DNA from: Bacteroidaceae bacterium
GTDB lineage: Bacteria > Bacteroidota > Bacteroidia > Bacteroidales > Bacteroidaceae
NCBI GenBank assembly: GCA_017617335.1
Contig: JAFZWK010000058.1
Location: 48,277 to 112,276, forward strand
DNA length: 64,000 nucleotides
Direction: 5' to 3'
Every line of letters begins with the position of its first letter. The first letter of the stretch is position 1. The translations under genes were made by a program, and so were the position numbers. Shown one piece after another: positions 1 through 64,000 of this stretch. The notes under the pieces were generated by a model. The model was not told where the DNA came from. It worked only from the letters and a program-made list of their open reading frames with translations, and did no database searches.

Positions 1-24
1 TAAAATTAAAAAGAGGAAATACTT

Positions 25-56
25 TTTGTCCAACTCGCATTAAATCACTAAATTTG
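25..56 (+). promoter_or_regulatory. Bacteroidota-type promoter of the efflux operon
   Basis: A TTTG element at 25-28 and TAAATTTG at 49-56 are separated by exactly 20 bp. This matches the -33/-7 consensus of the major sigma factor in this phylum. The start codon of the TolC-like gene lies 37 bp further on. It probably drives the whole efflux operon. Confidence 0.75.
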
Positions 57-93
57 CAGAAATTTAATAAAGGCAAAAATTACCAATTAAATT

Positions 94-1434
94 ATGACAA
101 ATAAGAAATTCCTATTTCTGATTGGTTTGACAGGATTGTTTGGCACTTCCCATGCACAGGACTCATGGTCTCTCCAAGACTGCATAGACTATGCTTTACA
201 AAACAATATCCAAATCCAGAAAAATCGGATCAGCGAGGACCAAGGTGACGTAGCTCTTTGGCAATACAAAGGAGCCCTCTTCCCCAGCCTTAGCTTTAAT
301 ACAAACCAAAGTATGGGTTACAGACCTTTTGAGGAAAACACAGCTATTGTACAAAATGGCCAAGTAACCAATACAACCAATAAGGTAACTTATCAAGGAA
401 GCTACGGACTGAATGCTAATTGGACTGTGTGGAATGGTGGAATTAATCATAAAAACATTGAAGCGCAGGAACTTCAGAATGAGATTACCAAACTCAACAC
501 ACAACAAAGTGAATTGACCATTCAGGAACAAATTGCCCAACTCTACGTACAAATTATGTATACAAAAGAGGCAAAAAAAGTCAACGAGAAACTTCTGGAA
601 ACTGCCCAAAGTCAGTATGACCGTGGAAAGGAGATGCTCAATCAAGGACAAATGGCGAAAGCTGACCTGATTCAATTAGAGGCCCAATTGAGTAGCGCCA
701 AGTATGCTGTGGTGAACAGCGAAACTCAGTTAGCCAATTACAAACGTCAACTGAAGGCGCTTTTGGAGTTGGACTTGAATACTCCATTCGACGTTCGCGG
801 AGATATTCCTTCTGACGATCAGGTATTAGCCATGATTCCCAGTGCTCAAGAAGCTTATGCAAAAGCATTGGAAACACGCCCTGAAATCAAAAGTGCGCAG
901 TTGAGTATGGATGCTGCAAGCTTGGAATTGGACATCGCAAAACGTGGTTTCTACCCCACCGTCGGCATTAGTGCTAGCATAGGTGATAGCCACTACAGCG
1001 CCAGCAAAGAAAGTGCAGGCAAGCAGATGAAGACCAATCTCAACATGAGTGCAGGTGTGTCTGTAAGCGTGCCCATTTTCGACAACCGTCGAATTCAAAG
1101 CAACGTGAGAAATGCCAAGCTACAACAGGCAAACAGTCGTTTAAACTTTCAGGACACTAAAAATACCCTAAGTAGTACCATAGAACAATATTGGATCAAT
1201 GCAAACAGCAATCAGCAGAACTACATTTCAGCAAAGACTCGTGTAAAAAGTCAAGAAGCAAGTTACGAGCTGCTGAACGAGCAGTTCCAGAACGGGCTGA
1301 AGAACACCGTCGAAGTATTGCAGGGGCGCGACAACGTGATAAGTGCTGAGCAAGATATGCTTCAGAGCAAATACACCACGCTACTGAACATTCAATTGCT
1401 AAAGTTCTACACTGGAGAACCTATCACTCTCTAA
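94..1434 (+). CDS. TolC-family outer-membrane efflux channel
   Basis: 446 residues. The first 21 residues form a signal peptide ending in SHA before Gln. The mature protein starts with the WSLQDCIDYALQNN motif typical of TolC-like proteins and carries two long helical outer-membrane-efflux repeats (about 24-215 and 240-440). By family it forms a trimeric channel through the outer membrane and periplasm. It is first in an operon with a membrane-fusion protein, an ABC ATPase and a permease, so it is the exit duct of a MacAB-TolC-like tripartite pump. Substrate cannot be told from sequence. Confidence 0.93.
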   Translation: MTNKKFLFLIGLTGLFGTSHAQDSWSLQDCIDYALQNNIQIQKNRISEDQGDVALWQYKGALFPSLSFNTNQSMGYRPFEENTAIVQNGQVTNTTNKVTYQGSYGLNANWTVWNGGINHKNIEAQELQNEITKLNTQQSELTIQEQIAQLYVQIMYTKEAKKVNEKLLETAQSQYDRGKEMLNQGQMAKADLIQLEAQLSSAKYAVVNSETQLANYKRQLKALLELDLNTPFDVRGDIPSDDQVLAMIPSAQEAYAKALETRPEIKSAQLSMDAASLELDIAKRGFYPTVGISASIGDSHYSASKESAGKQMKTNLNMSAGVSVSVPIFDNRRIQSNVRNAKLQQANSRLNFQDTKNTLSSTIEQYWINANSNQQNYISAKTRVKSQEASYELLNEQFQNGLKNTVEVLQGRDNVISAEQDMLQSKYTTLLNIQLLKFYTGEPITL

Positions 1435-1478
1435 ACAAATGCAAGACAATCAGAGAATACAAAAAAAAAGAACTATAA

Positions 1479-2657
1479 ATGAAGACGATTAATCGAAACA
1501 TCATCCGTCTAACTGCTCTACTTTTGACTATAGGCATAATGAGCAGTTGTGGTAAGAAACGGAACTTCACCTATACCGAGGTAGAAGTTGCCAAGCAAGA
1601 CATCATCACAAGTGTGACCGCCACTGGAGCCATAGAACCCGTGACGAGCGTAGAGGTTGGTACTCAAGTAAGTGGTATCGTAAGCAAGCTATACGTAGAT
1701 TACAATAGTATTGTGAAGGCTGGTGACGTGATTGCTGAATTGGATCGTACCAACTTGCTTAGTGAATTGAGCAGTGCCCAAGCAAATTTGAAAAGTGCTC
1801 AAAGTGAACTTGATTATCAAAAGACCAATCATGATCGCTACAAGAATCTGTATGACAAGGGACTCATCAGTGCCAACGATTACGAACAGGCTCGTCTAAG
1901 TTATGTGAAGGCACAGCAAAGCGTAACTAATCAAAGGGAGAATGTAAAAAAAGCAAAAACCAATTTGGGTTATGCCACCATTACTAGCCCCATTGATGGC
2001 GTTGTACTGAGTAAGGAAGTTGAAGAAGGCCAGACTGTAGCTTCAAGTTTCAACACCCCTACCCTTTTCACTATTGCTAAGGATATGACAGACATGCGTG
2101 TAATTGCTGATGTTGATGAAGCCGATATCGGAGAGGTGAAGGAAGGACAACGTGTCACATTTACTGTTGACGCTTTTCCTGAAGACGTCTTTGAAGGTTC
2201 AGTAACACAAGTCCGTCAAAAAGCCACTACCGAAAGCAATGTCGTTACCTATCAAGTTGTCATCAGTGCTCCCAACGAAGATTTAAAACTGAAACCTGGA
2301 TTGACAGCAAACGTGACGATCTATACCCTTGAATTGAAGAATGTATTGGCTGTTCCCTCCAAGGCTCTACGCTTTAATCCCAGCGAGGCCTTGCTCAACG
2401 AAGGCGAAACCATTACAAATGTAGACAGCCCTATCAAGGTTTGGACGAAAGAAGGTCCCAACCTGAAAGCAATCGCAGTAGAATTGGGTATTTCCAATGG
2501 TACACTGACACAAATATTGAAAGGTTTGAACGAGGGGACTAAGGTTATCACAGAAGTAAGTTCTCCCCAAATGATGGAAGAGGCAGGTCCACAACAGAAC
2601 ACCAACCCCTTCATGCCACGTCCCAGAAACAACAGAGACAAGAACACGAAGAAATAA
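1479..2657 (+). CDS. MacA-like periplasmic adaptor lipoprotein
   Basis: 392 residues. A lipobox-like end to the signal sequence (MSSC, Cys24) suggests inner-membrane anchoring by lipid. A lipoyl-like half-domain (about 57-92) is followed by a helical hairpin (about 95-165), the second half-motif (SPIDGVVLSKEVEEGQTV) and beta-barrel domains, the order seen in HlyD/RND adaptors. The last 30 residues are Pro/Asn/Arg rich. It should link the TolC-like channel to the ABC pump. An A-rich stretch precedes the ATG in place of a Shine-Dalgarno site. Its stop overlaps the start of the ATPase gene by one base. Confidence 0.92.
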   Translation: MKTINRNIIRLTALLLTIGIMSSCGKKRNFTYTEVEVAKQDIITSVTATGAIEPVTSVEVGTQVSGIVSKLYVDYNSIVKAGDVIAELDRTNLLSELSSAQANLKSAQSELDYQKTNHDRYKNLYDKGLISANDYEQARLSYVKAQQSVTNQRENVKKAKTNLGYATITSPIDGVVLSKEVEEGQTVASSFNTPTLFTIAKDMTDMRVIADVDEADIGEVKEGQRVTFTVDAFPEDVFEGSVTQVRQKATTESNVVTYQVVISAPNEDLKLKPGLTANVTIYTLELKNVLAVPSKALRFNPSEALLNEGETITNVDSPIKVWTKEGPNLKAIAVELGISNGTLTQILKGLNEGTKVITEVSSPQMMEEAGPQQNTNPFMPRPRNNRDKNTKK

Positions 2658-3466
2658 TGAGTGAGAATACAATCAACCATTCCGTGACTGAACAGGAAGC
2701 AATCGACCGCGAAAAGAAAGGCAAGAAGGTTGTCATCGAACTGCAGGATGTGCGTCGTGAATTTCACGTCGGCAGTGAGGTGGTAAAAGCTTTGCGTGGC
2801 GTCAGTTTCAAGATCTACGAGGGTGAGTTTGTAACCATTATGGGTACCTCAGGTTCTGGAAAGAGCACCTTACTGAACCAATTGGGATGTCTCGACACCC
2901 CTACCTCTGGAGAGTACATTCTGGATGGAACACCTGTGCGAAAGATGAAACGCAGTGAACGGGCTATCTTGAGAAACCGCAAGATTGGTTTTATCTTTCA
3001 GAATTACAACCTGCTTGCCAAAACAACTGCTGTGGAGAACGTGGAATTGCCATTGATGTACAATAAGAAATACAATGCCAAGCAACGCCGCGAAGCTGCA
3101 GTTAAAGCGCTGCAAGCCGTTGGACTGGGAGATCGTTTGGAACATAAGAGTAACCAGATGTCTGGAGGTCAGATGCAGCGTGTCGCTATTGCCCGTGCTC
3201 TGGTCAACGACCCTGCTGTGATATTGGCCGACGAGGCAACTGGTAACCTGGACTCTAGAACCAGTTTCGAGATCCTGGTTCTTTTCCAACAACTTCACCG
3301 CCAGGGACGCACTATCATCTTCGTGACCCACAATCCTGAAATTGCCCAATATAGCAGCCGCAACATTACTCTACGAGACGGCATGCTTTGCGAGGACAAG
3401 GTGAATACTTGCATTTTAGATGCAGCTGAGGCATTGGCCGCTCTACCCAAACCCGATGATGAATGA
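2657..3466 (+). CDS. MacB/LolD-type ABC transporter ATP-binding protein
   Basis: 269 residues. Walker A GTSGSGKST is at 63-71, with a Q-loop (FQNYN), signature MSGGQMQR, Walker B (VILADEATGNLD) and switch histidine (FVTHN). The GNLDSRTS stretch after Walker B is typical of the LolD/MacB/FtsE branch. The first 27 residues are a charged extension. It energises the permease encoded 10 bp downstream. In proteobacterial MacB the ATPase and permease are fused; here they are separate, as is common in Bacteroidota. Confidence 0.94.
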   Translation: MSENTINHSVTEQEAIDREKKGKKVVIELQDVRREFHVGSEVVKALRGVSFKIYEGEFVTIMGTSGSGKSTLLNQLGCLDTPTSGEYILDGTPVRKMKRSERAILRNRKIGFIFQNYNLLAKTTAVENVELPLMYNKKYNAKQRREAAVKALQAVGLGDRLEHKSNQMSGGQMQRVAIARALVNDPAVILADEATGNLDSRTSFEILVLFQQLHRQGRTIIFVTHNPEIAQYSSRNITLRDGMLCEDKVNTCILDAAEALAALPKPDDE

Positions 3467-3475
3467 TAGAATAAT

Positions 3476-4699
3476 ATGAGTATAAAGAATCTTTTAAAGG
3501 TGGCAATCACAGCCATCCTAAGCAATAAGTTCCGCTCTTTCCTGAGCATGCTCGGCATCATTATTGGAGTGGCCGCCGTGATTATCATGATGGCCATTGG
3601 ACAAGGCTCCAAGCAAAGCGTCAGAGCAGAACTGAGCAAGATGGGTACCAATCTGCTTACCATCCGACCTGGAGCAGACATGCGAAACGGAGTTCGTCAA
3701 GATCCCAGCGCCATGCAAACTTTGAAAATGGCTGACTACCTGAGCATTCAGGAAGAAGCAACTCTGATTACTCATGTAAGCCCTGAGGTTTCCAGCAGCG
3801 GTCAGGTCATTCATGGTGCCAATAATACCACTACCACCATCTATGGAGAAAGTCCAGAATACATGGACATTAAACTGTGGACTATCGAGAAAGGCGAATG
3901 CTTTACCGAGGAGGACATTAAGAAGAGTGCCAAGGTTTGCGTCGTTGGCCGCACAGTAGTAGAGGAACTCTTCGGAGACAAGAATTACGATTGCGTAGGT
4001 AAGACTATCCGTTTCAAGAGTATTCCCTTCCACATCGTTGGTGTTCTGAAAGCCAAGGGGTACAATTCATGGGGTATGGATCAAGACAACGTGATGATCG
4101 CTCCCTATACAACTGTGATGAAGCGCATTGCAGCACAAACCTTTTTCAGCAGCATCCTGATGAGTGCCTTAAGCGAAGACTTGAGCGAGGAGGCCATCGA
4201 AGAAGTTACCACCCTCCTGCGCCGCAACCATAAGTTAAAGGAAGATGCCGTCGACGACTTCACCATCCGTTCTCAGCAAGAGATGATGGAGACGATGAGC
4301 AGTACTATGGATACCATCACCATCATTCTGGTTGTTGCCGCCGCCTTCTCCCTGCTGGTAGCAGGTATCGGCATTATGAACATCATGCTGGTGAGTGTGA
4401 CTGAACGTACCAAGGAGATTGGCTTGCGTATGTCTGTCGGAGCCCGTGGAATGGACATCCTTAGCCAATTCCTGATCGAGAGTATCGTGATATCCCTGAC
4501 AGGCGCCTTGCTTGGAGTTGCCCTCGGATACGGGGGCAGTTGGATAGCTAAAACGTTCTTTGCCCTGCCTAGTAGCGTCCCCTTGTGGAGCGTAGGCGTT
4601 AGCTTCTGTGTCTGTGCCTTTATTGGCATTTTCTTTGGATATGTTCCTGCCCGTAAAGCAGCACGCATGGACCCCATCGAGGCTCTCAGGTACGAGTGA
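3476..4699 (+). CDS. MacB-like ABC transporter permease
   Basis: 407 residues. One transmembrane helix near the N-terminus (about 20-42, in SMLGIIIGVAAVIIMMAIGQ) is followed by a large periplasmic MacB core domain (about 45-265) and three C-terminal helices forming an FtsX domain. The conserved ERTKEIGLRMSVGAR loop contacts the ATPase in this family, and the protein ends ARMDPIEALRYE, a family hallmark. It is a mechanotransmission-type exporter subunit for antibiotics, peptides or lipids; the substrate is unknown. Confidence 0.93.
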   Translation: MSIKNLLKVAITAILSNKFRSFLSMLGIIIGVAAVIIMMAIGQGSKQSVRAELSKMGTNLLTIRPGADMRNGVRQDPSAMQTLKMADYLSIQEEATLITHVSPEVSSSGQVIHGANNTTTTIYGESPEYMDIKLWTIEKGECFTEEDIKKSAKVCVVGRTVVEELFGDKNYDCVGKTIRFKSIPFHIVGVLKAKGYNSWGMDQDNVMIAPYTTVMKRIAAQTFFSSILMSALSEDLSEEAIEEVTTLLRRNHKLKEDAVDDFTIRSQQEMMETMSSTMDTITIILVVAAAFSLLVAGIGIMNIMLVSVTERTKEIGLRMSVGARGMDILSQFLIESIVISLTGALLGVALGYGGSWIAKTFFALPSSVPLWSVGVSFCVCAFIGIFFGYVPARKAARMDPIEALRYE

Positions 4700-4717
4700 T
4701 TCTAATAAATAGGAACA

Positions 4718-4725
4718 TACATTTG
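4718..4725 (+). promoter_or_regulatory. Possible -7 element before the DUF4468 gene
   Basis: TACATTTG fits TAnnTTTG and lies 54 bp before the ATG. No TTTG was found at the proper upstream distance, so this is only a candidate internal promoter separating the pump genes from the three downstream genes. Confidence 0.3.
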
Positions 4726-4778
4726 TAATGTAAATATACAGTAAAAGATATACAAACCATTAAAAATACAAGTTGGAT

Positions 4779-5354
4779 ATGAAAAGAATCCTGTTTGCAC
4801 TTTTCCTTTGTCTTCCAATGTTGACCTTCGCCAAGGGAGACGATACCAAGTATCTGTTAGGTGCTGTTCCTGAAGTGGATGGCATCATCACTTTCCAAAC
4901 AAGTATCAACGCTCCTGGCAAAAGTCAGGCACAGGTCTATCAGGCTATCAGTCGATACATCGAGAACGAACTCATTGGAAATGCCATCAAAGGGCTTCGT
5001 ACACGTACCATCTCTGACGGTAAGGAGGATGGAATCATTGTAGCACGCATCGAGGAGTACATGGTCTTCAAGAAGAAGGCACTCAATTTCGACCGTACAC
5101 GTTTCCGTTACCAGCTGACAGCCAAGACAAGCGAAGGCAAGGCAGAACTCGTTCTTACCCAAGTGTCATACTATTACAACGAAGACATGAACGGCGAGAA
5201 TGGCGTGACTTACAAAGCAGAGGAATGGATTTCCGACAAGGAAGCTGTCAATAAGAAAGGCACAGCTTTGTACCCCAAAAGTGGCAAGTTCCGTCGCAAG
5301 ACTGTAGACCGCGTGGAAGAGATTTTCATAGGCGCCGAGAATGCCCTGAAATAA
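4779..5354 (+). CDS. DUF4468 domain secreted protein
   Basis: 191 residues counted from the ATG at 4779. A TTG two codons earlier is in frame but less likely. A signal peptide (MKRILFALFLCLPMLTFA) is followed by one domain resembling DUF4468, a lipocalin/START-like fold found in Bacteroidota periplasmic or surface proteins. Visible features are the helical SQAQVYQAISRYIENEL segment near the start and a C-terminal KTVDRVEEIFIGAENALK helix. Function is unknown. It lies 26 bp before a small membrane-protein gene and about 80 bp after the efflux permease. Confidence 0.75.
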   Translation: MKRILFALFLCLPMLTFAKGDDTKYLLGAVPEVDGIITFQTSINAPGKSQAQVYQAISRYIENELIGNAIKGLRTRTISDGKEDGIIVARIEEYMVFKKKALNFDRTRFRYQLTAKTSEGKAELVLTQVSYYYNEDMNGENGVTYKAEEWISDKEAVNKKGTALYPKSGKFRRKTVDRVEEIFIGAENALK

Positions 5355-5380
5355 ATGATTTGACTATTTTTTTCTGATCT

Positions 5381-5623
5381 ATGAGTAAAAAAGACGAAGA
5401 ACTGTCCCTCGAGGAACAGGTGGAGCGCATTCGCAAGAAGCGGCAGCGCTTTGGACAGTACGACTCCCTGCGCAATTACCTTAATGTCGCTTTCCTCGTG
5501 CTGGCAGCCATTGGCTTGGTTGTTTACTATACTTCTGACGAACACAAATTCCTGGGTCTGGGCATCATTGGAGTAGGCATGGTCCTGAAGGTAGTGGAAC
5601 TCTTCATCCGCTTTGTCCTCTGA
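5381..5623 (+). CDS. Small two-helix membrane protein
   Basis: 80 residues. A charged, probably coiled N-terminus (EELSLEEQVERIRKKRQR) is followed by two hydrophobic helices (about 29-48 and 57-78). There is no signal peptide, so both ends are probably cytoplasmic. I do not recognise a named family. It sits 26 bp after the DUF4468 gene and 24 bp before the porin-like gene, so the three are probably one transcript. Confidence 0.7.
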   Translation: MSKKDEELSLEEQVERIRKKRQRFGQYDSLRNYLNVAFLVLAAIGLVVYYTSDEHKFLGLGIIGVGMVLKVVELFIRFVL

Positions 5624-5647
5624 TTGCAGAACCAGAAACGCTAAGCC

Positions 5648-7903
5648 ATGCATAGCATTCCTGCATATCGACATACACTTATCTGTCTGGCTCTCCTGTT
5701 TGGACTCAGCTACCAGGTTAGTGGTCAGAATATTATGCGAAGTCAAGACAGATCTGGCATCGACGAATACAACGAGTCAGGGAATTACAGGGATGATGCT
5801 GGCAACAGCTTGTCGTGGGGAGGACGCGACACGACGAGTCACAAAGATGGAAAACCCATCCCCATCGGAATCTTTCAATGGGTCATCGATCCCAGGCTGG
5901 GAACGGTGATACCTGCTGAGAACAATGATACGATAGTCCACAATTACCAGAACAACAACCTGACGGAAGGCTATACAGGGCAATACAATTTCTTGGGCAA
6001 TCTGGCAGCACCTCGCCTCAACCGTATCTTCATGAACCGCGAGCGAGTTTCCGACCAGATTTTCCTAGAGCCCTATAGCTTCTTTCGAGGCTCGCTTAGC
6101 GATTTCCGTTTCACAAATACCCTGAGCCCTGTTACAAACCTTGCCTACAACAAGTGTGGCAATAACCAGAACGGAGAGGACCGTATCCGTGCCTACTTCG
6201 CAAGCAATATCAACAAGATATCAGGCATAGGCTTCAAACTCGATTATTCGTATGGACGAGGCTACTACAATGCATCTGCCAACAGCTTGTTTGGCGGAAC
6301 TGTCTTCGGCTATTATCGAGGGGAGAAGTACAGCATGCATGCCTACATCAATGCCAACCATATAAAGACAGGGGAAAATGGAGGTATTGAGAACGACCTC
6401 TACATTGTGGACCCACAGAGTTTCCAGACAAGCTATGGAAGCAAAGACATTCCTACCAACCTCAGCGACACGTGGAATCGCAACAACGAACAGAACTTCT
6501 ACCTAACTCACAACTACAGCGTGGGCATCACTCGTGAAATTGAGATTCCTGATTCCCTGAAACCCAAGCCCCCCTCTGAAACGGAGCTGCTGAGCCAACT
6601 GAGCGACAGCATACGTGGCATATTGCGTGAGGATAGCATACGCCGCCAGGTAACTGTTGATTCCCTTCTGCTAGCTTGGCAGAATTCCCTCATCATCCCC
6701 ACAGAATTCCTACCTGTCACCAGCTTCATCCATACGCTCGACATCCGTCGTATGCAGCACACCCATATCGCCAAGAATACTCCAAACAGCTGGTACACAA
6801 ACCATTACTACGGAAAATGGAACAAGGTGGATGATGAGACTGATGCAATGAGCGTACGCAACACGTTGGGTCTCGCCATCCGCGAGGGCTTCAGCAAATG
6901 GGCAGCGATGGGTATCACGGCCTATGCCTCGCACAAACTCAGGACCTATACTCTGCCAATCCTCCTTGCCGATAGTGTGGGCAGAAACAAATGGACAGAG
7001 AATGACATCTCTGTGGGTGGCGAGTTGAGTCGCACCCAGGGACGTGTTCTCCACTACAACGCGAATGCTGAGTTCTGGCTTGTGGGCGAGAATCTGGGTG
7101 ACTTCAACGTGGATGGAACCATCTCGACAAACATTCGCACAGGAGAGACTGACAGCATCCTCATTTCCGCCCATGCAAACCTGCGGCACGAGACTCCCTC
7201 CTTCTATTTCCGCCACTTCCATTCCCAATCTGCTTGGTGGGACAACACCAGTATGGACAAGGAACTTCACACGCGCATCGAGGGGCAGATAGATGTCAGC
7301 AAGTCACACACGAGGCTGAACGTAGGATTTGAAAACGTGCAGAACTACACCTTCTTCGGCATGAGGAATACCCTGCTCAGCAAAAAGGATTCAACGAGTG
7401 TCATACCAGCTGACTACAGCCACGAGGTAGCTGTCATGCAGCACGGCGGAAGCATCCAGATTTTTAGCGCGACACTAAGCCAAGACTTGCATCTGGGCCC
7501 CGTTCATTGGGACAATGAGGTTACCTACCAGAAGACCTCCAACAAGGATGTCCTCCCCCTGCCCGATGTCTCGATATACAGCAACCTCTATCTGCTTTTC
7601 CATATTGCCAAGATACTGCGCGTGCAGCTGGGAGGCGACGTGAGGTATTGGACCTCCTATTATGCTCCTGACTATTCGGCAAACATTGGGCAGTTCGCTG
7701 TTCAGGATGCATCCCATCAGCGCGTAAAGGTTGGCAACTACCCCATCATCAATGTTTACCTGAACATGCACCTGAAACGATGCCGCATCTATCTGGCTAT
7801 GGATCACGTGAACGCAGGGTCAGGGCGATACTTTTGGGCACCCCACTATCCAGTAAACCCACGCACCTTCCACTTCGGCGTAAGCTGGAACTTCTTCAAT
7901 TAA
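5648..7903 (+). CDS. Putative porin (Porin_10-like outer-membrane beta-barrel)
   Basis: 751 residues. The signal peptide ends near residue 26 (YQVSG before QN). The rest alternates short amphipathic strands and Asn/Tyr/Ser-rich loops, and ends in aromatic residues (FHFGVSWNFFN) as outer-membrane barrels do. Length and the early NNDTIVHNYQ region resemble the Bacteroidota putative porin family; the assignment is by overall look. It is last in its operon. The stop codon TAA at 7901-7903 forms the first bases of a repeat array (7901-7998). An exact repeat core at 6859 inside the gene appears to be chance. Confidence 0.75.
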   Translation: MHSIPAYRHTLICLALLFGLSYQVSGQNIMRSQDRSGIDEYNESGNYRDDAGNSLSWGGRDTTSHKDGKPIPIGIFQWVIDPRLGTVIPAENNDTIVHNYQNNNLTEGYTGQYNFLGNLAAPRLNRIFMNRERVSDQIFLEPYSFFRGSLSDFRFTNTLSPVTNLAYNKCGNNQNGEDRIRAYFASNINKISGIGFKLDYSYGRGYYNASANSLFGGTVFGYYRGEKYSMHAYINANHIKTGENGGIENDLYIVDPQSFQTSYGSKDIPTNLSDTWNRNNEQNFYLTHNYSVGITREIEIPDSLKPKPPSETELLSQLSDSIRGILREDSIRRQVTVDSLLLAWQNSLIIPTEFLPVTSFIHTLDIRRMQHTHIAKNTPNSWYTNHYYGKWNKVDDETDAMSVRNTLGLAIREGFSKWAAMGITAYASHKLRTYTLPILLADSVGRNKWTENDISVGGELSRTQGRVLHYNANAEFWLVGENLGDFNVDGTISTNIRTGETDSILISAHANLRHETPSFYFRHFHSQSAWWDNTSMDKELHTRIEGQIDVSKSHTRLNVGFENVQNYTFFGMRNTLLSKKDSTSVIPADYSHEVAVMQHGGSIQIFSATLSQDLHLGPVHWDNEVTYQKTSNKDVLPLPDVSIYSNLYLLFHIAKILRVQLGGDVRYWTSYYAPDYSANIGQFAVQDASHQRVKVGNYPIINVYLNMHLKRCRIYLAMDHVNAGSGRYFWAPHYPVNPRTFHFGVSWNFFN

Positions 7904-7998
7904 CGTGTTGAGACGAAAAAGACAACGTGTTGTGTTTGCAGTTTCAACGTGTTGAAATGCTCAAGTCAACGTGTTGAAACTGGGAAGTCAACGTGTTG
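7901..7998. repeat. 22-bp lattice array 1 (five units)
   Basis: Units start at 7901, 7923, 7945, 7967 and 7989, exactly 22 bp apart. Each has the 10-bp core CAACGTGTTG (the first has T in place of C), and the 12-bp spacers all differ. The array fills the gap between two convergent genes: the stop of the porin gene is in unit 1 and the stop of the minus-strand membrane-protein gene is in unit 5. No hairpin terminator is visible here. Confidence 0.9.
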
Positions 7999-8875
7999 TC
8001 TCCTCTATCGTTTGCTGTCGCTTCTGCTCATTCTCAGTAATGCTTCCCCAAAGCAGGCATTGGGCGTGGCTCCAAGCAAAGCTTGCCATCAGCAGGAGGA
8101 CGGTGCAGACGGCAAAGGCAAGTGCTGTGAGCAGCCAGTAATGAGAAGGTAGACTGACGGTATCGCCCATCGCGATGGATTCGCCTGCTTTGAGATTGAC
8201 CAGAGCGATGACCATCATGGGCAGCAGGGCTACAAGGGAGACGAGCACCATGAGAATGAGTCCCACGAGGTTGAACGCCAGAATACGGCCATAATAGCGC
8301 CAGCCTGTGGCATATCCCACAAAGCATTGGGCTATGCTCTTGTCGCTGTATCTGACCTCCATGACAATCATATCGACAGGCACAATCAACAGCAGAATCA
8401 CCAGCAGGGCTACAGCAAAAGCCCAGACGGGCAACTGGAAGATGGCCAGGCCATAACCAGCGACAAACGAAAGGAGAAACAGAAGAATGAACAGAATCAA
8501 CAGGCTGCAATCCCTCGCCATTCGCTTGCCGATAAGGGGGCGCAGGGTTTTCATTGTGGCTACTGGCTCGTAGTCGAGGTCGCGCCAACGCACCAGCATG
8601 GCATCCATCGTGCCGATGTAGAGCAGCCCTCCAAAGAGGCTGAGGAGGCAGACAACGAGTGAGGCGATGAGCATCGGCGTTTTAGGCTCGGAAGCCAGTT
8701 GCTGAGTGACCAGACCTGTCAGAGCAGAAAGGGCAGCACACACCACGAGTGCCGGCCAGATATAATGGAGGAGGTTTCCAGAGTTGTTCCAAGCCTGACG
8801 GATACCCTCCGTGATGCAATGCACATAGTTACGTTCTTCGCAAACTTTCACCAATTTTTCTGTCTTCGATTCCAT
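7988..8875 (-). CDS. Six-helix integral membrane protein, unknown function
   Basis: 295 residues. After a cytoplasmic helix (about 1-35) come roughly six hydrophobic segments: LLHYIWPALVVCAALSALTG, IASLVVCLLSLFGGLLYIG, LLILFILLFLLSFVAGYG, FAVALLVILLLIVPV, LVGLILMVLVSLVALLPMMV and ALAFAVCTVLLLMASFAW. The C-terminus is short and charged. The last codons and stop (Thr-Thr-Arg-stop) lie in a repeat unit. I do not recognise a named family. It is transcribed alone, divergent from the oxidoreductase gene. Confidence 0.75.
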   Translation of the reverse strand: MESKTEKLVKVCEERNYVHCITEGIRQAWNNSGNLLHYIWPALVVCAALSALTGLVTQQLASEPKTPMLIASLVVCLLSLFGGLLYIGTMDAMLVRWRDLDYEPVATMKTLRPLIGKRMARDCSLLILFILLFLLSFVAGYGLAIFQLPVWAFAVALLVILLLIVPVDMIVMEVRYSDKSIAQCFVGYATGWRYYGRILAFNLVGLILMVLVSLVALLPMMVIALVNLKAGESIAMGDTVSLPSHYWLLTALAFAVCTVLLLMASFAWSHAQCLLWGSITENEQKRQQTIEETTR

Positions 8876-8927
8876 CTTTATGATTCGTTTTCCTCAAATT
8901 TGAATACAAATATACGGAATAAAAGTG

Positions 8928-8935
8928 TATCTTTG
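8928..8935 (+). promoter_or_regulatory. -7 promoter element of the Gfo/Idh gene
   Basis: TATCTTTG fits TAnnTTTG and lies 27 bp before the ATG at 8963. A TTTG occurs at 8899-8902, a spacing of 25 bp, longer than usual. It supports the 8963 start over a longer reading frame that would begin inside the opposing gene. Confidence 0.5.
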
Positions 8936-8962
8936 CATCGAAACATCGTTTTTTTTATCATT

Positions 8963-9952
8963 ATGGATAGCGAGCAAGATATAAAATGGGGATTCATAGG
9001 TTGCGGAGAGGTTACTGAGAAGAAAAGCGGGCCTGCGTTCAGCAAAATTCCCAGGTCATCGGTAGTGGCTGTGATGGGTAGAAACCAGGAGAAGGTGGAG
9101 TCCTATGCACGAAGGCATAACATTCCCAGATGGTACACGGATGCACAGCAGCTGATTGACGACACGGAGGTGAACGCCATCTACATCGCCACTCCCCCCT
9201 CCTCGCACGCTACCTACGCCATCATGGCCATGAAGGCAGGCAAGCCTGTTTACGTGGAGAAGCCTCTGGCAAGCAGTTATCTCGACTGCCAGCGCATCAA
9301 CCACATCAGCGAGCAAACCCACATTCCCTGCTTCGTGGCTTATTACCGCCGCTTTCTTCCCTACTTCCTGAAGGTGAAGGAACTGGTCAAGCAGAATGCC
9401 ATAGGGAAAGTAATCAACGTGCAGATCCGCTTCGCAGTTCCACCTCGAGAGTTGGACTACAACAGCACGAACCTTCCTTGGCGCGTGCAGCGCGACATCG
9501 CTGGCGGAGGGTATTTCTATGACCTGGCTCCCCATCAGATTGACTTCCTGCAGGAGCTACTGGGGCCCATCGTGAAGGCGACTGGTTACACGTCCAACAT
9601 GGGCGGATTGTATCAGACGGAGGATAATGTGAGCGCAGCCTTCCAGTTTGCTTCAGGACTGTCAGGGAGCGGGTCGTGGTGCTTCGTCAGTCATGAGAGT
9701 GCGCGTACAGACCGCATAGAACTGATTGGTGATCAAGGGCAGATCTGCTTCAGCGTATTCACCTACGAGCCCATCGCGTTGCATACCAGCGAGGGACGCC
9801 AGGAGATCAGGGTTGAGAATCCACCTCACGTGCAGCTTCCGCTCATACAAAAAGTCGTGGAGCATCTGCAGGGGACAGGAATCTGTACTGCAGACAGCGT
9901 CTCAGCCACGAGCGTTAACTGGGTGATGGACAGAATCTTAGGGAAGATTTAG
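8963..9952 (+). CDS. Gfo/Idh/MocA-family NAD(P)-dependent oxidoreductase
   Basis: 329 residues from ATG 8963. An N-terminal Rossmann fold shows GFIGCGEVTEKKSGPA. The family motif EKPLA is in VYVEKPLASSYLDC, and the substrate-domain helix FYDLAPHQIDFLQELLG follows. By family it oxidises or reduces sugars, inositols or related polyols with NAD(P); the substrate cannot be read from sequence. A longer in-frame start at 8699 overlaps the divergent membrane-protein gene and lies upstream of the promoter, so it was rejected. Confidence 0.9.
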   Translation: MDSEQDIKWGFIGCGEVTEKKSGPAFSKIPRSSVVAVMGRNQEKVESYARRHNIPRWYTDAQQLIDDTEVNAIYIATPPSSHATYAIMAMKAGKPVYVEKPLASSYLDCQRINHISEQTHIPCFVAYYRRFLPYFLKVKELVKQNAIGKVINVQIRFAVPPRELDYNSTNLPWRVQRDIAGGGYFYDLAPHQIDFLQELLGPIVKATGYTSNMGGLYQTEDNVSAAFQFASGLSGSGSWCFVSHESARTDRIELIGDQGQICFSVFTYEPIALHTSEGRQEIRVENPPHVQLPLIQKVVEHLQGTGICTADSVSATSVNWVMDRILGKI

Positions 9953-9995
9953 ACGACACGTTCTTACCCCTCCCTTCTTTCTTTATTGGAAAAAG

Positions 9996-10033
9996 AAAAT
10001 CCTGAGCTCTCACAGACGAGAACCCAGGATTTT
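9996..10033. terminator. Bidirectional terminator hairpin
   Basis: AAAATCCTG (9996-10004) pairs with CAGGATTTT (10025-10033), with an inner TCTC/GAGA pairing. The A and T runs serve transcripts in both directions. It separates the oxidoreductase gene from the convergent surface-protein gene. Confidence 0.75.
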
Positions 10034-10065
10034 ACTTTTATCGATTGCTTGAGGCGCAGGGAGCC

Positions 10066-13000
10066 TTACTTCACCAGTTGCTTCTTGCCGTTGATGATGT
10101 AGAGACCCTTCTGCAGCTGCTCACGGCTGTCAAACTTCCTTCCAGTCAGGTCGTAGATACCAGCATACTTGCGTTCTGGCTTGCTAACGATGATGTCAGA
10201 AATGCCTGTGCCGCCGTTCAGGATATCCTGTTTCTGCTCTTCACTTACGAGACGGATATGACGAATACTCAGAGTGGTCAGTTCATCAGGAATGGGATCG
10301 AGACGAAGCCTGCTGCCAGCCTTACCCCATTCGATTTCAAGTGCATCGCTCAGGTCGATGAACATATCCTTCCACTCGTTGTCTGTGGTTGCCTCAAAGT
10401 CGAACCAGATCTCGTTGCCAGCCACGATGGGTGAGTAGAATATCTCAGCATTGTGGGCGGTTTCTGTCTGGTACTGGAAGTAGAGGTAACGCTCGTTTGT
10501 AACGTCATACTCCAAGGTACTCAGGTAAGCGTATGGGTCAGGACCTACCGTAGTGATGAAGTAGCTGAAGGGACCGTTGTTGGCCCATTCCATGTTGTGA
10601 GCGCCAGAACCTACCAACGTCATGTAGCAGGCATAGGTTGCCTTCACCTCGGCAGCCAGAGCGTTAGCCTCCTCTGTAGTGATCTCTGGGAAGTCAGGAT
10701 CTTCATCGTATGCACCCCATACGCGTGCGCTGATCTCGTTGATAGCCACCGTCTGAGGATCATCCTCGTAACCAGGAATGTTGTACTCGCCATAGATTGA
10801 CTCCACGACATTCAACAGGTTGACGTATGCCTGCTTACCTTCGTAGATCTGCTGGAAGAGGGTTCCAATCTGCTGAACCAAAGCATACTTCTCTGCACCT
10901 GTAGAGGCGTTGGGGATGGCGTTGACTGCATTCTCCAGACCTATCTTCAGGGAAATGGGATAGTTGGGGAACTGGTTGTAGGTCTCGTCATCCATGAACA
11001 GATAGACGTTGAGCAGGTGGTCTGCAGTAATGGACATTTCATTCAGGGTGCGGTCGAGAGCCTCGATGGAGGTGGCTGATTCGATGTCGCCCTGGTAGTA
11101 GAGGTGGAAGTCACCCAGACGCGTCACGTTGGCTCCGTCGACACCTGGAGTGCGTACACCCACGGTAAGGTTTCCATCGGTCACATTCACCACGATGCGA
11201 TTCTCGTACAATCCGTCGGAGAAGGCCAGAGCATGGCCCTGAACGACTGAGGGAGCGTATCCGACGTCAGATCCATCCTCGAAGAGAACTGCAAAGTTCG
11301 TCTCGTCGGCATACTCGGCATCGAGAGGCACATAGTCCTCGATGATGGTGCGCGTGTAGGTCTGAGCCTCGTTGGCATAGACGAAGGAAGCATAGTTCAG
11401 GGAGTTGTTGTCGCCGAAGGGACGGTAGTTGGCCTTCACGGTCAGCTCATAGAGACCATCCTTCATGCCTGTCAACGTCTGTGACAGGTCGACTGCATTG
11501 GTTGAGCCTGCTATGTTCTTCAGTTCCGAAGCGGGAGTGCTGTAGGTGCTGAAGCTGCCGGCATTCGTATCCCAACCTTCCTTGGCAAGGCTGAAGTCAG
11601 GATTCGTCATCAGGCTGGTGATCTCGCTGCCAGGAGTATAGTCGGAAGCGATGGCCTGAGTCAGCATGTCGCCCAGATAGATGGTCTCTGCCTGAATCTC
11701 CTCTGTGGTGAGCTGACGATTCTTGTCGATGTAGGAGTAAGATCCGTTGGGGAACTTGTCGCCTGGCTCCACCTCTTCCGTCAGGTAGGATTCCACCAGC
11801 TCGCGTCCGAATCCAGCCAGATCGGGATTTGCCTCCAGATAAGCCTTCACCTCGTCCACCTTGGCCATATAGTCGGCATAGGCATTCATGCAAGCCTGCA
11901 CGACGGCCTTCTTGGCGTAGAGAGTCTCGTAGGCATCCAGGAAGTCAGCCAAGACATTGATCTCGCTCAGAGCGGATACCATACCCTCGTACTCCTCCTG
12001 CAGGGCGGAAGTATAGGGATATTCGCTGCTCCAGTCCATCTCGGCCAGTACCACGTCGTCGCGGAAGCTGGCGAAGTTCTCCTCAGTCATGGAAGCATAG
12101 CTGCCGTCAGGAAGCTGATAGACGCGAGAGTGTGTCTTGTCCCAGAGAGGATAGGCATCCTCGCCGATCGTCTGATACCATGTGGGGCTGAGGAAGGTCT
12201 CTCCGTTGAGCTTGTAGCACAGCTCACCAGTGGCAGCTATCTCGGAGCAATCCTCGTAGCAGTTGTTCATGGAAGAGGCACCGTATGTCAGGACTCCCTC
12301 GTAGGTCGACCAGCAGTTACTGATGTTGGAAGAGGCTGCCTCGCCGCTGATACCGCCCATCTGGCTGTGTGTGGTTGCCAGGAGCAGGTCGCCTGCCGTG
12401 AAGCAGTTCGTAACGGTGGATACATGCATCTCACCGCCCAGTACACCCGTGCGGACACTGGCATTGCTTATCATCTCGGCGTTCACGATACCCAGGTTCT
12501 TAACTGTTGCCGAATAGGTACGGCTGAAGAAGCCCACCTCACGCGTGTCGTCGCGAGTCACCTTCAGGTTGTAGATAACATGGTTCTGGCCATCGAAGAT
12601 TCCGCTGTAGGAGTGGTTCACCATGCCTGCCTCATCGCTGTAGAGTCCGATGGGGATGAAGTTCTCCACAGGAGTCAGGTCGATATCGGCATCCAGCTTG
12701 GCGTTGATGGTAGTCTGACCGCCGTTGACCATCTCAGCGAACTTCAGGAGCTGCGTGTACCACTGGATGTGGTAGTAGCCATTCGCATCAGGCGTCATGA
12801 AGCCAGGCATCTCGTTGCCACAGTTCACACAGATACCATATTCATATACGTGATCAGGTATTACCACCTCGTTGGGAGTGTTGGTATAGGTGATCTCACC
12901 CTCCTTGGCTGAACCGTCGCAGTTGAATTCACCCTGGGCAAACACCGTGCCGCGAGTGGAATCCCACGTGGGCAGATTGTCCTCGCCGATTGTCTGGAAC

Positions 13001-14271
13001 CACCAAATGTTTTCTGTCAGACCGCCATTCAGACGGAAGGTTACCTCGCCATTGGCGAATGCGTCAGCAGGCATGTCGCCATAGCAGTCTATCATCGTGG
13101 AGACGTAGGTACCGGCAATGGCACCCTCGGAAACGCAGTACTCCTCAGTGCCGTGGCGGACTCCGTTGTCGTCGGCAGCATCACCAATCAGCCTGCCAGC
13201 ACGTGGATAAGCCTGAATGTCGTTGCCGTACTCCCAGCAGCGGCTCACGGTACCTCCATAGTTACCAGCCACCAGGGCAGCCACGATCTCACTGGGGTGA
13301 ATCACGGTACTGTTCGTCACGTAGCAGTTCTCCACGCGGCCCTCCATCAACTGGCCAACCAAAGCGGCAAAGCGGCCACTGTAGGGGTCCTTGTCTCCGA
13401 AGTCGAACGTGTAGTAGTCCACGCCCAGGTCGCGCACCGTACCCGTTACCAAGCCGAACACACCGCTTGATCCGTAGAGAGGATTATAGGCAGCCGTCAG
13501 GTACTTGATCACGTGCTTCTGGCCCTCGAAGATACCAGCGAAGCCCAGATTCGACTTGGCAGCACCCGTCGAGTAAGAGTCACCGTTGTCTATCACACCG
13601 ATGGGGCAATAGTCCGTCACCTCGCTCATGTCCAAGTCTGCCGTCAGACGTGCATTGGCGGTGCGGTACATGCCAGAGTTCACGATGCGGGCAAACTCCT
13701 GCAGGTCGGCAGGCGTATTGATGAGCCAGTAGCCATCCTCGCCCTGAGTCAGGTGGATCTCGCCCACGTCAATCGTATGGCGCTTCTCGTATTCCTCCTG
13801 AGAAATGATCTCGATGTTGCGGACAAAGATCTCCAGACCAGCCTCCGTACCGGTATCCAGACGCATGTTGTCGTTCTTCTTACCCCAGTTGAACTTGGTG
13901 CGGCTGCCGGAGATGTTCACGTACTTAACCGTCCAGTCCTCAGCAACAGGAAACGCAAACGTCTGCTCGCGTCCTGCAGCAATGGGAGAGAAGAAGAACT
14001 CTGCGTTGCCGATCGTTACAGGGCACTTGTACTCCATCGACACCCATATTTCGTCGTCAGTCAAGTCGCGGGGCAGACGGCTAGTCTGCACGAAGGGGTC
14101 ACCGTTCAGACTCACGATGTGATACTCATAATCACCCGTCTGTTCAATGCTCATGCCATTCTGGGTGGAACGGTTCAGAGTCAAGTAGCCCAGCGGCTCC
14201 ACCTCTCCGTCCTGGCCCATGGCACACACGGCAATGAGTGCCGTCAATAAAAAAAGTAGTTTTCTTTTCAT
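10066..14271 (-). CDS. Large secreted surface protein with GLUG-like repeats and a type IX-like sorting tail
   Basis: 1401 residues. A signal peptide (about 1-19) is followed by a beta-rich domain and two regions with GLUG-like adhesin motifs (about 165-440 and 490-690: LTADLDMSEVTDYCPIG, SGIFDGQNHVIYNLKV and similar). Next come helical segments (about 715-880), a probable carbohydrate-binding-like beta domain (about 880-1090) and further helices. The last 45 residues hold IYDLTGRKF and GLYIINGKKQLVK, the pattern of Bacteroidota C-terminal sorting domains. It is therefore probably exported and attached outside the cell. No catalytic motif was seen. A consensus promoter lies 70 bp upstream. 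Confidence 0.8.
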   Translation of the reverse strand: MKRKLLFLLTALIAVCAMGQDGEVEPLGYLTLNRSTQNGMSIEQTGDYEYHIVSLNGDPFVQTSRLPRDLTDDEIWVSMEYKCPVTIGNAEFFFSPIAAGREQTFAFPVAEDWTVKYVNISGSRTKFNWGKKNDNMRLDTGTEAGLEIFVRNIEIISQEEYEKRHTIDVGEIHLTQGEDGYWLINTPADLQEFARIVNSGMYRTANARLTADLDMSEVTDYCPIGVIDNGDSYSTGAAKSNLGFAGIFEGQKHVIKYLTAAYNPLYGSSGVFGLVTGTVRDLGVDYYTFDFGDKDPYSGRFAALVGQLMEGRVENCYVTNSTVIHPSEIVAALVAGNYGGTVSRCWEYGNDIQAYPRAGRLIGDAADDNGVRHGTEEYCVSEGAIAGTYVSTMIDCYGDMPADAFANGEVTFRLNGGLTENIWWFQTIGEDNLPTWDSTRGTVFAQGEFNCDGSAKEGEITYTNTPNEVVIPDHVYEYGICVNCGNEMPGFMTPDANGYYHIQWYTQLLKFAEMVNGGQTTINAKLDADIDLTPVENFIPIGLYSDEAGMVNHSYSGIFDGQNHVIYNLKVTRDDTREVGFFSRTYSATVKNLGIVNAEMISNASVRTGVLGGEMHVSTVTNCFTAGDLLLATTHSQMGGISGEAASSNISNCWSTYEGVLTYGASSMNNCYEDCSEIAATGELCYKLNGETFLSPTWYQTIGEDAYPLWDKTHSRVYQLPDGSYASMTEENFASFRDDVVLAEMDWSSEYPYTSALQEEYEGMVSALSEINVLADFLDAYETLYAKKAVVQACMNAYADYMAKVDEVKAYLEANPDLAGFGRELVESYLTEEVEPGDKFPNGSYSYIDKNRQLTTEEIQAETIYLGDMLTQAIASDYTPGSEITSLMTNPDFSLAKEGWDTNAGSFSTYSTPASELKNIAGSTNAVDLSQTLTGMKDGLYELTVKANYRPFGDNNSLNYASFVYANEAQTYTRTIIEDYVPLDAEYADETNFAVLFEDGSDVGYAPSVVQGHALAFSDGLYENRIVVNVTDGNLTVGVRTPGVDGANVTRLGDFHLYYQGDIESATSIEALDRTLNEMSITADHLLNVYLFMDDETYNQFPNYPISLKIGLENAVNAIPNASTGAEKYALVQQIGTLFQQIYEGKQAYVNLLNVVESIYGEYNIPGYEDDPQTVAINEISARVWGAYDEDPDFPEITTEEANALAAEVKATYACYMTLVGSGAHNMEWANNGPFSYFITTVGPDPYAYLSTLEYDVTNERYLYFQYQTETAHNAEIFYSPIVAGNEIWFDFEATTDNEWKDMFIDLSDALEIEWGKAGSRLRLDPIPDELTTLSIRHIRLVSEEQKQDILNGGTGISDIIVSKPERKYAGIYDLTGRKFDSREQLQKGLYIINGKKQLVK

Positions 14272-14340
14272 GCGAATTCAGTTTTTAGCTTGTTAACCAA
14301 TATGTTATATTTTACTCTCTTTCTATTCTCTAATTCACCA

Positions 14341-14372
14341 CAAAATTACAAAAAAAATCCGAAACCGCCAAA
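14341..14372 (-). promoter_or_regulatory. Promoter of the 1401-residue surface-protein gene
   Basis: Read on the minus strand, TTTG (14372-14369) and TAATTTTG (14348-14341) are separated by exactly 20 bp, a full match to the phylum consensus. The implied 5' leader is roughly 60 nt. Confidence 0.75.
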
Positions 14373-14520
14373 CGAAACAGACACTTTTTTTGCCTAATAC
14401 CATATTATAATACATTACAATTCCAGTTCACCCCGTTCTTAAATGTTGTTGCCATACACACGCAGTTGCAAAAGACTGTTACATTACAATTTTTCATTAT
14501 CATGGAAAGTATGTGCTTAC

Positions 14521-14797
14521 ACAGTAACACAGTAACACAGTAACACAGTAACATTTCGATTTTTCATTTTGCCGCAAAACAAGTGGGATGATTTTTATAT
14601 TATATTAATAATATAATATAAAGTTTTAAATCACCATTTCTTGTTACACACTCTTATTCTATAAATCTTTTCATTTTGCTCATGATACTCATGTTACTCA
14701 TTGTCTTTACCTGAAACACATATTATATTTCTTGGTGTTCATAATTGGTTTTAAATTTTGCAAATGTTACTATGTTACTGTGTTACTGTGTTACTGT
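14521..14797. repeat. Inverted pair of 8-bp tandem repeats flanking an AT-rich segment
   Basis: Four head-to-tail copies of ACAGTAAC-type 8-mers at 14521-14556 are mirrored by TGTTACTG-type 8-mers at 14762-14797. The 36-bp arms are inverted complements with a single mismatch (position 14772). The 205 bp between them carry no gene and include a 29-bp palindrome. The layout could fold into a cruciform or long RNA hairpin, or be a small non-autonomous element. No target-site duplication was found by eye. Confidence 0.85.
14594..14622. repeat. 29-bp AT-only palindrome
   Basis: Two 14-bp arms made only of A and T flank a central A at 14608. It lies inside the 36-bp inverted repeat. It could be a cruciform or an easily melted site. 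Confidence 0.7.
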
Positions 14798-14814
14798 CAT
14801 TTTGACGGGATTGA

Positions 14815-14870
14815 CAACACGTTGAAATGGGAAAGTCAACACGTCGCGCCCGCCGAATCTCAACGTGACG
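14815..14870. repeat. 22-bp lattice array 2 (degenerate)
   Basis: CAACACGTTG at 14815 is followed exactly 22 bp later by CAACACGTCG at 14837. A third, poorer unit (CAACGTGACG, 14861) is displaced by 2 bp. It starts 18 bp after the right arm of the inverted repeat. Confidence 0.7.
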
Positions 14871-15036
14871 GATGGGTTAAACCGATAAGAACAAAGCATA
14901 ATTGTCACACGGGGAGCAAGGGAAAATAGAGTTATATCGGCAAACGTAATACTAAAATTAACGAATACTAAACAAATAGTAAACAAAACATTACGTTTTA
15001 AATATATAACAGAAAATGAAAGGGAGGGGAAAACGC

Positions 15037-15459
15037 TTACTTGCTGATCTCGTGCGCCTCGTTTTGCCCGTTGACTTCCGCACGCTGGCGTTCAGCCTCG
15101 TCCTCAAGCTGCTGACGCTGGACGGCTGCATCCAGCAGATCCTTGAAGGTGACGATCTGGTCGTATTCCTCGAGTATCTTCCTGTCGCGCTTGTGCTTCC
15201 GCTCACGCTTGCGCTGCTTGATGGCAAAGGGATGCAGCATCTTGTCGTTGATGCCTGGCGAGAGCTTCTCCAGGAGAGCGCCAAGCGACGGCGTGGAGGA
15301 CTGCCCCTGGCGGGCCAGGGACGACTCGATGGCTTTCTCCAGGGGACTCTTGGCTTCGCCTCTGACGATGACCTGACGCAAGGTGTCCACCCGCTCTCTG
15401 GCAGTGGTATCGGGAATGGAGTCGTTAAGGGAAAAGAGTATGCTCAGCAGGAGAATCAT
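15037..15459 (-). CDS. Small secreted or envelope protein of unknown function
   Basis: 140 residues. A short hydrophobic start (MILLLSILFSL) suggests a signal peptide. The remainder is strongly charged, with a Lys/Arg-rich helix (KQRKRERKHKRDRKILEEYD) and a Glu/Gln-rich C-terminus. Its ATG overlaps the stop of the DUF1573 gene by ATGA, so the two are translationally coupled. No family recognised. Confidence 0.65.
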   Translation of the reverse strand: MILLLSILFSLNDSIPDTTARERVDTLRQVIVRGEAKSPLEKAIESSLARQGQSSTPSLGALLEKLSPGINDKMLHPFAIKQRKRERKHKRDRKILEEYDQIVTFKDLLDAAVQRQQLEDEAERQRAEVNGQNEAHEISK

Positions 15460-15893
15460 TCCATCGTGCCTTCTATGACGAGACGTGTCACCTCGGAAAC
15501 GGCATTACTGCGCACGGTGATGGTTTTCTGGAAATGGCCTGGGAACTTGTTGCGCCCGTTGTAGGTCACGTCTATCACGCCGCTCTCACCTGGCTTGATG
15601 GGAGCCTTGGTGTAAGTGGGAACCGTGCAGCCGCAGCTGGCGAATGCCTGATGAATGACCAGTGGAGCCGTACCAACGTTTGTAAACTTGAATGAGCAGT
15701 TGACAATCGGGTCTTCCTTGCTGAACTTGCCGAAGTCGTGGCGCAGGGTATCGAACTTGATCTCTGCGAAATTATCGGCTTTCGTGGTGGCCTGAGCCTT
15801 CACTTCACTCGTGGAGACCTTCTGCGTCTGGGTCTGGGCATTGGCACTTATGCATGCAAAAAAGAGGAGTGCCAGGAATATAACTTTCTTCAT
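15456..15893 (-). CDS. DUF1573 domain secreted protein
   Basis: 145 residues. The signal peptide is about 1-19 (ending SANA before QTQ). A low-complexity Gln/Thr/Lys linker is followed by a DUF1573 immunoglobulin-like domain from about residue 43: FDTLRHDFGKF, the SCGCTVP motif, KPGESGVIDVTYNGR and a C-terminal strand. The family is widespread in Bacteroidota and often periplasmic or surface-exposed; function unknown. A TAACTTTG -7 element lies about 30 bp upstream on the minus strand (15932-15925). Confidence 0.88.
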   Translation of the reverse strand: MKKVIFLALLFFACISANAQTQTQKVSTSEVKAQATTKADNFAEIKFDTLRHDFGKFSKEDPIVNCSFKFTNVGTAPLVIHQAFASCGCTVPTYTKAPIKPGESGVIDVTYNGRNKFPGHFQKTITVRSNAVSEVTRLVIEGTME

Positions 15894-15924
15894 ACGTCGA
15901 ATTCACATTATAGGTTTTCGGCAG

Positions 15925-15932
15925 CAAAGTTA
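15925..15932 (-). promoter_or_regulatory. -7 promoter element of the DUF1573 gene
   Basis: TAACTTTG on the minus strand fits TAnnTTTG, 32 bp from the start codon. No clear -33 element at the expected distance. Confidence 0.45.
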
Positions 15933-15982
15933 AGGGAAAAAGTTTGAATTTGACTCTTAAAGCAGATAAAAATATGTGAAAA

Positions 15983-16014
15983 ATTGCTTATTAGGCGGAT
16001 TTTAACTAATTTTG
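15983..16014 (+). promoter_or_regulatory. Promoter of ruvC
   Basis: ATTG at 15983-15986 and TAATTTTG at 16007-16014 are 20 bp apart. Transcription from here would start upstream of the GTG codon used for ruvC and downstream of the longer in-frame ATG at 15984, which argues against that longer start. Confidence 0.65.
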
Positions 16015-16094
16015 TGCTCGAATTTCATAGAAGTGCGGAAGGCATTTTACAAAAGGACAGCGGGATTCCGCACAATCGAGGAGGATGTGATCAG

Positions 16095-16655
16095 GTGACA
16101 GAGAAAATCATTCTGGGAATAGATCCAGGCACCAACATCATGGGCTACGGAGTGCTGAAGGTGACGGGCAAGCAGGCAGAGATGCTGGCCTTGGGCGTGA
16201 TAGACCTGAGGAAATACGCTGACCATTACCTGAAGCTGGGACACATCTTCGAGCGCGTGAGCGGCATCATCGAGGCGTATCTGCCTGACGAAATGGCCAT
16301 CGAGGCTCCCTTCTTCGGCAAGAACGTGCAGAGCATGCTGAAACTGGGACGCTCGCAGGGAGTGGCTATGGCTGCCGCCATCCATCACCAGGTGCCCATC
16401 ACGGAATATGCCCCCACCAAGATCAAGATGGCCATCACAGGCAACGGCAACGCCCACAAGGAGCAGGTGGCCGACATGCTGCGGCGCATGCTGAAGCTCT
16501 CGAGCGAAGAAATGGGCAAGTTCCTCGACGCGACGGATGCCCTGGGAGCCGCCTACTGCCACTTCCTGCAGATGGGAAGGCCTGAGACGGACAAGAAGTA
16601 CAGCAGCTGGAAGGACTTTGCCAACAAGAATCAGGCAAGAGTGAAAGGAAGATAA
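16095..16655 (+). CDS. ruvC: Crossover junction endodeoxyribonuclease RuvC
   Basis: 186 residues from a GTG start at 16095, preceded by GAGGAGGA at 16078-16085, an unusually good ribosome-binding site for this phylum. The acidic catalytic residues are visible: Asp in GIDPGT near the N-terminus, Glu in IEAPFFGKN, and the C-terminal pair in DATDALGAAYCH. It resolves Holliday junctions with RuvAB. The usual family length (about 175-190) supports this start over the ATG at 15984, which would overlap the promoter. Its stop overlaps the next ATG by one base. Confidence 0.93.
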   Translation: MTEKIILGIDPGTNIMGYGVLKVTGKQAEMLALGVIDLRKYADHYLKLGHIFERVSGIIEAYLPDEMAIEAPFFGKNVQSMLKLGRSQGVAMAAAIHHQVPITEYAPTKIKMAITGNGNAHKEQVADMLRRMLKLSSEEMGKFLDATDALGAAYCHFLQMGRPETDKKYSSWKDFANKNQARVKGR

Positions 16656-18199
16656 TGTCCACAAAAAAGATAATAAGGATAACGAATGGAGTGGCCCGCC
16701 ACCCTGACTGGCGTATGGCGGAGCCTATCAATCTGGAGATACTGGAGGGCGAACAGGTTGCCATCGTGGGCGACAATGCAGCCGGCAAGAGCCGTCTGGT
16801 GGAGGTGCTCACAGGGCATTATCCCCTGCTCATGAACGAGGTGGCATACGATTTCAGCCCGTCCCCCATGAAACTGGTGAGCGAGAACCTGAAGTACATC
16901 ACGTTCCGCGATTCGTATGGCGACAACGACGGCACCTATTACTACCAGCTACGATGGAACCAGCAGGAAATCAGCGAGGACACCCCCACCGCCGGCAGTC
17001 TGCTGGAGGAGGCTTTCCTGCACGCCGAGGAGAGCGTGGGACGAGGATTGAACGAGGAGGAAAGGACGGAGGCACACAATCGACGTGTCACCCTGCGGAA
17101 AAAACTCTACAGCATGTTCCACCTCGAAACCTTGCTCGACAAATACATCGTCACCCTGAGTAGTGGAGAACTGCGCAAGTTCCAGCTGACAAAGACGCTG
17201 ATAGGCGCTCCACGCGTGCTCATCATGGACAATCCCTTCATCGGCTTGGATGCCCAGACAAGAGACCAGCTGCGCGACCTGCTGGAGAGTCTCATCCGAG
17301 AAACAGACCTGGTGGTTATCCTGATACTCAGCAAGACCGACGACATTCCCTCCTTCATCACCCACATTCTGCCCGTCGAGGGCCTGCACCTGCGTCAGAA
17401 GACCACAAGGGAAGCCTACGAGGAGAGCCGTCAACCTCTCCCCCAGCCCATCCTGAGCGCAGAGCGGAGAGACTGGATGCTGAAGCTGCCTGAAAGAGAA
17501 TTCGATGACAAATCCTTCTATCCCCAAAAGGGCGGCGAGATACTGAAGTTCAACCACGTGAGCATACGCTACGGCAAGCGCACCATCCTGAAAGACCTCA
17601 ACTGGACCGTCCACGAGGGCGAGCGATGGGCCTTGAGCGGCGCGAACGGATCAGGCAAGAGCACCCTGCTGAGCCTTGTCTGCGCCGACAATCCCCAAGC
17701 CTACGCCTGCGACATCGAACTCTTCGGCCACAAGCGCGGCAGCGGAGAAAGCATCTGGGAAATAAAGAGACACATCGGATACGTAAGCCCTGAGATGCAT
17801 CGCGCCTACCTGAAGGACTTGCCTGCCATCGACATCGTGGCCAGCGGACTGACGGACTCCGTGGGCCTCTACGTGCGTCCCAAGCCCAGCCAGCGCGAGA
17901 TCTGCCAGCAATGGATGGAGGTCTTCGGAATCGGAGGACTGACGGAGCGCACCTTCCTGAAACTGAGCAGCGGCGAGCAACGACTCTGTCTGCTGGCCAG
18001 AGCCTTTGTGAAAGACCCTGAGCTGCTCATCCTGGACGAACCCCTGCATGGGCTTGACAATCGGAACAGGGCACTTGTGAAGGAGGTGATCGACACGTTC
18101 TTCGAACGCACTCACAAAACCCTTGTGATGGTGACTCATTATCAGAACGAATTGCCCAAATGCATAGACAATAGTCTATTTTTAGAGAAAAACGTATAG
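16655..18199 (+). CDS. Tandem ABC ATPase (ModF-like)
   Basis: 514 residues and two ABC domains in one chain. Domain 1 has Walker A GDNAAGKSR (about 39-47) and signature LSSGELRKFQL. Domain 2 has Walker A GANGSGKST (about residue 330), signature LSSGEQRLCLLARAF and Walker B ELLILDEPLHGLD. No membrane segments. The layout resembles ModF/PhrA proteins rather than Uup or EF-3-type proteins, because the linker is short and no basic C-terminal domain is present. The role is unclear; coupling to ruvC (1-base overlap) hints only at co-expression. Confidence 0.82.
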   Translation: MSTKKIIRITNGVARHPDWRMAEPINLEILEGEQVAIVGDNAAGKSRLVEVLTGHYPLLMNEVAYDFSPSPMKLVSENLKYITFRDSYGDNDGTYYYQLRWNQQEISEDTPTAGSLLEEAFLHAEESVGRGLNEEERTEAHNRRVTLRKKLYSMFHLETLLDKYIVTLSSGELRKFQLTKTLIGAPRVLIMDNPFIGLDAQTRDQLRDLLESLIRETDLVVILILSKTDDIPSFITHILPVEGLHLRQKTTREAYEESRQPLPQPILSAERRDWMLKLPEREFDDKSFYPQKGGEILKFNHVSIRYGKRTILKDLNWTVHEGERWALSGANGSGKSTLLSLVCADNPQAYACDIELFGHKRGSGESIWEIKRHIGYVSPEMHRAYLKDLPAIDIVASGLTDSVGLYVRPKPSQREICQQWMEVFGIGGLTERTFLKLSSGEQRLCLLARAFVKDPELLILDEPLHGLDNRNRALVKEVIDTFFERTHKTLVMVTHYQNELPKCIDNSLFLEKNV

Positions 18200-18229
18200 G
18201 TAATGCATCGATTATTGAACAAAAAGCAG

Positions 18230-18237
18230 TACCTTTG
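18230..18237 (+). promoter_or_regulatory. -7 promoter element of the hisH operon
   Basis: TACCTTTG, the most typical form of the phylum -7 box, lies 21 bp before the hisH ATG at 18259. No TTTG at the expected upstream distance. It probably starts the long co-directional his-lys run. It also falls inside the extra codons of a longer in-frame start at 18235, supporting the shorter protein. Confidence 0.55.
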
Positions 18238-18258
18238 CACCCCAGAAAGCGTAAAAAG

Positions 18259-18864
18259 ATGAAAGTTGCCGTAGTAAAGTACAACGCAGGAAACATATAT
18301 TCCGTCATACATGCCCTTCAGCGAATGGGCGTAGAGCCTGTCCTGACGGATGATCCTGAAGAGCTTACGAGAGCCGACAAGGTGCTCTTCCCAGGTCAGG
18401 GAGAGGCCAGCAACGCCATGCAATATCTCAGGCAGCACCGTCTGGACGAAGTCATCTGTGCCCTGAAGCAACCCATCCTGGGCATCTGCATCGGACAGCA
18501 GCTCATGTGTCGCCATTCAGAGGAGGGCAACGTGGATTGCCTGGGCATCTTTGATACTGACGTGCTGCGCTTCCAACCCCATCGCCACGAAGACAAGGTG
18601 CCTCACATGGGATGGAACGACCTGAAGGTACGCGAAGAAGAAAGTGATCCCAACGAGCTTTTTCAGGGGTTCAGGAACGGCGAGTTCGTCTACTTTGTCC
18701 ACAGCTTCTACGTGCCTCTCTGCCCCTGGACCATTGCCGAGACAAACTACATCCAGTCCTTCAGTTCCGCCCTCCACAAGGACAACTTCTACGCAACCCA
18801 ATTCCACCCTGAAAAGAGTGGAAGCGTGGGCGAACGAATCCTGACAAACTTTCTGGCCCTATGA
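18259..18864 (+). CDS. hisH: Imidazole glycerol phosphate synthase, glutaminase subunit HisH
   Basis: 201 residues from ATG 18259. A class I glutamine amidotransferase: the nucleophile Cys is in LGICIGQQLM, and His-x-Glu is in QFHPEKSG near the C-terminus. It supplies ammonia from glutamine to HisF. The protein begins MKVAVVKYNAGN, the usual HisH start. The stop overlaps the hisA start by ATGA. First gene of the hisH-A-F-IE arm. Confidence 0.95.
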   Translation: MKVAVVKYNAGNIYSVIHALQRMGVEPVLTDDPEELTRADKVLFPGQGEASNAMQYLRQHRLDEVICALKQPILGICIGQQLMCRHSEEGNVDCLGIFDTDVLRFQPHRHEDKVPHMGWNDLKVREEESDPNELFQGFRNGEFVYFVHSFYVPLCPWTIAETNYIQSFSSALHKDNFYATQFHPEKSGSVGERILTNFLAL

Positions 18865-19594
18865 TAGAACTGATTCCAGCGATAGACCTGATTGATGGCA
18901 AGTGCGTGCGTCTGACCAAAGGCGACTACGGGACTAAGAAAGTCTACGCCGATGACCCTGTTGCCATGGCTCAGGAGTTCGAGCAGCTTGGATTCAGACG
19001 CCTGCATGTGGTGGACCTGGACGGAGCCAAAAGCCGACACGTCGCGAACGATGCCACGTTGAGAAGCATCACCAGCAAGACCCAGTTGAAAGTGGACTTC
19101 GGAGGCGGAGTGAAATCGGACGAGGACTTGGAGAAAGCTTTCAGCGCAGGGGCGAGTATGGTGACCGTAGGCAGCATTGCCGTAACGGAACCTGAACTCT
19201 ATCTCATGTGGCTTCAGAAGTATGGGGCCGATCATCTGATTCTGGGGGCCGACGTCAGGAACGGCAAGGTAAGCATCAACGGGTGGCAGGAAGACAGCGA
19301 TGTGGAGCTGACGGAGTTCCTGACACGTTACATGCAGGCTGGCAACATAAATGTACTCTGCACGGAAATCAGCCGCGACGGAATGCTGCAAGGGCCTGCC
19401 ATCGAGCTGTACAAGTCCGTAATGAAGGTTCATCCCGTTTGCCACCTCATCGCCAGCGGAGGGGTGAGCAACCTGCAGGACATCATCGACCTGGATCAAG
19501 GCGGCATCCCTGCTGTAGTCTTTGGAAAAGCCATCTACGAGGGCCGCATCGACCTGAATGAACTACTAACCCTATTCCCTCCTGAAACGCAAGA

Positions 19595-19601
<7 letters not shown>
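18861..19601 (+). CDS. hisA: ProFAR isomerase HisA
   Basis: 246 residues, a (beta/alpha)8 barrel. The catalytic Asp is in [13 protein letters not shown] near residue 8; the opposite catalytic Asp lies in the second half (around [10 protein letters not shown]); the phosphate-binding glycine loops are DFGGGVKSD and [10 protein letters not shown]. It catalyses the Amadori rearrangement of ProFAR to PRFAR in histidine synthesis. It overlaps hisH by 4 bp and hisF by 7 bp. Confidence 0.95.
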
Positions 19602-20350
<749 letters not shown>

Positions 20351-20390
20351 GATAGATAAAATGTAGCAAAAAGATAACGAACACGACGAT

Positions 20391-21005
20391 ATGGCAATAG
20401 ATTTTGAGAAATGTGGAGGACTGGTTCCAGCCATCATCCAAGACGCAGAAACCAAGAACGTGCTGATGTTGGGGTACATGAACCAGGAAGCATACGACAA
20501 GACCGTCGAGACAGGTTTGGTAACCTTCTACAGCAGAAGTAGGAAATGCCTTTGGACCAAAGGAGAGACGAGTGGCAATTACCTGCATCTGGTGGACATA
20601 AAGAATGATTGCGACCAAGACACCCTTTTGGTCAGCGTCCATCCAGACGGTCCCACCTGCCACACTGGGACGGACACCTGCTGGGGCGAGAAGAATGAGC
20701 CGAACCCTCTACTCTTTCTCTCCTCCTTGAGTGACTTTATCGAGAAGCGTCACGAAGAGATGCCAGAAGGCAGTTATACCACCTCCCTCTTCAAGGATGG
20801 ACTGAACCGCATGGCTCAGAAAGTGGGGGAAGAGGCCTTGGAACTGGTTATCGAAGCCACGAATGGGACCAACGAACGATTGATCTACGAGGGATCTGAC
20901 ATGCTGTATCACTTGATCGTGCTGCTCACAAGTAAAGGGCTGCGCATCGAGGACCTGGCACGTGAGCTGATGGAACGTCACAACCCAGGTTGGAAAAAAC
21001 ATTAA
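20391..21005 (+). CDS. hisIE: Bifunctional phosphoribosyl-AMP cyclohydrolase / phosphoribosyl-ATP pyrophosphatase HisIE
   Basis: 204 residues. The N-terminal HisI domain (about 1-105) has MLGYMNQEAYDKT, LWTKGETSGNYLHL and the metal-binding Cys/His cluster in HPDGPTCHTGTDTCW. The C-terminal HisE domain (about 110-204) has the GSYTTSLF start and the acidic KVGEEALELVIEA helix. Steps 2 and 3 of histidine synthesis are fused, as usual in this phylum. 40 bp after hisF, 16 bp before ftsE. Confidence 0.95.
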   Translation: MAIDFEKCGGLVPAIIQDAETKNVLMLGYMNQEAYDKTVETGLVTFYSRSRKCLWTKGETSGNYLHLVDIKNDCDQDTLLVSVHPDGPTCHTGTDTCWGEKNEPNPLLFLSSLSDFIEKRHEEMPEGSYTTSLFKDGLNRMAQKVGEEALELVIEATNGTNERLIYEGSDMLYHLIVLLTSKGLRIEDLARELMERHNPGWKKH

Positions 21006-21021
21006 AACGAAGAAATCCAAG

Positions 21022-21687
21022 ATGATACTAAACTACAAGAACGTCTCCGTTAAGCAAGGAGAAAGTGTCGTACTGAGCGATGTAAACCTTCAGATTGAGG
21101 AGGGCGAAATGGTATATCTGGTAGGAGCTGTAGGAAGTGGAAAGACCTCGTTGATGAAAACCATGTACGGCGAACTGCCCGTAGAGGGTGACCAAGCAGA
21201 AATCCTGAGCTACGAACTCACCACTTTGAAGACAAGATACTTGCCAGCCCTGCGTCGGCAATTGGGTATCGTATTCCAAGACTTTCAACTTTTGCCAGAC
21301 CGCAACGTGAGGCAGAATCTGGACTTCGTGCTTCGCTCCACAGGATGGAAAAAGAAAGAGGAACGCGAAGAACGCATTGCCGAGGTGCTGAGCATAGTGA
21401 AGCTGGAGGATAAGCTGGAAAAACGTATCCATGAGCTCTCTGGAGGCGAACAGCAGCGCATCTGCATCGCTCGCGCCTTCCTCAACAATCCCAAGATGAT
21501 TCTGGCTGATGAACCGACAGGCAACCTCGATCCAGAAAGCGGAGAACTTATTCTGGCCCAGCTGGACGAGATACGTCGCCAGAACCAAACAGCAATTCTG
21601 GTGAGCACTCACAATCTGCAATGGCCTGAATATTTCCCTGGAAGCGTCTATCGCTGTACTGATGGGATTTTCACAAAAGAAAAGTAA
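21022..21687 (+). CDS. ftsE: FtsE-like ABC ATPase
   Basis: 221 residues. Walker [10 protein letters not shown] (35-43), Q-loop [12 protein letters not shown], signature [15 protein letters not shown], Walker [16 protein letters not shown] and switch His (VSTHN). FtsE pairs with the permease FtsX to activate cell-wall hydrolases at division; no ftsX lies nearby. Bacteroidota commonly keep this gene next to aspartate kinase. A general ABC ATPase cannot be fully excluded from sequence alone. Confidence 0.82.
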
Positions 21688-21716
21688 GACAAAACCAAGT
21701 ATTTAAGATAAGAAGA

Positions 21717-23036
21717 ATGAAAGTTCTAAAATTCGGTGGTACATCCGTAGGTACACCACAACGCATGCAAGAAGTATCCCGCCTGATCACTAAGGATGGA
21801 GTCGCAAATCTGGTGGTTCTATCCGCCATGTCAGGAACAACAAACACCCTGGTCGAAATCTCTGATTACCTGTACAAGAAGAATCCAGAGGGAGCCAACA
21901 CCATAATCAACAGGTTGGAACAGAAGTATATGGACCACGTGGAGAAGCTGTATAATAGCGATGAATGGCGCAACAAGACCCGCAACTTCCTGCAAGAGGA
22001 GTTCGACTATTTACGTTCCTTTACTAAGGTTCACTTCACATCTTTCGAGGAAAAAGTCATTCTGGCTCAGGGAGAAATCATGAGCACCAACATGGTGACA
22101 AATTACATGAAGGAATGTGGCGTGAAAGCCATCCTGCTGTCAGCCTTGGACATCGTACGCACAGACAAGAATGCTGAGCCTGATTTCAACTACATCAAGG
22201 AAAGGATAAACGATGCGCTGAAAAACAATCCAGGTTACGACACCTATATCACACAGGGATTCATCTGCCGCAATGCTTACGGCGAGGTCGACAATCTACT
22301 GCGCGGCGGAAGCGACTATTCAGCCTGTCTCTTGGGTGCAGCCATTCAAGCCGAGGAGATCCAGATATGGACTGACATTGATGGCATGCACAACAATGAT
22401 CCACGCATCGTGGAGAATACGGAACCTGTTCGTCAGATGCACTTCGAGGAAGCAGCTGAGCTGGCTTACTTTGGAGCCAAGATCCTGCACCCCACCTGTA
22501 TCCAGCCTGCCAAGTTCGCTGGGGTTCCTGTCCGTCTTCTTAACACGATGGACCCTACGGCACCTGGCACCATCATCAACAACGATTTCCAGCATGGCAC
22601 CATCAAGGCTGTAGCCGCCAAAGACAACATTACCTGCGTGCAGATTCAAAGCAGCCGCATGTTGCTCGCCTATGGTTTCCTGCGCAAAGTATTCGAGATC
22701 TTCGAGTCCTACAAGACAAGCATCGACATGGTATGCACAAGTGAGGTGGGCGTAAGCGTTACAATCGACAATCCCACTCATCTGGCCAGCATCATCGACG
22801 AATTGAAGAAATATGGAACTGTCAACGTGGACAAGGACATGGTGATTATCTGCGTGGTGGGTGACCTGGGACCTGAGAACGTCGGTTTCGAAACGATAGC
22901 CTGCGAGGCTTTACGTGACGTGCCTGTCCGCATGATCAGTTTCGGCGGGTCAAGCCACAATATCTCTTTCCTCGTGAAAAAAGAGCACAAGAAGCGCACC
23001 TTGCAGGCTTTGAGCAATACCCTTTTCAAGAAATAA
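21717..23036 (+). CDS. lysC: Aspartate kinase
   Basis: 439 residues. The kinase domain begins MKVLKFGGTSVGTPQRM, with RGGSDYSACLLGAAI for nucleotide binding and WTDIDGMHNNDPRIV for aspartate binding. Two ACT domains follow (about 300-439), as in feedback-regulated monofunctional enzymes. It makes aspartyl phosphate for lysine, methionine and threonine. It is 45 bp before lysA, so both ends of the lysine/DAP branch sit together. The symbol is assigned by family; the effector is not known. Confidence 0.93.
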   Translation: MKVLKFGGTSVGTPQRMQEVSRLITKDGVANLVVLSAMSGTTNTLVEISDYLYKKNPEGANTIINRLEQKYMDHVEKLYNSDEWRNKTRNFLQEEFDYLRSFTKVHFTSFEEKVILAQGEIMSTNMVTNYMKECGVKAILLSALDIVRTDKNAEPDFNYIKERINDALKNNPGYDTYITQGFICRNAYGEVDNLLRGGSDYSACLLGAAIQAEEIQIWTDIDGMHNNDPRIVENTEPVRQMHFEEAAELAYFGAKILHPTCIQPAKFAGVPVRLLNTMDPTAPGTIINNDFQHGTIKAVAAKDNITCVQIQSSRMLLAYGFLRKVFEIFESYKTSIDMVCTSEVGVSVTIDNPTHLASIIDELKKYGTVNVDKDMVIICVVGDLGPENVGFETIACEALRDVPVRMISFGGSSHNISFLVKKEHKKRTLQALSNTLFKK

Positions 23037-23081
23037 AACGAAGTATACATCAAAAAGTACCCAGCCAATACGACTTGAGCC

Positions 23082-24269
23082 ATGACATTTCCAATCGACA
23101 AATTACAGACAATACGCACTCCCTTCTACTATTATGACACGGAGTTGCTCGACGCAACACTTCGCGCCATCAAGTCTGAAACTGACAAGCACGCTGGCTA
23201 TCATCTCCACTATGCTGTCAAGGCATGTGCCAACCCCAAGGTGCTGCGCCACATCACAGCTGCTGGAATGGGAGCTGACTGCGTAAGCGGAGGTGAGATA
23301 GAGGCTTGCCTGAAGGCAGGATTCCCTGCTGATGAGATCGTCTTCGCTGGCGTAGGGAAATGCGATTGGGAAATAGAACTGGGGCTGAAAGTCGGCATCC
23401 AGTATTTCAACGTGGAAAGTATTCCTGAACTGGAGGTCATCAACGAGATAGCTGGACGAATGAACAAGGTGGCTCAAGTGAGTTTCCGCATCAATCCCAA
23501 CGTGGATGCGCACACGCACAGCAACATCACCACAGGATTGGCCGAGAACAAGTTTGGAATAGCTATGGAAGATATGGAGAAAATCATCCGATTGGCTGAT
23601 TCTCTCCCCAACGTGAACTTCGTGGGACTGCATTTCCATATAGGAAGCCAGATTCTGGATATGGACAACTTCGTCGCCCTGAGTCATCGCATCAACGAGC
23701 TGCAAGATCGGCTGGAGGCAGAAGGCATCACAGAGGTGAAGAACATCAACGTGGGAGGCGGTCTTGGAATCGATTATGAGAATCCAGACGGACACCCCAT
23801 TCCTGACTTCAAGGCGTATTTCGACACCTATGCCAAGCACTTGAAACTCCGTCCAGGTCAGCATCTCCATTTCGAGTTGGGACGTGCTGTCGTGGGCCAG
23901 TGCGGCAGTCTGGTGACCCGCTGCCTCTATGTCAAGCAAGGCAGTACCAAGAAGTTCGTTATTGTGGACGCTGGCATGACAGAGCTCATACGCCCTGCTC
24001 TCTACAACGCTTACCATAAAGTCGAAAACCTGACCAGCAAGGCCCCTGCTGAGACATACGACGTGGTAGGCCCCATCTGCGAGAGCAGCGACACTTTCGT
24101 CAAGGACTACCAAATGCCTGGAACCCAGCGTGGCGACCTGCTCGCAATTCGTTCTGCAGGCGCCTATGGGGAAATCATGGCAAGCCAATACAATTGCCGC
24201 CCAATCCCAACAGGTTACGTTAGCGAAGACAACACGTCGACTTTTAAAACACAACACGTCGACTTTTAA
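23082..24269 (+). CDS. lysA: Diaminopimelate decarboxylase
   Basis: 395 residues. A fold-III PLP enzyme: the PLP lysine is in HYAVKACANP, with HIGSQILDMDNF, the phosphate loop GGGLGIDYE, and CESSDTF lining the active site. It makes L-lysine from meso-DAP. The family-like sequence ends at about PIPTGYVSED; the final 12 residues (NTSTFKTQHVDF) are encoded by repeat array 3, and the stop TAA is in the second spacer. The array therefore appears to have extended the protein. Confidence 0.95.
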   Translation: MTFPIDKLQTIRTPFYYYDTELLDATLRAIKSETDKHAGYHLHYAVKACANPKVLRHITAAGMGADCVSGGEIEACLKAGFPADEIVFAGVGKCDWEIELGLKVGIQYFNVESIPELEVINEIAGRMNKVAQVSFRINPNVDAHTHSNITTGLAENKFGIAMEDMEKIIRLADSLPNVNFVGLHFHIGSQILDMDNFVALSHRINELQDRLEAEGITEVKNINVGGGLGIDYENPDGHPIPDFKAYFDTYAKHLKLRPGQHLHFELGRAVVGQCGSLVTRCLYVKQGSTKKFVIVDAGMTELIRPALYNAYHKVENLTSKAPAETYDVVGPICESSDTFVKDYQMPGTQRGDLLAIRSAGAYGEIMASQYNCRPIPTGYVSEDNTSTFKTQHVDF

Positions 24270-24283
24270 AACACAACACGTCG
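24230..24283. repeat. 22-bp lattice array 3 (three units)
   Basis: CAACACGTCG starts at 24230, 24252 and 24274, exactly 22 bp apart. The two spacers (ACTTTTAAAACA) are identical, so here the array is a perfect tandem repeat, unlike the others. It overlaps the 3' end of lysA and ends 9 bp before the next gene. Confidence 0.9.
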
Positions 24284-24292
24284 AAATCAAGA

Positions 24293-25435
24293 ATGGAACT
24301 CGTCCCTCTCTATGCTATAGCCCTTTTGCTTTGGATACTCTCCATGATCCGCTGTCTCCACTACATGAAACTGGGGAATATGGCAAAAGGAACTCAGACT
24401 CATGCTGACGCGATTCCTCCTGTCAGCATAATAATGACCACACACAATCAGGAGAGCTTGCTGCGTGAGAAACTACCTGTCCTGCTTGCTCAAGAATATC
24501 CAAACGACTATGAGATTATCGTGGTGGATATAAGCAGTTCGGATGAGACAATCCCCCTGCTTGAATCTCTCGAAGAAGAGTACCACAACTTGCGCCACAC
24601 TGCCACTCCAGCTACAGCTCGCGACATAAGCCTTCAGCGTTTGGCCCTGACACTTGGCATCAAGGCAGCTGACAACGAATGGCTGGTACTGCTCAGCCCT
24701 GACTGTAACCCTTCAGGAAGTGAATGGCTAAGCAATCTCTGCGCATCATGCACCCCTGAAAAGGATGCTGTACAGGCATTCGTACACTACAAGGAAGTTC
24801 ATGGATGGAATGCTCACAAATGGCAGTTCATGAAACTCTGGCAGCAAATGCTGTGGATTCCCTTCAACGAACATCACGCTCCCTACAGGTCTGACGGAAG
24901 CTGCCTCTGCTATCGTCGCAGTAAATTCCTGGAGCATCAAGGATTCGCCTCACATGCCAACCTGATAGCTGGAGCGGAAGAACTGATGGTAAACCACAAC
25001 GTGAAGAGTGGACATTTCACCACCGCTCTAACCCCGCTGTCAATCGCAACGCAAGACGCCCCCCATTCTGACCATCATTGGCGACAAGACCAAGTCTTCT
25101 TCATGGAGACTCGCCAATACATGAGGCACTCATGGCTCTATCGCATCTGGTATGCCTGCCTTGTTCTCCTGCAACTCATTTTCAATATGGTCTTCATCCC
25201 CTTTGCCATCTGGCATTATCCCAACTACTACGTGATGGCAGGATTCGCATTTCTATGGCTGATTCACTTGCTTACACGTGACTATTGCTTCAATCACACA
25301 GCAAAAGCTTTGGGAGCAAAGACATATCATTTCACCTTGCCACTGATGGTCAACCTTGTGCCTCTGTGGGACATCACAGCCTATATGCACTGGAAATTCA
25401 GTAGCAAGCAAACATTCCGCAAGAAATTCATCTAA
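24293..25435 (+). CDS. Membrane-anchored family 2 glycosyltransferase
   Basis: 380 residues. An N-terminal anchor helix (about 1-20) is followed by a GT-A domain from about residue 44 (PVSIIMTTHNQESLLREKLP, IIVVDISSSDETIPLLE). Two or three C-terminal membrane segments follow (about 283-345: WYACLVLLQLIFNMVF, VMAGFAFLWLIHLL). In the usual DxD place it shows LLSPDCNP, so the metal-binding motif is weak. Donor and acceptor are unknown; an envelope role is inferred. Its stop shares a base with the DedA start. Confidence 0.8.
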   Translation: MELVPLYAIALLLWILSMIRCLHYMKLGNMAKGTQTHADAIPPVSIIMTTHNQESLLREKLPVLLAQEYPNDYEIIVVDISSSDETIPLLESLEEEYHNLRHTATPATARDISLQRLALTLGIKAADNEWLVLLSPDCNPSGSEWLSNLCASCTPEKDAVQAFVHYKEVHGWNAHKWQFMKLWQQMLWIPFNEHHAPYRSDGSCLCYRRSKFLEHQGFASHANLIAGAEELMVNHNVKSGHFTTALTPLSIATQDAPHSDHHWRQDQVFFMETRQYMRHSWLYRIWYACLVLLQLIFNMVFIPFAIWHYPNYYVMAGFAFLWLIHLLTRDYCFNHTAKALGAKTYHFTLPLMVNLVPLWDITAYMHWKFSSKQTFRKKFI

Positions 25436-26061
25436 TGGAGAGTTTACCTTTCATAGCCTGGTGTCTAAAGCACCTCAACTACTGGGTTATCTGTCTGCTG
25501 ATGACCATCGAAAGCAGCTTTATCCCCTTCCCCAGCGAGGTGGTTGTGCCTCCTGCTGCCTACATGGCTGCAGCAAATGGGGAGCAAAATGTTTTTCTAA
25601 TCGTGATGGCTGCCACCTTGGGTGCTATCATTGGAGCTGTCATCAATTATGGACTTGCCTTTTATCTGGGCCGTCCCATCGTATACAAGTTTGCCAATAG
25701 CCGATTGGGGCACATGTGTCTGATAGACCAAGAAAAAGTGGAGCAGGCAGAACAGTATTTCCAGAGGCATGGTGCCATTGGAACTTTTGTGGGTCGACTG
25801 GTTCCTGCCGTTCGCCAATTGATAAGCATCCCTGCCGGTCTGGCAAAGATGGATTTCAAGAAATTCATTGGCTACACTGCACTCGGAGCTGGCGTATGGA
25901 ACTCCATCCTGGCAGCAATCGGATACTATCTGGCCAGTGTGGTTCCCTATGACAAGTTGGACTCTGCTGTGGCTGAGTATGCAGGCTACCTGAAGATAGC
26001 GATGATCATTCTGGGTGCAGGTTTTGTCTTATACCTTATATATAAAGGGTCTAAGAAATGA
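25435..26061 (+). CDS. DedA/SNARE-associated family membrane protein
   Basis: 208 residues with about five hydrophobic segments. Family motifs are visible: PFPSEVVVPPAAYMAA in the first re-entrant region and FVGRLVPAVRQLISIPAGLAKM in the second, with the conserved Arg pairs. DedA proteins are thought to move lipids, including undecaprenyl phosphate, across membranes. It is translationally coupled to the glycosyltransferase (1-base overlap) and the barrel gene (ATGA overlap), which fits a lipid-linked envelope pathway. Confidence 0.9.
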   Translation: MESLPFIAWCLKHLNYWVICLLMTIESSFIPFPSEVVVPPAAYMAAANGEQNVFLIVMAATLGAIIGAVINYGLAFYLGRPIVYKFANSRLGHMCLIDQEKVEQAEQYFQRHGAIGTFVGRLVPAVRQLISIPAGLAKMDFKKFIGYTALGAGVWNSILAAIGYYLASVVPYDKLDSAVAEYAGYLKIAMIILGAGFVLYLIYKGSKK

Positions 26062-27251
26062 GACGAGTCGCAGTCCTGCTTTCTTTCGCAATACTGTCAT
26101 CTGTCATCATGTCAGCTCAGGCTCAGATATGGGACAGAATGTTTGTGGATGAATACAAAATAGACTCGATCGACACTAAAGCCCTGAAGGTGGAACTGAA
26201 TGCACTCACCTTCTTCCGCGACAACGAATATGACTCCAACATTACTCGCGGATACTCCTTGCCTGGAACATGGCTGCAACCAAAACTGACTTACAATCCC
26301 ATTGCCCCCATACATCTTGAACTGGGACTGCATGGACTGATCCTGGACGGAGCTAACAAATATCCCAATTACGCTTACCACGACATAGCCACATGGAAAG
26401 ACAACCAATACACAAGCGGAGCACATCTCCTTCCCTGGTTCCGAGCCCAAGCTGACTTACGTCATCTAACCTTTGTCTTGGGCAATATCTATGGAGCACA
26501 GAACCACCGACTGATTGATCCGCTTTTCAATCCAGAACAGAACATCTCTGCTGACCCTGAAATGGGCATACAGATATTGTTGGACAGGCCACACGTTCAT
26601 CTGGATACCTGGCTCAACTGGCAGAGTTATATCTACGAATTGGATACTCATCAGGAAGCCTTCACAGTGGGAGTGAATTCTCATCTCAAATGGAACAAGA
26701 AAGAGAATCGTTTCCACTGGAGTTCATCTATCCAATTGCTCATCCAGCATAGAGGCGGTGAACAGGACGTGACTGCACTAGGAGTACAAACACTTTGCAA
26801 CGCATCAGCTGGAATACGCATGGACTACACGCCCGCAGACAATCATTTACTCACATGCCTATCAACTGAAGTGAACCTCTTGGGAAGCTATCAGCAGAGT
26901 GGCCATCTATGGCCCTTCGACACAGGTTTTGCTACCCATGTGGGCGTGGCAGCAAGTTTGTGGGATAAGTTAGGAATGAGGATAGGATACTTCGATGCCC
27001 CTAAGCAGTATGCAAACCTTTACGGATCACCCTTCATGAGCACTATCTCTCTAAAGCGTGAGAACCTCACTTTCAACGGGTTGCATACAGCCTATCTACG
27101 TGTCGACTATACCCATACTTTCACCAAAGCTTACAAATTGGGAGCTGAGTTGGAGGCGTTCAGCGCTCATTCCCACGGCGAGAATGACCTGTGCTTCTCC
27201 TTTGGAATTTATCTCAGGGTAGATCCTTCCATCCTGATCAAACGCTGGTGA
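26058..27251 (+). CDS. Outer-membrane beta-barrel-like protein, unknown
   Basis: 397 residues. The signal peptide ends near residue 23 (SAQA before Q). The rest is rich in Trp, Tyr, His and alternating strands (IHLELGLHGLIL, HLDTWLNWQSYIYEL, LCFSFGIYLRVDPS), typical of a barrel of about 16 strands. No catalytic motif was recognised. Start and stop both overlap neighbours (ATGA with DedA, TGATG with MFS), so it belongs to the same four-gene set. Confidence 0.7.
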   Translation: MRRVAVLLSFAILSSVIMSAQAQIWDRMFVDEYKIDSIDTKALKVELNALTFFRDNEYDSNITRGYSLPGTWLQPKLTYNPIAPIHLELGLHGLILDGANKYPNYAYHDIATWKDNQYTSGAHLLPWFRAQADLRHLTFVLGNIYGAQNHRLIDPLFNPEQNISADPEMGIQILLDRPHVHLDTWLNWQSYIYELDTHQEAFTVGVNSHLKWNKKENRFHWSSSIQLLIQHRGGEQDVTALGVQTLCNASAGIRMDYTPADNHLLTCLSTEVNLLGSYQQSGHLWPFDTGFATHVGVAASLWDKLGMRIGYFDAPKQYANLYGSPFMSTISLKRENLTFNGLHTAYLRVDYTHTFTKAYKLGAELEAFSAHSHGENDLCFSFGIYLRVDPSILIKRW

Positions 27252-28426
27252 TGAAGGAGAAAATATGGAACAGTAATTACATGAAAGCATGGAGTGCCAA
27301 CTTTATGCTCTATTTCTCCTTCATGATCCTGACACCCCTACTTCCTCTTTATCTAAGCGAAGAGTTTGGCGCTAGCAAAGACGAAATAGGCATGGTGTTG
27401 AGTGGTTATGCCATAACAGCTTTGTTGATTCGTCCTTTCAGTGGTTTTCTTGTGGACAGTTTTCCACGTAAGGTTGTACTGCTCTGTTGCTGGTTCCTTT
27501 TCTTCATCCTTTTTGGAGGATACTTATTAGCAGGAAGTCTACTCTCATTCTTCATCATCCGTACCCTGCATGGTGCCCCTATGGGAGCAACTACGGTATC
27601 AAACAGTACAGTGGCTATTGATGTACTTCATCCTACACGACGGGCTGAAGGAATTGGATACTATGGACTTAGTAACAATTTAGCAACGGCCATCTCACCC
27701 ACCGTAGGCTTGCTCATCTATCAATGGTGGAACAACTACCAACTCATTTTTGCTGTTGCTCTCATCTCAGCAGGAATAGGATTTCTCATCAATTCTACAC
27801 TTAAATTAAAAGACCGTGAACTGCAACATGAAAAACGTCCCATCTCACTCGACCGCTTCCTCCTATTAGAAGGATGGAGCGAGGGAATCGCCATGACCTG
27901 TTATTCCTTCTCTTACGGAGTCATTTCCACGTATCTGGCCATTTATGGAAAAGAGGAATTGGGCATAACAGTAGGCGCTGGGCTCTTCTTCGCTTTGTTG
28001 AGTACAGGCTTGATAATGAGTCGATTGGTAGGAGCACGTGCCCTACGGCAAGGCAAAGTCACCGAGAATGCAAGTCGCGGTGTGGTTGTCAGCGTGTGTG
28101 GTTATCTGCTTTTTGCTGCTGTCCACAACCCCATTGGATATTATGGTGCTGCCCTCATCATCGGATTGGGTAATGGCCACATGTTCCCCGCTTTTCAGAC
28201 AATGTTCATCAATCTGGCTCCAAACAATAAAAGAGGTACAGCCAACAGCACATTACTGACAGCATGGGATCTAGGTATGGGACTTGGAATTATCTTTGGT
28301 GGCTTCGTAGCCGAAAGTTGGGGGTATGGAACAGCTTTCTGGGTAGCATGGCTGGTCAACGCATTGGGCGTAGTCTTTTTCCTTACCTTCGTCAGGAAAC
28401 ATTTCCTTCGCAATAAGCTTCGTTAA
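27251..28426 (+). CDS. Major facilitator superfamily transporter
   Basis: 391 residues from ATG 27251, which shares a base with the preceding TGA. A longer in-frame start at 27191 was rejected because it lies in the barrel gene. About twelve hydrophobic helices. The loop between helices 2 and 3 holds RPFSGFLVDSFPRKVVLL, an MFS motif A variant. It is probably a drug or metabolite exporter; substrate unknown. Its TAA overlaps the convergent gene's stop in a shared TTAA. Confidence 0.88.
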   Translation: MKEKIWNSNYMKAWSANFMLYFSFMILTPLLPLYLSEEFGASKDEIGMVLSGYAITALLIRPFSGFLVDSFPRKVVLLCCWFLFFILFGGYLLAGSLLSFFIIRTLHGAPMGATTVSNSTVAIDVLHPTRRAEGIGYYGLSNNLATAISPTVGLLIYQWWNNYQLIFAVALISAGIGFLINSTLKLKDRELQHEKRPISLDRFLLLEGWSEGIAMTCYSFSYGVISTYLAIYGKEELGITVGAGLFFALLSTGLIMSRLVGARALRQGKVTENASRGVVVSVCGYLLFAAVHNPIGYYGAALIIGLGNGHMFPAFQTMFINLAPNNKRGTANSTLLTAWDLGMGLGIIFGGFVAESWGYGTAFWVAWLVNALGVVFFLTFVRKHFLRNKLR

Positions 28427-29187
28427 ATTTCCATCTCCAATCCATCATAAGCCAAATGGATTCCCTCTGGCAACAAAGCATCCTCCACAGCATGTAAACC
28501 AACGTGGTGAGACATGTGAATTAGATATGTTGGAACATTCAATCCTACCCTACGACTGAATTCTATAGCCTGCTTGATTGTTTGATGAGTGGGATGAGGC
28601 TCATGTCGCAAGGCATTCACTATCAAGAGTTTGATTCCCTGAAGGAGTTCCACGTCTTCATCCTCCATTTCAGTCATATCGGATATATAAGCCATATCAT
28701 CAATGCGGAAACCCAAGATGGGTAATTTGCCATGAATTACGCGCAAAGAAGTCACCTTAACATCACCCACCATAACGACCTCATGAGGCTCCATTTCCTC
28801 CAGTCTCAGATGAGGTACTCCAGGATACTTATGCTCCACCAAACAATAAGGCAAACGCTGGCGTAAATGAGTGGCTGCATAAGGATCTGCATAGACAGGC
28901 AGATTCTGCATGTAACTGAAAGGGCGCAAATCATCCAGTCCGCCCACATGATCATAATGTTCGTGAGTAATGAAAACGGCATCCAGCACCTTATCAAATC
29001 CTATCCGCAACATCTGTTCACGAAAATCAGGGCCACAATCCAGCAGAATATTTGTGTCATCCTTCTCTATCAGAACAGAACATCGAAGTCGTTTGTCACG
29101 TGGGTCATTGCTCATGCACACCGCACAATGACATCCTATTTGAGGTACACCGCAACTAGTACCCGTTCCTAATATAGTAACCTTCAT
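28423..29187 (-). CDS. MBL-fold metal-dependent hydrolase (PhnP-like)
   Basis: 254 residues. It starts MKVTILGTGTSCGVPQIGC with the Cys-rich GCHCAVC motif seen in PhnP-like proteins. The metal-binding THEHYDHVGGLDDLRPF, ISDMTEMEDED and late HMSHHVG follow. PhnP itself is a cyclic phosphodiesterase; the substrate here is unknown. Transcribed alone, with its stop overlapping the MFS stop by 4 bp. Confidence 0.87.
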   Translation of the reverse strand: MKVTILGTGTSCGVPQIGCHCAVCMSNDPRDKRLRCSVLIEKDDTNILLDCGPDFREQMLRIGFDKVLDAVFITHEHYDHVGGLDDLRPFSYMQNLPVYADPYAATHLRQRLPYCLVEHKYPGVPHLRLEEMEPHEVVMVGDVKVTSLRVIHGKLPILGFRIDDMAYISDMTEMEDEDVELLQGIKLLIVNALRHEPHPTHQTIKQAIEFSRRVGLNVPTYLIHMSHHVGLHAVEDALLPEGIHLAYDGLEMEI

Positions 29188-29329
29188 CTCACAATAAATT
29201 CATGCCAATCTCTCTAAATTCCAACTGATTCGGAATCATTCAGCATCAATCCTCATGCAAAAATAACAAAAAAGCAAGATATAAAGTCTATTTAACGGTA
29301 ATGGAACTCAAAATATGAGTATTTTTCTT

Positions 29330-29337
29330 TAATTTTG
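29330..29337 (+). promoter_or_regulatory. -7 promoter element of the sugar-kinase gene
   Basis: TAATTTTG lies 34 bp before ATG 29372 and fits TAnnTTTG. No -33 box at the expected spacing. The 183-bp intergenic region has no other visible feature. Confidence 0.5.
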
Positions 29338-29371
29338 TGGCACAAAAACAACTTCTAATACACATTTAAAT

Positions 29372-30541
29372 ATGTTATGTCAAGATAAATTTTTGGAAAT
29401 ATACAAGAAAGCTCCTGAACATCTGGCTTTCTGCCCTTACAGAATCTGTCCGCTGGGTGCTCATTCTGATCACAACCTAGGTAAAATCACAGGTTTTGCA
29501 ATTGATAAAGGTATTCACATCGCTTACCGCCCCAAGCAAAACGGTATTGTGGAACTCTGTTCCCTCCAATTCGAGAAGCGTGCCCAATGGCATATCAATG
29601 AGGTGCCTCGAACCAAAGAAGGCGACTGGGCAGATTACTTGCGCGGTGCGACCCTGAAGCTGACTGAAAAATATCGAATAGTCAAAGGTATCAGCGGAGT
29701 GATTGAGGGAAGTCTCCCCATCGGTGGCCTCTCCTCGTCTGCTGCAGTTGTTTTGGCTTTCCTGAAAGCCCTCTGTGATGTGAATGAAATAAGCCCCACT
29801 CCCCAAGAACTCATCATGATGTCCGTCAGGGCAGAAAATGAATATGTGGGTGTCAATAGTGGAAAACTCGACCAAAGTTGTGAAATGTATGCCAGAAAGA
29901 ACCACATGCTCTTCCTGGACACTAAAGACGACACCTACGAACTGATTCCTGCTAGCCCTTCAATGAAGCCTTACAAGATAGCCATTTTCTTCAGCGGAGT
30001 GGAGCGTACCCTGGCTGGCAGTAAGTTCAACATGCGTGTGGATGAGCTGCGAAGCGCTGCCTATGCCCTCGCTGCCTATGCAGGCATGGATTACGGCAAA
30101 TTCCAGGAAACAAACATGCGCGATATTCCTCGCGAAGTATATGACAAGTACAAAGACTTGTTACCAGAAAACTGGCATAAGCGGGCTGAGCATTGGATGA
30201 GCGAATTCGATCGTGTTCAGAAGGGTGCTGAGGCCTGGCGCAATGGTGACATTGAGGAATACGGCCGTCTGAGCTTTAAGAGCGGATGGTCAAGCATATA
30301 CAACTGGGAGACTGGTTCGCCAGAGTTGAAGACTCTATACGACATCATGACCCACACAGAAGGTATCTATGGAGGCCGCTTCAGCGGAGCAGGTTTCAAG
30401 GGTTGCTGCATGGCTCTCATTGATCCTGCCTTTCAGGAAAGCATCGTACGGAACGTTACAGAGGAATACCTCAAAGCCTTCCCAGGCTTGAAGGGTAAGT
30501 ACATGGTGCATATCTGCGACAGCGCTGACGGACTTGTTTAA
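29372..30541 (+). CDS. Galactokinase-family (GHMP) sugar kinase
   Basis: 389 residues. PYRICPLGAHSDH replaces the galactokinase signature (normally with GEHTDY). The ATP loop is GSLPIGGLSSSAAV, and motif 3 is GGRFSGAGFKGCCMAL. Homology supports a sugar-1-kinase, but the altered signature leaves the sugar open (galactose, galacturonate, glucuronate and others are possible). The next gene, 32 bp away, encodes a nucleotidyltransferase, so kinase and transferase may form a sugar to NDP-sugar salvage route. Confidence 0.82.
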   Translation: MLCQDKFLEIYKKAPEHLAFCPYRICPLGAHSDHNLGKITGFAIDKGIHIAYRPKQNGIVELCSLQFEKRAQWHINEVPRTKEGDWADYLRGATLKLTEKYRIVKGISGVIEGSLPIGGLSSSAAVVLAFLKALCDVNEISPTPQELIMMSVRAENEYVGVNSGKLDQSCEMYARKNHMLFLDTKDDTYELIPASPSMKPYKIAIFFSGVERTLAGSKFNMRVDELRSAAYALAAYAGMDYGKFQETNMRDIPREVYDKYKDLLPENWHKRAEHWMSEFDRVQKGAEAWRNGDIEEYGRLSFKSGWSSIYNWETGSPELKTLYDIMTHTEGIYGGRFSGAGFKGCCMALIDPAFQESIVRNVTEEYLKAFPGLKGKYMVHICDSADGLV

Positions 30542-30573
30542 AGATGAAGCAACCATAAACAGAGAATACATTT

Positions 30574-31314
30574 ATGAAATGTTTGATACTTGCAGCAGGA
30601 TACGCCACACGTCTCTACCCACTGACTGAGAATTTCCCCAAGCCCCTCCTCAAAGTAAAAGACAAGACTATTCTGGATTGGCTAATTGATGATATTGATG
30701 GAGCAGGTCTGGTGGACGAGTTCATCATAATTTCCAATCACCGTTTTGCCCACCACTTTACAGATTGGGCTAAAAAGAAAGAACAAAAGATCACAGTGGT
30801 GGATGATGGAACCAGTACCAACGAGACACGCTTAGGGGCCGTAAAAGATATCCAGTTTACCATCGAGACATTAGGGCTAGACGATGATATGCTCGTCATT
30901 GCTGGGGACAACGTGTTGGATTTCAGTCTGCAACGCTTTGCTCATTATGCTCTGGAAAAGAAGACCAGCTGCATCATGCGTTACTACGAACCAACCTTCG
31001 AGAAGCTCCTAAAGTGTGGAGTGGTTACCATCGATGAGAATGACCTCATCCTCCGCATGACAGAGAAGTCGCCTACGCCAGAGACACACTGGTGCTGTCC
31101 TCCTTTCTATTATTATACACGCGAGGATGCCCGTCTTGTTCAGGCTGGTATCGATGCAGGCTGCGGCACAGATGCACCAGGAAGCTACATCGCATGGCTC
31201 TGTACCCAGACTCAAGTTCACGCGATGAAAATGCCAGGACAACGTTATGATATCGGAAACTTGACGAGTTATAAAGAGGTTCATGACACGTTCCCTGGAA
31301 TCGTGATAAAATGA
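30574..31314 (+). CDS. Sugar-phosphate nucleotidyltransferase family protein
   Basis: 246 residues. The nucleotide-binding N-terminus is LILAAGYATRLYPLTENFPK, with the metal-site GDN in LVIAGDNVLDFS and PGQRYDIGNLTSY near the end. There is no C-terminal left-handed helix, so it is the short single-domain type. It probably makes an NDP-sugar from a sugar-1-phosphate produced by the upstream kinase. Choline-phosphate cytidylyltransferase-like activity is an alternative. Confidence 0.8.
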   Translation: MKCLILAAGYATRLYPLTENFPKPLLKVKDKTILDWLIDDIDGAGLVDEFIIISNHRFAHHFTDWAKKKEQKITVVDDGTSTNETRLGAVKDIQFTIETLGLDDDMLVIAGDNVLDFSLQRFAHYALEKKTSCIMRYYEPTFEKLLKCGVVTIDENDLILRMTEKSPTPETHWCCPPFYYYTREDARLVQAGIDAGCGTDAPGSYIAWLCTQTQVHAMKMPGQRYDIGNLTSYKEVHDTFPGIVIK

Positions 31315-31338
31315 AAGATTAGAAAACTATAACATGAT

Positions 31339-31731
31339 ATGAAAAAGACACTCATATTGGCGTTGCTGACAATATCAGGCAACATGCTCGCACAGCAAGA
31401 TATATACATCTATCCGTCCGACGTTTATACGCCCATTCTTCAGGCAACCAACGTACAGCGGATCGAGTTTGGCGAGACTGGAATACAGGTCGTCACCACT
31501 GCTGGCGAGACACAGACTGCAAGTTATGACTCGTTCGACTATTTCCGCTTCTATCCCACTCCCACCCCAGTAGGAGTCGAGGCAATTGCAGGAAAGACTA
31601 CAAGGCAGCGTACCATCTATAGCCTGACTGGAGTCAAACAGGAAGCAACTAACAACATGCCAGCTGGAGTCTACATTATGAGAGAAAAGGTTGACGATCA
31701 AGAAACCATAAAGAAAATCTTAAAGAAATGA
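31339..31731 (+). CDS. Small secreted protein with sorting-type tail
   Basis: 130 residues. Signal peptide about 1-18 (MLAQ). A short beta domain (IYIYPSDVYTPI, IEFGETGIQVVT, SFDYFRFYPTP) is followed by a tail with YSLTGVKQEA and AGVYIMREKV, similar to type IX C-terminal sorting sequences. The beta domain resembles the N-terminal 70 residues of the next protein. No function recognised. Its stop overlaps the first possible ATG of the downstream gene. Confidence 0.7.
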   Translation: MKKTLILALLTISGNMLAQQDIYIYPSDVYTPILQATNVQRIEFGETGIQVVTTAGETQTASYDSFDYFRFYPTPTPVGVEAIAGKTTRQRTIYSLTGVKQEATNNMPAGVYIMREKVDDQETIKKILKK

Positions 31732-34700
31732 TACACACTATGAAAAACTTATTTATATCAAAGGGAAGTCTAGTCCTTAGGGCTTTAATATTGTGTGGGA
31801 TCTTCACCACAGCTCAGGCTGACGACAATCTCTATGTGTACAAAAATGGTGTCATCATGTTCCGCGAGAAAGCTGCCAACGTGGATAGCGTCGCAATGGA
31901 GGAAGGTAAGAGCGTTGTCACCTTGTATGATACTGCCAAGAAGGTTCTTTTTACTGCCCCTCGCAATCAAGTGGACAGCATATCCTTTACTACCGATGTG
32001 CCACAAGCTGACATGTTGGATGTGCGCTTCAATGCTGACGGCACAGCAACTGACGTATCTCCCATGCAGATGAAAGTGCAGAAAATAGGGAACACGCAAA
32101 CCGTATATTACAACGAAACATACAAGCGTTATGCCGCCAATTTCGTGAATCCCTGGTCTGGTAATGCATCTGGCTACTATAAGGTTGACTGGGAAAACAA
32201 CACGAAATTTAAAAACATGTTAGCAAACGGACACACGCTGGAATGTATCATGATGGGCAATTATACTCCACCCATCCCAAACGTTGAGGCGAAATGGTTC
32301 TCCAGCCATCAAGCAGGCGGCACAGGATTTCTTATCAGCACTATTAGCGGAAGCCGACAGAACGAGATAACATTCCTGCCCAATGTGTCTACAAACGGAA
32401 GCAGCAACTGGCGCTGGGCTACCAGCGGCGTGGTTCCTCAACCTGGCGTTTACTATCATTTGGTAGGCGTATGGAACAAGGCTCTGAAGAAGGCATATAT
32501 CTACGTTAATGGAGAACTCAAGAACACCATAGAGGCTTCTGGTAACTTTGTTCTTCCCCAAAGTGGGAGCGGATGGTTTGGTATAGGTTGCGACCCAGGA
32601 GGTTCCAATGGTAATACTGCATGGAATGGCGATGTCGTCATTGCACGTATCTACGACTCTCCACTCAATGCTGAACAAGTCAGCAAGCTGTGGAATCAAG
32701 TCCGTATACTGGAAGAGAATGCTCCAAAGCCTATGGTCAGCAATGTAACCTACTCGAGCGGATATCCTGTAGCTCCTGGCACGAGCTTTGCTATCAAGGC
32801 AAATGGTTTCCAAGAGGGAGACCTGATTGTGCTGCAACAGATCAATTCGTCGAACAGCATCACCCTTCCTTTAGAGAATGTGACAAAAACAGGTGGCACC
32901 ATCACCATCCCTGAAGAACTTACCAGCAATCAATACAGCATCATCTTGAAGCGTGGCGACCAAACTCAACGCTTGGGTACCTGCATCTTCACTGTGACCA
33001 CGAGTTTGCCCCATGGTATGAAAGTCATTGCGCATCGTGGATATTGGGACAAGGCTGGTGCCGCTCAAAATAGCCGCGCTTCTCTCCAATATGCCTTCGA
33101 TGAACAATGTTATGGTTCAGAGACAGACGTCTGGATTACTCAGGACGGCCACGTAATGGCAAATCATGATGCCACCTTCAATGGTGTCAGTATCCAGAAC
33201 TCAACCTATGAGACATGCAAGAACCTCACTCTTAGTAATGGTGAAAAGATGCCAGAATTGAAAGACTTCTTGGAAATGCTTGTTAAGGAAGATTCCTGCA
33301 AACTCATCATTGAAGTCAAGACACACAGTGACGAGACTCGTGGTAAGATTTGCTGTGACAGTTGTGTTACTCAGGTTCATCGCATGGGACTACAGGATAA
33401 GGTGGAGTACATCGCATTCAGTCTCAATCTTTGCCGAGAAATTGTAAGACTAGATCCTGAGGCCCACGTTGCCTACCTGAATGGTGACAAAGACCCACAA
33501 ACCCTTTATAATTATGGTATCATGGGTCTTGATTATCAGGCGAAGCATTACCGCAACAATCCCACGTGGATTTCTACGGCAAAGGAACTGGGCATGACAA
33601 CCAACGTATGGACTATCGACAGCAAGGATGAGATGATTGAAATGTCGAATCTTAACATCGACTATATCACCACCAATGCTCCAGAGACTGCCAAAGAGGT
33701 TTATGCTTACTATCAAGCTAACTCTCATAATGAGAATGAGGGAGATGATGACGACAAGCCTATTGCCGACATGCTGGATGTCTGTTTCAATGCAGACGGT
33801 ACAGCAATTGACTTGTCTCCCATGAAAATGAAGATAGAGAAATATGGGAACGCACAAAATGTATATTACAATGAAATTTTCAAGCGCTATGCTGCCAACT
33901 TCACGACTCCTTGGTCTTCAAAACCTTCTGACTATTACAAGATTAATTTTGAGAATAACCAAGCTTTCCGTAATGCACTAGCCGACGGTCACAGCTTGGA
34001 AATTCTGGTGATGCCAGATTATGAGGGGAATCTACCAGATGTGGAAGCAAAACCTTTCTCTGCCATGCAAGCTGGTGGCACTGGTTTCTTGATATGCAAG
34101 ACGGGTAATGGAGGTGGCAAGAATTCGTTCACCTTCCTGCCGAATGTTTCTACGTCTAGTTCCAGTACATGGCGATGGGCTACCAGCAACGTATTCCCCC
34201 AATCTGGTTTCTATTACCATGTGATTGGTGTATATAATAAGGAGGAAGCCAAGTCCTACATTTATGTAAATGGAGAACTTTGCAATACTGTGGATTCTCC
34301 TGGAGATTTTCGCTTTGCCAATGCTGGATGCAATTGGTTCTGTGTGGGAGGTGATGCAAGTTCCAGTGGTGGAGAGGCAGGCTGGAGAGGGGATGTCGTC
34401 ATTGCCCGTGTCTATGATAAACCTCTCACAGAAGAAGAGGTAAAGAAATTGTGGAAACCAGTCCGCATCCTGGAAGAGAACGCCCCTAAACCCATGGTTA
34501 GCGATGTCAGTTTCACAAGCGCTTATCCTGTGGCCCCTGGCAGCAACTTTACAATCGGAGCAAAAGGCTTCCAAGAGGGTGACCAGATTGTGCTGCAGCA
34601 AGTCAACACGTCGACTAGCATCACTGTTCCCCTAGAAAATGTGACAGAGACAGGTGGTACCATCACCATTCCAAAGGAACTTACAAGCAGTCAATATACC

Positions 34701-35516
34701 ATCATCCTGGTGCGTGGTGACCAGACTCAACGATTAGGCTCATGCACTTTCGTTGTTACCACCAGCCTGCCTCCTGGCATGAAGGTCATTGCTCATCGTG
34801 GATACTGGGACAAGGCAGGCTCTGCCCAGAATAGCCGCTCGTCGCTCCAGAATGCATTCGATGCTCAATGCTATGGATCTGAGACTGACGTCTGGATAAC
34901 GTTGGATGGCCACGTGATGGTAAATCATGATGCCACATTCAACGGTGTCAGCATCCAAAACTCTGATTACAATACTTGCAAGAATCTCACTCTCAGCAAT
35001 GGCGAGAAGATGCCTGAACTGCACGAGTTCTTAGAAATGCTGGAAAAGGAGGACTCTTGCAAACTTATCATTGAGATAAAGACCCACAGCAACGAGGAAC
35101 GTGGAAAAATATGCTGTGACAGCTGCGTCACTCAAGTCCGACGCATGGGCCTGCAGGATAAGGTGGAGTATATTGCATTCAGTCTGAACCTCTGTCGTGA
35201 AATCGTAAGACTGGATCCTGAGGCTCACGTGGCTTACTTGAATGGTGATAGGGATCCTCAAACCCTGTACAACTATGGTATCATGGGACTCGACTACACG
35301 GCCAACAACTATCGAAACAATCCCACCTGGATACCTGAGGCCCAGAGACTAGGAATGACGACCAACGTATGGACAATCAATGACAGGAATGAGATGATAG
35401 AGATGTCTAACCTTGGCATTGACTACATCACTACGAACGCTCCAGAAACAGCCAAAGAGGTTTACGAATACTATCGTACCAACTATCAAGGCAAAAAGAA
35501 AGGCTCTGGCAAATAA
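31728..35516 (+). CDS. Secreted protein with two tandem LamG-like / glycerophosphodiesterase modules
   Basis: 1262 residues from ATG 31728; ATG 31740 is an equally good start and gives a cleaner signal peptide. After a short beta domain (about 30-90) the protein holds two copies of a module of about 585 residues: a LamG/concanavalin-like domain, an IPT/TIG-like domain and a GDPD barrel. Both barrels keep VIAHRGYWDKAG, GSETDVWI.DGHVM.NHDATF and IIE(V/I)KTHS, so both may be active. By family it would cleave glycerophosphodiesters outside the cytoplasm. No sorting tail at the C-terminus. Confidence 0.85.
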   Translation: MIHTMKNLFISKGSLVLRALILCGIFTTAQADDNLYVYKNGVIMFREKAANVDSVAMEEGKSVVTLYDTAKKVLFTAPRNQVDSISFTTDVPQADMLDVRFNADGTATDVSPMQMKVQKIGNTQTVYYNETYKRYAANFVNPWSGNASGYYKVDWENNTKFKNMLANGHTLECIMMGNYTPPIPNVEAKWFSSHQAGGTGFLISTISGSRQNEITFLPNVSTNGSSNWRWATSGVVPQPGVYYHLVGVWNKALKKAYIYVNGELKNTIEASGNFVLPQSGSGWFGIGCDPGGSNGNTAWNGDVVIARIYDSPLNAEQVSKLWNQVRILEENAPKPMVSNVTYSSGYPVAPGTSFAIKANGFQEGDLIVLQQINSSNSITLPLENVTKTGGTITIPEELTSNQYSIILKRGDQTQRLGTCIFTVTTSLPHGMKVIAHRGYWDKAGAAQNSRASLQYAFDEQCYGSETDVWITQDGHVMANHDATFNGVSIQNSTYETCKNLTLSNGEKMPELKDFLEMLVKEDSCKLIIEVKTHSDETRGKICCDSCVTQVHRMGLQDKVEYIAFSLNLCREIVRLDPEAHVAYLNGDKDPQTLYNYGIMGLDYQAKHYRNNPTWISTAKELGMTTNVWTIDSKDEMIEMSNLNIDYITTNAPETAKEVYAYYQANSHNENEGDDDDKPIADMLDVCFNADGTAIDLSPMKMKIEKYGNAQNVYYNEIFKRYAANFTTPWSSKPSDYYKINFENNQAFRNALADGHSLEILVMPDYEGNLPDVEAKPFSAMQAGGTGFLICKTGNGGGKNSFTFLPNVSTSSSSTWRWATSNVFPQSGFYYHVIGVYNKEEAKSYIYVNGELCNTVDSPGDFRFANAGCNWFCVGGDASSSGGEAGWRGDVVIARVYDKPLTEEEVKKLWKPVRILEENAPKPMVSDVSFTSAYPVAPGSNFTIGAKGFQEGDQIVLQQVNTSTSITVPLENVTETGGTITIPKELTSSQYTIILVRGDQTQRLGSCTFVVTTSLPPGMKVIAHRGYWDKAGSAQNSRSSLQNAFDAQCYGSETDVWITLDGHVMVNHDATFNGVSIQNSDYNTCKNLTLSNGEKMPELHEFLEMLEKEDSCKLIIEIKTHSNEERGKICCDSCVTQVRRMGLQDKVEYIAFSLNLCREIVRLDPEAHVAYLNGDRDPQTLYNYGIMGLDYTANNYRNNPTWIPEAQRLGMTTNVWTINDRNEMIEMSNLGIDYITTNAPETAKEVYEYYRTNYQGKKKGSGK

Positions 35517-35535
35517 CTGGAGAAAGACAACATGA

Positions 35536-35568
35536 GGGAAGTTCTCGCAAGAGGACTTCTCTTTTTTT
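35536..35568 (+). terminator. Terminator after the LamG/GDPD gene
   Basis: GGGAAGTTCTC (35536-35546) pairs with GAGGACTTCTC (35551-35561) across a GCAA tetraloop, with two G-U pairs, followed by seven T residues. A canonical intrinsic terminator; only 8 bp separate it from the convergent murB stop. Confidence 0.85.
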
Positions 35569-35576
35569 GTGACTCG

Positions 35577-36611
35577 CTATCCGATAAAGTTCACTTCTGG
35601 ATGAAGGTCAATCCCAAACTTCTGGAGGACGGAGTGACGGACTGCCTCACAAAGGCGAAGAATGTCTTGACCTGTGGCACCTCCCAGATTAACTAGTACT
35701 AGCGCCTGGCGATGATGAACGGCAGCAGACCCCAGAGAGCGTCCTTTCCAACCTGCCTGCTCGATAAGCCATGCAGCAGGGACTTTGACATGCGACTCGT
35801 CGACTGGATAGGAAGGAAGTGTTGGGTATTGAGAGTTGACACGTTGAAACTGTTCTGTCGACACGATGGGATTCACGAAGAAACTGCCTGCATTGCCTAA
35901 AATGTGGGGATCTGGCAATTTAGACTTACGGATACCAATGACGGTTTCACGTAGAAGTTGTGGAGTAAGCTCCTCCTCTGATATTCCCTGAGACTCGAAA
36001 ACGGCTCGCAGGCCTCCGTAATCGAGATGGGGCATAAAGTGTTGGCTGAGTCGAAACGTAACATGAGTGACTGCATACTGACCTTTCAGTTCATGCTTGA
36101 AGACACTGTTCCGATATGCATACTGGCATTCCTCGACTGGAAAAACACGCTTCTCCCCAGTAGAGAGAGAGAGACATTCCACAGAGTGGATGAAATCCTT
36201 GACCTCGGCTCCATAGGCTCCGATATTCTGCACAGCACTGGCTCCGACCTCGCCTGGGATAAAAGAAAGGTTCTCGAGACCATACCATCCACGAGAAACG
36301 CACGATGAAACGAAGTCATCCCATACGACGCCTGCTCCCACGCGAACAAGAAACTGGGAAGAGTCAACGGGTTGCAACGGCTGAATTCCCAGAATGCGTG
36401 AATGAAGGACAAGTCCAGGGAAGTCGGAGAGAAAGAGAAGATTGCTGCCCCTTCCAATATGCAGCAGTGGCAGATGGGAATAGGTACGATGATATTCGTC
36501 GAGTATCTCCACCAGAGCTTCCTTGTTGGAATACTCAGCAAAAAGAGCGGATTTGGCTTCAATGCCGAATGTGTTGTAAGACAGGAGAGACTTGTTTTGC
36601 TGAAGTATCAT
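35577..36611 (-). CDS. murB: UDP-N-acetylenolpyruvoylglucosamine reductase MurB
   Basis: 344 residues from ATG 36611. FAD-binding region HIGRGSNLLFL and ENLSFIPGEVGASAVQNIGAYGAE; the catalytic Ser is in NAGSFFVNPIV; the C-terminal Glu is in LHPEVNFIG. It reduces enolpyruvyl-UDP-GlcNAc to UDP-MurNAc. A start 51 codons upstream (36764) would lie inside the preceding lipoprotein gene, and MILQQNKSLLSYNTFGIEA matches the usual MurB N-terminus. 25 bp separate it from the upstream gene. Confidence 0.95.
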   Translation of the reverse strand: MILQQNKSLLSYNTFGIEAKSALFAEYSNKEALVEILDEYHRTYSHLPLLHIGRGSNLLFLSDFPGLVLHSRILGIQPLQPVDSSQFLVRVGAGVVWDDFVSSCVSRGWYGLENLSFIPGEVGASAVQNIGAYGAEVKDFIHSVECLSLSTGEKRVFPVEECQYAYRNSVFKHELKGQYAVTHVTFRLSQHFMPHLDYGGLRAVFESQGISEEELTPQLLRETVIGIRKSKLPDPHILGNAGSFFVNPIVSTEQFQRVNSQYPTLPSYPVDESHVKVPAAWLIEQAGWKGRSLGSAAVHHRQALVLVNLGGATGQDILRLCEAVRHSVLQKFGIDLHPEVNFIG

Positions 36612-36636
36612 GATAGCGTTTTCAGGGCTGACATGT

Positions 36637-37491
36637 TTAGTTCTCGTAGGCAGTGAGCCGCCAGCGACCACCTGTCTTGTCGAAGGTGAAAAGTTCCTGC
36701 ATGCCATTCGAGATTCCACATTTCTGGAGAACCATGTGACGAGGATTGGCGTAGGATTGACCATAACGGATGTTGGAAATCACTCCAGCAGGGACATCAG
36801 GGCAGAAAATGGACCATTGGAGAGCATCGATTGTTCCATCTATAAAGCCGAGTTCATCCTCAGGATCCATCATCTTGATTGAGAGAGGTTGCGCAATGCT
36901 TTCCGCCTGAAAGACGGAATCCTCAGAGAAATGGGCATAAAAAGTGAGGAAGTCAGAAAGCTCATCTTCTTCGAAAGAATTGTCTGCTAGATCTGCCAGC
37001 ATCCACTTCCCTTTCTCTTGAAGGAAAGTGTACGTAGTAACGTGACACAAGTCCAAATCTATGCGTTCCACATCTATCACATCGGATTGGCTGTTCTTTT
37101 CTTCTTCTATCTGAGCCGCATCGCCATACAGGACGGTGTAGTATTCCCCATCGAGAAACGAGAAGGCATCGCGCAGATTGGTACGTCGCAGAGCCACCTC
37201 GTTGCCCTCCTCATCATAGACATAAATGTCATTCGAAACACGCTCGCGCTGTAGCTGACGGCTACGGATGAAGGAAAACATGAAATCGTCGAAGTTGACA
37301 TCAAGGTGCTCAATGGAACCAACCTCATCGAGAGCATCTTCTTCCGCCTCAACCATATCGAGCGTATCCTCAGCATAAAAAAGGCTGTCTCTGGATTCCG
37401 CAGTCCCCTGAGAATCAGAACGACCTCCACAGGAGAGAAGCAAGCTAAATACCAACGACAGGGAACAGATTTCCCAAATCTTGCTGAACAT
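36637..37491 (-). CDS. Lipoprotein of unknown function
   Basis: 284 residues. A signal sequence ends LLLSCGG with the lipobox Cys near residue 21. An acidic linker (about 28-65) precedes a mixed alpha/beta domain of about 210 residues ending FDKTGGRWRLTAYEN, which resembles DUF4348-type Bacteroidota lipoproteins; that match is from memory and uncertain. It is upstream of murB on the same transcript and divergent from pheS. Confidence 0.7.
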   Translation of the reverse strand: MFSKIWEICSLSLVFSLLLSCGGRSDSQGTAESRDSLFYAEDTLDMVEAEEDALDEVGSIEHLDVNFDDFMFSFIRSRQLQRERVSNDIYVYDEEGNEVALRRTNLRDAFSFLDGEYYTVLYGDAAQIEEEKNSQSDVIDVERIDLDLCHVTTYTFLQEKGKWMLADLADNSFEEDELSDFLTFYAHFSEDSVFQAESIAQPLSIKMMDPEDELGFIDGTIDALQWSIFCPDVPAGVISNIRYGQSYANPRHMVLQKCGISNGMQELFTFDKTGGRWRLTAYEN

Positions 37492-37518
37492 ACCAACTAC
37501 GACTTACAAAAAATCATG

Positions 37519-37526
37519 CAAAAGTA
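37519..37526 (-). promoter_or_regulatory. -7 promoter element of the lipoprotein-murB operon
   Basis: On the minus strand TACTTTTG fits TAnnTTTG, 27 bp from the start codon. It is divergent from the pheS promoter. Confidence 0.4.
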
Positions 37527-37569
37527 CGCTTTTAATTCCATATACACTCATTTTTTCACAAGAAATTGC

Positions 37570-37577
37570 TACCTTTG
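37570..37577 (+). promoter_or_regulatory. -7 promoter element of pheS
   Basis: TACCTTTG lies 37 bp before ATG 37615. It supports this start over a longer in-frame start at 37306 that would run through the opposing lipoprotein gene. Confidence 0.6.
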
Positions 37578-37614
37578 CAGTGAAATTTCAAACAAGAGCA
37601 AAAACTACATCGAA

Positions 37615-38637
37615 ATGATCATAGAAAAAATTCAGGAATTGATGGGTGAAGTCACCAATCTGCAAGCAAAAACCGCTGAGGAAGCTGAGGCTTTGCGCAT
37701 CAAATATTTGAGCAAGAAGGGCGAAATCACAGCCTTGATGAACGATTTCCGCAACGTGCCGGCTGAGCAGAAAAAAGAGGTGGGCATGAAGATCAACCAA
37801 CTGAAGAACATGGCTCAAGAGAAGATCAACGCCCTGAAAGAGGCTGTCCAGACAGAACAAACCGCTGGCTCCGCCGTCGATCTGACTCGCACGCCCTACC
37901 CCATCCCCTTGGGAACACGCCATCCCCTCACCATCGTCAAAAACGAGATTATCGACATCTTTGGCCGCTTAGGCTTTACCTTGGCAGAAGGCCCTGAGGT
38001 GGAGGACGACTGGCATGTGTACAGCAGCCTGAATTTTGCAGATGATCATCCAGCACGCGACATGCAGGACACCTTCTTCGTAGAGTCTCATCCTGACATC
38101 ATCCTGCGCAGCCACACCAGCAGTGTGCAAGCCCGCGTAATGGAATCCACCCAGCCCCCCATCCGCGTAATCTGCCCAGGGCGCGTATACCGCAACGAGG
38201 CCATTTCCGCTCGTGCACATTGCTTCTTCCATCAGGTGGAAGGGCTTTACATCGATAAAGACGTCAGCTTCACAGACCTGAAACAAGTCCTGCTTCTCTT
38301 CGCTCAAGAAATGTTTGGGCCAGACACGAAAATCCGCCTTCGCCCCAGCTTTTTCCCCTTCACAGAGCCAAGTGCAGAGATGGACATCTCCTGCAACATC
38401 TGTGGCGGTGAGGGATGTTCCTTCTGCAAGCACACGGGGTGGGTAGAGATCCTGGGATGCGGTATGGTTGATCCAGCCGTCTTAGAAGCCAACGGAATCG
38501 ACAGCAAAATCTACAAAGGCTATGCCTTTGGTATGGGCATCGAGCGCATCACCAACCTGAAATATCAGGTAAAAGACCTACGCATGTTCAGTGAAAACGA
38601 TGTCCGCTTCCTTCGTGAGTTCGAAGCAGCCAACTAA
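37615..38637 (+). CDS. pheS: Phenylalanyl-tRNA synthetase alpha subunit
   Basis: 340 residues from ATG 37615. An N-terminal coiled coil (about 1-85) precedes the class II catalytic core: VYRNEAISARAHCFFHQVEG (motif 2), FFPFTEPSAEMDISC, and motif 3 in GMGIERITNLKYQV. Four cysteines in CNICGGEGCSFC form a zinc-like knuckle seen in many PheS proteins. It pairs with PheT, which is not in this window. Transcribed alone; followed by repeat array 4. Confidence 0.96.
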   Translation: MIIEKIQELMGEVTNLQAKTAEEAEALRIKYLSKKGEITALMNDFRNVPAEQKKEVGMKINQLKNMAQEKINALKEAVQTEQTAGSAVDLTRTPYPIPLGTRHPLTIVKNEIIDIFGRLGFTLAEGPEVEDDWHVYSSLNFADDHPARDMQDTFFVESHPDIILRSHTSSVQARVMESTQPPIRVICPGRVYRNEAISARAHCFFHQVEGLYIDKDVSFTDLKQVLLLFAQEMFGPDTKIRLRPSFFPFTEPSAEMDISCNICGGEGCSFCKHTGWVEILGCGMVDPAVLEANGIDSKIYKGYAFGMGIERITNLKYQVKDLRMFSENDVRFLREFEAAN

Positions 38638-38652
38638 GACGAAGCTATATCA

Positions 38653-38728
38653 CAACGTATGAACTTTAAGAAGTTAACGTGTTGACTTGCCCGATTCAAC
38701 ACGTTAACTTTCTCCTTTCAACACGTTG
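38653..38728. repeat. 22-bp lattice array 4 (four units, mixed polarity)
   Basis: Units start at 38653 (CAACGTATGA, decayed), 38675 (TAACGTGTTG), 38697 (CAACACGTTA) and 38719 (CAACACGTTG), all 22 bp apart. The central dinucleotide switches from GT to AC between units 2 and 3, so orientation flips without losing register. The array carries stop codons in all six frames. It lies between convergent pheS and the acetyltransferase gene. Confidence 0.88.
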
Positions 38729-38836
38729 AGTTTTTCCATGCATCTGGCAAATTTGTGACTTGTGAAATCATGGTGTTGTGCCAATAAGGTGATGTGGACA
38801 TTTTATGTGCCTCATCGTCAGCATGGGGAAGAAGGG

Positions 38837-38876
38837 AGGGATCTCGAAGTACTTAGCGGCGAGGCTTCTCTTTTTT
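38837..38876 (+). terminator. Possible terminator downstream of pheS
   Basis: AGGGA and CTCG (38837-38846) can pair with CGAG and TCTCT (38860-38871) across a small internal loop, followed by T residues. The stem is interrupted, so this is weaker than the other terminators. Confidence 0.35.
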
Positions 38877-38889
38877 CGTAAGAAATGGA

Positions 38890-39408
38890 TTAAAGCACCT
38901 TGGTAAAGACGATGGCATCGTGATTCCTGATCCAAAGAGGAAGAAGGCCTGAGCGCTGATAACCTGAATTCTGGAAGAGGGAAATGGCTGACGTGTTCTC
39001 GACTGAGACGTAGGCATAGAGAAGCTTCATCTGGAGCTGGAGGCGAGCATAATCGGCGAGGAGGCAAAGGGCTTCCTGAGCATAACCCTTCCCCTGTGCA
39101 TCAGCCATGAGGACGATACCTACCTCGGCACGATTCTGAAAAGCATCGTAGTTCTGAAGATCCACAAAACCCACAGTGATGCCTTCCATCGTCTCGATGG
39201 CAAGACGAAGTTGTTTGTCCTGATGAATGTCATTGGAGGTCTGAAGGATAAACTGACGCAGGGTGTAGCGTGAAAAGGGGACTGTGGTGCCACCACACGT
39301 CCAAAGCAGAGTGTCGTTCTCAATCAGGTACATCAAATCCAGGTCCTCAGGCTCTACGGCACGAAGCTGGATACGGGAAGATTGCAGAAGGGGAGCCATA
39401 GGGGTCAA
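38890..39408 (-). CDS. GNAT-family N-acetyltransferase
   Basis: 172 residues. RimJ/RimL-like layout: SSRIQLRAVEPEDLDLMYLIEND at the start, acetyl-CoA loop ADAQGKGYAQEALCLLADYA in the middle, and VENTSAISLFQNSGYQRSG near the end. It acetylates an amine with acetyl-CoA; substrate unknown. Its ATG overlaps the stop of the upstream glycosyltransferase by 4 bp. Confidence 0.88.
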   Translation of the reverse strand: MTPMAPLLQSSRIQLRAVEPEDLDLMYLIENDTLLWTCGGTTVPFSRYTLRQFILQTSNDIHQDKQLRLAIETMEGITVGFVDLQNYDAFQNRAEVGIVLMADAQGKGYAQEALCLLADYARLQLQMKLLYAYVSVENTSAISLFQNSGYQRSGLLPLWIRNHDAIVFTKVL

Positions 39409-40451
39409 ATCGTTTTTACTTCGTCGAAACGGATGATGACTCCAGCCTCCTGAGAAACGGTCTCGATGGAACGGCGGGGCTCATTGGTCTGATGGCAAAG
39501 GCTGTCGAGCATCTCGTAAACGGATGTGTTGTCGAAATCGAATTGCATATACTCAATCTCAGGATAACTCAACGTACAATGGAAGGCATCACGAAGGCGG
39601 TTTACCATACGAATCCAAACATCCATGAGTGCGCGCATATAGACAGCCAAGCGTATCAGTAATCCCAAGACACGATAACGGGAGCTGAAGTGCTTGTTGA
39701 AGAAAATGAGCATTGCATTATAGAAGACATGCACATAGCGGAAACTGCTTTTTACCGTGCTCTCACCCTTATAGTGCAAAATAAGGAGAGGCAGATAATA
39801 ATTCTTCCATCCGCCCTGCAGAAGACGATAGCTGAGATCGATGTCCTCGCCGTACATGAAGAAGTCCTCGTCAAGCAGGCCCACTTGATCCAATGCCTTG
39901 CGACGAATCATGTTGAATGCACCAGAAATGACCTCTATGGGGTTGGCCTCCTCTGGATCCAGATAGCGCATGTAATAACGTCCGAATCGACGGCTGTAGG
40001 GGAAAAGAGAGCCAAGACCTGACATCTTGCAGAAACTGACGAAGGGTGTGGGGATGCCTCGTCGGCTTTCAGGAGCGAAGGAGCCATCATGATGGAGCAT
40101 GCGGACTCCCGTTGCGCCTACTTCAGGATGACTATCAAGAAATTCCACACAACCACGCAGAGTATTCTCCGCCACAATGGTATCAGGGTTGAGCAACAAG
40201 ACATAATCAGAATCGCTCTGACGGATTGCCTGATTGTTGGCTCGAGAGAAGCCCACATTCTCCATATTAGCAATAAAATGAACATCTGGGAAACGGGCTG
40301 AGAGATATGCCACACTGTCATCGGTAGATGCATTGTCCACCACCCACATCTCTACATCGAGCCCAACAGAGGCCCGCTGAACGGACCTCAAACATTGCTC
40401 GAGGTAATAACGAACGTTGTAACTAACTATGACAATGCTCAGTTTGCTCAT
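39405..40451 (-). CDS. Family 2 glycosyltransferase (rhamnosyltransferase-like)
   Basis: 348 residues. GT-A domain: LSIVIVSYNVRYYLEQCLRS, MWVVDNASTDDSVAYL, LLLNPDTIV (DxD-like NPD), FFMYGEDIDLSYRLLQGGW. One hydrophobic stretch lies near residue 255. It resembles WbbL-type transferases of cell-surface polysaccharide synthesis. Acceptor unknown. Co-directional with the small membrane protein upstream (24-bp gap). Confidence 0.86.
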   Translation of the reverse strand: MSKLSIVIVSYNVRYYLEQCLRSVQRASVGLDVEMWVVDNASTDDSVAYLSARFPDVHFIANMENVGFSRANNQAIRQSDSDYVLLLNPDTIVAENTLRGCVEFLDSHPEVGATGVRMLHHDGSFAPESRRGIPTPFVSFCKMSGLGSLFPYSRRFGRYYMRYLDPEEANPIEVISGAFNMIRRKALDQVGLLDEDFFMYGEDIDLSYRLLQGGWKNYYLPLLILHYKGESTVKSSFRYVHVFYNAMLIFFNKHFSSRYRVLGLLIRLAVYMRALMDVWIRMVNRLRDAFHCTLSYPEIEYMQFDFDNTSVYEMLDSLCHQTNEPRRSIETVSQEAGVIIRFDEVKTI

Positions 40452-40475
40452 ATCTCATTACATTCAACCATTGAT

Positions 40476-40817
40476 TCAATCCTTACTAGGTAAAATACAG
40501 AGTATCAGCAAAGCAACGAATCCAATAGCAGCGCATGCAAGAGTGGTAGCACTATTAGATAGATAATAGACAAGGATGCCATAATTGATGACACCTCCAA
40601 AGAGTCCTAAGCAGAGGGCTGGCCGATTCTTGACTTTCAAGCCAAGGGGAATTGACACCAAAGTTTGGATGACACCAGCCATATCAAAAGCATATTTCAA
40701 GGTCTCGTCCTCAGCGAAGATGAACTTGGGGAGAACACCTATGTTGAAAAGCAATATCTCCAATAAAACTACGACGATGATGAATACCACTACGATTATA
40801 ACTTGAGATTTCTTCAT
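40476..40817 (-). CDS. Small four-helix membrane protein
   Basis: 113 residues with four hydrophobic segments (VIIVVVFIIVVVLLEILLF; FDMAGVIQTLVSIPLGL; LCLGLFGGVINYGILVYYL; LACAAIGFVALLILCIL). No known motif. 36 bp after recR on the same strand, upstream of the glycosyltransferase. Confidence 0.65.
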   Translation of the reverse strand: MKKSQVIIVVVFIIVVVLLEILLFNIGVLPKFIFAEDETLKYAFDMAGVIQTLVSIPLGLKVKNRPALCLGLFGGVINYGILVYYLSNSATTLACAAIGFVALLILCILPSKD

Positions 40818-40853
40818 TTATTCTCTATACCTTAATTATTTTAAAGAACATTC

Positions 40854-41468
40854 CTAACCAAACAACGTGCGCCCCACCAAAGCTCGACCAAGAGTCACCT
40901 CATCTGTATACTGAAGCTCATCATTCTGTGCCACACCACGAGCTATCACCGTCACGCGAACTCCCGTATCACGTATCTTGCGATAAATATAGAAGTTGGT
41001 CGTGTCGCCTTCCATTGTTGGGCTCAAAGCCAGAATCACTTCCTTGATGCCTCCAGCCTCCACACGTTCCACCAGACTTTGTATTTCCAAATCCGCAGGC
41101 CCTATACCGTCCATGGGACTAATAATGCCACCAAGCACATGATAGAGTCCTTTATACTGCTGAGTGTTCTCGATGGCCATCACGTCCTGCACATTCTCCA
41201 CCACACACACCATCGATCTATCGCGATTAGGACTGCTGCAAATACTGCAATGCTCACTATCGCAGATATTGTGGCAAACTTGACAATAACGTACCCCATG
41301 GCGGAGTTCTGTGATGCTTTGTGCTAATGAATCCACCTCCACGACGTCTTGACGCAGCATGTGCAAAACCAATCGAAGGGCAGTCTTACTGCCGATTCCA
41401 GGCAAACGGCTCATCTCGTTAACCGCTTTCTGCAACAGGAGAGAAGGATATTGCTGGTTATTCATCAT
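40854..41468 (-). CDS. recR: Recombination mediator RecR
   Basis: 204 residues. Helix-hairpin-helix [20 protein letters not shown] at the N-terminus, a four-Cys zinc finger [16 protein letters not shown], a Toprim domain ([16 protein letters not shown]), and a C-terminal Walker-B-like region ([12 protein letters not shown]). It loads RecA at gaps with RecFO. It follows hisB by 39 bp, and a single repeat core (41495-41504) lies in that gap. Confidence 0.96.
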
Positions 41469-41494
41469 TACCTTACAGGTGGAAACAGAGGATT

Positions 41495-41504
41495 CAACAC
41501 GTTA
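41495..41504. repeat. Solitary lattice-repeat core
   Basis: CAACACGTTA, one base from the consensus, lies between hisB and recR. No in-register partner 22 bp either side. It could be a remnant or chance. Confidence 0.4.
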
Positions 41505-41507
41505 CCA

Positions 41508-42572
41508 TTATAGAACCCCCTTGCTGCTGGGCAGCTGAAAATGAGAGATGTCTCGACGCACAGCCATACGGAGACTTCGCGCAAACGCTTTGAAAATGCC
41601 CTCTATTTTGTGATGCTCATTCTCTCCTTCGGCCTTGATGTTGAGATTCATACGTGCACTATCGGATAGACTCTTGAAGAAATGCAGGAACATCTCAGTA
41701 GGCATCTCTCCCACTCGCTCGCGATGGAACTCTGCATCCCACACCAACCAAGGCCGCCCCCCAAAATCCAATGCAACCTGACACAGGCAATCATCCATAG
41801 GGAGACAATACCCATAACGCTCAATACCACGTTTATCACCCAAAGCCTTCAGGATGCATTCTCCCAAAGCAAGTGCTGTGTCCTCGATGGTATGGTGTTC
41901 ATCCACGTGGAGATCACCCTTGCAGCGGATATAGAGATCCATCATACCATGTTTGGCTATCTGCTCAAGCATGTGGTCGAAAAATCCCAACCCCGTCTGG
42001 ATGTCACTTCGCCCATTGCCATCTAAAACGACACGAACATCGATGTCAGTCTCTCTTGTCGTGCGTCTTACCTCGGCAGAGCGTTCTCCAGCAAAAGCGA
42101 GCTCCGTTATCTTCTGCCAATCCATGTCAGGACCGAGAATCAGACTCTTGCAACCAAGATTGGTTGCCAACTGAGCATCGGACTCACGATCACCTATCAC
42201 CCACGAATGCTCCAAGTCATACTCACCCGTCATGTATTGAGTCAGCATGGCTGTACCAGGCTTGCGCGTGGGAAGATTCTCCTCTGGAAAACTGCGGTCA
42301 ATATGAATGGCATCAAATTCCACGCCCTCACCCTTCAGGATGCTCAGCATCAAATGATGCGTTGGCCAGAAGTCTTCCTCTGGATAACTGGAGGTTCCCA
42401 ACCCGTCCTGATTACTTACCATAACGAATTGATAGTCTGTATGCTGACGCAAAAACCTCAGGGCGCTGATAGCACCAGGCACAAACTGGAACTTCTCGAA
42501 ACTGTCAATCTGTTCATCCGCTGGTTCCACCAGAATGGTTCCATCGCGATCTATGAATAAGGCTCTTTTCAT
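41508..42572 (-). CDS. hisB: Bifunctional histidinol-phosphatase / imidazoleglycerol-phosphate dehydratase HisB
   Basis: 354 residues. The N-terminal HAD phosphatase (about 1-160) has the nucleophile motif FIDRDGTI and [13 protein letters not shown]. The C-terminal dehydratase (about 170-354) has [28 protein letters not shown] and [15 protein letters not shown] with metal-binding histidines. It performs steps 6 and 8 of the pathway. It overlaps hisC by 4 bp. Confidence 0.96.
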
Positions 42573-43609
42573 CTGTACTGTCGAAGGGCTGCTAAAAGTT
42601 CATTGTTCTCAGGTTGGGTGCCAATCGTGATGCGCAAGCAATTCTGGCAAAGTTGTACTCGATTGCGGTTGCGCACTACAACTCCTCGTTGTATCAAGTA
42701 ATGATAGATGGCATTTGCATCCGTTACACGAACCAAGACGAAATTGGCATCCGTAGGATACACTTGCTTTACGATGGGCAGTTCCTGCAAGGCAGGCAAC
42801 ATGTGCTCTCGCTCCATGCGAATCTGCGTACACCAGCGCTCCACCTTGAAGACCTCACCCAGCATCTCCAAAGCCTTGTCTTGTGTCAGCTTATTGATGT
42901 TGTAGGGATACTTCACCTTATTGAAAAGAGCTATTATTTCAGGACTGGTGAAAGCTATGCCCAGACGGATGGAAGCCGAGGCCCATGCTTTGCTGAAAGT
43001 GTTGAGTACGATGATGTTAGGGAACTCGTCAAGCCTCAGACGGAAAGGCATCAAGTCTGAGAAATCAGAGTACGCCTCATCGACAACCACAACTCCATTA
43101 AAACCACGCAATACCTTGGTGATTTCATCAGGTTGCAAGCAATTACCTGACGGGTTGTTGGGGCTGCAGAGCCAAATGACCTTGGTATGCTCATCTGTTT
43201 TAGCCAACAAGTGATCTGCATTGAGTTGGAAGTGCTCATCGAGTGGAACAGGACGATACTCCACTTCGTTGATATCGGCACATACCTTATACATACCATA
43301 CGTGGGAGCTATGGCCACCACATTGTCACACTTCGGCTCGCAGAACACGCGATATACCAAGTCAATAGCCTCATCGCTGCCATTGCCCAAGAACATCTTT
43401 TCTGGGGATACACCCTTCAGGGGAGCCAAAGCAGCCTTCACGCGCTCCTGAAGAGGGTCAGGATAACGGTTGAGGGGATCATTATATGGACTCTCGTTGG
43501 CATCCAGGAAGACATGAGCATCCATACCCTTGAATTCATCGCGGGCACAGCTATAAGGCTCAAGTGCCCATATGTTAGGACGAACCAACTTTTCTAATTC
43601 AAAATTCAT
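42569..43609 (-). CDS. hisC: Histidinol-phosphate aminotransferase
   Basis: 346 residues. Fold-I PLP enzyme: [45 protein letters not shown], and the PLP lysine in [15 protein letters not shown]. The C-terminal Arg is in [11 protein letters not shown]. It transaminates imidazole acetol phosphate. 27 bp after hisD. Confidence 0.95.
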
Positions 43610-43636
43610 GTCGTGCTTTATTTAAGCTGTTAGACT

Positions 43637-44920
43637 TCATTTTACCTCACGCAAGCGTAGAGTCATAGCATTCTTGTGAGCATCCAAGCTCTCCGCCTCT
43701 GCCATTTTCTCCACCGCTGGGCCAATGCGACGGATACCCTCTGCCGTAATGTGCTGGAAAGTTATCTTACGATTATAGCTATCCAGATTCACACCATTGT
43801 AGGCTACCGCATAGCCGTTGGTGGGCAGCGTATGATTGGTTCCACTTGCATAGTCGCCAGCACTCTCAGGAGTAAAGGACCCCAGGAACACGCTGCCTGC
43901 ATTGATCACGCCCTCAGAGAGCTCCATATAATTCTTCGTCTCGATTATCAAATGCTCAGGAGCGTACTGATTAGTGATTGCCAGCATCTCTTCATCGCTG
44001 GAAACCAAGATGATCTTGCTGAACTCCAGGGCTCTCGTTGCGATTTCTCTGCGAGGAAGTTGACTCAGTTGACTCTCAATTTCCTGTTGCACCTTTTCTA
44101 TCAAGGCTTCACTTCTGGTGACCAGCAAAACCTGGCTATCTACTCCATGCTCCGCCTGACTCAACAAGTCAGAAGCCACGAAAGCAGGATTGGAAGTCTC
44201 GTCTGCCAACACTTCCACCTCGCTGGGACCAGCAGGCATATCGATAGCAACATCGTGTAGGCTCACTTGTTGTTTCGCGCACATAACGAACTGATTCCCA
44301 GGTCCAAATATCTTATAAACTTTAGGAATACTTTCAGTCCCATACGCCATAGCTCCAATCGCCTGCACTCCACCTATCTTGAAGATCCTGTTAACTCCTG
44401 CCACACGTGCAGCCACCAGGATGGCAGGATTCACGCGTCCATCTCGTCCAGGAGGAGTACAGAGAACAATATCCTGACAACCAGCGATGCGAGCTGGAGT
44501 GGCAAGCATGAGGACTGTACTGAACAAGGGAGCCGTCCCACCTGGAATGTAGAGACCCACCTTCTGGATAGGAACAGACTTCTGCCAGCATTCTACCCCT
44601 TCCGTCACTTGTACGTGCTCAGATTGGAATTGCTGGGCAGCATGGAACTTCTCAATATTGCGATGAGCCAGTTCGATGGCATCCTTCAGCTCTGGACTCA
44701 CCATCTGCTCAGCCTCTTGCATTTCCTTTTCGCTGACAGACAAGTCTGTGAGGCAGACATGATCGAACTTCTCCTCGTACTCCTTGACTGCCTCGTCACC
44801 CCGCAAGCGGACATCATTCAAAACGGCTGCCACCGTAGCATTCAAATCGGCAGCATCGCGAGTGGGACGCTTCAGCAGAACTGACAGCTCTTCTCTGGTT
44901 GGATACTTATAAACTTTCAT
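43637..44920 (-). CDS. hisD: Histidinol dehydrogenase
   Basis: 427 residues. Motifs QKVGLYIPGGTAPLFSTVLM, QAIGAMAYGTESIPKVYKI, DMPAGPSEVEVLADE, SDLLSQAEHGVDSQ (zinc-binding Gln/His), and GTNHTLPTNGYA. It oxidises histidinol to histidine with NAD. Second in hisG-D-C-B, 44 bp after hisG. Confidence 0.96.
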   Translation of the reverse strand: MKVYKYPTREELSVLLKRPTRDAADLNATVAAVLNDVRLRGDEAVKEYEEKFDHVCLTDLSVSEKEMQEAEQMVSPELKDAIELAHRNIEKFHAAQQFQSEHVQVTEGVECWQKSVPIQKVGLYIPGGTAPLFSTVLMLATPARIAGCQDIVLCTPPGRDGRVNPAILVAARVAGVNRIFKIGGVQAIGAMAYGTESIPKVYKIFGPGNQFVMCAKQQVSLHDVAIDMPAGPSEVEVLADETSNPAFVASDLLSQAEHGVDSQVLLVTRSEALIEKVQQEIESQLSQLPRREIATRALEFSKIILVSSDEEMLAITNQYAPEHLIIETKNYMELSEGVINAGSVFLGSFTPESAGDYASGTNHTLPTNGYAVAYNGVNLDSYNRKITFQHITAEGIRRIGPAVEKMAEAESLDAHKNAMTLRLREVK

Positions 44921-44964
44921 TTTATCACTTTCCCTTAACCTTTCAAGAAACAGTCAAGATTGCC

Positions 44965-45816
44965 TTAGAGAATCATTTTCTCAATGGGAACAACCAAGAT
45001 GCCTTGAGCCCCCAAATCCTTCAGCTGACGTATGATCTCCCAAAAGCGCTTTTCGTCGATTACCGTATGAACGCTGCTCCAGCCCTCCGTAGCGAGTGGC
45101 ATCACAGTAGGGCTCTTGGCGCCAGGCAAGATGTTTACCACCTCCTGAACCTTATCGGTAGGTACGTTCATCAGGACATACTTTTTGTCCTCTGCATCCT
45201 TTACAGCCTGTATGCGGAACAGAAGCTCATTCAGGACGGAACGCTTCTCGTCGCTCAAGTGCTTGTTGCCAATCAGGAGTGCCTCGCTCTGCATTACGAC
45301 CTCCACTTCCGTCAGGTTGTTGCTTATCAAGGTACTGCCGCTGCTGACAATATCGAAGATGGCATCAGCCAAACCTATGCCAGGACTGATCTCCACAGAA
45401 CCTGTGATGACATGTATGTCGGCTGCAATATGCTGTTTCTGCATGAAGCGGCGCAGGATGCCAGGATACGAAGTGGCTATCTTCTTGCCTTCAAACCACT
45501 TCAAGCCCGTATAGTTGACACTCTTGGGAATAGCCAACGAAAGGCGGCACTTGCTGAATCCCAATCGACGGATGATCTCAGCATCCTCATGCCGCTCCTC
45601 AAACTCGTTCTCGCCCACGATGCCTAAATCGGCCACTCCGCTCGCTACACTCTGGGAAATGTCATCATCCCTGAGATACAACACCTCGATAGGAAAGTTG
45701 CTACTCTGCACCAACAAAGTACGCTTGCTACTGCTGACCTTGATGTCGGCCTCAGCCAGAAGAGCCATTGTGTCCTCATACAAGCGACCTTTTGATTGAA
45801 CTGCGATTCTTAACAT
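44965..45816 (-). CDS. hisG: ATP phosphoribosyltransferase, long form HisG
   Basis: 283 residues, the long (HisGL) form with a C-terminal regulatory domain (about 210-283), so no HisZ is needed. The N-terminus reads MLRIAVQSKGRLYEDTM, and the PRPP-binding loop is ETTDIVSSGSTL-like (DIVSSGSTLISNNL). First committed step of histidine synthesis and normally feedback-inhibited by histidine. It heads the hisGDCB arm; no leader peptide or attenuator was seen in the 64 bp upstream. Confidence 0.95.
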   Translation of the reverse strand: MLRIAVQSKGRLYEDTMALLAEADIKVSSSKRTLLVQSSNFPIEVLYLRDDDISQSVASGVADLGIVGENEFEERHEDAEIIRRLGFSKCRLSLAIPKSVNYTGLKWFEGKKIATSYPGILRRFMQKQHIAADIHVITGSVEISPGIGLADAIFDIVSSGSTLISNNLTEVEVVMQSEALLIGNKHLSDEKRSVLNELLFRIQAVKDAEDKKYVLMNVPTDKVQEVVNILPGAKSPTVMPLATEGWSSVHTVIDEKRFWEIIRQLKDLGAQGILVVPIEKMIL

Positions 45817-45880
45817 ATTTCTTTTCTCTGAAAAATCCTTTTACCTGAAAAACCTTCTTTGACTCAAAAACTCAGAAGCC

Positions 45881-46180
45881 TCAAATCTCATAATCCGAGC
45901 AAGCACGACATAGCACATAGGGCTTCAATGCATTAGCTACAGCGACATGACTGGGATGAACGGCATAAGTCTTCACATCGTCCAACGTCTGGAACTCGCT
46001 ATAGAGAGCAATGTCATACTTCTCGGCTGGATTCATGTTGAACCCTACCTCAATGTGCTGAATGACAGGAATGACGGCAGGAAGTGCCAGGATGCCCTTG
46101 CGGAAACTTTCCATTGCCTGCTTTCTCTCCTGAGCATCCACCTCAGGTTTAAGCTGGAATAAAACGATGTGCTTTACCAT
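45881..46180 (-). CDS. Dabb-family (stress-responsive alpha/beta barrel) protein
   Basis: 99 residues. MVKHIVLFQLKPEV at the start, HIEVGFN in the middle and YAVHPSHVAVANALKPYV near the end, the pattern of the ferredoxin-like dimeric Dabb domain. Role unknown. 64 bp before hisG on the same strand, so it may be co-transcribed. A TAACTTTG -7 element lies upstream (46219-46212). Confidence 0.87.
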   Translation of the reverse strand: MVKHIVLFQLKPEVDAQERKQAMESFRKGILALPAVIPVIQHIEVGFNMNPAEKYDIALYSEFQTLDDVKTYAVHPSHVAVANALKPYVLCRACSDYEI

Positions 46181-46211
46181 AATGTTTACTTCAATTTCAT
46201 GAATTATCGTG

Positions 46212-46219
46212 CAAAGTTA
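46212..46219 (-). promoter_or_regulatory. -7 promoter element of the Dabb-hisGDCB run
   Basis: TAACTTTG on the minus strand fits TAnnTTTG and lies 32 bp before the Dabb start codon. No good -33 element. Array 5 lies 80 bp further upstream. Confidence 0.45.
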
Positions 46220-46299
46220 CACATTTTTTCTGGATATCCTACGAATGAAGCAAACAATTTGTTTTTCAAACAAAGATGTTCACGAATCAAGGAAAACAT

Positions 46300-46375
46300 C
46301 AACACGTTGAGTCGACAATTTCAACACGTTGAAATCGCAAAGACAACACGTTGAGTCGGGCAAGTCAACACGTTG
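46300..46375. repeat. 22-bp lattice array 5 (four exact units)
   Basis: CAACACGTTG occurs without change at 46300, 46322, 46344 and 46366, all 22 bp apart, with three different spacers. It lies between the 3' end of panD and the Dabb promoter, ending 21 bp after the panD stop in the transcriptional sense. No hairpin terminator is seen for panD. Confidence 0.93.
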
Positions 46376-46396
46376 TGTTTTTTCACGCAAAAAAAC

Positions 46397-46747
46397 TCAC
46401 TTTCGCACGACTCTGTTGTTCTCAGGGAAAACAACGATTGGACGGAAGGTCTTTGCCTCCTCGAAATCCATCAGGGCATAGGAAATAATGATAATCGTAT
46501 CGCCAACCTGTACCTTGCGGGCTGCAGCGCCATTGAGGCAGATACAGCCTGAACCACGCTCACCTGAAATGATATAAGTGTCGAATCGCTCGCCGTTGTT
46601 GTTGTTGACAACCTGTACCTTCTCACCAGCGATCAGGTTGGCAGCGTCCATCAAATCCTCGTCGATGGTGATGCTGCCGATATAGTTCAGATTTGCCTCT
46701 GTGACCTGAACGCAATGCAATTTCGATTTCAGAACCTCGATCATCAT
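46397..46747 (-). CDS. panD: Aspartate 1-decarboxylase proenzyme
   Basis: 116 residues (a second Met directly follows the first). The self-cleavage site Gly-Ser is in [10 protein letters not shown], where Ser25/26 would become the pyruvoyl cofactor; a conserved Lys is in [10 protein letters not shown] and Tyr in [14 protein letters not shown]. It makes beta-alanine for pantothenate. It follows panC by 32 bp. Confidence 0.95.
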
Positions 46748-46779
46748 ATCTCTGACAAGACTTCCTGTTTGAATTCCAA

Positions 46780-47622
46780 TTATTTATAACGTATATGGTC
46801 AATGAGACGAATGGGAGCAGCCCCACAGAAAACTGTGATGCAGCCCACGATGCTTTCTGCCTCGTCCCAGCTATTCACTTCGGCCAACGAGTCGCCATCC
46901 ACGATGCTGTAATACTGAACCTGTAAACCCTCTATCTGGTTGATGTTCTCCACCACGTAATCATGCGTCTCCTGAACAGTCTTGTCGAGTGAGAGGCTTT
47001 CCTTCATCACGCGATAAATGTTGGCTGCAAGCACTCTCTCCTCAGGAGCAAGCAGCGTATTACGGCTACTGAGCGCAAGGCCAGATTCCTCGCGAATGAC
47101 TGGGCAGGGAACGATCTCGATATTGAACTTCAAGTCCTCCACCATGCGGCGGATGACTGCAATCTGCTGGTAATCCTTCTCGCCGAAATAAGCACGGTCA
47201 GGGGATACATACATAAAGAGTTTGCTTACTATCTGGCATACTCCGTTGAAGTGTCCAGGTCGCATAGCTCCCTCCATGACGCTGTCGGTGGGAGGATAGC
47301 TGAACTGACGAGTATCAGGTTCTGGATAAATCTCTTCCACGCTGGGGGCGAAAGTCAACTGTGCGCCACACTCCTCCAATAATTGACAATCGGCCTCGAG
47401 AGTGCGTGGATATTTCTCTAAATCCGTCTTGTCATTGAACTGGGTAGGATTCAGGAAGACACTGACAACAGTAACATCATTCTCACTAACGCTTCGCTTC
47501 ACCAAGGAGGCATGCCCCTGATGCAGAGCACCCATCGTGGGAACCAAACCAACGGAACGTCCAGCACGACGCTGCTTCTTCAGGTAAGCCTTCAATTCTG
47601 ATATTTTGTGTACTACCAACAT
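46780..47622 (-). CDS. panC: Pantothenate synthetase
   Basis: 280 residues from ATG 47622. Motif [18 protein letters not shown] holds the HIGH-like pair; [17 protein letters not shown] and [16 protein letters not shown] are family hallmarks. A start 42 codons upstream (47748) was rejected because those residues are not family-like and run through the promoter region. It joins pantoate and beta-alanine. Divergent from the glycogen synthase-like gene. Confidence 0.95.
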
Positions 47623-47734
47623 GTCATATGTCATTTTAGCCGCGCAAAGTAACATAGAATTCCCCAAAAAAAGAAACTTTTTAATGAAATTAACCTGAAA
47701 AAAAACGTAAATCATGCCATTTTGGCGAATCCAA

Positions 47735-47766
47735 TTTGTTTTTAACAATATTTTTTGCTAATTTTG
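47735..47766 (+). promoter_or_regulatory. Promoter of the glycogen synthase-like gene
   Basis: TTTG at 47735-47738 and TAATTTTG at 47759-47766, 20 bp apart, a full consensus match. The start codon follows 31 bp later. Confidence 0.75.
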
Positions 47767-47797
47767 CAGAATAAATATGTAATATGGACGTATTAGG

Positions 47798-48634
47798 ATG
47801 AAAGCAAAAAGAATCCTTTTTATCACTCAGGAGATTACGCCCTATGTGGCTGAGACACCTGAATCGATGCGGGGCCGGAAACTGCCTCAGCAAGTTCAAG
47901 AAAAGGGAAGAGAGGCACGTACGTTTATGCCTAAATGGGGCACCATCAACGAACGTCGCAATCAGTTGCACGAGGTGATCCGTCTGAGCGGAATGAATCT
48001 CATCATCGATGATACGGACCATCCATTGATTATCAAGGTTGCCAGCATTCCAAGTGCTCGAATGCAAGTTTACTTTATCGACAATGACGATTACTTCAGC
48101 CGGAAACAAATGGGTGCGGATGCCCGCAGACGCGAATACAAGGACAACCCTGAGCGAGCCGTCTTCTATGCACGTGGTGTACTGGAAACGGTAAAGAAAC
48201 TTCGTTGGGTCCCTGATGTGGTGCATTGCATGGGTTGGATGAGTGCTTTCGTGCCTCTTTACATCAAGACAGCCTACGAGGAGGAACCTTGTTTCCGCGA
48301 CTGCAGCGTAATATATACGCCTTCAGGATACAGCATGAAAGGTAAGTTGCCCAAGAACTTTGCCAACATCATGCGTTTGCGTTCAGCTGACATCTCTGCT
48401 TTGGAAGGACTTGAGGACACGAAAGACGTGCAGATGCTTAATAAAGTGGGTATCAAATACGCAGATGGAATCTCTTTCATGAAAAGCAATGAGAAACTAC
48501 TCCAACTGGCCCAAAGTCTGAACAAGCCCATTCTGGAACCACAGGATCCTGAGGAATACGGCTCAGCACACATAGAATTCTACGACCAGGTATGGGGTGA
48601 GGGGAAACCTGATAATGAAGAAGAAAACGATTAA
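47798..48634 (+). CDS. Glycogen/starch synthase-like protein, N-terminal half only
   Basis: 278 residues. The N-terminus resembles the GT5 donor-side domain (RILFITQEITPYVAETP, DVVHCMGWMSAFVPLYIK), but the KTGGL-type loop is absent (ESMRGRKLPQQVQEKGREA stands in its place) and no C-terminal GT-B domain follows. Full GT5 enzymes are about 480 residues or more. The frame is open and the C-terminus acidic, so this looks like a stable short form, not a frameshift. Activity is doubtful; a regulatory or structural role is possible. Confidence 0.75.
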   Translation: MKAKRILFITQEITPYVAETPESMRGRKLPQQVQEKGREARTFMPKWGTINERRNQLHEVIRLSGMNLIIDDTDHPLIIKVASIPSARMQVYFIDNDDYFSRKQMGADARRREYKDNPERAVFYARGVLETVKKLRWVPDVVHCMGWMSAFVPLYIKTAYEEEPCFRDCSVIYTPSGYSMKGKLPKNFANIMRLRSADISALEGLEDTKDVQMLNKVGIKYADGISFMKSNEKLLQLAQSLNKPILEPQDPEEYGSAHIEFYDQVWGEGKPDNEEEND

Positions 48635-48667
48635 GAAGAAAACTCTATTCACATTTTGAAAGAATCT

Positions 48668-50119
48668 ATGACAGTCAAGAAATTCACTTTGCTGAATTTT
48701 ATTATGGTCCTGAGCGTGGCTACGTTCTGTTCCTGTGATGAGGACACGTCCAGTTTAGGAATATTCCCAGAGGCAGATGGCATAACCAGCACATACGACA
48801 TATTCCAGGTTCACACTCGATCTGTGGCAATGGATTCAGTACTTTCCAACAGTACAAACAGTTACATAGGCAGTATTCTTGACCCAGAGACCAACACTCG
48901 TATCACGGCCAGCTTTGCTGCCCAATTCCACATTTTCGAGAATTTCTCTTTCCCCAAACGGCAACAACTCTTTCCTATCGACACTTTGCTGGAAGTCCAA
49001 CCAGACCACTCCAAAGAACCCATAGGATGTGATTCCATTGATGTCCGGCTGTATTTTGATGACTATTACGGCGACGGTAATAATCCTATGAAGATGGAAG
49101 TCTTCGAATTGGATCACAACAATATCATGAGTGAGGATTCCACCTATTACTCAAACATCGATCTGGAGCAGTTTCTTCCCTCTGGAGCAAAGCCTATTGC
49201 CACCAAAATGTTTACGCCTGAGGACTATACTCTAAGTGACGGAGAGCGCTTAAGCAGTAAACACATCCCCAACATCTACATCAGATTACCTGAAGAGTAT
49301 GGAACTCACATCATGAACACCTATTATGAGCATCCTGAATACTTTGTTGATTCATACTCTTTCATTCATCATGTTTGCCCAGGTTTATATTTCCGTTTGA
49401 AGAGTGGTAATGGTACAATGGTGGCAGTCACAGTAGGCACCATGAACATTCATTTCAAGTATTTCGATACAGAAAAAGCTGATAGCGTATATGCTGGTTG
49501 GGTTCGCTTTGCCGCGACACCTGAGGTCATCCAAAGCACTCAGTTTGAGAGCCAAGATGTAAGCGAACTGGTAAACGATGAGAGTTGCACCTATCTAAAG
49601 ACACCAGCAGGTATCTGCACAGAGATAACTCTACCCATTCGTGAAATCTATGCGACCCATTCCACCGACAGCGTAAACAAGGCCCAATTGACTCTTACTC
49701 GATACAATCGTGCAGAAGTGAATTATCAACTAGGAATCCCTTCATCTTTGCTGTTAGTGAGGAAACAAAACATGTATTCTTTCTTTGAGAATCACGAAGT
49801 GTCTGACTCCCAGACCTCTTATACGACGTCTTACAATTCCACTTACAACACGTACACATTCGAGAATTTAAGCCGACTAATCTCTTATTGTCAGCATGAA
49901 AAGATTTACGGCATGCAACAGGAGAATCTTACTGAAACCCAATGGGAGGCAAAATATCCAGAATGGAACAAGGTGGTGATTATTCCTGTGAAAACCAGTA
50001 CTAACACATCTGGCTATGAGGTTAGTGTTACTCATGACATGAACATGAACAGCATCCGTCTGGTGGGTGGAAGTCACACGCCAATCAATATGCAAGTAAT
50101 CTACAGCCGCTTCCAATAA
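48668..50119 (+). CDS. DUF4270 domain lipoprotein
   Basis: 483 residues from ATG 48668 (an in-frame TTG at 48656 is less likely). The lipoprotein signal ends VATFCSCDED with the probable Cys near 22. The DUF4270 family start SSLGIFPEADG follows, then a long beta-rich region ending PINMQVIYSRFQ. Bacteroidota-specific, surface or periplasmic; function unknown. It follows the GT5-like gene by 33 bp, a neighbourhood that recurs in Bacteroidales as far as I recall. Confidence 0.85.
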   Translation: MTVKKFTLLNFIMVLSVATFCSCDEDTSSLGIFPEADGITSTYDIFQVHTRSVAMDSVLSNSTNSYIGSILDPETNTRITASFAAQFHIFENFSFPKRQQLFPIDTLLEVQPDHSKEPIGCDSIDVRLYFDDYYGDGNNPMKMEVFELDHNNIMSEDSTYYSNIDLEQFLPSGAKPIATKMFTPEDYTLSDGERLSSKHIPNIYIRLPEEYGTHIMNTYYEHPEYFVDSYSFIHHVCPGLYFRLKSGNGTMVAVTVGTMNIHFKYFDTEKADSVYAGWVRFAATPEVIQSTQFESQDVSELVNDESCTYLKTPAGICTEITLPIREIYATHSTDSVNKAQLTLTRYNRAEVNYQLGIPSSLLLVRKQNMYSFFENHEVSDSQTSYTTSYNSTYNTYTFENLSRLISYCQHEKIYGMQQENLTETQWEAKYPEWNKVVIIPVKTSTNTSGYEVSVTHDMNMNSIRLVGGSHTPINMQVIYSRFQ

Positions 50120-50142
50120 TAAAGGAAGAAAGTACACATAGA

Positions 50143-50180
50143 AAAAGTCCCAGAGCATCAATATTTGTTCTGGGACTTTT
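50143..50180. terminator. Bidirectional terminator between DUF4270 and GH57 genes
   Basis: AAAAGTCCCAGA (50143-50154) and TCTGGGACTTTT (50169-50180) form a perfect 12-bp stem with a 14-nt loop. A and T tracts suit both directions between convergent genes. Confidence 0.88.
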
Positions 50181-50200
50181 CGAATAGATGTATCACATTA

Positions 50201-51652
50201 TTATTTTTTCTTCGATTCCTTTTTTGAAGGAGTCTTCTTGACAACTGGTTTTGAAACTGCAGCTTTAGCAGCTTTTTTAGGAGTTGCTGGTTTCTTGGCA
50301 GGAACAGCCTCTTTAGGTTTTTCTTCCACTACAGCAGGTTCCTCACTACCTTCAAATTGCTTCAAGCGAGCATGTAAGCGACTGATTTCCTTATCCTTCA
50401 CGTTGACAGCATTCTCCAAATTAGCAATCTGAGTATACAAGCTATTCAGCTCATCGTTCTCCACGTCATCTGGATAAAGGCTCTTCACTCGTTTCTGGAA
50501 ATCGCCCAAGATATTCATAAAATTGGTAAACGCATCGTAAGGGCTATCATAAATGCCACGATACGTGGGGATACCAGTATTCTTGGTTGACATAAAACGA
50601 AGGTTGTCACTGGCTTGCAGTCTATCCCAATCTTGCTTAATCCTACGATCACGGCAGGCCAAGATACGACCTACGATATTCTCGTCATATAGTTTGTTGA
50701 AGGTCTCTTTCTGTAAACCGTTTCCAAGTAGACTACTTGTATCACGCTCCTCGTCGTTCCAAGTAACGGGATATATGACATCGATGGGACCTACAGGTTT
50801 ATTCTTGGCAATCACCTCACTCGGTGTCTGGAACTGAACATTCATCCTCTTTGCCATTAAAGGCAGAGAACGCAGGAACTCCAAAATATTGCTCTCCAAA
50901 GGTTGATAGATACCCAATGCAGAAAGTTCCATCATGATGTTAATCACATTTTCGCCTTCAGGCAAACTTGCAATCCAGCCCATATACTTATCAGCCATCA
51001 AGGGATACTCACTCCATGCGCTATTATTGAAACGCAGACCAATGTCATCACTCAACTTATAGTCGCGAAGTAAGAGACTCAAGCGATTATCATTTGCGCA
51101 GCTATATATATAATGAGGTGATTTCCAGCCCAAAATATGTTTAGCGCCTTCCACCATCACTCCCTTGAAACCCATCTGGGCCACTGTAGCACCAATCTCA
51201 TCATTATAAATGAGCGAACTGTTGCGGAATACTTTGGGCGTATGACCAAATAGTTCCTTCATCTTGCGTGACTGACGCTTAGTTTCCGCTATGAAATTTC
51301 CATTATTGATTAAGGATGACAAACCATGACTATAAGGTTCAGCCAAAAATTCCACACATCCTGTCTTGGAAAGATCTTGCAATAGCTCCACCACTTCAGG
51401 TGCATACTGTTCCAATGACTCTAAAGCAACGCCACTAACGGAAAATGCAACTTTGAAGTCCTTACCATAAGTGTTAATCATGTCCTGCATGGTAGTCAGA
51501 GCAGGAATGTAACTACGCTGAGCAACATCAGCTGTGGCACGCTCATTCTCGTAATCATCATAATAATAATGATCTGAACCAATATCAAAGAAACGATAGC
51601 GCTTCAAATGATTAGGCTGATGTATCTCAAAATATAAACAGATTGTTTTCAT
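50201..51652 (-). CDS. Family 57 glycoside hydrolase (alpha-amylase type)
   Basis: 483 residues. The N-terminus ICLYFEIHQPNHLKRYRFF has the GH57 region-1 His-Gln-Pro motif; GVMVEGAKHILGW and SDDIGLRFNNSAWSEYP hold later conserved regions. After about residue 385 come a coiled coil (YTQIANLENAVNVKDKEISRLH) and an Ala/Lys/Pro-rich tail to the end, unusual for an amylase and perhaps an interaction tail. No signal peptide, so cytoplasmic. First step in the same-strand set with GT4 and debranching enzyme. Confidence 0.88.
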   Translation of the reverse strand: MKTICLYFEIHQPNHLKRYRFFDIGSDHYYYDDYENERATADVAQRSYIPALTTMQDMINTYGKDFKVAFSVSGVALESLEQYAPEVVELLQDLSKTGCVEFLAEPYSHGLSSLINNGNFIAETKRQSRKMKELFGHTPKVFRNSSLIYNDEIGATVAQMGFKGVMVEGAKHILGWKSPHYIYSCANDNRLSLLLRDYKLSDDIGLRFNNSAWSEYPLMADKYMGWIASLPEGENVINIMMELSALGIYQPLESNILEFLRSLPLMAKRMNVQFQTPSEVIAKNKPVGPIDVIYPVTWNDEERDTSSLLGNGLQKETFNKLYDENIVGRILACRDRRIKQDWDRLQASDNLRFMSTKNTGIPTYRGIYDSPYDAFTNFMNILGDFQKRVKSLYPDDVENDELNSLYTQIANLENAVNVKDKEISRLHARLKQFEGSEEPAVVEEKPKEAVPAKKPATPKKAAKAAVSKPVVKKTPSKKESKKK

Positions 51653-51681
51653 AATATATAATTCCTTATGTATGTTTCTAA

Positions 51682-52986
51682 CTAAATATCCTTTATAGCG
51701 TACAAATATTCACTATTATCAAACCATCCATGTGAGGTCAGTTGATTGTAGCAATTGCGAATTCTCAACCCCACTTTCTCCCAAGTAATGCGGTCTACCT
51801 CAGCCTTGCCTTCTTCACTCAGATACTTATGGAAGGCATCGTTGGTGCATATACAATATATAGCATCTGCCATAGCATCGATATCCCAGTAATCCACTTT
51901 GATTACTTTGTCCAATATCTCACCGCATCCACTCTGCTTACTGATGATGCTGGGACAACCACATTGCATAGCCTCCAAAGGCGCAATACCAAAGGGCTCA
52001 CTCACAGAGGGCATCACGAAGACATCACTGTTTTTGTAGCATTCATAAACCTGTTTACCTCGCTGGAATCCAGGGAAATGACAACGATCAGCTATTCCAT
52101 AAGCTGCTGCCAAATCAATCATGGCATCCATCATATCACCACTACCAGCGAAACAAAAACGAATATTATGACTTCTATCCAAAACACGCTTAGCAGCCTC
52201 CAGGAAATATTCAGGACCTTTCTGCATAGTGATACGACCCAAATAGGTCACAATCTTTTCATCAGAGTTCTTGTGAGGTTGGATAGCTTGTATTTCCTCT
52301 GAAAGAGGATAAACGGCATTATGCATAGCCACGCACTTGCGAGGATCCTGATGATACTGATTAATTACCGTCTGACGAGTCAACTCGCTCACACACATGA
52401 TGCAGTCTGCATGATCCATACCATTCTTCTCTATACTGTATACAGTGGGATTCACCTTGCCTCGAGAACGGTCGAAATCTGTAGCATGGACATGAATGCA
52501 GAGTGGCTTTCCACTTACCATTTTGGCATGTACGCCAGCAGGATAAGTCAACCAGTCATGTGCGTGTATTAAATCAAATTGTTCGCTGCGAGCCAGAACG
52601 CCAGCAATAATGCTGAAATTATTAATCTCATCATGCAGATTAGACGGATACCCACCAGCAAAACCTATGCATCCCATATCATCCAAGCCTTGCATGTAAT
52701 TGAAATCAGCATATAGATGATCACGGAAACGATAATAATCCTCTGCCGTATGACCCACGAAACGATTTCGAATGTTATCATATTGCACATCGCGCCATAC
52801 CACAGGTACCTGACTCATGTTGATAATCTTCAAAAAATGCTCTTCTTCTCCACTAGGACGGGGCATGCAGAAAGTGATATCAACATCTCCTTGGAGACTC
52901 AATCCCTTCGTTATGCCATAAGAGGCTACAGCCAAACCTCCATATATTTTGGGAGGAAACTCCCAACCAAACATAAGTACCTTCAT
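51682..52986 (-). CDS. Family 4 glycosyltransferase (glycogen synthase-like)
   Basis: 434 residues from ATG 52986, preceded by GGAGGT seven bases upstream; the in-frame TTG at 53007 is less likely. The GT-B start is KVLMFGWEFPPKIYGGLAV (Lys-x-Gly-Gly-like loop) and the donor-site E-x7-E motif is in EPFGIAPLEAMQCGCP. Sits between GH57 and debranching genes, so an alpha-glucan synthase role is inferred, in line with family members in Bacteroidales glycogen loci. Confidence 0.87.
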   Translation of the reverse strand: MKVLMFGWEFPPKIYGGLAVASYGITKGLSLQGDVDITFCMPRPSGEEEHFLKIINMSQVPVVWRDVQYDNIRNRFVGHTAEDYYRFRDHLYADFNYMQGLDDMGCIGFAGGYPSNLHDEINNFSIIAGVLARSEQFDLIHAHDWLTYPAGVHAKMVSGKPLCIHVHATDFDRSRGKVNPTVYSIEKNGMDHADCIMCVSELTRQTVINQYHQDPRKCVAMHNAVYPLSEEIQAIQPHKNSDEKIVTYLGRITMQKGPEYFLEAAKRVLDRSHNIRFCFAGSGDMMDAMIDLAAAYGIADRCHFPGFQRGKQVYECYKNSDVFVMPSVSEPFGIAPLEAMQCGCPSIISKQSGCGEILDKVIKVDYWDIDAMADAIYCICTNDAFHKYLSEEGKAEVDRITWEKVGLRIRNCYNQLTSHGWFDNSEYLYAIKDI

Positions 52987-53003
52987 ATCTTTACCTCCAT
53001 GTA

Positions 53004-54947
53004 TCAATAAGTGTTGTACTTATCCAACAATTTCACTACTCGCATGATACCAGCCACATTCATGGCAAAACTAATGGCTCCACGTCCGTGGAAAGGTGGA
53101 TTTCCATCAAAAAGTTCAGGAATAGTACCAATGCAATGGTAGAACAACTCTTCTTCGTAACCTACCAACAATCGGTCCACGTAACTGTAACGGCTCATCT
53201 TGAAGACCTTCAAACACGCCTCCATATAAAATCCAGCCACCCAAGGCCATGCTGTTCCCTGATGATATGCATAGTCCCGCTGTACCTGAGGTCCTACGTA
53301 CATAGGATTATATCCATGACTCTTAGGCGAAAGAGAACGAAGTCCCTTAGGCGTTGAAAGTTCCTTCGTACAATAGTCCAGCACACTTTTCTTCTGTTTC
53401 TGGTCTAAAGGAGAGTAATCCAAAGCTACTGCAAAAATCATATTGGGACGTACGTTATAGTCACGATAGCCATCCACACAATAGTCACACAAATAGCCAT
53501 ACTCGTTGTAGAACATCGGAACAAAGTTGCTGGCACACTTCTTGGCTTGAGTCTCCAATTCCTTAACCAGAGGAAGATCCTTCATGGTGCGGCAAACTTC
53601 AGCGCTAAACATCAAAGCATTGTACCACAGGCAATTGAATTCTACAATATAACCAGTGCGAGGAACAATTGGACGCCCATTTACTGTGCTATTCATCCAT
53701 GTGACAGCTTTGTCTCGTCCTTCACTATAAACCAATCCATTATCCTCAATTTTTAAATTGGGATGATTGCCTGCACGCAACCATTCCATGATGTCGCGCA
53801 ACAATTGTCCGTACTTCTCTATGCACTTATCCATCGACACTAAGTCGCCATACTGTTGGATGCACCATATCGCCCATAGCAGTACATCAGGATGTTCTAT
53901 CTCAGTCACACTCACACTCAATGGTTCACCTGCCATAAACTCTCGTATAGCCTTCTCTGCTGTGACCATAACAGACTCGAACTTTTGACTTTCGTGATTG
54001 GTTAAGGTAAGGCCTGGCAAAGAAATAAACATATCACGAGCACGGCACTTAAACCAAGGGTATCCTGCCAAAAGATAATCCTCATGATCCCTGTGAACCA
54101 GAAATTGATGAGCACTATTGATCAACGTATTATAGAAATTGTCACGAGGAGTTCGTATGTTCAATTCGAAGTCAGCCAATTCTGCAAGGGTCATCGTGTC
54201 AATCTCAGATAGACCTGCGCTGAAAACCACGCTCTCCCCTTTCGTTATATTGAACTCGAAATATCCAGGTACATACAAATCCTCGTTGCTTGAATAGCCG
54301 CGTTCCTGTTCCTTGGGATATTCCAATCCACGATACCAATCAGGACGGAACACAAACTGATTTTCCTTATTGATCTGCATGTAAAGTTCTGGATATCCAG
54401 GATACATACAGGTTTTTATACCGTTCTGTACAATCTGATACTCGCGACTGGCTCGACTGTTCTCATGCGTGAACTCACGGACACTCCTGAATGCCAGAAA
54501 GGGTTGCAGGCGCAAAGTCGTCTCACTATGTGCATCCACAAGAGTGTAACGAATAATTACACGGTTCTCAAAATGCTGAAACATCATCTCTCGCTTCAGA
54601 ATCACTCCACCCACACGATAGGTTGTGGTAGGCACCTGAAGAGAATCAAATTCTCGGATGTACTTGTGACCACGAGGGCTGAAATTGTTTCCTTGATATT
54701 TATGTAATCCCAAGTTGAACTCTGCACCATGCTGCACGACAGTTGCATCAAGCGAAGAGAGAAGAACATGGTTTTCGTCGTCCAATTCTGGTACAGGAAC
54801 AACCAATAGGCCATGATACTTTCTGGTATTACAATCCACCAAGGTGGTACATGAGTACGCTCCCGAACGATTCGATCTCAAAATCTCTTTCTGTAATGAG
54901 ACTTCGAGATTAGTCATAAGAGTCTTGTCAAATTTTAGGTAACTCAT
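53004..54947 (-). CDS. Glycogen debranching enzyme (amylo-alpha-1,6-glucosidase)
   Basis: 647 residues. An N-terminal bacterial GDE domain (about 1-250: SNRSGAYSCTTLVDCNTRKYHG) precedes an (alpha/alpha)6 catalytic domain (GYPWFKCRARDMFISLPGL, with the acidic residue; RTGYIVEFNCLWYNAL; HQGTAWPWVAGFY). No signal peptide. It removes branch stubs from glycogen. First gene of the GDE-GT4-GH57 run; its stop overlaps the TTG (but not ATG) start of the next gene. Confidence 0.92.
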   Translation of the reverse strand: MSYLKFDKTLMTNLEVSLQKEILRSNRSGAYSCTTLVDCNTRKYHGLLVVPVPELDDENHVLLSSLDATVVQHGAEFNLGLHKYQGNNFSPRGHKYIREFDSLQVPTTTYRVGGVILKREMMFQHFENRVIIRYTLVDAHSETTLRLQPFLAFRSVREFTHENSRASREYQIVQNGIKTCMYPGYPELYMQINKENQFVFRPDWYRGLEYPKEQERGYSSNEDLYVPGYFEFNITKGESVVFSAGLSEIDTMTLAELADFELNIRTPRDNFYNTLINSAHQFLVHRDHEDYLLAGYPWFKCRARDMFISLPGLTLTNHESQKFESVMVTAEKAIREFMAGEPLSVSVTEIEHPDVLLWAIWCIQQYGDLVSMDKCIEKYGQLLRDIMEWLRAGNHPNLKIEDNGLVYSEGRDKAVTWMNSTVNGRPIVPRTGYIVEFNCLWYNALMFSAEVCRTMKDLPLVKELETQAKKCASNFVPMFYNEYGYLCDYCVDGYRDYNVRPNMIFAVALDYSPLDQKQKKSVLDYCTKELSTPKGLRSLSPKSHGYNPMYVGPQVQRDYAYHQGTAWPWVAGFYMEACLKVFKMSRYSYVDRLLVGYEEELFYHCIGTIPELFDGNPPFHGRGAISFAMNVAGIMRVVKLLDKYNTY

Positions 54948-55006
54948 GGCAGACGTATTAATTCATATAAATTTCTTTTTCTTGGTAATAAACACGCTAA
55001 AGTTCT

Positions 55007-55014
55007 CAAAATTA
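55007..55014 (-). promoter_or_regulatory. -7 promoter element of the debranching-enzyme operon
   Basis: TAATTTTG on the minus strand fits TAnnTTTG, 59 bp from the start codon. No -33 element at 20 bp. The 228-bp divergent region up to 55175 holds this and the Crp-gene promoter only. Confidence 0.45.
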
Positions 55015-55107
55015 CGTAAAATTATTGAAGAAAAGAAACTTTTGAGGAGTTTTTTTCAATTTTGACACTATTTTGACATCTACATAAAAGAAAATCCATG
55101 AAAAGGA

Positions 55108-55139
55108 GTTGGTATTTTGTAAATAAATGTATAAATTTG
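55108..55139 (+). promoter_or_regulatory. Promoter of the Crp/Fnr regulator gene
   Basis: GTTG at 55108-55111 and TAAATTTG at 55132-55139 are 20 bp apart, 36 bp before the ATG. Confidence 0.6.
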
Positions 55140-55175
55140 TGCCGTACAACATGTTTTTGTTAGCAGTTTTCAGGA

Positions 55176-55877
55176 ATGGCTAAACACGAAATCAGTAAAA
55201 CTGAAGTTCAACTCAAACTACATGAACTTTTTTCTGCCCTAACCCCTGAGCAGCAGGAAATGGTGTTCCAGAATCTCACCATTCATAGTTACAAGAAAAA
55301 TGAACTCATATATTGCCAGGGTGAAACTCCTAGGGAATTACTATGCCTTATTTCTGGCAAAGTGAAGATTTACATGGATGGAGTGGGTGGACGCAGTCAA
55401 ATCATGCGGGTTGTTAATGCTGTGGAGTACTTTGGCTACCGTGCTTCTTTCTCTGGGGAGGTATTCATTACCTCAGCTGCTGCTTTCGAGTCATCCCTCA
55501 TCGCCAAGATTCCCCTTAAACTAGTCCGCAAAATGATTATGGAGAACACGCGATTAGGATGGTTCTTCATCCAAAAACTTGCTACCGCACTTGGCACCAG
55601 TGATGAACGCACCGTCAATCTGACGCAAAAGCATATTCGTGGCAGATTGGCAGAAAGCATTCTCTTCCTCAAAGAAAGTTATGGAGTTGAAGAAGATGGA
55701 TGCACTCTCAGCATTTATCTGAGTCGTGAGGATATGGCAAACTTAAGCAACATGACCACGAGTAACGCCATTCGTACCTTGAGCACCTTTGCTCAAGAGA
55801 AGCTAATCGCCATTGATGGCCGTAAAATTAAAATCATGAATGAGCCAGAACTGGAGAAAATTTCCAGATTTGGATAA
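55176..55877 (+). CDS. Crp/Fnr-family transcriptional regulator
   Basis: 233 residues. An N-terminal cyclic-nucleotide-binding-like barrel (about 15-130: YCQGETPRELLCLISGKVKIY) precedes a dimer helix and a C-terminal winged helix (LSREDMANLSNMTTSNAIRTLSTF as recognition region). No Cys cluster at the N-terminus, so not an FNR iron-sulfur sensor. It is divergent from the glycogen operon, so control of that operon is a reasonable guess; no palindromic operator was identified by eye. Confidence 0.9.
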   Translation: MAKHEISKTEVQLKLHELFSALTPEQQEMVFQNLTIHSYKKNELIYCQGETPRELLCLISGKVKIYMDGVGGRSQIMRVVNAVEYFGYRASFSGEVFITSAAAFESSLIAKIPLKLVRKMIMENTRLGWFFIQKLATALGTSDERTVNLTQKHIRGRLAESILFLKESYGVEEDGCTLSIYLSREDMANLSNMTTSNAIRTLSTFAQEKLIAIDGRKIKIMNEPELEKISRFG

Positions 55878-55911
55878 AGATTCTTACTTATTCCTTACGC
55901 CCTTTTTCTTC

Positions 55912-55931
55912 AGATATGACAACTCATATCT
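55912..55931. terminator. Perfect hairpin between convergent crp-like and miaA genes
   Basis: AGATATGA pairs with TCATATCT across a CAAC loop. There is no T tract on either side, so terminator function is uncertain. Confidence 0.4.
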
Positions 55932-55935
55932 CAAG

Positions 55936-56853
55936 CTATTCCAAAGAGCCATATAGTTCCAATATCTGCTCCACCTTGCTCTCTATGGAGTCCTCTGCGT
56001 TTATCCAGTGAATGGTCACTCCCCTTCGTTCCATTCCGCGGAACCATGTCATCTGACGTTTTGCAAACTGATGGATGGCAATTTCCAACTGCTTTACCAT
56101 CTCGTCGTACGACATCTTTCCTGTACAATAGAGTGTCAAATATTTGTATTCGAGCCCATAATATATCAAGTCTTCTGGTGCCACCCGTTCCAACAGGCCC
56201 CTCACCTCTTCCACCATTCCCTCCTCCAAGCGTTTGTATAATCGATCGGTTATCTTCTGTCTGCGCAATTCGCGATCAATTTTCACTCCTATGGTTAGAC
56301 TCTTCACGTTTGGAAAATCTCTTTCTCCGATGTGATTCTGTTGATAGTATTCTTGTATCTCGATTGCACGTATGGCGCGCTTGGGAGTATCCACGTCAGT
56401 CGTGTTGTGCAACGTCTTATACCGTTTCAATATTTCTGTCAATTCCTCCAAAGAATAGTGCCCCAGCTGCTCTCGTAAAACTGGATCCTCTGGTACAGTA
56501 ACCATCTTATAACTTCTCAGCACAGACTCAATATAAAGACCAGTTCCACCACACAAGATAACCTTTTGCCCTCGATTTAAGATATCATGATATTCCTCCC
56601 AGAATTTTTGTTGATATTGGAAAACGTTGTACTTCTCACCAGCATCCGCGATATCTATCAGGTGATAAGGAATCACCTGCCCGTCCACCGTATAATCCTC
56701 CACATCCTTCCCAGTCCCTATATCCATACCACGATAGATTTGACGACTATCAGCACTGATTATCTCAGCATTTCCCATTCGAGCTGCCAAATGGGCTGCT
56801 AATGTCGTTTTGCCTGAAGCTGTAGGTCCAAGGATAGTGATGAGATCGTACAT
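55936..56853 (-). CDS. miaA: tRNA dimethylallyltransferase MiaA
   Basis: 305 residues. P-loop GPTASGKT (9-16), the following SADSRQIYRGMDIGTGK motif, CGGTGLYIESVL, and the C-terminal FAKRQMTWFRG tRNA-binding motif. It adds a prenyl group to A37 of UNN-reading tRNAs. Some Bacteroidota carry two copies; only one is here. Confidence 0.95.
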   Translation of the reverse strand: MYDLITILGPTASGKTTLAAHLAARMGNAEIISADSRQIYRGMDIGTGKDVEDYTVDGQVIPYHLIDIADAGEKYNVFQYQQKFWEEYHDILNRGQKVILCGGTGLYIESVLRSYKMVTVPEDPVLREQLGHYSLEELTEILKRYKTLHNTTDVDTPKRAIRAIEIQEYYQQNHIGERDFPNVKSLTIGVKIDRELRRQKITDRLYKRLEEGMVEEVRGLLERVAPEDLIYYGLEYKYLTLYCTGKMSYDEMVKQLEIAIHQFAKRQMTWFRGMERRGVTIHWINAEDSIESKVEQILELYGSLE

Positions 56854-56882
56854 ACGCTTTGTACATAAATATATAATGAAAA

Positions 56883-56912
56883 GCCGCCCAAGGACAATGG
56901 CCCTCAGACGGC
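56883..56912 (-). terminator. Terminator of gap
   Basis: On the minus strand GCCGTCTGAGG pairs with CCTTGGGCGGC (11 bp with G-U pairs), loop of 8, then TTTT. It lies 33 bp after the gap stop. Confidence 0.7.
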
Positions 56913-56944
56913 TGATATTCGGTTTTGCTTTTTATCTAAATCAA

Positions 56945-57970
56945 TTAGAGCTCAGCCAAGTACTTAATGGTGCGAACCATCTGAGAAGTGTAAGAATTCT
57001 CATTGTCGTACCAAGAAACAACCTGTACCTGATAGGTATCGTCGTCAATCTTGCTAACCATTGTCTGAGTAGCATCGAAGAGTGAACCAAACTTCATGCC
57101 AATGATGTCGCTTGAAACAATCTGATCCTCAGTGTAGCCGAAGCTCTCTGTCTGAGCAGCCTTCATAGCCTCGTTGATGCCTTCCTTGGTGATATCCTTA
57201 CCCTTAACAACAGCAACCAGGATAGTGGTAGAACCAGTGGGAGTGGGAACACGCTGTGCAGAACCAATCAGCTTACCGTTCAACTCAGGAATTACAAGAC
57301 CGATAGCCTTGGCAGCACCTGTTGAGTTAGGAACGATGTTCTGAGCACCAGCACGGCTGCGACGGAGGTCACCCTTGCGCTGAGGACCGTCGAGAATCAT
57401 CTGGTCGCCAGTGTAAGCGTGGATGGTAGACATGATACCGCTAACGATGGGAGCATAACCATTCAGGGCAGCAGCCATAGGAGCCAGACAGTTGGTGGTG
57501 CAAGAAGCAGCTGAGATAACGGTGTCGGCAGGAGTCAGGGTCTTGTGGTTTACATTGTAAACGATGGTGGGCAGATCGTTACCGGCAGGAGCAGAGATAA
57601 CAACCTTCTTGGCACCAGCCTGAATGTGAGCCATAGACTTCTCCTTAGAGGTATAGAAACCAGTACACTCGAGAACAACATCAACACCCAGCTCACCCCA
57701 AGGGAGTTCTGCTGCGTTTGGCTTAGCATAAATAGTGATCTCCTTGCCATCAACGATGATAGAGTTCTCTGTTGCCTCTACCGTGTGCTTACCCTCTCCA
57801 AACTTGCCAGCGAAGCCACCTTGGCAGGTGTCATACTTCAACAGGTGAGCCAGCATCTTGGGGCTGGTCAAGTCGTTGATAGCTACTACTTCATAACCTT
57901 CTGCCTCGAACATCTGACGGAATGCGAGACGACCGATACGGCCAAAGCCGTTAATTGCTACTTTTGTCAT
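56945..57970 (-). CDS. gap: Glyceraldehyde-3-phosphate dehydrogenase
   Basis: 341 residues. The NAD-binding start is [17 protein letters not shown], the catalytic Cys is in [12 protein letters not shown], and [14 protein letters not shown] and [16 protein letters not shown] follow. Type I phosphorylating enzyme of glycolysis. Codon use is strongly biased, as expected for high expression. Transcribed alone; the 216-bp region to mscL is divergent and AT-rich. Confidence 0.96.
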
Positions 57971-58147
57971 TTTCTGATAATTTAGTTTATTGTTAAAAAA
58001 TGAATATTTAAACTCTATCTATCCCAAATAAACAATGTGAACCGTTTTTGGCATTCTCTGAACACCTGAAAGTCTTCAAAAATATGCGAAAAACACTATT
58101 TTCACCATTTTTTTTCTAAATTCCGTGCAAAATTACAATTTTCTTTT

Positions 58148-58155
58148 TAAATTTG
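58148..58155 (+). promoter_or_regulatory. -7 promoter element of mscL
   Basis: TAAATTTG fits TAnnTTTG, 31 bp before the ATG. No clear -33 box. Confidence 0.45.
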
Positions 58156-58186
58156 TTGCCTATAACCAAATAAATTATCAAAAATT

Positions 58187-58585
58187 ATGTCATTTATTCA
58201 AGATTTCAAAGCATTCGCGCTTAAAGGTAATGTAATGGACATGGCTGTCGGTGTTATCATCGGCGGTGCATTCGGTAAGATTGTCAGCAGTTTGGTGAAC
58301 GATGTTCTCATGCCCCTTATCGGCTTGGCAACAGGCAATGTAGACTTCACCAGCCTGGCCGTTAAATTTGGAGAAGGTGAAGGCGCTGCAGTACTCAAGT
58401 ATGGCCAGTTCATCCAGAATGTAGTCGATTTCCTCATCATCGCATTCTGTATCTTCCTGATGGTCAAAGGCATTGCTGCCCTCAACCGCAAGAAAGAAGA
58501 ACCTGCTGAGCCCGCTCCTGCTCCAGAACCTACTGCAGAAGAGAAAATTCTCACAGAAATCCGCGATCTGCTGAAGAACAAGTAA
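58187..58585 (+). CDS. mscL: Large-conductance mechanosensitive channel
   Basis: 132 residues. The N-terminal amphipathic helix and TM1 read [32 protein letters not shown]2 is about 78-100 ([19 protein letters not shown]); a C-terminal cytoplasmic helix follows a Pro/Glu-rich linker. It is a pentameric pressure-release channel for osmotic downshock. A strong terminator follows 60 bp later. Confidence 0.95.
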
Positions 58586-58647
58586 AGCAACCTGTGTCTC
58601 CTTCTCCCTTAGGGACAGATAAGGATTGTTTTACATTATTTAATTAT

Positions 58648-58684
58648 AAAGGGGGATCAAGAAAATCATATCTTGACCCCCTTT
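58648..58684 (+). terminator. Terminator of mscL
   Basis: AAAGGGGG and TCAAGA (58648-58662, one bulged A) pair with TCTTGA and CCCCCTTT (58671-58684). Lattice array 6 starts 7 bp later. Confidence 0.8.
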
Positions 58685-58690
58685 GCATTT

Positions 58691-58744
58691 CAACGTGTTG
58701 AGTTTGTCATTTCAACCAGTCATCAAGCCAAACAGAACGTGTTA
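58691..58744. repeat. 22-bp lattice array 6 (three units, two decayed)
   Basis: CAACGTGTTG at 58691, CAACCAGTCA at 58713 and GAACGTGTTA at 58735, all exactly 22 bp apart. The middle unit keeps only the left half. It lies between the mscL terminator and the serine hydrolase gene. Confidence 0.7.
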
Positions 58745-58774
58745 ACAATCTCCAAAAATCAAATTCGATTCGCC

Positions 58775-60040
58775 ATGAGCCGTTTTCTACTTTTTGCTCT
58801 CATCTTTTGTCTTCACCTGCCACTTATGGCACAACCCCTTAAGCGGACCACTCCTGAATCTGTAGGGATGAGTTCCAACCTCCTGCATAATGCAGATGTA
58901 GCCATACAAGCCTCCATCGATGCTGGAGAAATCCCAGGCGCAGTACTGGCCGTGGTCCGTCATGGCAAGATGGCCTATATCCAGGCCTACGGCAATCGCC
59001 AAGTCTATCCCACCAAGGAACCCATGACCACCGAGACCATCTTCGACATGGCCTCTTGCAGCAAGTGCATGGGAACCACCATGTGTGTCATGAAACTCTT
59101 AGAGACGGGCCGCCTGCGTCTTCTTGATGCTGTCAGCCGTTACATTCCAGGATTCGAGGATTGGCAGTCTAAAGATGGAGGAGAGAAAGTAACCATTCGC
59201 ATCGAAGACCTCTTGACACACACATCAGGCCTGCTTCCCTATGGTCCTGCAGCTGAATTGTCACGCAAATACGGTTCACCCAATCCGGCAGGAATGAAAG
59301 AGTGGATCTGTACTTGCCGAAAGGACTTTGAACCTAAAACGGATTTTCAATACAGTTGCATCAATTTCATCACTCTACAATACATCGTTGAGAAGATCAC
59401 GGGTCAGTCCCTTCGTGACTTCGCACGCGAGAATGTCTTTGGACCTCTCCAAATGAATCATACCGACTATCTCCCCTGTGCACCTGATGCAAATGGGGTA
59501 TGGAAGAATACGGATGAACCTGTCTGGGCTTCCCTCATGCAAGGTCAGGATTGGCGCTCCATCGTGGCTCCCACAACTAAGCAAGAGGATGGTTCCGTGC
59601 TGAGAGGTATGGTACACGATCCTCTGGCTCGTGTCATGAATGGAGGCATCAGTGGCAATGCGGGTGTTTTCAGCAATGCTGATGATATCGGCATCCTATG
59701 TGCTGCTCTGCTTAACGGTGGTGAATGGAATGGTGCCAGAGTGCTGTCTCCTCTTACTGTTGAAACCATGCGTACAGTCCCTCGCGCCGTCAGTTCACTT
59801 GGACGGGCCTTAGGTTGGGATTGTTTCAGCCCTTACGCCAGCAACAACGGTGACCTTTTCTCGCGTCAGACCTTTTCCCATACAGGTTTCACTGGCACCA
59901 GCATCGTGATAGATCCAGAGAATGATTGTGCGGTCATCCTGCTTGTCAACGCGGTTCATCCTGAAGAGGGACGTTCCAACATGATTCGTTTGCGCTCAGT
60001 CGTCAGCAATGCGGTTGCAGGAGCAATCCTGAAGAAATAA
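58775..60040 (+). CDS. Secreted beta-lactamase/esterase-family serine hydrolase
   Basis: 421 residues from ATG 58775; an in-frame start at 58673 was rejected because it runs through the repeat array and terminator. Signal peptide ends near residue 20 (PLMAQ). SxxK motif is SCSK in FDMASCSKCMGTT, the YxN-type position reads QYSCIN (Cys where Asn is commoner), and HTG lies in FSHTGFTGTS. Class C-like fold; probably an esterase or peptidase on surface substrates. Same strand as the GH106 gene, 36 bp away. Confidence 0.87.
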   Translation: MSRFLLFALIFCLHLPLMAQPLKRTTPESVGMSSNLLHNADVAIQASIDAGEIPGAVLAVVRHGKMAYIQAYGNRQVYPTKEPMTTETIFDMASCSKCMGTTMCVMKLLETGRLRLLDAVSRYIPGFEDWQSKDGGEKVTIRIEDLLTHTSGLLPYGPAAELSRKYGSPNPAGMKEWICTCRKDFEPKTDFQYSCINFITLQYIVEKITGQSLRDFARENVFGPLQMNHTDYLPCAPDANGVWKNTDEPVWASLMQGQDWRSIVAPTTKQEDGSVLRGMVHDPLARVMNGGISGNAGVFSNADDIGILCAALLNGGEWNGARVLSPLTVETMRTVPRAVSSLGRALGWDCFSPYASNNGDLFSRQTFSHTGFTGTSIVIDPENDCAVILLVNAVHPEEGRSNMIRLRSVVSNAVAGAILKK

Positions 60041-60076
60041 AGAATCTCAATTTCCAGAATCATATCGTACTCATTT

Positions 60077-63000
60077 ATGAAAAAAACATTTCTCTTTGTC
60101 ATATTGCTCTGCATCAGTATGGCAACATCTGCCCAGCCTCTCGAAAAGTGGAACGAAGGCTCCCCTTTAAGTCGTCCCTGCACATGGTGGCATTGGATGG
60201 ATTGCAACATCACGCGCCAAGGCATCACTTCTGACCTCGAGGCCATGAGTCGGGCCGGATACCACGAGGCCCAGATTTTCAACGTTGGCTACGGCTATCC
60301 TGAAGGGTCAGCCAAGTATCTCTCACACGAATGGCTCGAGCTGTTCAAATGGGCTGCCACAGAGGCTAAAAGGTTGGGTATGGAACTCTGCTTCCACAAC
60401 GGCCCAGGCTGGTCAAGTAGTGGCGGATTCTGGGTAAAGCCAGAGCAGAGCATGCAACGTGTCGTCTGGACAGAGACAACTCTGAAAGGCTCAGGCAAAA
60501 AGCAGACCATCCTTTTGAAGCAACCAAAGGCAGAGCGCAACTGGTACAAGGACATCATCGTGCTGGCCTTCCCACGTCCTGCCTCGGATCGAAAGATCAG
60601 GGATTTCGTGCTCAAGAGTCTTGGGTCGAACAACTTCCCCAATCTGCTGATGCCTCAGCCCGAGGTGGTGGAGCAGGGAGATATCATCAAGTTGGTTGAC
60701 ATAAAGGACCTGACCAAGCAGATGGACGCTGAGGGGAACCTGACGTGGGATGCTCCTGCTGGCGACTGGACGATTCTGCGCATGGGACACACCACTACTG
60801 GTAAGGAAAGCCATCCCACAAGTGCGGCTACAGGTGGAGGACTGGAAGTCGACAAGTTGAGTCGCAAGGCGCTCAACCAGTACTGGAAGGACGGAGTGCA
60901 GCCCATCCTCGACTATCTGGGGCCGCTGGTAGGCACCGCTCTGACCAACTGCCTGGTGGACAGCTACGAGGTGGGATGTGGCAACTGGACGGACGGATTC
61001 GCTCAAGAGTTCCAGCGTCTGCGTGGCTATGATCCGATGATGTATTTCCCCACGCTGGCAGGCTACTATGTGGGCAGCAGCGAGCAGAGTGAGCGCTTCT
61101 TGTGGGACCTCCGCAAAACGGTCAACGACCTGATGGCAGCCAATTATTACGACCGTTTCAGCGAATTGTGCCACCAGAATGGACTAAAGTACTCGGTAGA
61201 GCCCTACACAGGGCCTTTCAACGACATGGAGATCGGAGCCAGTGCCGATATTGTCATGGGTGAGTTCTGGATGGGGAACACCGTCATGCCCAGTTCGCCC
61301 AAAATGGCAGCCTCGATAGCTCACATCAACGGGAATGCCGTGGTGGGAGCCGAATCCTTCACGGCCGCCGACCCCTATGCAGGCTGGGACGGAAGCCCTG
61401 CCAAGATGAAGGCTTTGGGCGACAAGGCTTGGGCAGATGGCATCAATCACTATATTTTCCATACGTTCGTACACCAGCCCAACGACAATGGACCTGGTTA
61501 CACACTAGGGCAATTCGGTTCGCATTTCAATCGTCTGAATACCCTCTGGGATGCGGCCATACCTTACATGAAATATGTCACCCGCTCGCAATACCTGCTC
61601 CAACAGGGACGCTTCGTGGGTGATGTGCTGGTGTATGTGGGTGAGGTTGCGCCCAACGACGGAAGCCATCGCGCCGACATCAAGGACCTGGGTTATGACT
61701 ACGACGAGATCTGGACGGATCAGGTTGCCCAGCTTCAGGTTCGCAACGGGCGTCTCATCACGAGAAGTGGAGGGGAGTATCGTGTGCTTACCCTCTTCGA
61801 CACCACTTGGATGACACCTCAGACCTTGCGCATCCTGCGTCGACTGGCACTTCAGGGAGCCACCATCATCGGCAAGCGGCCTCAGAAGTCGCCTAGTCTG
61901 GAGGGATACCCAACATGTGACGACGAGGTAGAGCAGCTGGCGAGTGAACTATGGGACAAGGGGTTGATTCGAGACATGAGAGTTCCTGAGGCCTTGCAGA
62001 AGCTGGACGTGCGCCCCGACTTTAATCCTGGTACCACAGGCAGCGACCTTCGCTTCATCCACCGCTCTTGCCCCGAGGGTGAGATTTATTTTGTTGCCAA
62101 TCCTGAGAAGCAGCATCGCGTGGAGACCTGCGAGTTCCGCGTCCAGGGGCTTGTTCCCCAGCGCTGGGATGCCCAGACGGGTCAGATAGCCACCCTCCCC
62201 TATCGGCGTGGTGACTACGGAACGGTAATCAGCCTGCACTTCGAGCCAGAACAGAGCGCCTTTATCATTTTCCGTCCCTCCTCGCAAGTGGGCGATGCAT
62301 GCATTGCTGAGGCATCGACATCCCTCGATGACAGCAGCGTGGTCCCAGTATCCAATCTAAAAATCACAAAAGCCGAATACGGAGCCTTCCTGGTGAAGGG
62401 TGTCAGCGATGTGACAGACATCGTTTCCGATAAGATTCGCGACAACAGGCTTACCCTGCGCAGCGACAACGGCACCATGGGCGGCGATCCCTGTTTCGGT
62501 CAAGTCAAGACGTTGGTCATCCACTACACATTCGACGGCAAGGAGCGGGTCGCTTCTTGTCCTGAGAACTCACGCATCCAGATTCCTGAAGCGCATGAAA
62601 AGGGCGAGTTGAAAGTGACACGAGCCTTCTATGGAGCCATCGCTTCGAATTTCGATAGCGAGCGTCCGAAGAAACCCGTCGATGTTGTTGAAAACCTGCA
62701 AAAGAGGGTTACAGAAGGTCAGTATGTCATTTCTGTGAACGACGACCTGGCAGGCAGCTCCGTAGCAGGAGAAAACAAGATGCTAAGGCTGACATACGAG
62801 ACTGACGGAATGATCATCGAGCGAGACATTCAGGCAGGCGGAGAAGTCGATTTCACAAGTCATGCTGACGACGCAACCCTAACGCTTCAGGATGGCCAAC
62901 TCGTGTGGACGACTCCCAAATCAGGCACCGAGACCGTCAGCACCGCTTCTGGTCAAGTATACAGCGCAAGGGTAAAATCTGTCCCCCAACCACTTACGTT

Positions 63001-63493
63001 GACAGGCTCGTGGGACGTTGCCTTCCAGTCTGGACGCCAGGCTCCTGAGAAAGCCGTTTTCGACAGTTTGTATTCCTACACAGAGTCCACCGATCCAAGT
63101 ATCCGTTACTTTGCTGGTACCGCCGTGTACATTAAGCGTTTCACCCTGCCCAAGAAGTACCTACAGCAAGACACAGAACTGCTTCTCAATCTGGGTATCG
63201 TGGGCGTGATAGCAGAAGCCCGTCTTAACGGGCATTCCCTCGGAACTGCCTGGAAAGCTCCCTACCGTCTGGCCATTGGTGATGCTGCAAAGGCAGGCGA
63301 GAATCTGCTGGAAGTAACCGTCAGCAATCCCTGGGTGAACCGTCTCATCGGCGACGAGCAACCAGGGGCAGAGAAGCTGGGAACGGCCAGTTGGAAGCAT
63401 TGGAAGGCCGACAGTCCCCTGCAACCTGCTGGCTTGATAGGGCCCGTCACGATTCAGCCTCTCGTCAGGAAAAACCTGAAGCTGAAGAAATAA
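60077..63493 (+). CDS. GH106-type alpha-L-rhamnosidase
   Basis: 1138 residues. Signal peptide about 1-20. The N-terminus reads PCTWWHWMDCNITRQGI and GYHEAQIFNVGYG, then HNGPGWSSSGGFW, the pattern of the GH106 barrel; carbohydrate-binding beta domains fill the second half (about 790-1138). GH106 members remove rhamnose from pectic side chains or glycosides. No SusC/SusD pair or sensor lies in the window, so it is not in a typical PUL here. It probably shares a transcript with the serine hydrolase, which may deacylate the same substrate (inference). Confidence 0.87.
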   Translation: MKKTFLFVILLCISMATSAQPLEKWNEGSPLSRPCTWWHWMDCNITRQGITSDLEAMSRAGYHEAQIFNVGYGYPEGSAKYLSHEWLELFKWAATEAKRLGMELCFHNGPGWSSSGGFWVKPEQSMQRVVWTETTLKGSGKKQTILLKQPKAERNWYKDIIVLAFPRPASDRKIRDFVLKSLGSNNFPNLLMPQPEVVEQGDIIKLVDIKDLTKQMDAEGNLTWDAPAGDWTILRMGHTTTGKESHPTSAATGGGLEVDKLSRKALNQYWKDGVQPILDYLGPLVGTALTNCLVDSYEVGCGNWTDGFAQEFQRLRGYDPMMYFPTLAGYYVGSSEQSERFLWDLRKTVNDLMAANYYDRFSELCHQNGLKYSVEPYTGPFNDMEIGASADIVMGEFWMGNTVMPSSPKMAASIAHINGNAVVGAESFTAADPYAGWDGSPAKMKALGDKAWADGINHYIFHTFVHQPNDNGPGYTLGQFGSHFNRLNTLWDAAIPYMKYVTRSQYLLQQGRFVGDVLVYVGEVAPNDGSHRADIKDLGYDYDEIWTDQVAQLQVRNGRLITRSGGEYRVLTLFDTTWMTPQTLRILRRLALQGATIIGKRPQKSPSLEGYPTCDDEVEQLASELWDKGLIRDMRVPEALQKLDVRPDFNPGTTGSDLRFIHRSCPEGEIYFVANPEKQHRVETCEFRVQGLVPQRWDAQTGQIATLPYRRGDYGTVISLHFEPEQSAFIIFRPSSQVGDACIAEASTSLDDSSVVPVSNLKITKAEYGAFLVKGVSDVTDIVSDKIRDNRLTLRSDNGTMGGDPCFGQVKTLVIHYTFDGKERVASCPENSRIQIPEAHEKGELKVTRAFYGAIASNFDSERPKKPVDVVENLQKRVTEGQYVISVNDDLAGSSVAGENKMLRLTYETDGMIIERDIQAGGEVDFTSHADDATLTLQDGQLVWTTPKSGTETVSTASGQVYSARVKSVPQPLTLTGSWDVAFQSGRQAPEKAVFDSLYSYTESTDPSIRYFAGTAVYIKRFTLPKKYLQQDTELLLNLGIVGVIAEARLNGHSLGTAWKAPYRLAIGDAAKAGENLLEVTVSNPWVNRLIGDEQPGAEKLGTASWKHWKADSPLQPAGLIGPVTIQPLVRKNLKLKK

Positions 63494-63523
63494 ACAACGG
63501 GACGACAACATTGCGATAACGAT

Positions 63524-63570
63524 AACGATGACGGTAAGTACGGATTGGGTACTTCATCGTCATCGTTTTC
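63524..63570 (+). terminator. Terminator of the rhamnosidase gene
   Basis: AACGATGACG and AAGTAC (63524-63541) pair with GTACTT and CGTCATCGTT (63549-63567) around a small internal loop, ending in a T run. Confidence 0.8.
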
Positions 63571-63576
63571 AGTTCC

Positions 63577-63675
63577 TCACACCAGACAGCTCGATACTCC
63601 CAGGCTCGTCAGGATGGCGCTGATGATGGCCGCGATCGTCTGCAGGATGAATTTCCAAGTCTCTTTCCTTTTCAT
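63577..63675 (-). CDS. Smalltalk-family peptide
   Basis: 32 residues: a basic start (MKRKETWKFILQTI) followed by a hydrophobic stretch (AAIISAILTSLGVSSCL). The order Lys-rich, Trp-Lys-Phe-Ile, one helix, then SSC is the pattern of the Bacteroidota smalltalk proteins. It follows an HU-like gene on the same strand, the usual arrangement for this family. One membrane helix; function unknown. Confidence 0.85.
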   Translation of the reverse strand: MKRKETWKFILQTIAAIISAILTSLGVSSCLV

Positions 63676-63711
63676 GGTTTGCCTCCTTTTCTCTCTCTCT
63701 TCTGGTTTGCT

Positions 63712-63747
63712 CTAGGCCTTCTAGTCTTCCTAGGCCTTCTAGTCCCT
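63712..63747. repeat. 18-bp tandem repeat between HU-like and smalltalk genes
   Basis: Two copies of an 18-bp unit beginning CTAGGCCTTCTAGT (63712 and 63730), with a partial third CCTAGT copy that carries the TAG stop of the HU-like gene. Confidence 0.75.
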
Positions 63748-63748
63748 C

Positions 63749-64000
63749 CTAGTCCCCATCCTCCTCAGGCTGCAGGGTCTCTTGGCGCTTTGCGTCGGCT
63801 ACCGCATCCTCCTGTGCCTTGCGGCTGGGGACGAGCTGGAAGGTGGCGTCATCACGAAGGTTCTTGAAGAGCTTGCCGCGTTCCCAGTTCACGTTCACCT
63901 TCTTGATGTTCTCAGCGGTGAAGAGTGCGGCGGTGGCGGCTCCCTTGGTGCTCAGGCCGATGCCGAAGCTGCCCAGTTCGCCCAGCTGGATCTTCTTGCC
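63749..64000 (-). CDS. HU-like DNA-binding protein, 5' end outside the window
   Basis: 83 residues seen, no start. GKKIQLGELGSFGIGLSTKGA matches the beta-arm region of histone-like proteins, NWERGKLFKNL follows, and the tail is an acidic Glu/Asp/Gln stretch. It belongs to the HU/IHF-type group that precedes smalltalk genes in this phylum. It is truncated only by the window edge. Confidence 0.82.
   Translation of the reverse strand, partial: GKKIQLGELGSFGIGLSTKGAATAALFTAENIKKVNVNWERGKLFKNLRDDATFQLVPSRKAQEDAVADAKRQETLQPEEDGD

What the first reader, a model, noticed from the sequence alone, without database searches (positions are those of the whole stretch)
7901..58744. A dispersed 10-bp palindrome, CAAC(AC/GT)GTTG, set on a strict 22-bp lattice in six intergenic clusters
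Clusters begin at 7901, 14815, 24230, 38653, 46300 and 58691. Units in five of six clusters are exactly 22 bp apart; the third unit at 14861 is the only one off (24 bp). Spacers of 12 bp mostly differ. I count 13 exact copies of the core in 64 kb, against about 0.1 expected for one 10-mer on both strands at even base composition. Conserved period with non-conserved spacers points to protein binding on one DNA face (22 bp is close to two helical turns), to a spreading mini-element, or to translation control. It is not CRISPR and I recall no named family.
Basis: seen in the sequence. Interest (0 to 1): 0.85.

Follow-up and report, generated by a model that had tools for sequence, protein, structure and literature searches.

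The report
Palindrome arrays on a 22-bp lattice
A bacterial genome (order Bacteroidales, judged by its relatives) carries many small clusters of a short DNA palindrome set 22 letters apart near gene ends, and a related species uses the same spacing with a different palindrome, which hints at a fast-changing chromosome-marking system whose reader protein is not known.

Summary
The window holds six clusters of CAAC(AC/GT)GTTG on a 22-bp lattice; the genome has 157 exact core-N12-core pairs, the reversed-pattern control 0. In 387 kb all distances up to 200 bp between exact cores are 22, 44, 66 or 88. Arrays lie mostly 3' of genes, enriched between convergent genes, without strand preference. At sites shared with close relatives core arms are 93% identical, spacers 62%. 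Decisive: congener G004 has 102 pairs with another core, ATTCRYGAAT, on the same lattice, 0 in the other 40 genomes of the genus searched, this one included. Arrays look more evenly spread than chance (34 gaps, P=0.0001; weak in this genome alone). Best reading: phased double-stranded binding arrays for a lineage-specific dimeric protein, perhaps chromosome anchors or boundaries. Rivals: folded 3'-end hairpin elements (supported in a second lineage) or a spreading minisatellite. REP/RAYT, ParB and plain terminators were tested and not supported. The reader protein was not found.

The parts
7901..7998 (.). array 1: TAACGTGTTG then four CAACGTGTTG, 22-bp steps; between convergent ORFs 5648-7903 (+, Porin_10) and 7988-8875 (-)
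   Evidence: the same site holds arrays in RGIG2783 (L047) and G009 (L218, 6 units)
14815..14870 (.). array 2: CAACACGTTG, CAACACGTCG (22 bp on), CAACGTGACG (24 bp on)
24230..24283 (.). array 3: three CAACACGTCG units, 22-bp steps, overlapping the 3' end of ORF 23082-24269
38653..38728 (.). array 4: CAACGTATGA, TAACGTGTTG, CAACACGTTA, CAACACGTTG, 22-bp steps; between ORF 37306-38637 (+, phenylalanyl-tRNA synthetase domain) and 38890-39399 (-)
46300..46375 (.). array 5: four CAACACGTTG, 22-bp steps, 21 bp 3' of ORF 46397-46747 (-, aspartate decarboxylase)
58691..58744 (.). array 6: CAACGTGTTG, CAACCAGTCA, GAACGTGTTA, 22-bp steps

Best explanation
Each array is a row of adjacent dimer sites on double-stranded DNA. 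A sequence-specific, probably homodimeric protein covers about 22 bp (two helical turns), so neighbours stack in phase, and 3-5 sites make one cooperative cluster. The protein's specificity is lineage-specific, so the core changes between species while the lattice stays. Arrays at about one per 12-40 kb, kept at the 3' ends of transcription units, would mark the chromosome for nucleoid organisation, division control or domain boundaries. Shown: lattice, core constraint, 3' placement, strand neutrality, a second dialect genome-wide in one congener. Partly shown: even spread. Inferred: the protein, cooperativity and the anchoring role.
For: Only multiples of 22 bp occur between exact cores. Same lattice with another core, ATTCRYGAAT, in G004: 102 pairs, 0 in 40 other genomes. 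G012 arrays with other cores also exceed other lags in one test (5 at lag 22 against a maximum of 1). Core arms 290/312 identical across nine orthologous array pairs against 222/360 for spacers and 747/1040 and 767/1050 for flanks, which include coding sequence. Both core forms equal on the transcribed strand of codirectional genes: GT 72, AC 64. Of 59 intergenic placed arrays 22 are convergent, 31 codirectional, 6 divergent, against 34, 185 and 54 of 273 IGRs of 60 bp or more. Even spread: 34 gaps, P=0.0001 by summed log gap, P=0.0275 by number of short gaps. Neighbour genes share no function: of 28 scanned, 25 match Pfam families of mixed roles.
Against: No reader protein identified; ParB, one candidate, looks conserved across dialects. 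In RGIG8271 the outer flanks of an array pair with each other (9 of 16 perfect against 3.0 shuffled), and in RGIG8271 with its relatives folding beats shuffled spacers (26 arrays, mean z -2.87): this points to strand folding. Evenness is weak in this genome alone (P=0.087). Own-type units avoid longer palindromes, which a plain symmetric dimer does not require. Spacers are as conserved as flanks in two of nine pairs (0.83 and 0.88). G012 may hold more than one core, which does not fit one reader per species.
Confidence: 0.45

Rival explanations
1. Folded-strand element: the array acts as RNA at 3' ends (or as cruciform DNA); first and last units close a long hairpin that protects or ends transcripts, as REP/BIME sequences are thought to do.
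For: 3' position. RGIG8271 alone 9 of 16 outer flanks perfectly complementary against 3.0; with relatives 12 of 28 against 3.0; own type weakly so (mean 2.68 of 6 against 2.41, P=0.03). Folding against shuffled spacers: mean z -2.87 for 26 RGIG8271-type arrays, -0.78 for 80 own-type arrays. Own type has A-rich starts and T-rich ends, and a hairpin with T-tract at or in the array at 27 of 75 gene ends.
Against: A strict 22-bp step is not needed for RNA loops (inference). First and last centres are mostly the same form (GT/GT 31, AC/AC 27, GT/AC 15, AC/GT 3, other 4 of 80), so AC/AC arrays mispair. In own-type arrays the inner flanks pair less than shuffled (2.01 against 2.41, P=0.003); not so in RGIG8271. 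One relative's array lies after what reads by eye as a normal conserved terminator (L123).
Confidence: 0.25
2. Spreading minisatellite or MITE-like element (compare BrickBuilt) without host function.
For: Unit number differs between some orthologous arrays by whole 22-bp units; RGIG8271 arrays have conserved outer flanks, GGGGGT on one side and ACCCCCGAAGTCAAAGAAAAAAA on the other.
Against: Core constraint against spacers and flanks; 9 of 13 sites shared with close relatives; even spread; no Y1 transposase found in G000, G009, G004, G012, G001. An array-free orthologous site showed no obvious target duplication, but only one of three alignments was informative (L123/L137).
Confidence: 0.17
3. 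Protein roadblock that ends or insulates transcription, mainly between convergent genes.
For: Convergent enrichment; in codirectional gaps 28 of 31 arrays start within 120 bp of the stop codon.
Against: Independent intrinsic terminators are not clearly rarer: before or after the array at 14 of 75 ends with arrays, against 82 of 365 ends without.
Confidence: 0.1

Closest known systems
REP/BIME elements with RAYT (TnpA-REP) enzymes
   Same: short palindromes in many copies between genes, with families that differ between genomes
   Different: strict 22-bp lattice here; Y1 transposase family not found in five array-bearing genomes. The GT[AG]G foot of canonical REPs was not searched for. Passages of PMC6006769 seen; the rest is recalled
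BrickBuilt MITE minisatellite of Porphyromonas gingivalis
   Same: Bacteroidales, intergenic, tandem units of similar length (23 nt), with leader and tail segments
   Different: its 23-nt consensus is not this core; 19 copies in strain ATCC 33277, with terminal inverted repeats; passages of PMC4596501 seen, abstract included
Chromosome-wide sites of nucleoid-occlusion factors (Noc, SlmA) and matS of MatP
   Same: dispersed sites read by one DNA-binding protein
   Different: rows on a 22-bp lattice are not known to me there; no second ParB-like protein in 12 of 13 genomes. For Noc and SlmA only starts of abstracts in a listing seen (PMC4331003, PMC4117426); matS is recalled
Plasmid iterons
   Same: rows of about 22-bp units in helical phase with plasmid-specific sequence (recalled; one search found no paper)
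   Different: direct repeats at a replication origin, not many palindromic arrays over a chromosome (recalled)

Membership tests
REP/BIME with RAYT | a Y1 transposase (PF01797) in the genome | tested here: not met
   0 in G000, G009, G004, G012, G001; 13 of 41 genomes searched (G000 included) have a match. G000 and G009 are 62% and 67% complete; RGIG2783 and RGIG8271 were not searched
REP/BIME with RAYT | hairpin with GT[AG]G foot | not tested
   no systematic search for the foot was made; feature taken from a passage of PMC6006769
BrickBuilt / MITE | terminal inverted repeats and conserved leader/tail | tested here: inconclusive
   own-type arrays: only A/T-rich ends, no conserved leader; RGIG8271 arrays have conserved flanks
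ParB/Noc-parS | an extra or altered ParB-like reader | tested here: not met
   one ParB_N protein in 12 of 13 genomes, three in G031; in 10 aligned proteins the helix-turn-helix stretch (place recalled, judged by eye) is nearly the same across dialects
intrinsic terminators | hairpin followed by T-tract formed by the array | tested here: not met
   27 of 75 gene ends with arrays have one at or in the array, 14 before or after it, 34 none, by a simple script
CRISPR | long repeats next to cas genes | not tested
   core is 10 bp and arrays are at many loci, so not pursued; cas genes were not searched
SlmA/MatP-type chromosome sites | a site-binding protein of those families | not tested
   no search made

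The most novel reading that the evidence does not exclude
A chromosome-marking code in Bacteroidales: a DNA-reading protein family with fixed 22-bp geometry whose recognised palindrome is re-invented between species, with scores of array sites per genome (estimated from 102-157 pairs) rewritten in step.
Probability: 0.35. Interest if true: 0.92.

Novelty: new variant of a known kind. Interest (0 to 1): 0.76.

Why it matters
A changed core at constant geometry would mean that a protein and scores of its sites switched specificity together within one genus, a clear case of regulator-site coevolution at genome scale. It could also give a handle on how Bacteroidales chromosomes are organised. My literature searches (open PMC papers, listings and some passages only) showed no description of such arrays; they were few and keyword-based. 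I rate it a new variant of dispersed intergenic palindromic repeats, at the edge of something categorically new because of the lattice and the dialects.

Tried and rejected
tRNA and Rfam scans of the window found nothing. Strand preference of cores or of T-rich spacers: none (codirectional arrays: A-rich 16, T-rich 12, mixed 3). Conservation of the first window site over the genus: 30 loci read, arrays only in G000 and G009 by the lattice score; several loci lie on the minus strand of their record and may not have been turned, so this is weak. A second locus query hit a large paralogous family and was not used. Viral contigs: 1 hit for the own core, 0 for the G004 core. Genes next to divergent, long or start-near arrays: no DNA-binding protein in common. 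ParB as reader: not supported. Uptake signals: set aside because cores come on a lattice and are rare in genes. Avoidance of paired flanks in own-type units is not clear in G004. The lattice tests for other congeners are weak one by one: lag 22 against the largest other lag (13-59, lag 44 aside) is G004 6 against 2, G012 5 against 1, G032 5 against 2, G016 5 against 4, G001 1 against 2, G003 1 against 2, G031 0; it is G004 3 against 1, G012 2 against 1, G016 2 against 2, G001 1 against 2, G003 0 against 1, G032 0 against 2. With more G012 sequence and a looser cut it was 5 against 7. G009, which has 132 pairs, gave 0 and 1 in its 40 kb, so absence in a stretch means little. An N-run (L024) was ignored. 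My notebook says about 10 of 13 orthologous sites; one search gives 9 of 13, two more arrays at a stretch edge (L090) being dropped.
Full report
Observation. The six clusters are present as described. The window is G000:C29:48277-112276 of a 2.37-Mb, 62% complete assembly. Exact core-N12-core pairs number 157 in this genome, 132 in G009, and 0 in the other 59 of 61 genomes searched (35 congeners, 24 of other families of the order). In 387,387 bases the 62 exact cores have mutual distances, up to 200 bp, of 22, 44, 66 and 88 only.

Named relatives. Counts in ten of these genomes: RGIG2783 255, RGIG8271 78, E20 bin320 44, RGIG9746 33, RGIG6839 19, and 17, 15, 2, 2, 1 in five more. Single hits in Poribacteria, Nocardioides and Bacteroides xylanisolvens look like chance (inference). 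The CAMKMK bin appears to be G009, from one array with the same letters at the same place. Best-matching proteins of RGIG2783 and CAMKMK loci have median identities of 86% and 89% to this genome (63 and 19 proteins); the order of the window's genome is inferred from these.

Dialects. RGIG8271 uses mainly CAACGCGTTG, and E20 bin320 varies the outer base (SAAC..GTTS), all on 22 bp. These were found with the own core, so their likeness to it is by selection. A look for palindromes at fixed steps in stretches of congeners showed arrays at lag 22 with other cores: clearly ATTCRYGAAT in G004; in G012 TAACGTGTTA and TCACGTGTGA, with spacers like those of the window species; single or few, not individually significant, cases in G001, G016, G003 and G032. 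G031 (149 kb) and three genomes of other families (20 kb each) gave none, but neither did G009 in 40 kb. The G004 core was then counted genome-wide: 102 pairs in G004, 0 in the other 40 genomes of the genus searched. That count is the main evidence for dialects.

Anatomy. Own-type units (263): centre AC or GT in 261, GC in 2. In G004 the centres are GT 26, AC 24, GC 23, AT 1 in the 49 listed pairs. Own-type arrays have mostly 4 units (32 of 59), A-rich starts and T-rich ends.

Place. Of 78 own-type arrays with at least two exact cores (own stretches, partly chosen around arrays, plus RGIG2783 and CAMKMK loci): 22 convergent, 31 codirectional, 6 divergent, 5 in genes, 14 at contig edges. In codirectional gaps 28 of 31 arrays begin within 120 bp of the stop codon, and 23 of 31 end more than 150 bp before the next start. 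Genes were called with a simple script of mine, not a standard caller. The few arrays of other lineages with flanking genes in hand show a weaker 3' bias.

Evolution. Of 13 testable RGIG2783/CAMKMK arrays, 9 have an array at the same site here. I aligned eight of these (the in-gene pair L075 left out) and the G009 copy of array 1: core arms 290/312, centres 69/78, spacers 222/360 (range 0.25 to 0.88), left flank 747/1040, right flank 767/1050 identical. In L064/L017 spacers are 9 of 36 identical while all eight centre letters agree. Some arrays differ by whole units.

Spread. On two contigs of this genome the gaps are more even than random eligible gaps between genes (P=0.013 and 0.099; the two-unit arrays at C29:15204 and window 14815 were not caught by that cut). 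With exact-pair listings and a uniform null, summed log gap: G000 P=0.087 (14 gaps), RGIG2783 P=0.024 (10), G004 P=0.0002 (10), together P=0.0001 (34); number of short gaps: P=0.134, 0.0075, 0.0092 and 0.0275. Contigs with truncated listings or unknown length were left out.

Mechanism. A fixed step of two helical turns, indifference to strand and to gene function, core constraint with free spacers, and another core at the same step in a congener fit binding of double-stranded DNA by a protein whose specificity changes. Even spread and 3' placement suggest a chromosome-level role rather than a regulon. Against it stands a folding signal: in RGIG8271 the outer flanks of an array match each other (9 of 16 perfect against 3.0), and in RGIG8271 with relatives folding is better than with shuffled spacers (26 arrays, mean z -2.87), weakly so in own-type arrays (80, mean z -0.78). 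RGIG8271 arrays also have conserved outer flanks. The reader protein is unknown.

Known systems. A Y1 transposase, the REP/RAYT agent, was not found in five array-bearing genomes; ParB is not a likely reader; a plain terminator does not fit most ends. BrickBuilt is the nearest described Bacteroidales repeat I saw, but differs in sequence and form. Literature searches covered open PMC papers only.

Noticed in passing
L165 4012-4116, L167 1436-1567, L168 9691-9839, L157 16171-16275: Congeners carry 7-bp tandem repeats (lags 14, 21, 28), reminiscent of the heptamer repeats described in PMC4679880 (passages).
   Followed up: no
L049, L052, L066, L085, L095, L098, L116, L117 (RGIG8271): Arrays framed by conserved asymmetric flanks: GGGGGT on one side, often with a T-tract, and ACCCCCGAAGTCAAAGAAAAAAA on the other.
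   Followed up: partly
L142 14824 and L075 5765: An orthologous array inside a reading frame in both species.
   Followed up: no
L020 3825: A near-exact 22-bp tandem repeat (TGAATAAGGAGAAATTTTGGCT) without the core in this genome.
   Followed up: no
L212 13055, L214 17318, L215 17022, L297 7415, L299 6800 (G012): Possibly several palindromic cores in one genome; the count is not above other lags with the loose cut.
   Followed up: partly
L051 923-1130: Longest array seen: 10 units with repeating spacers in RGIG2783.
   Followed up: no
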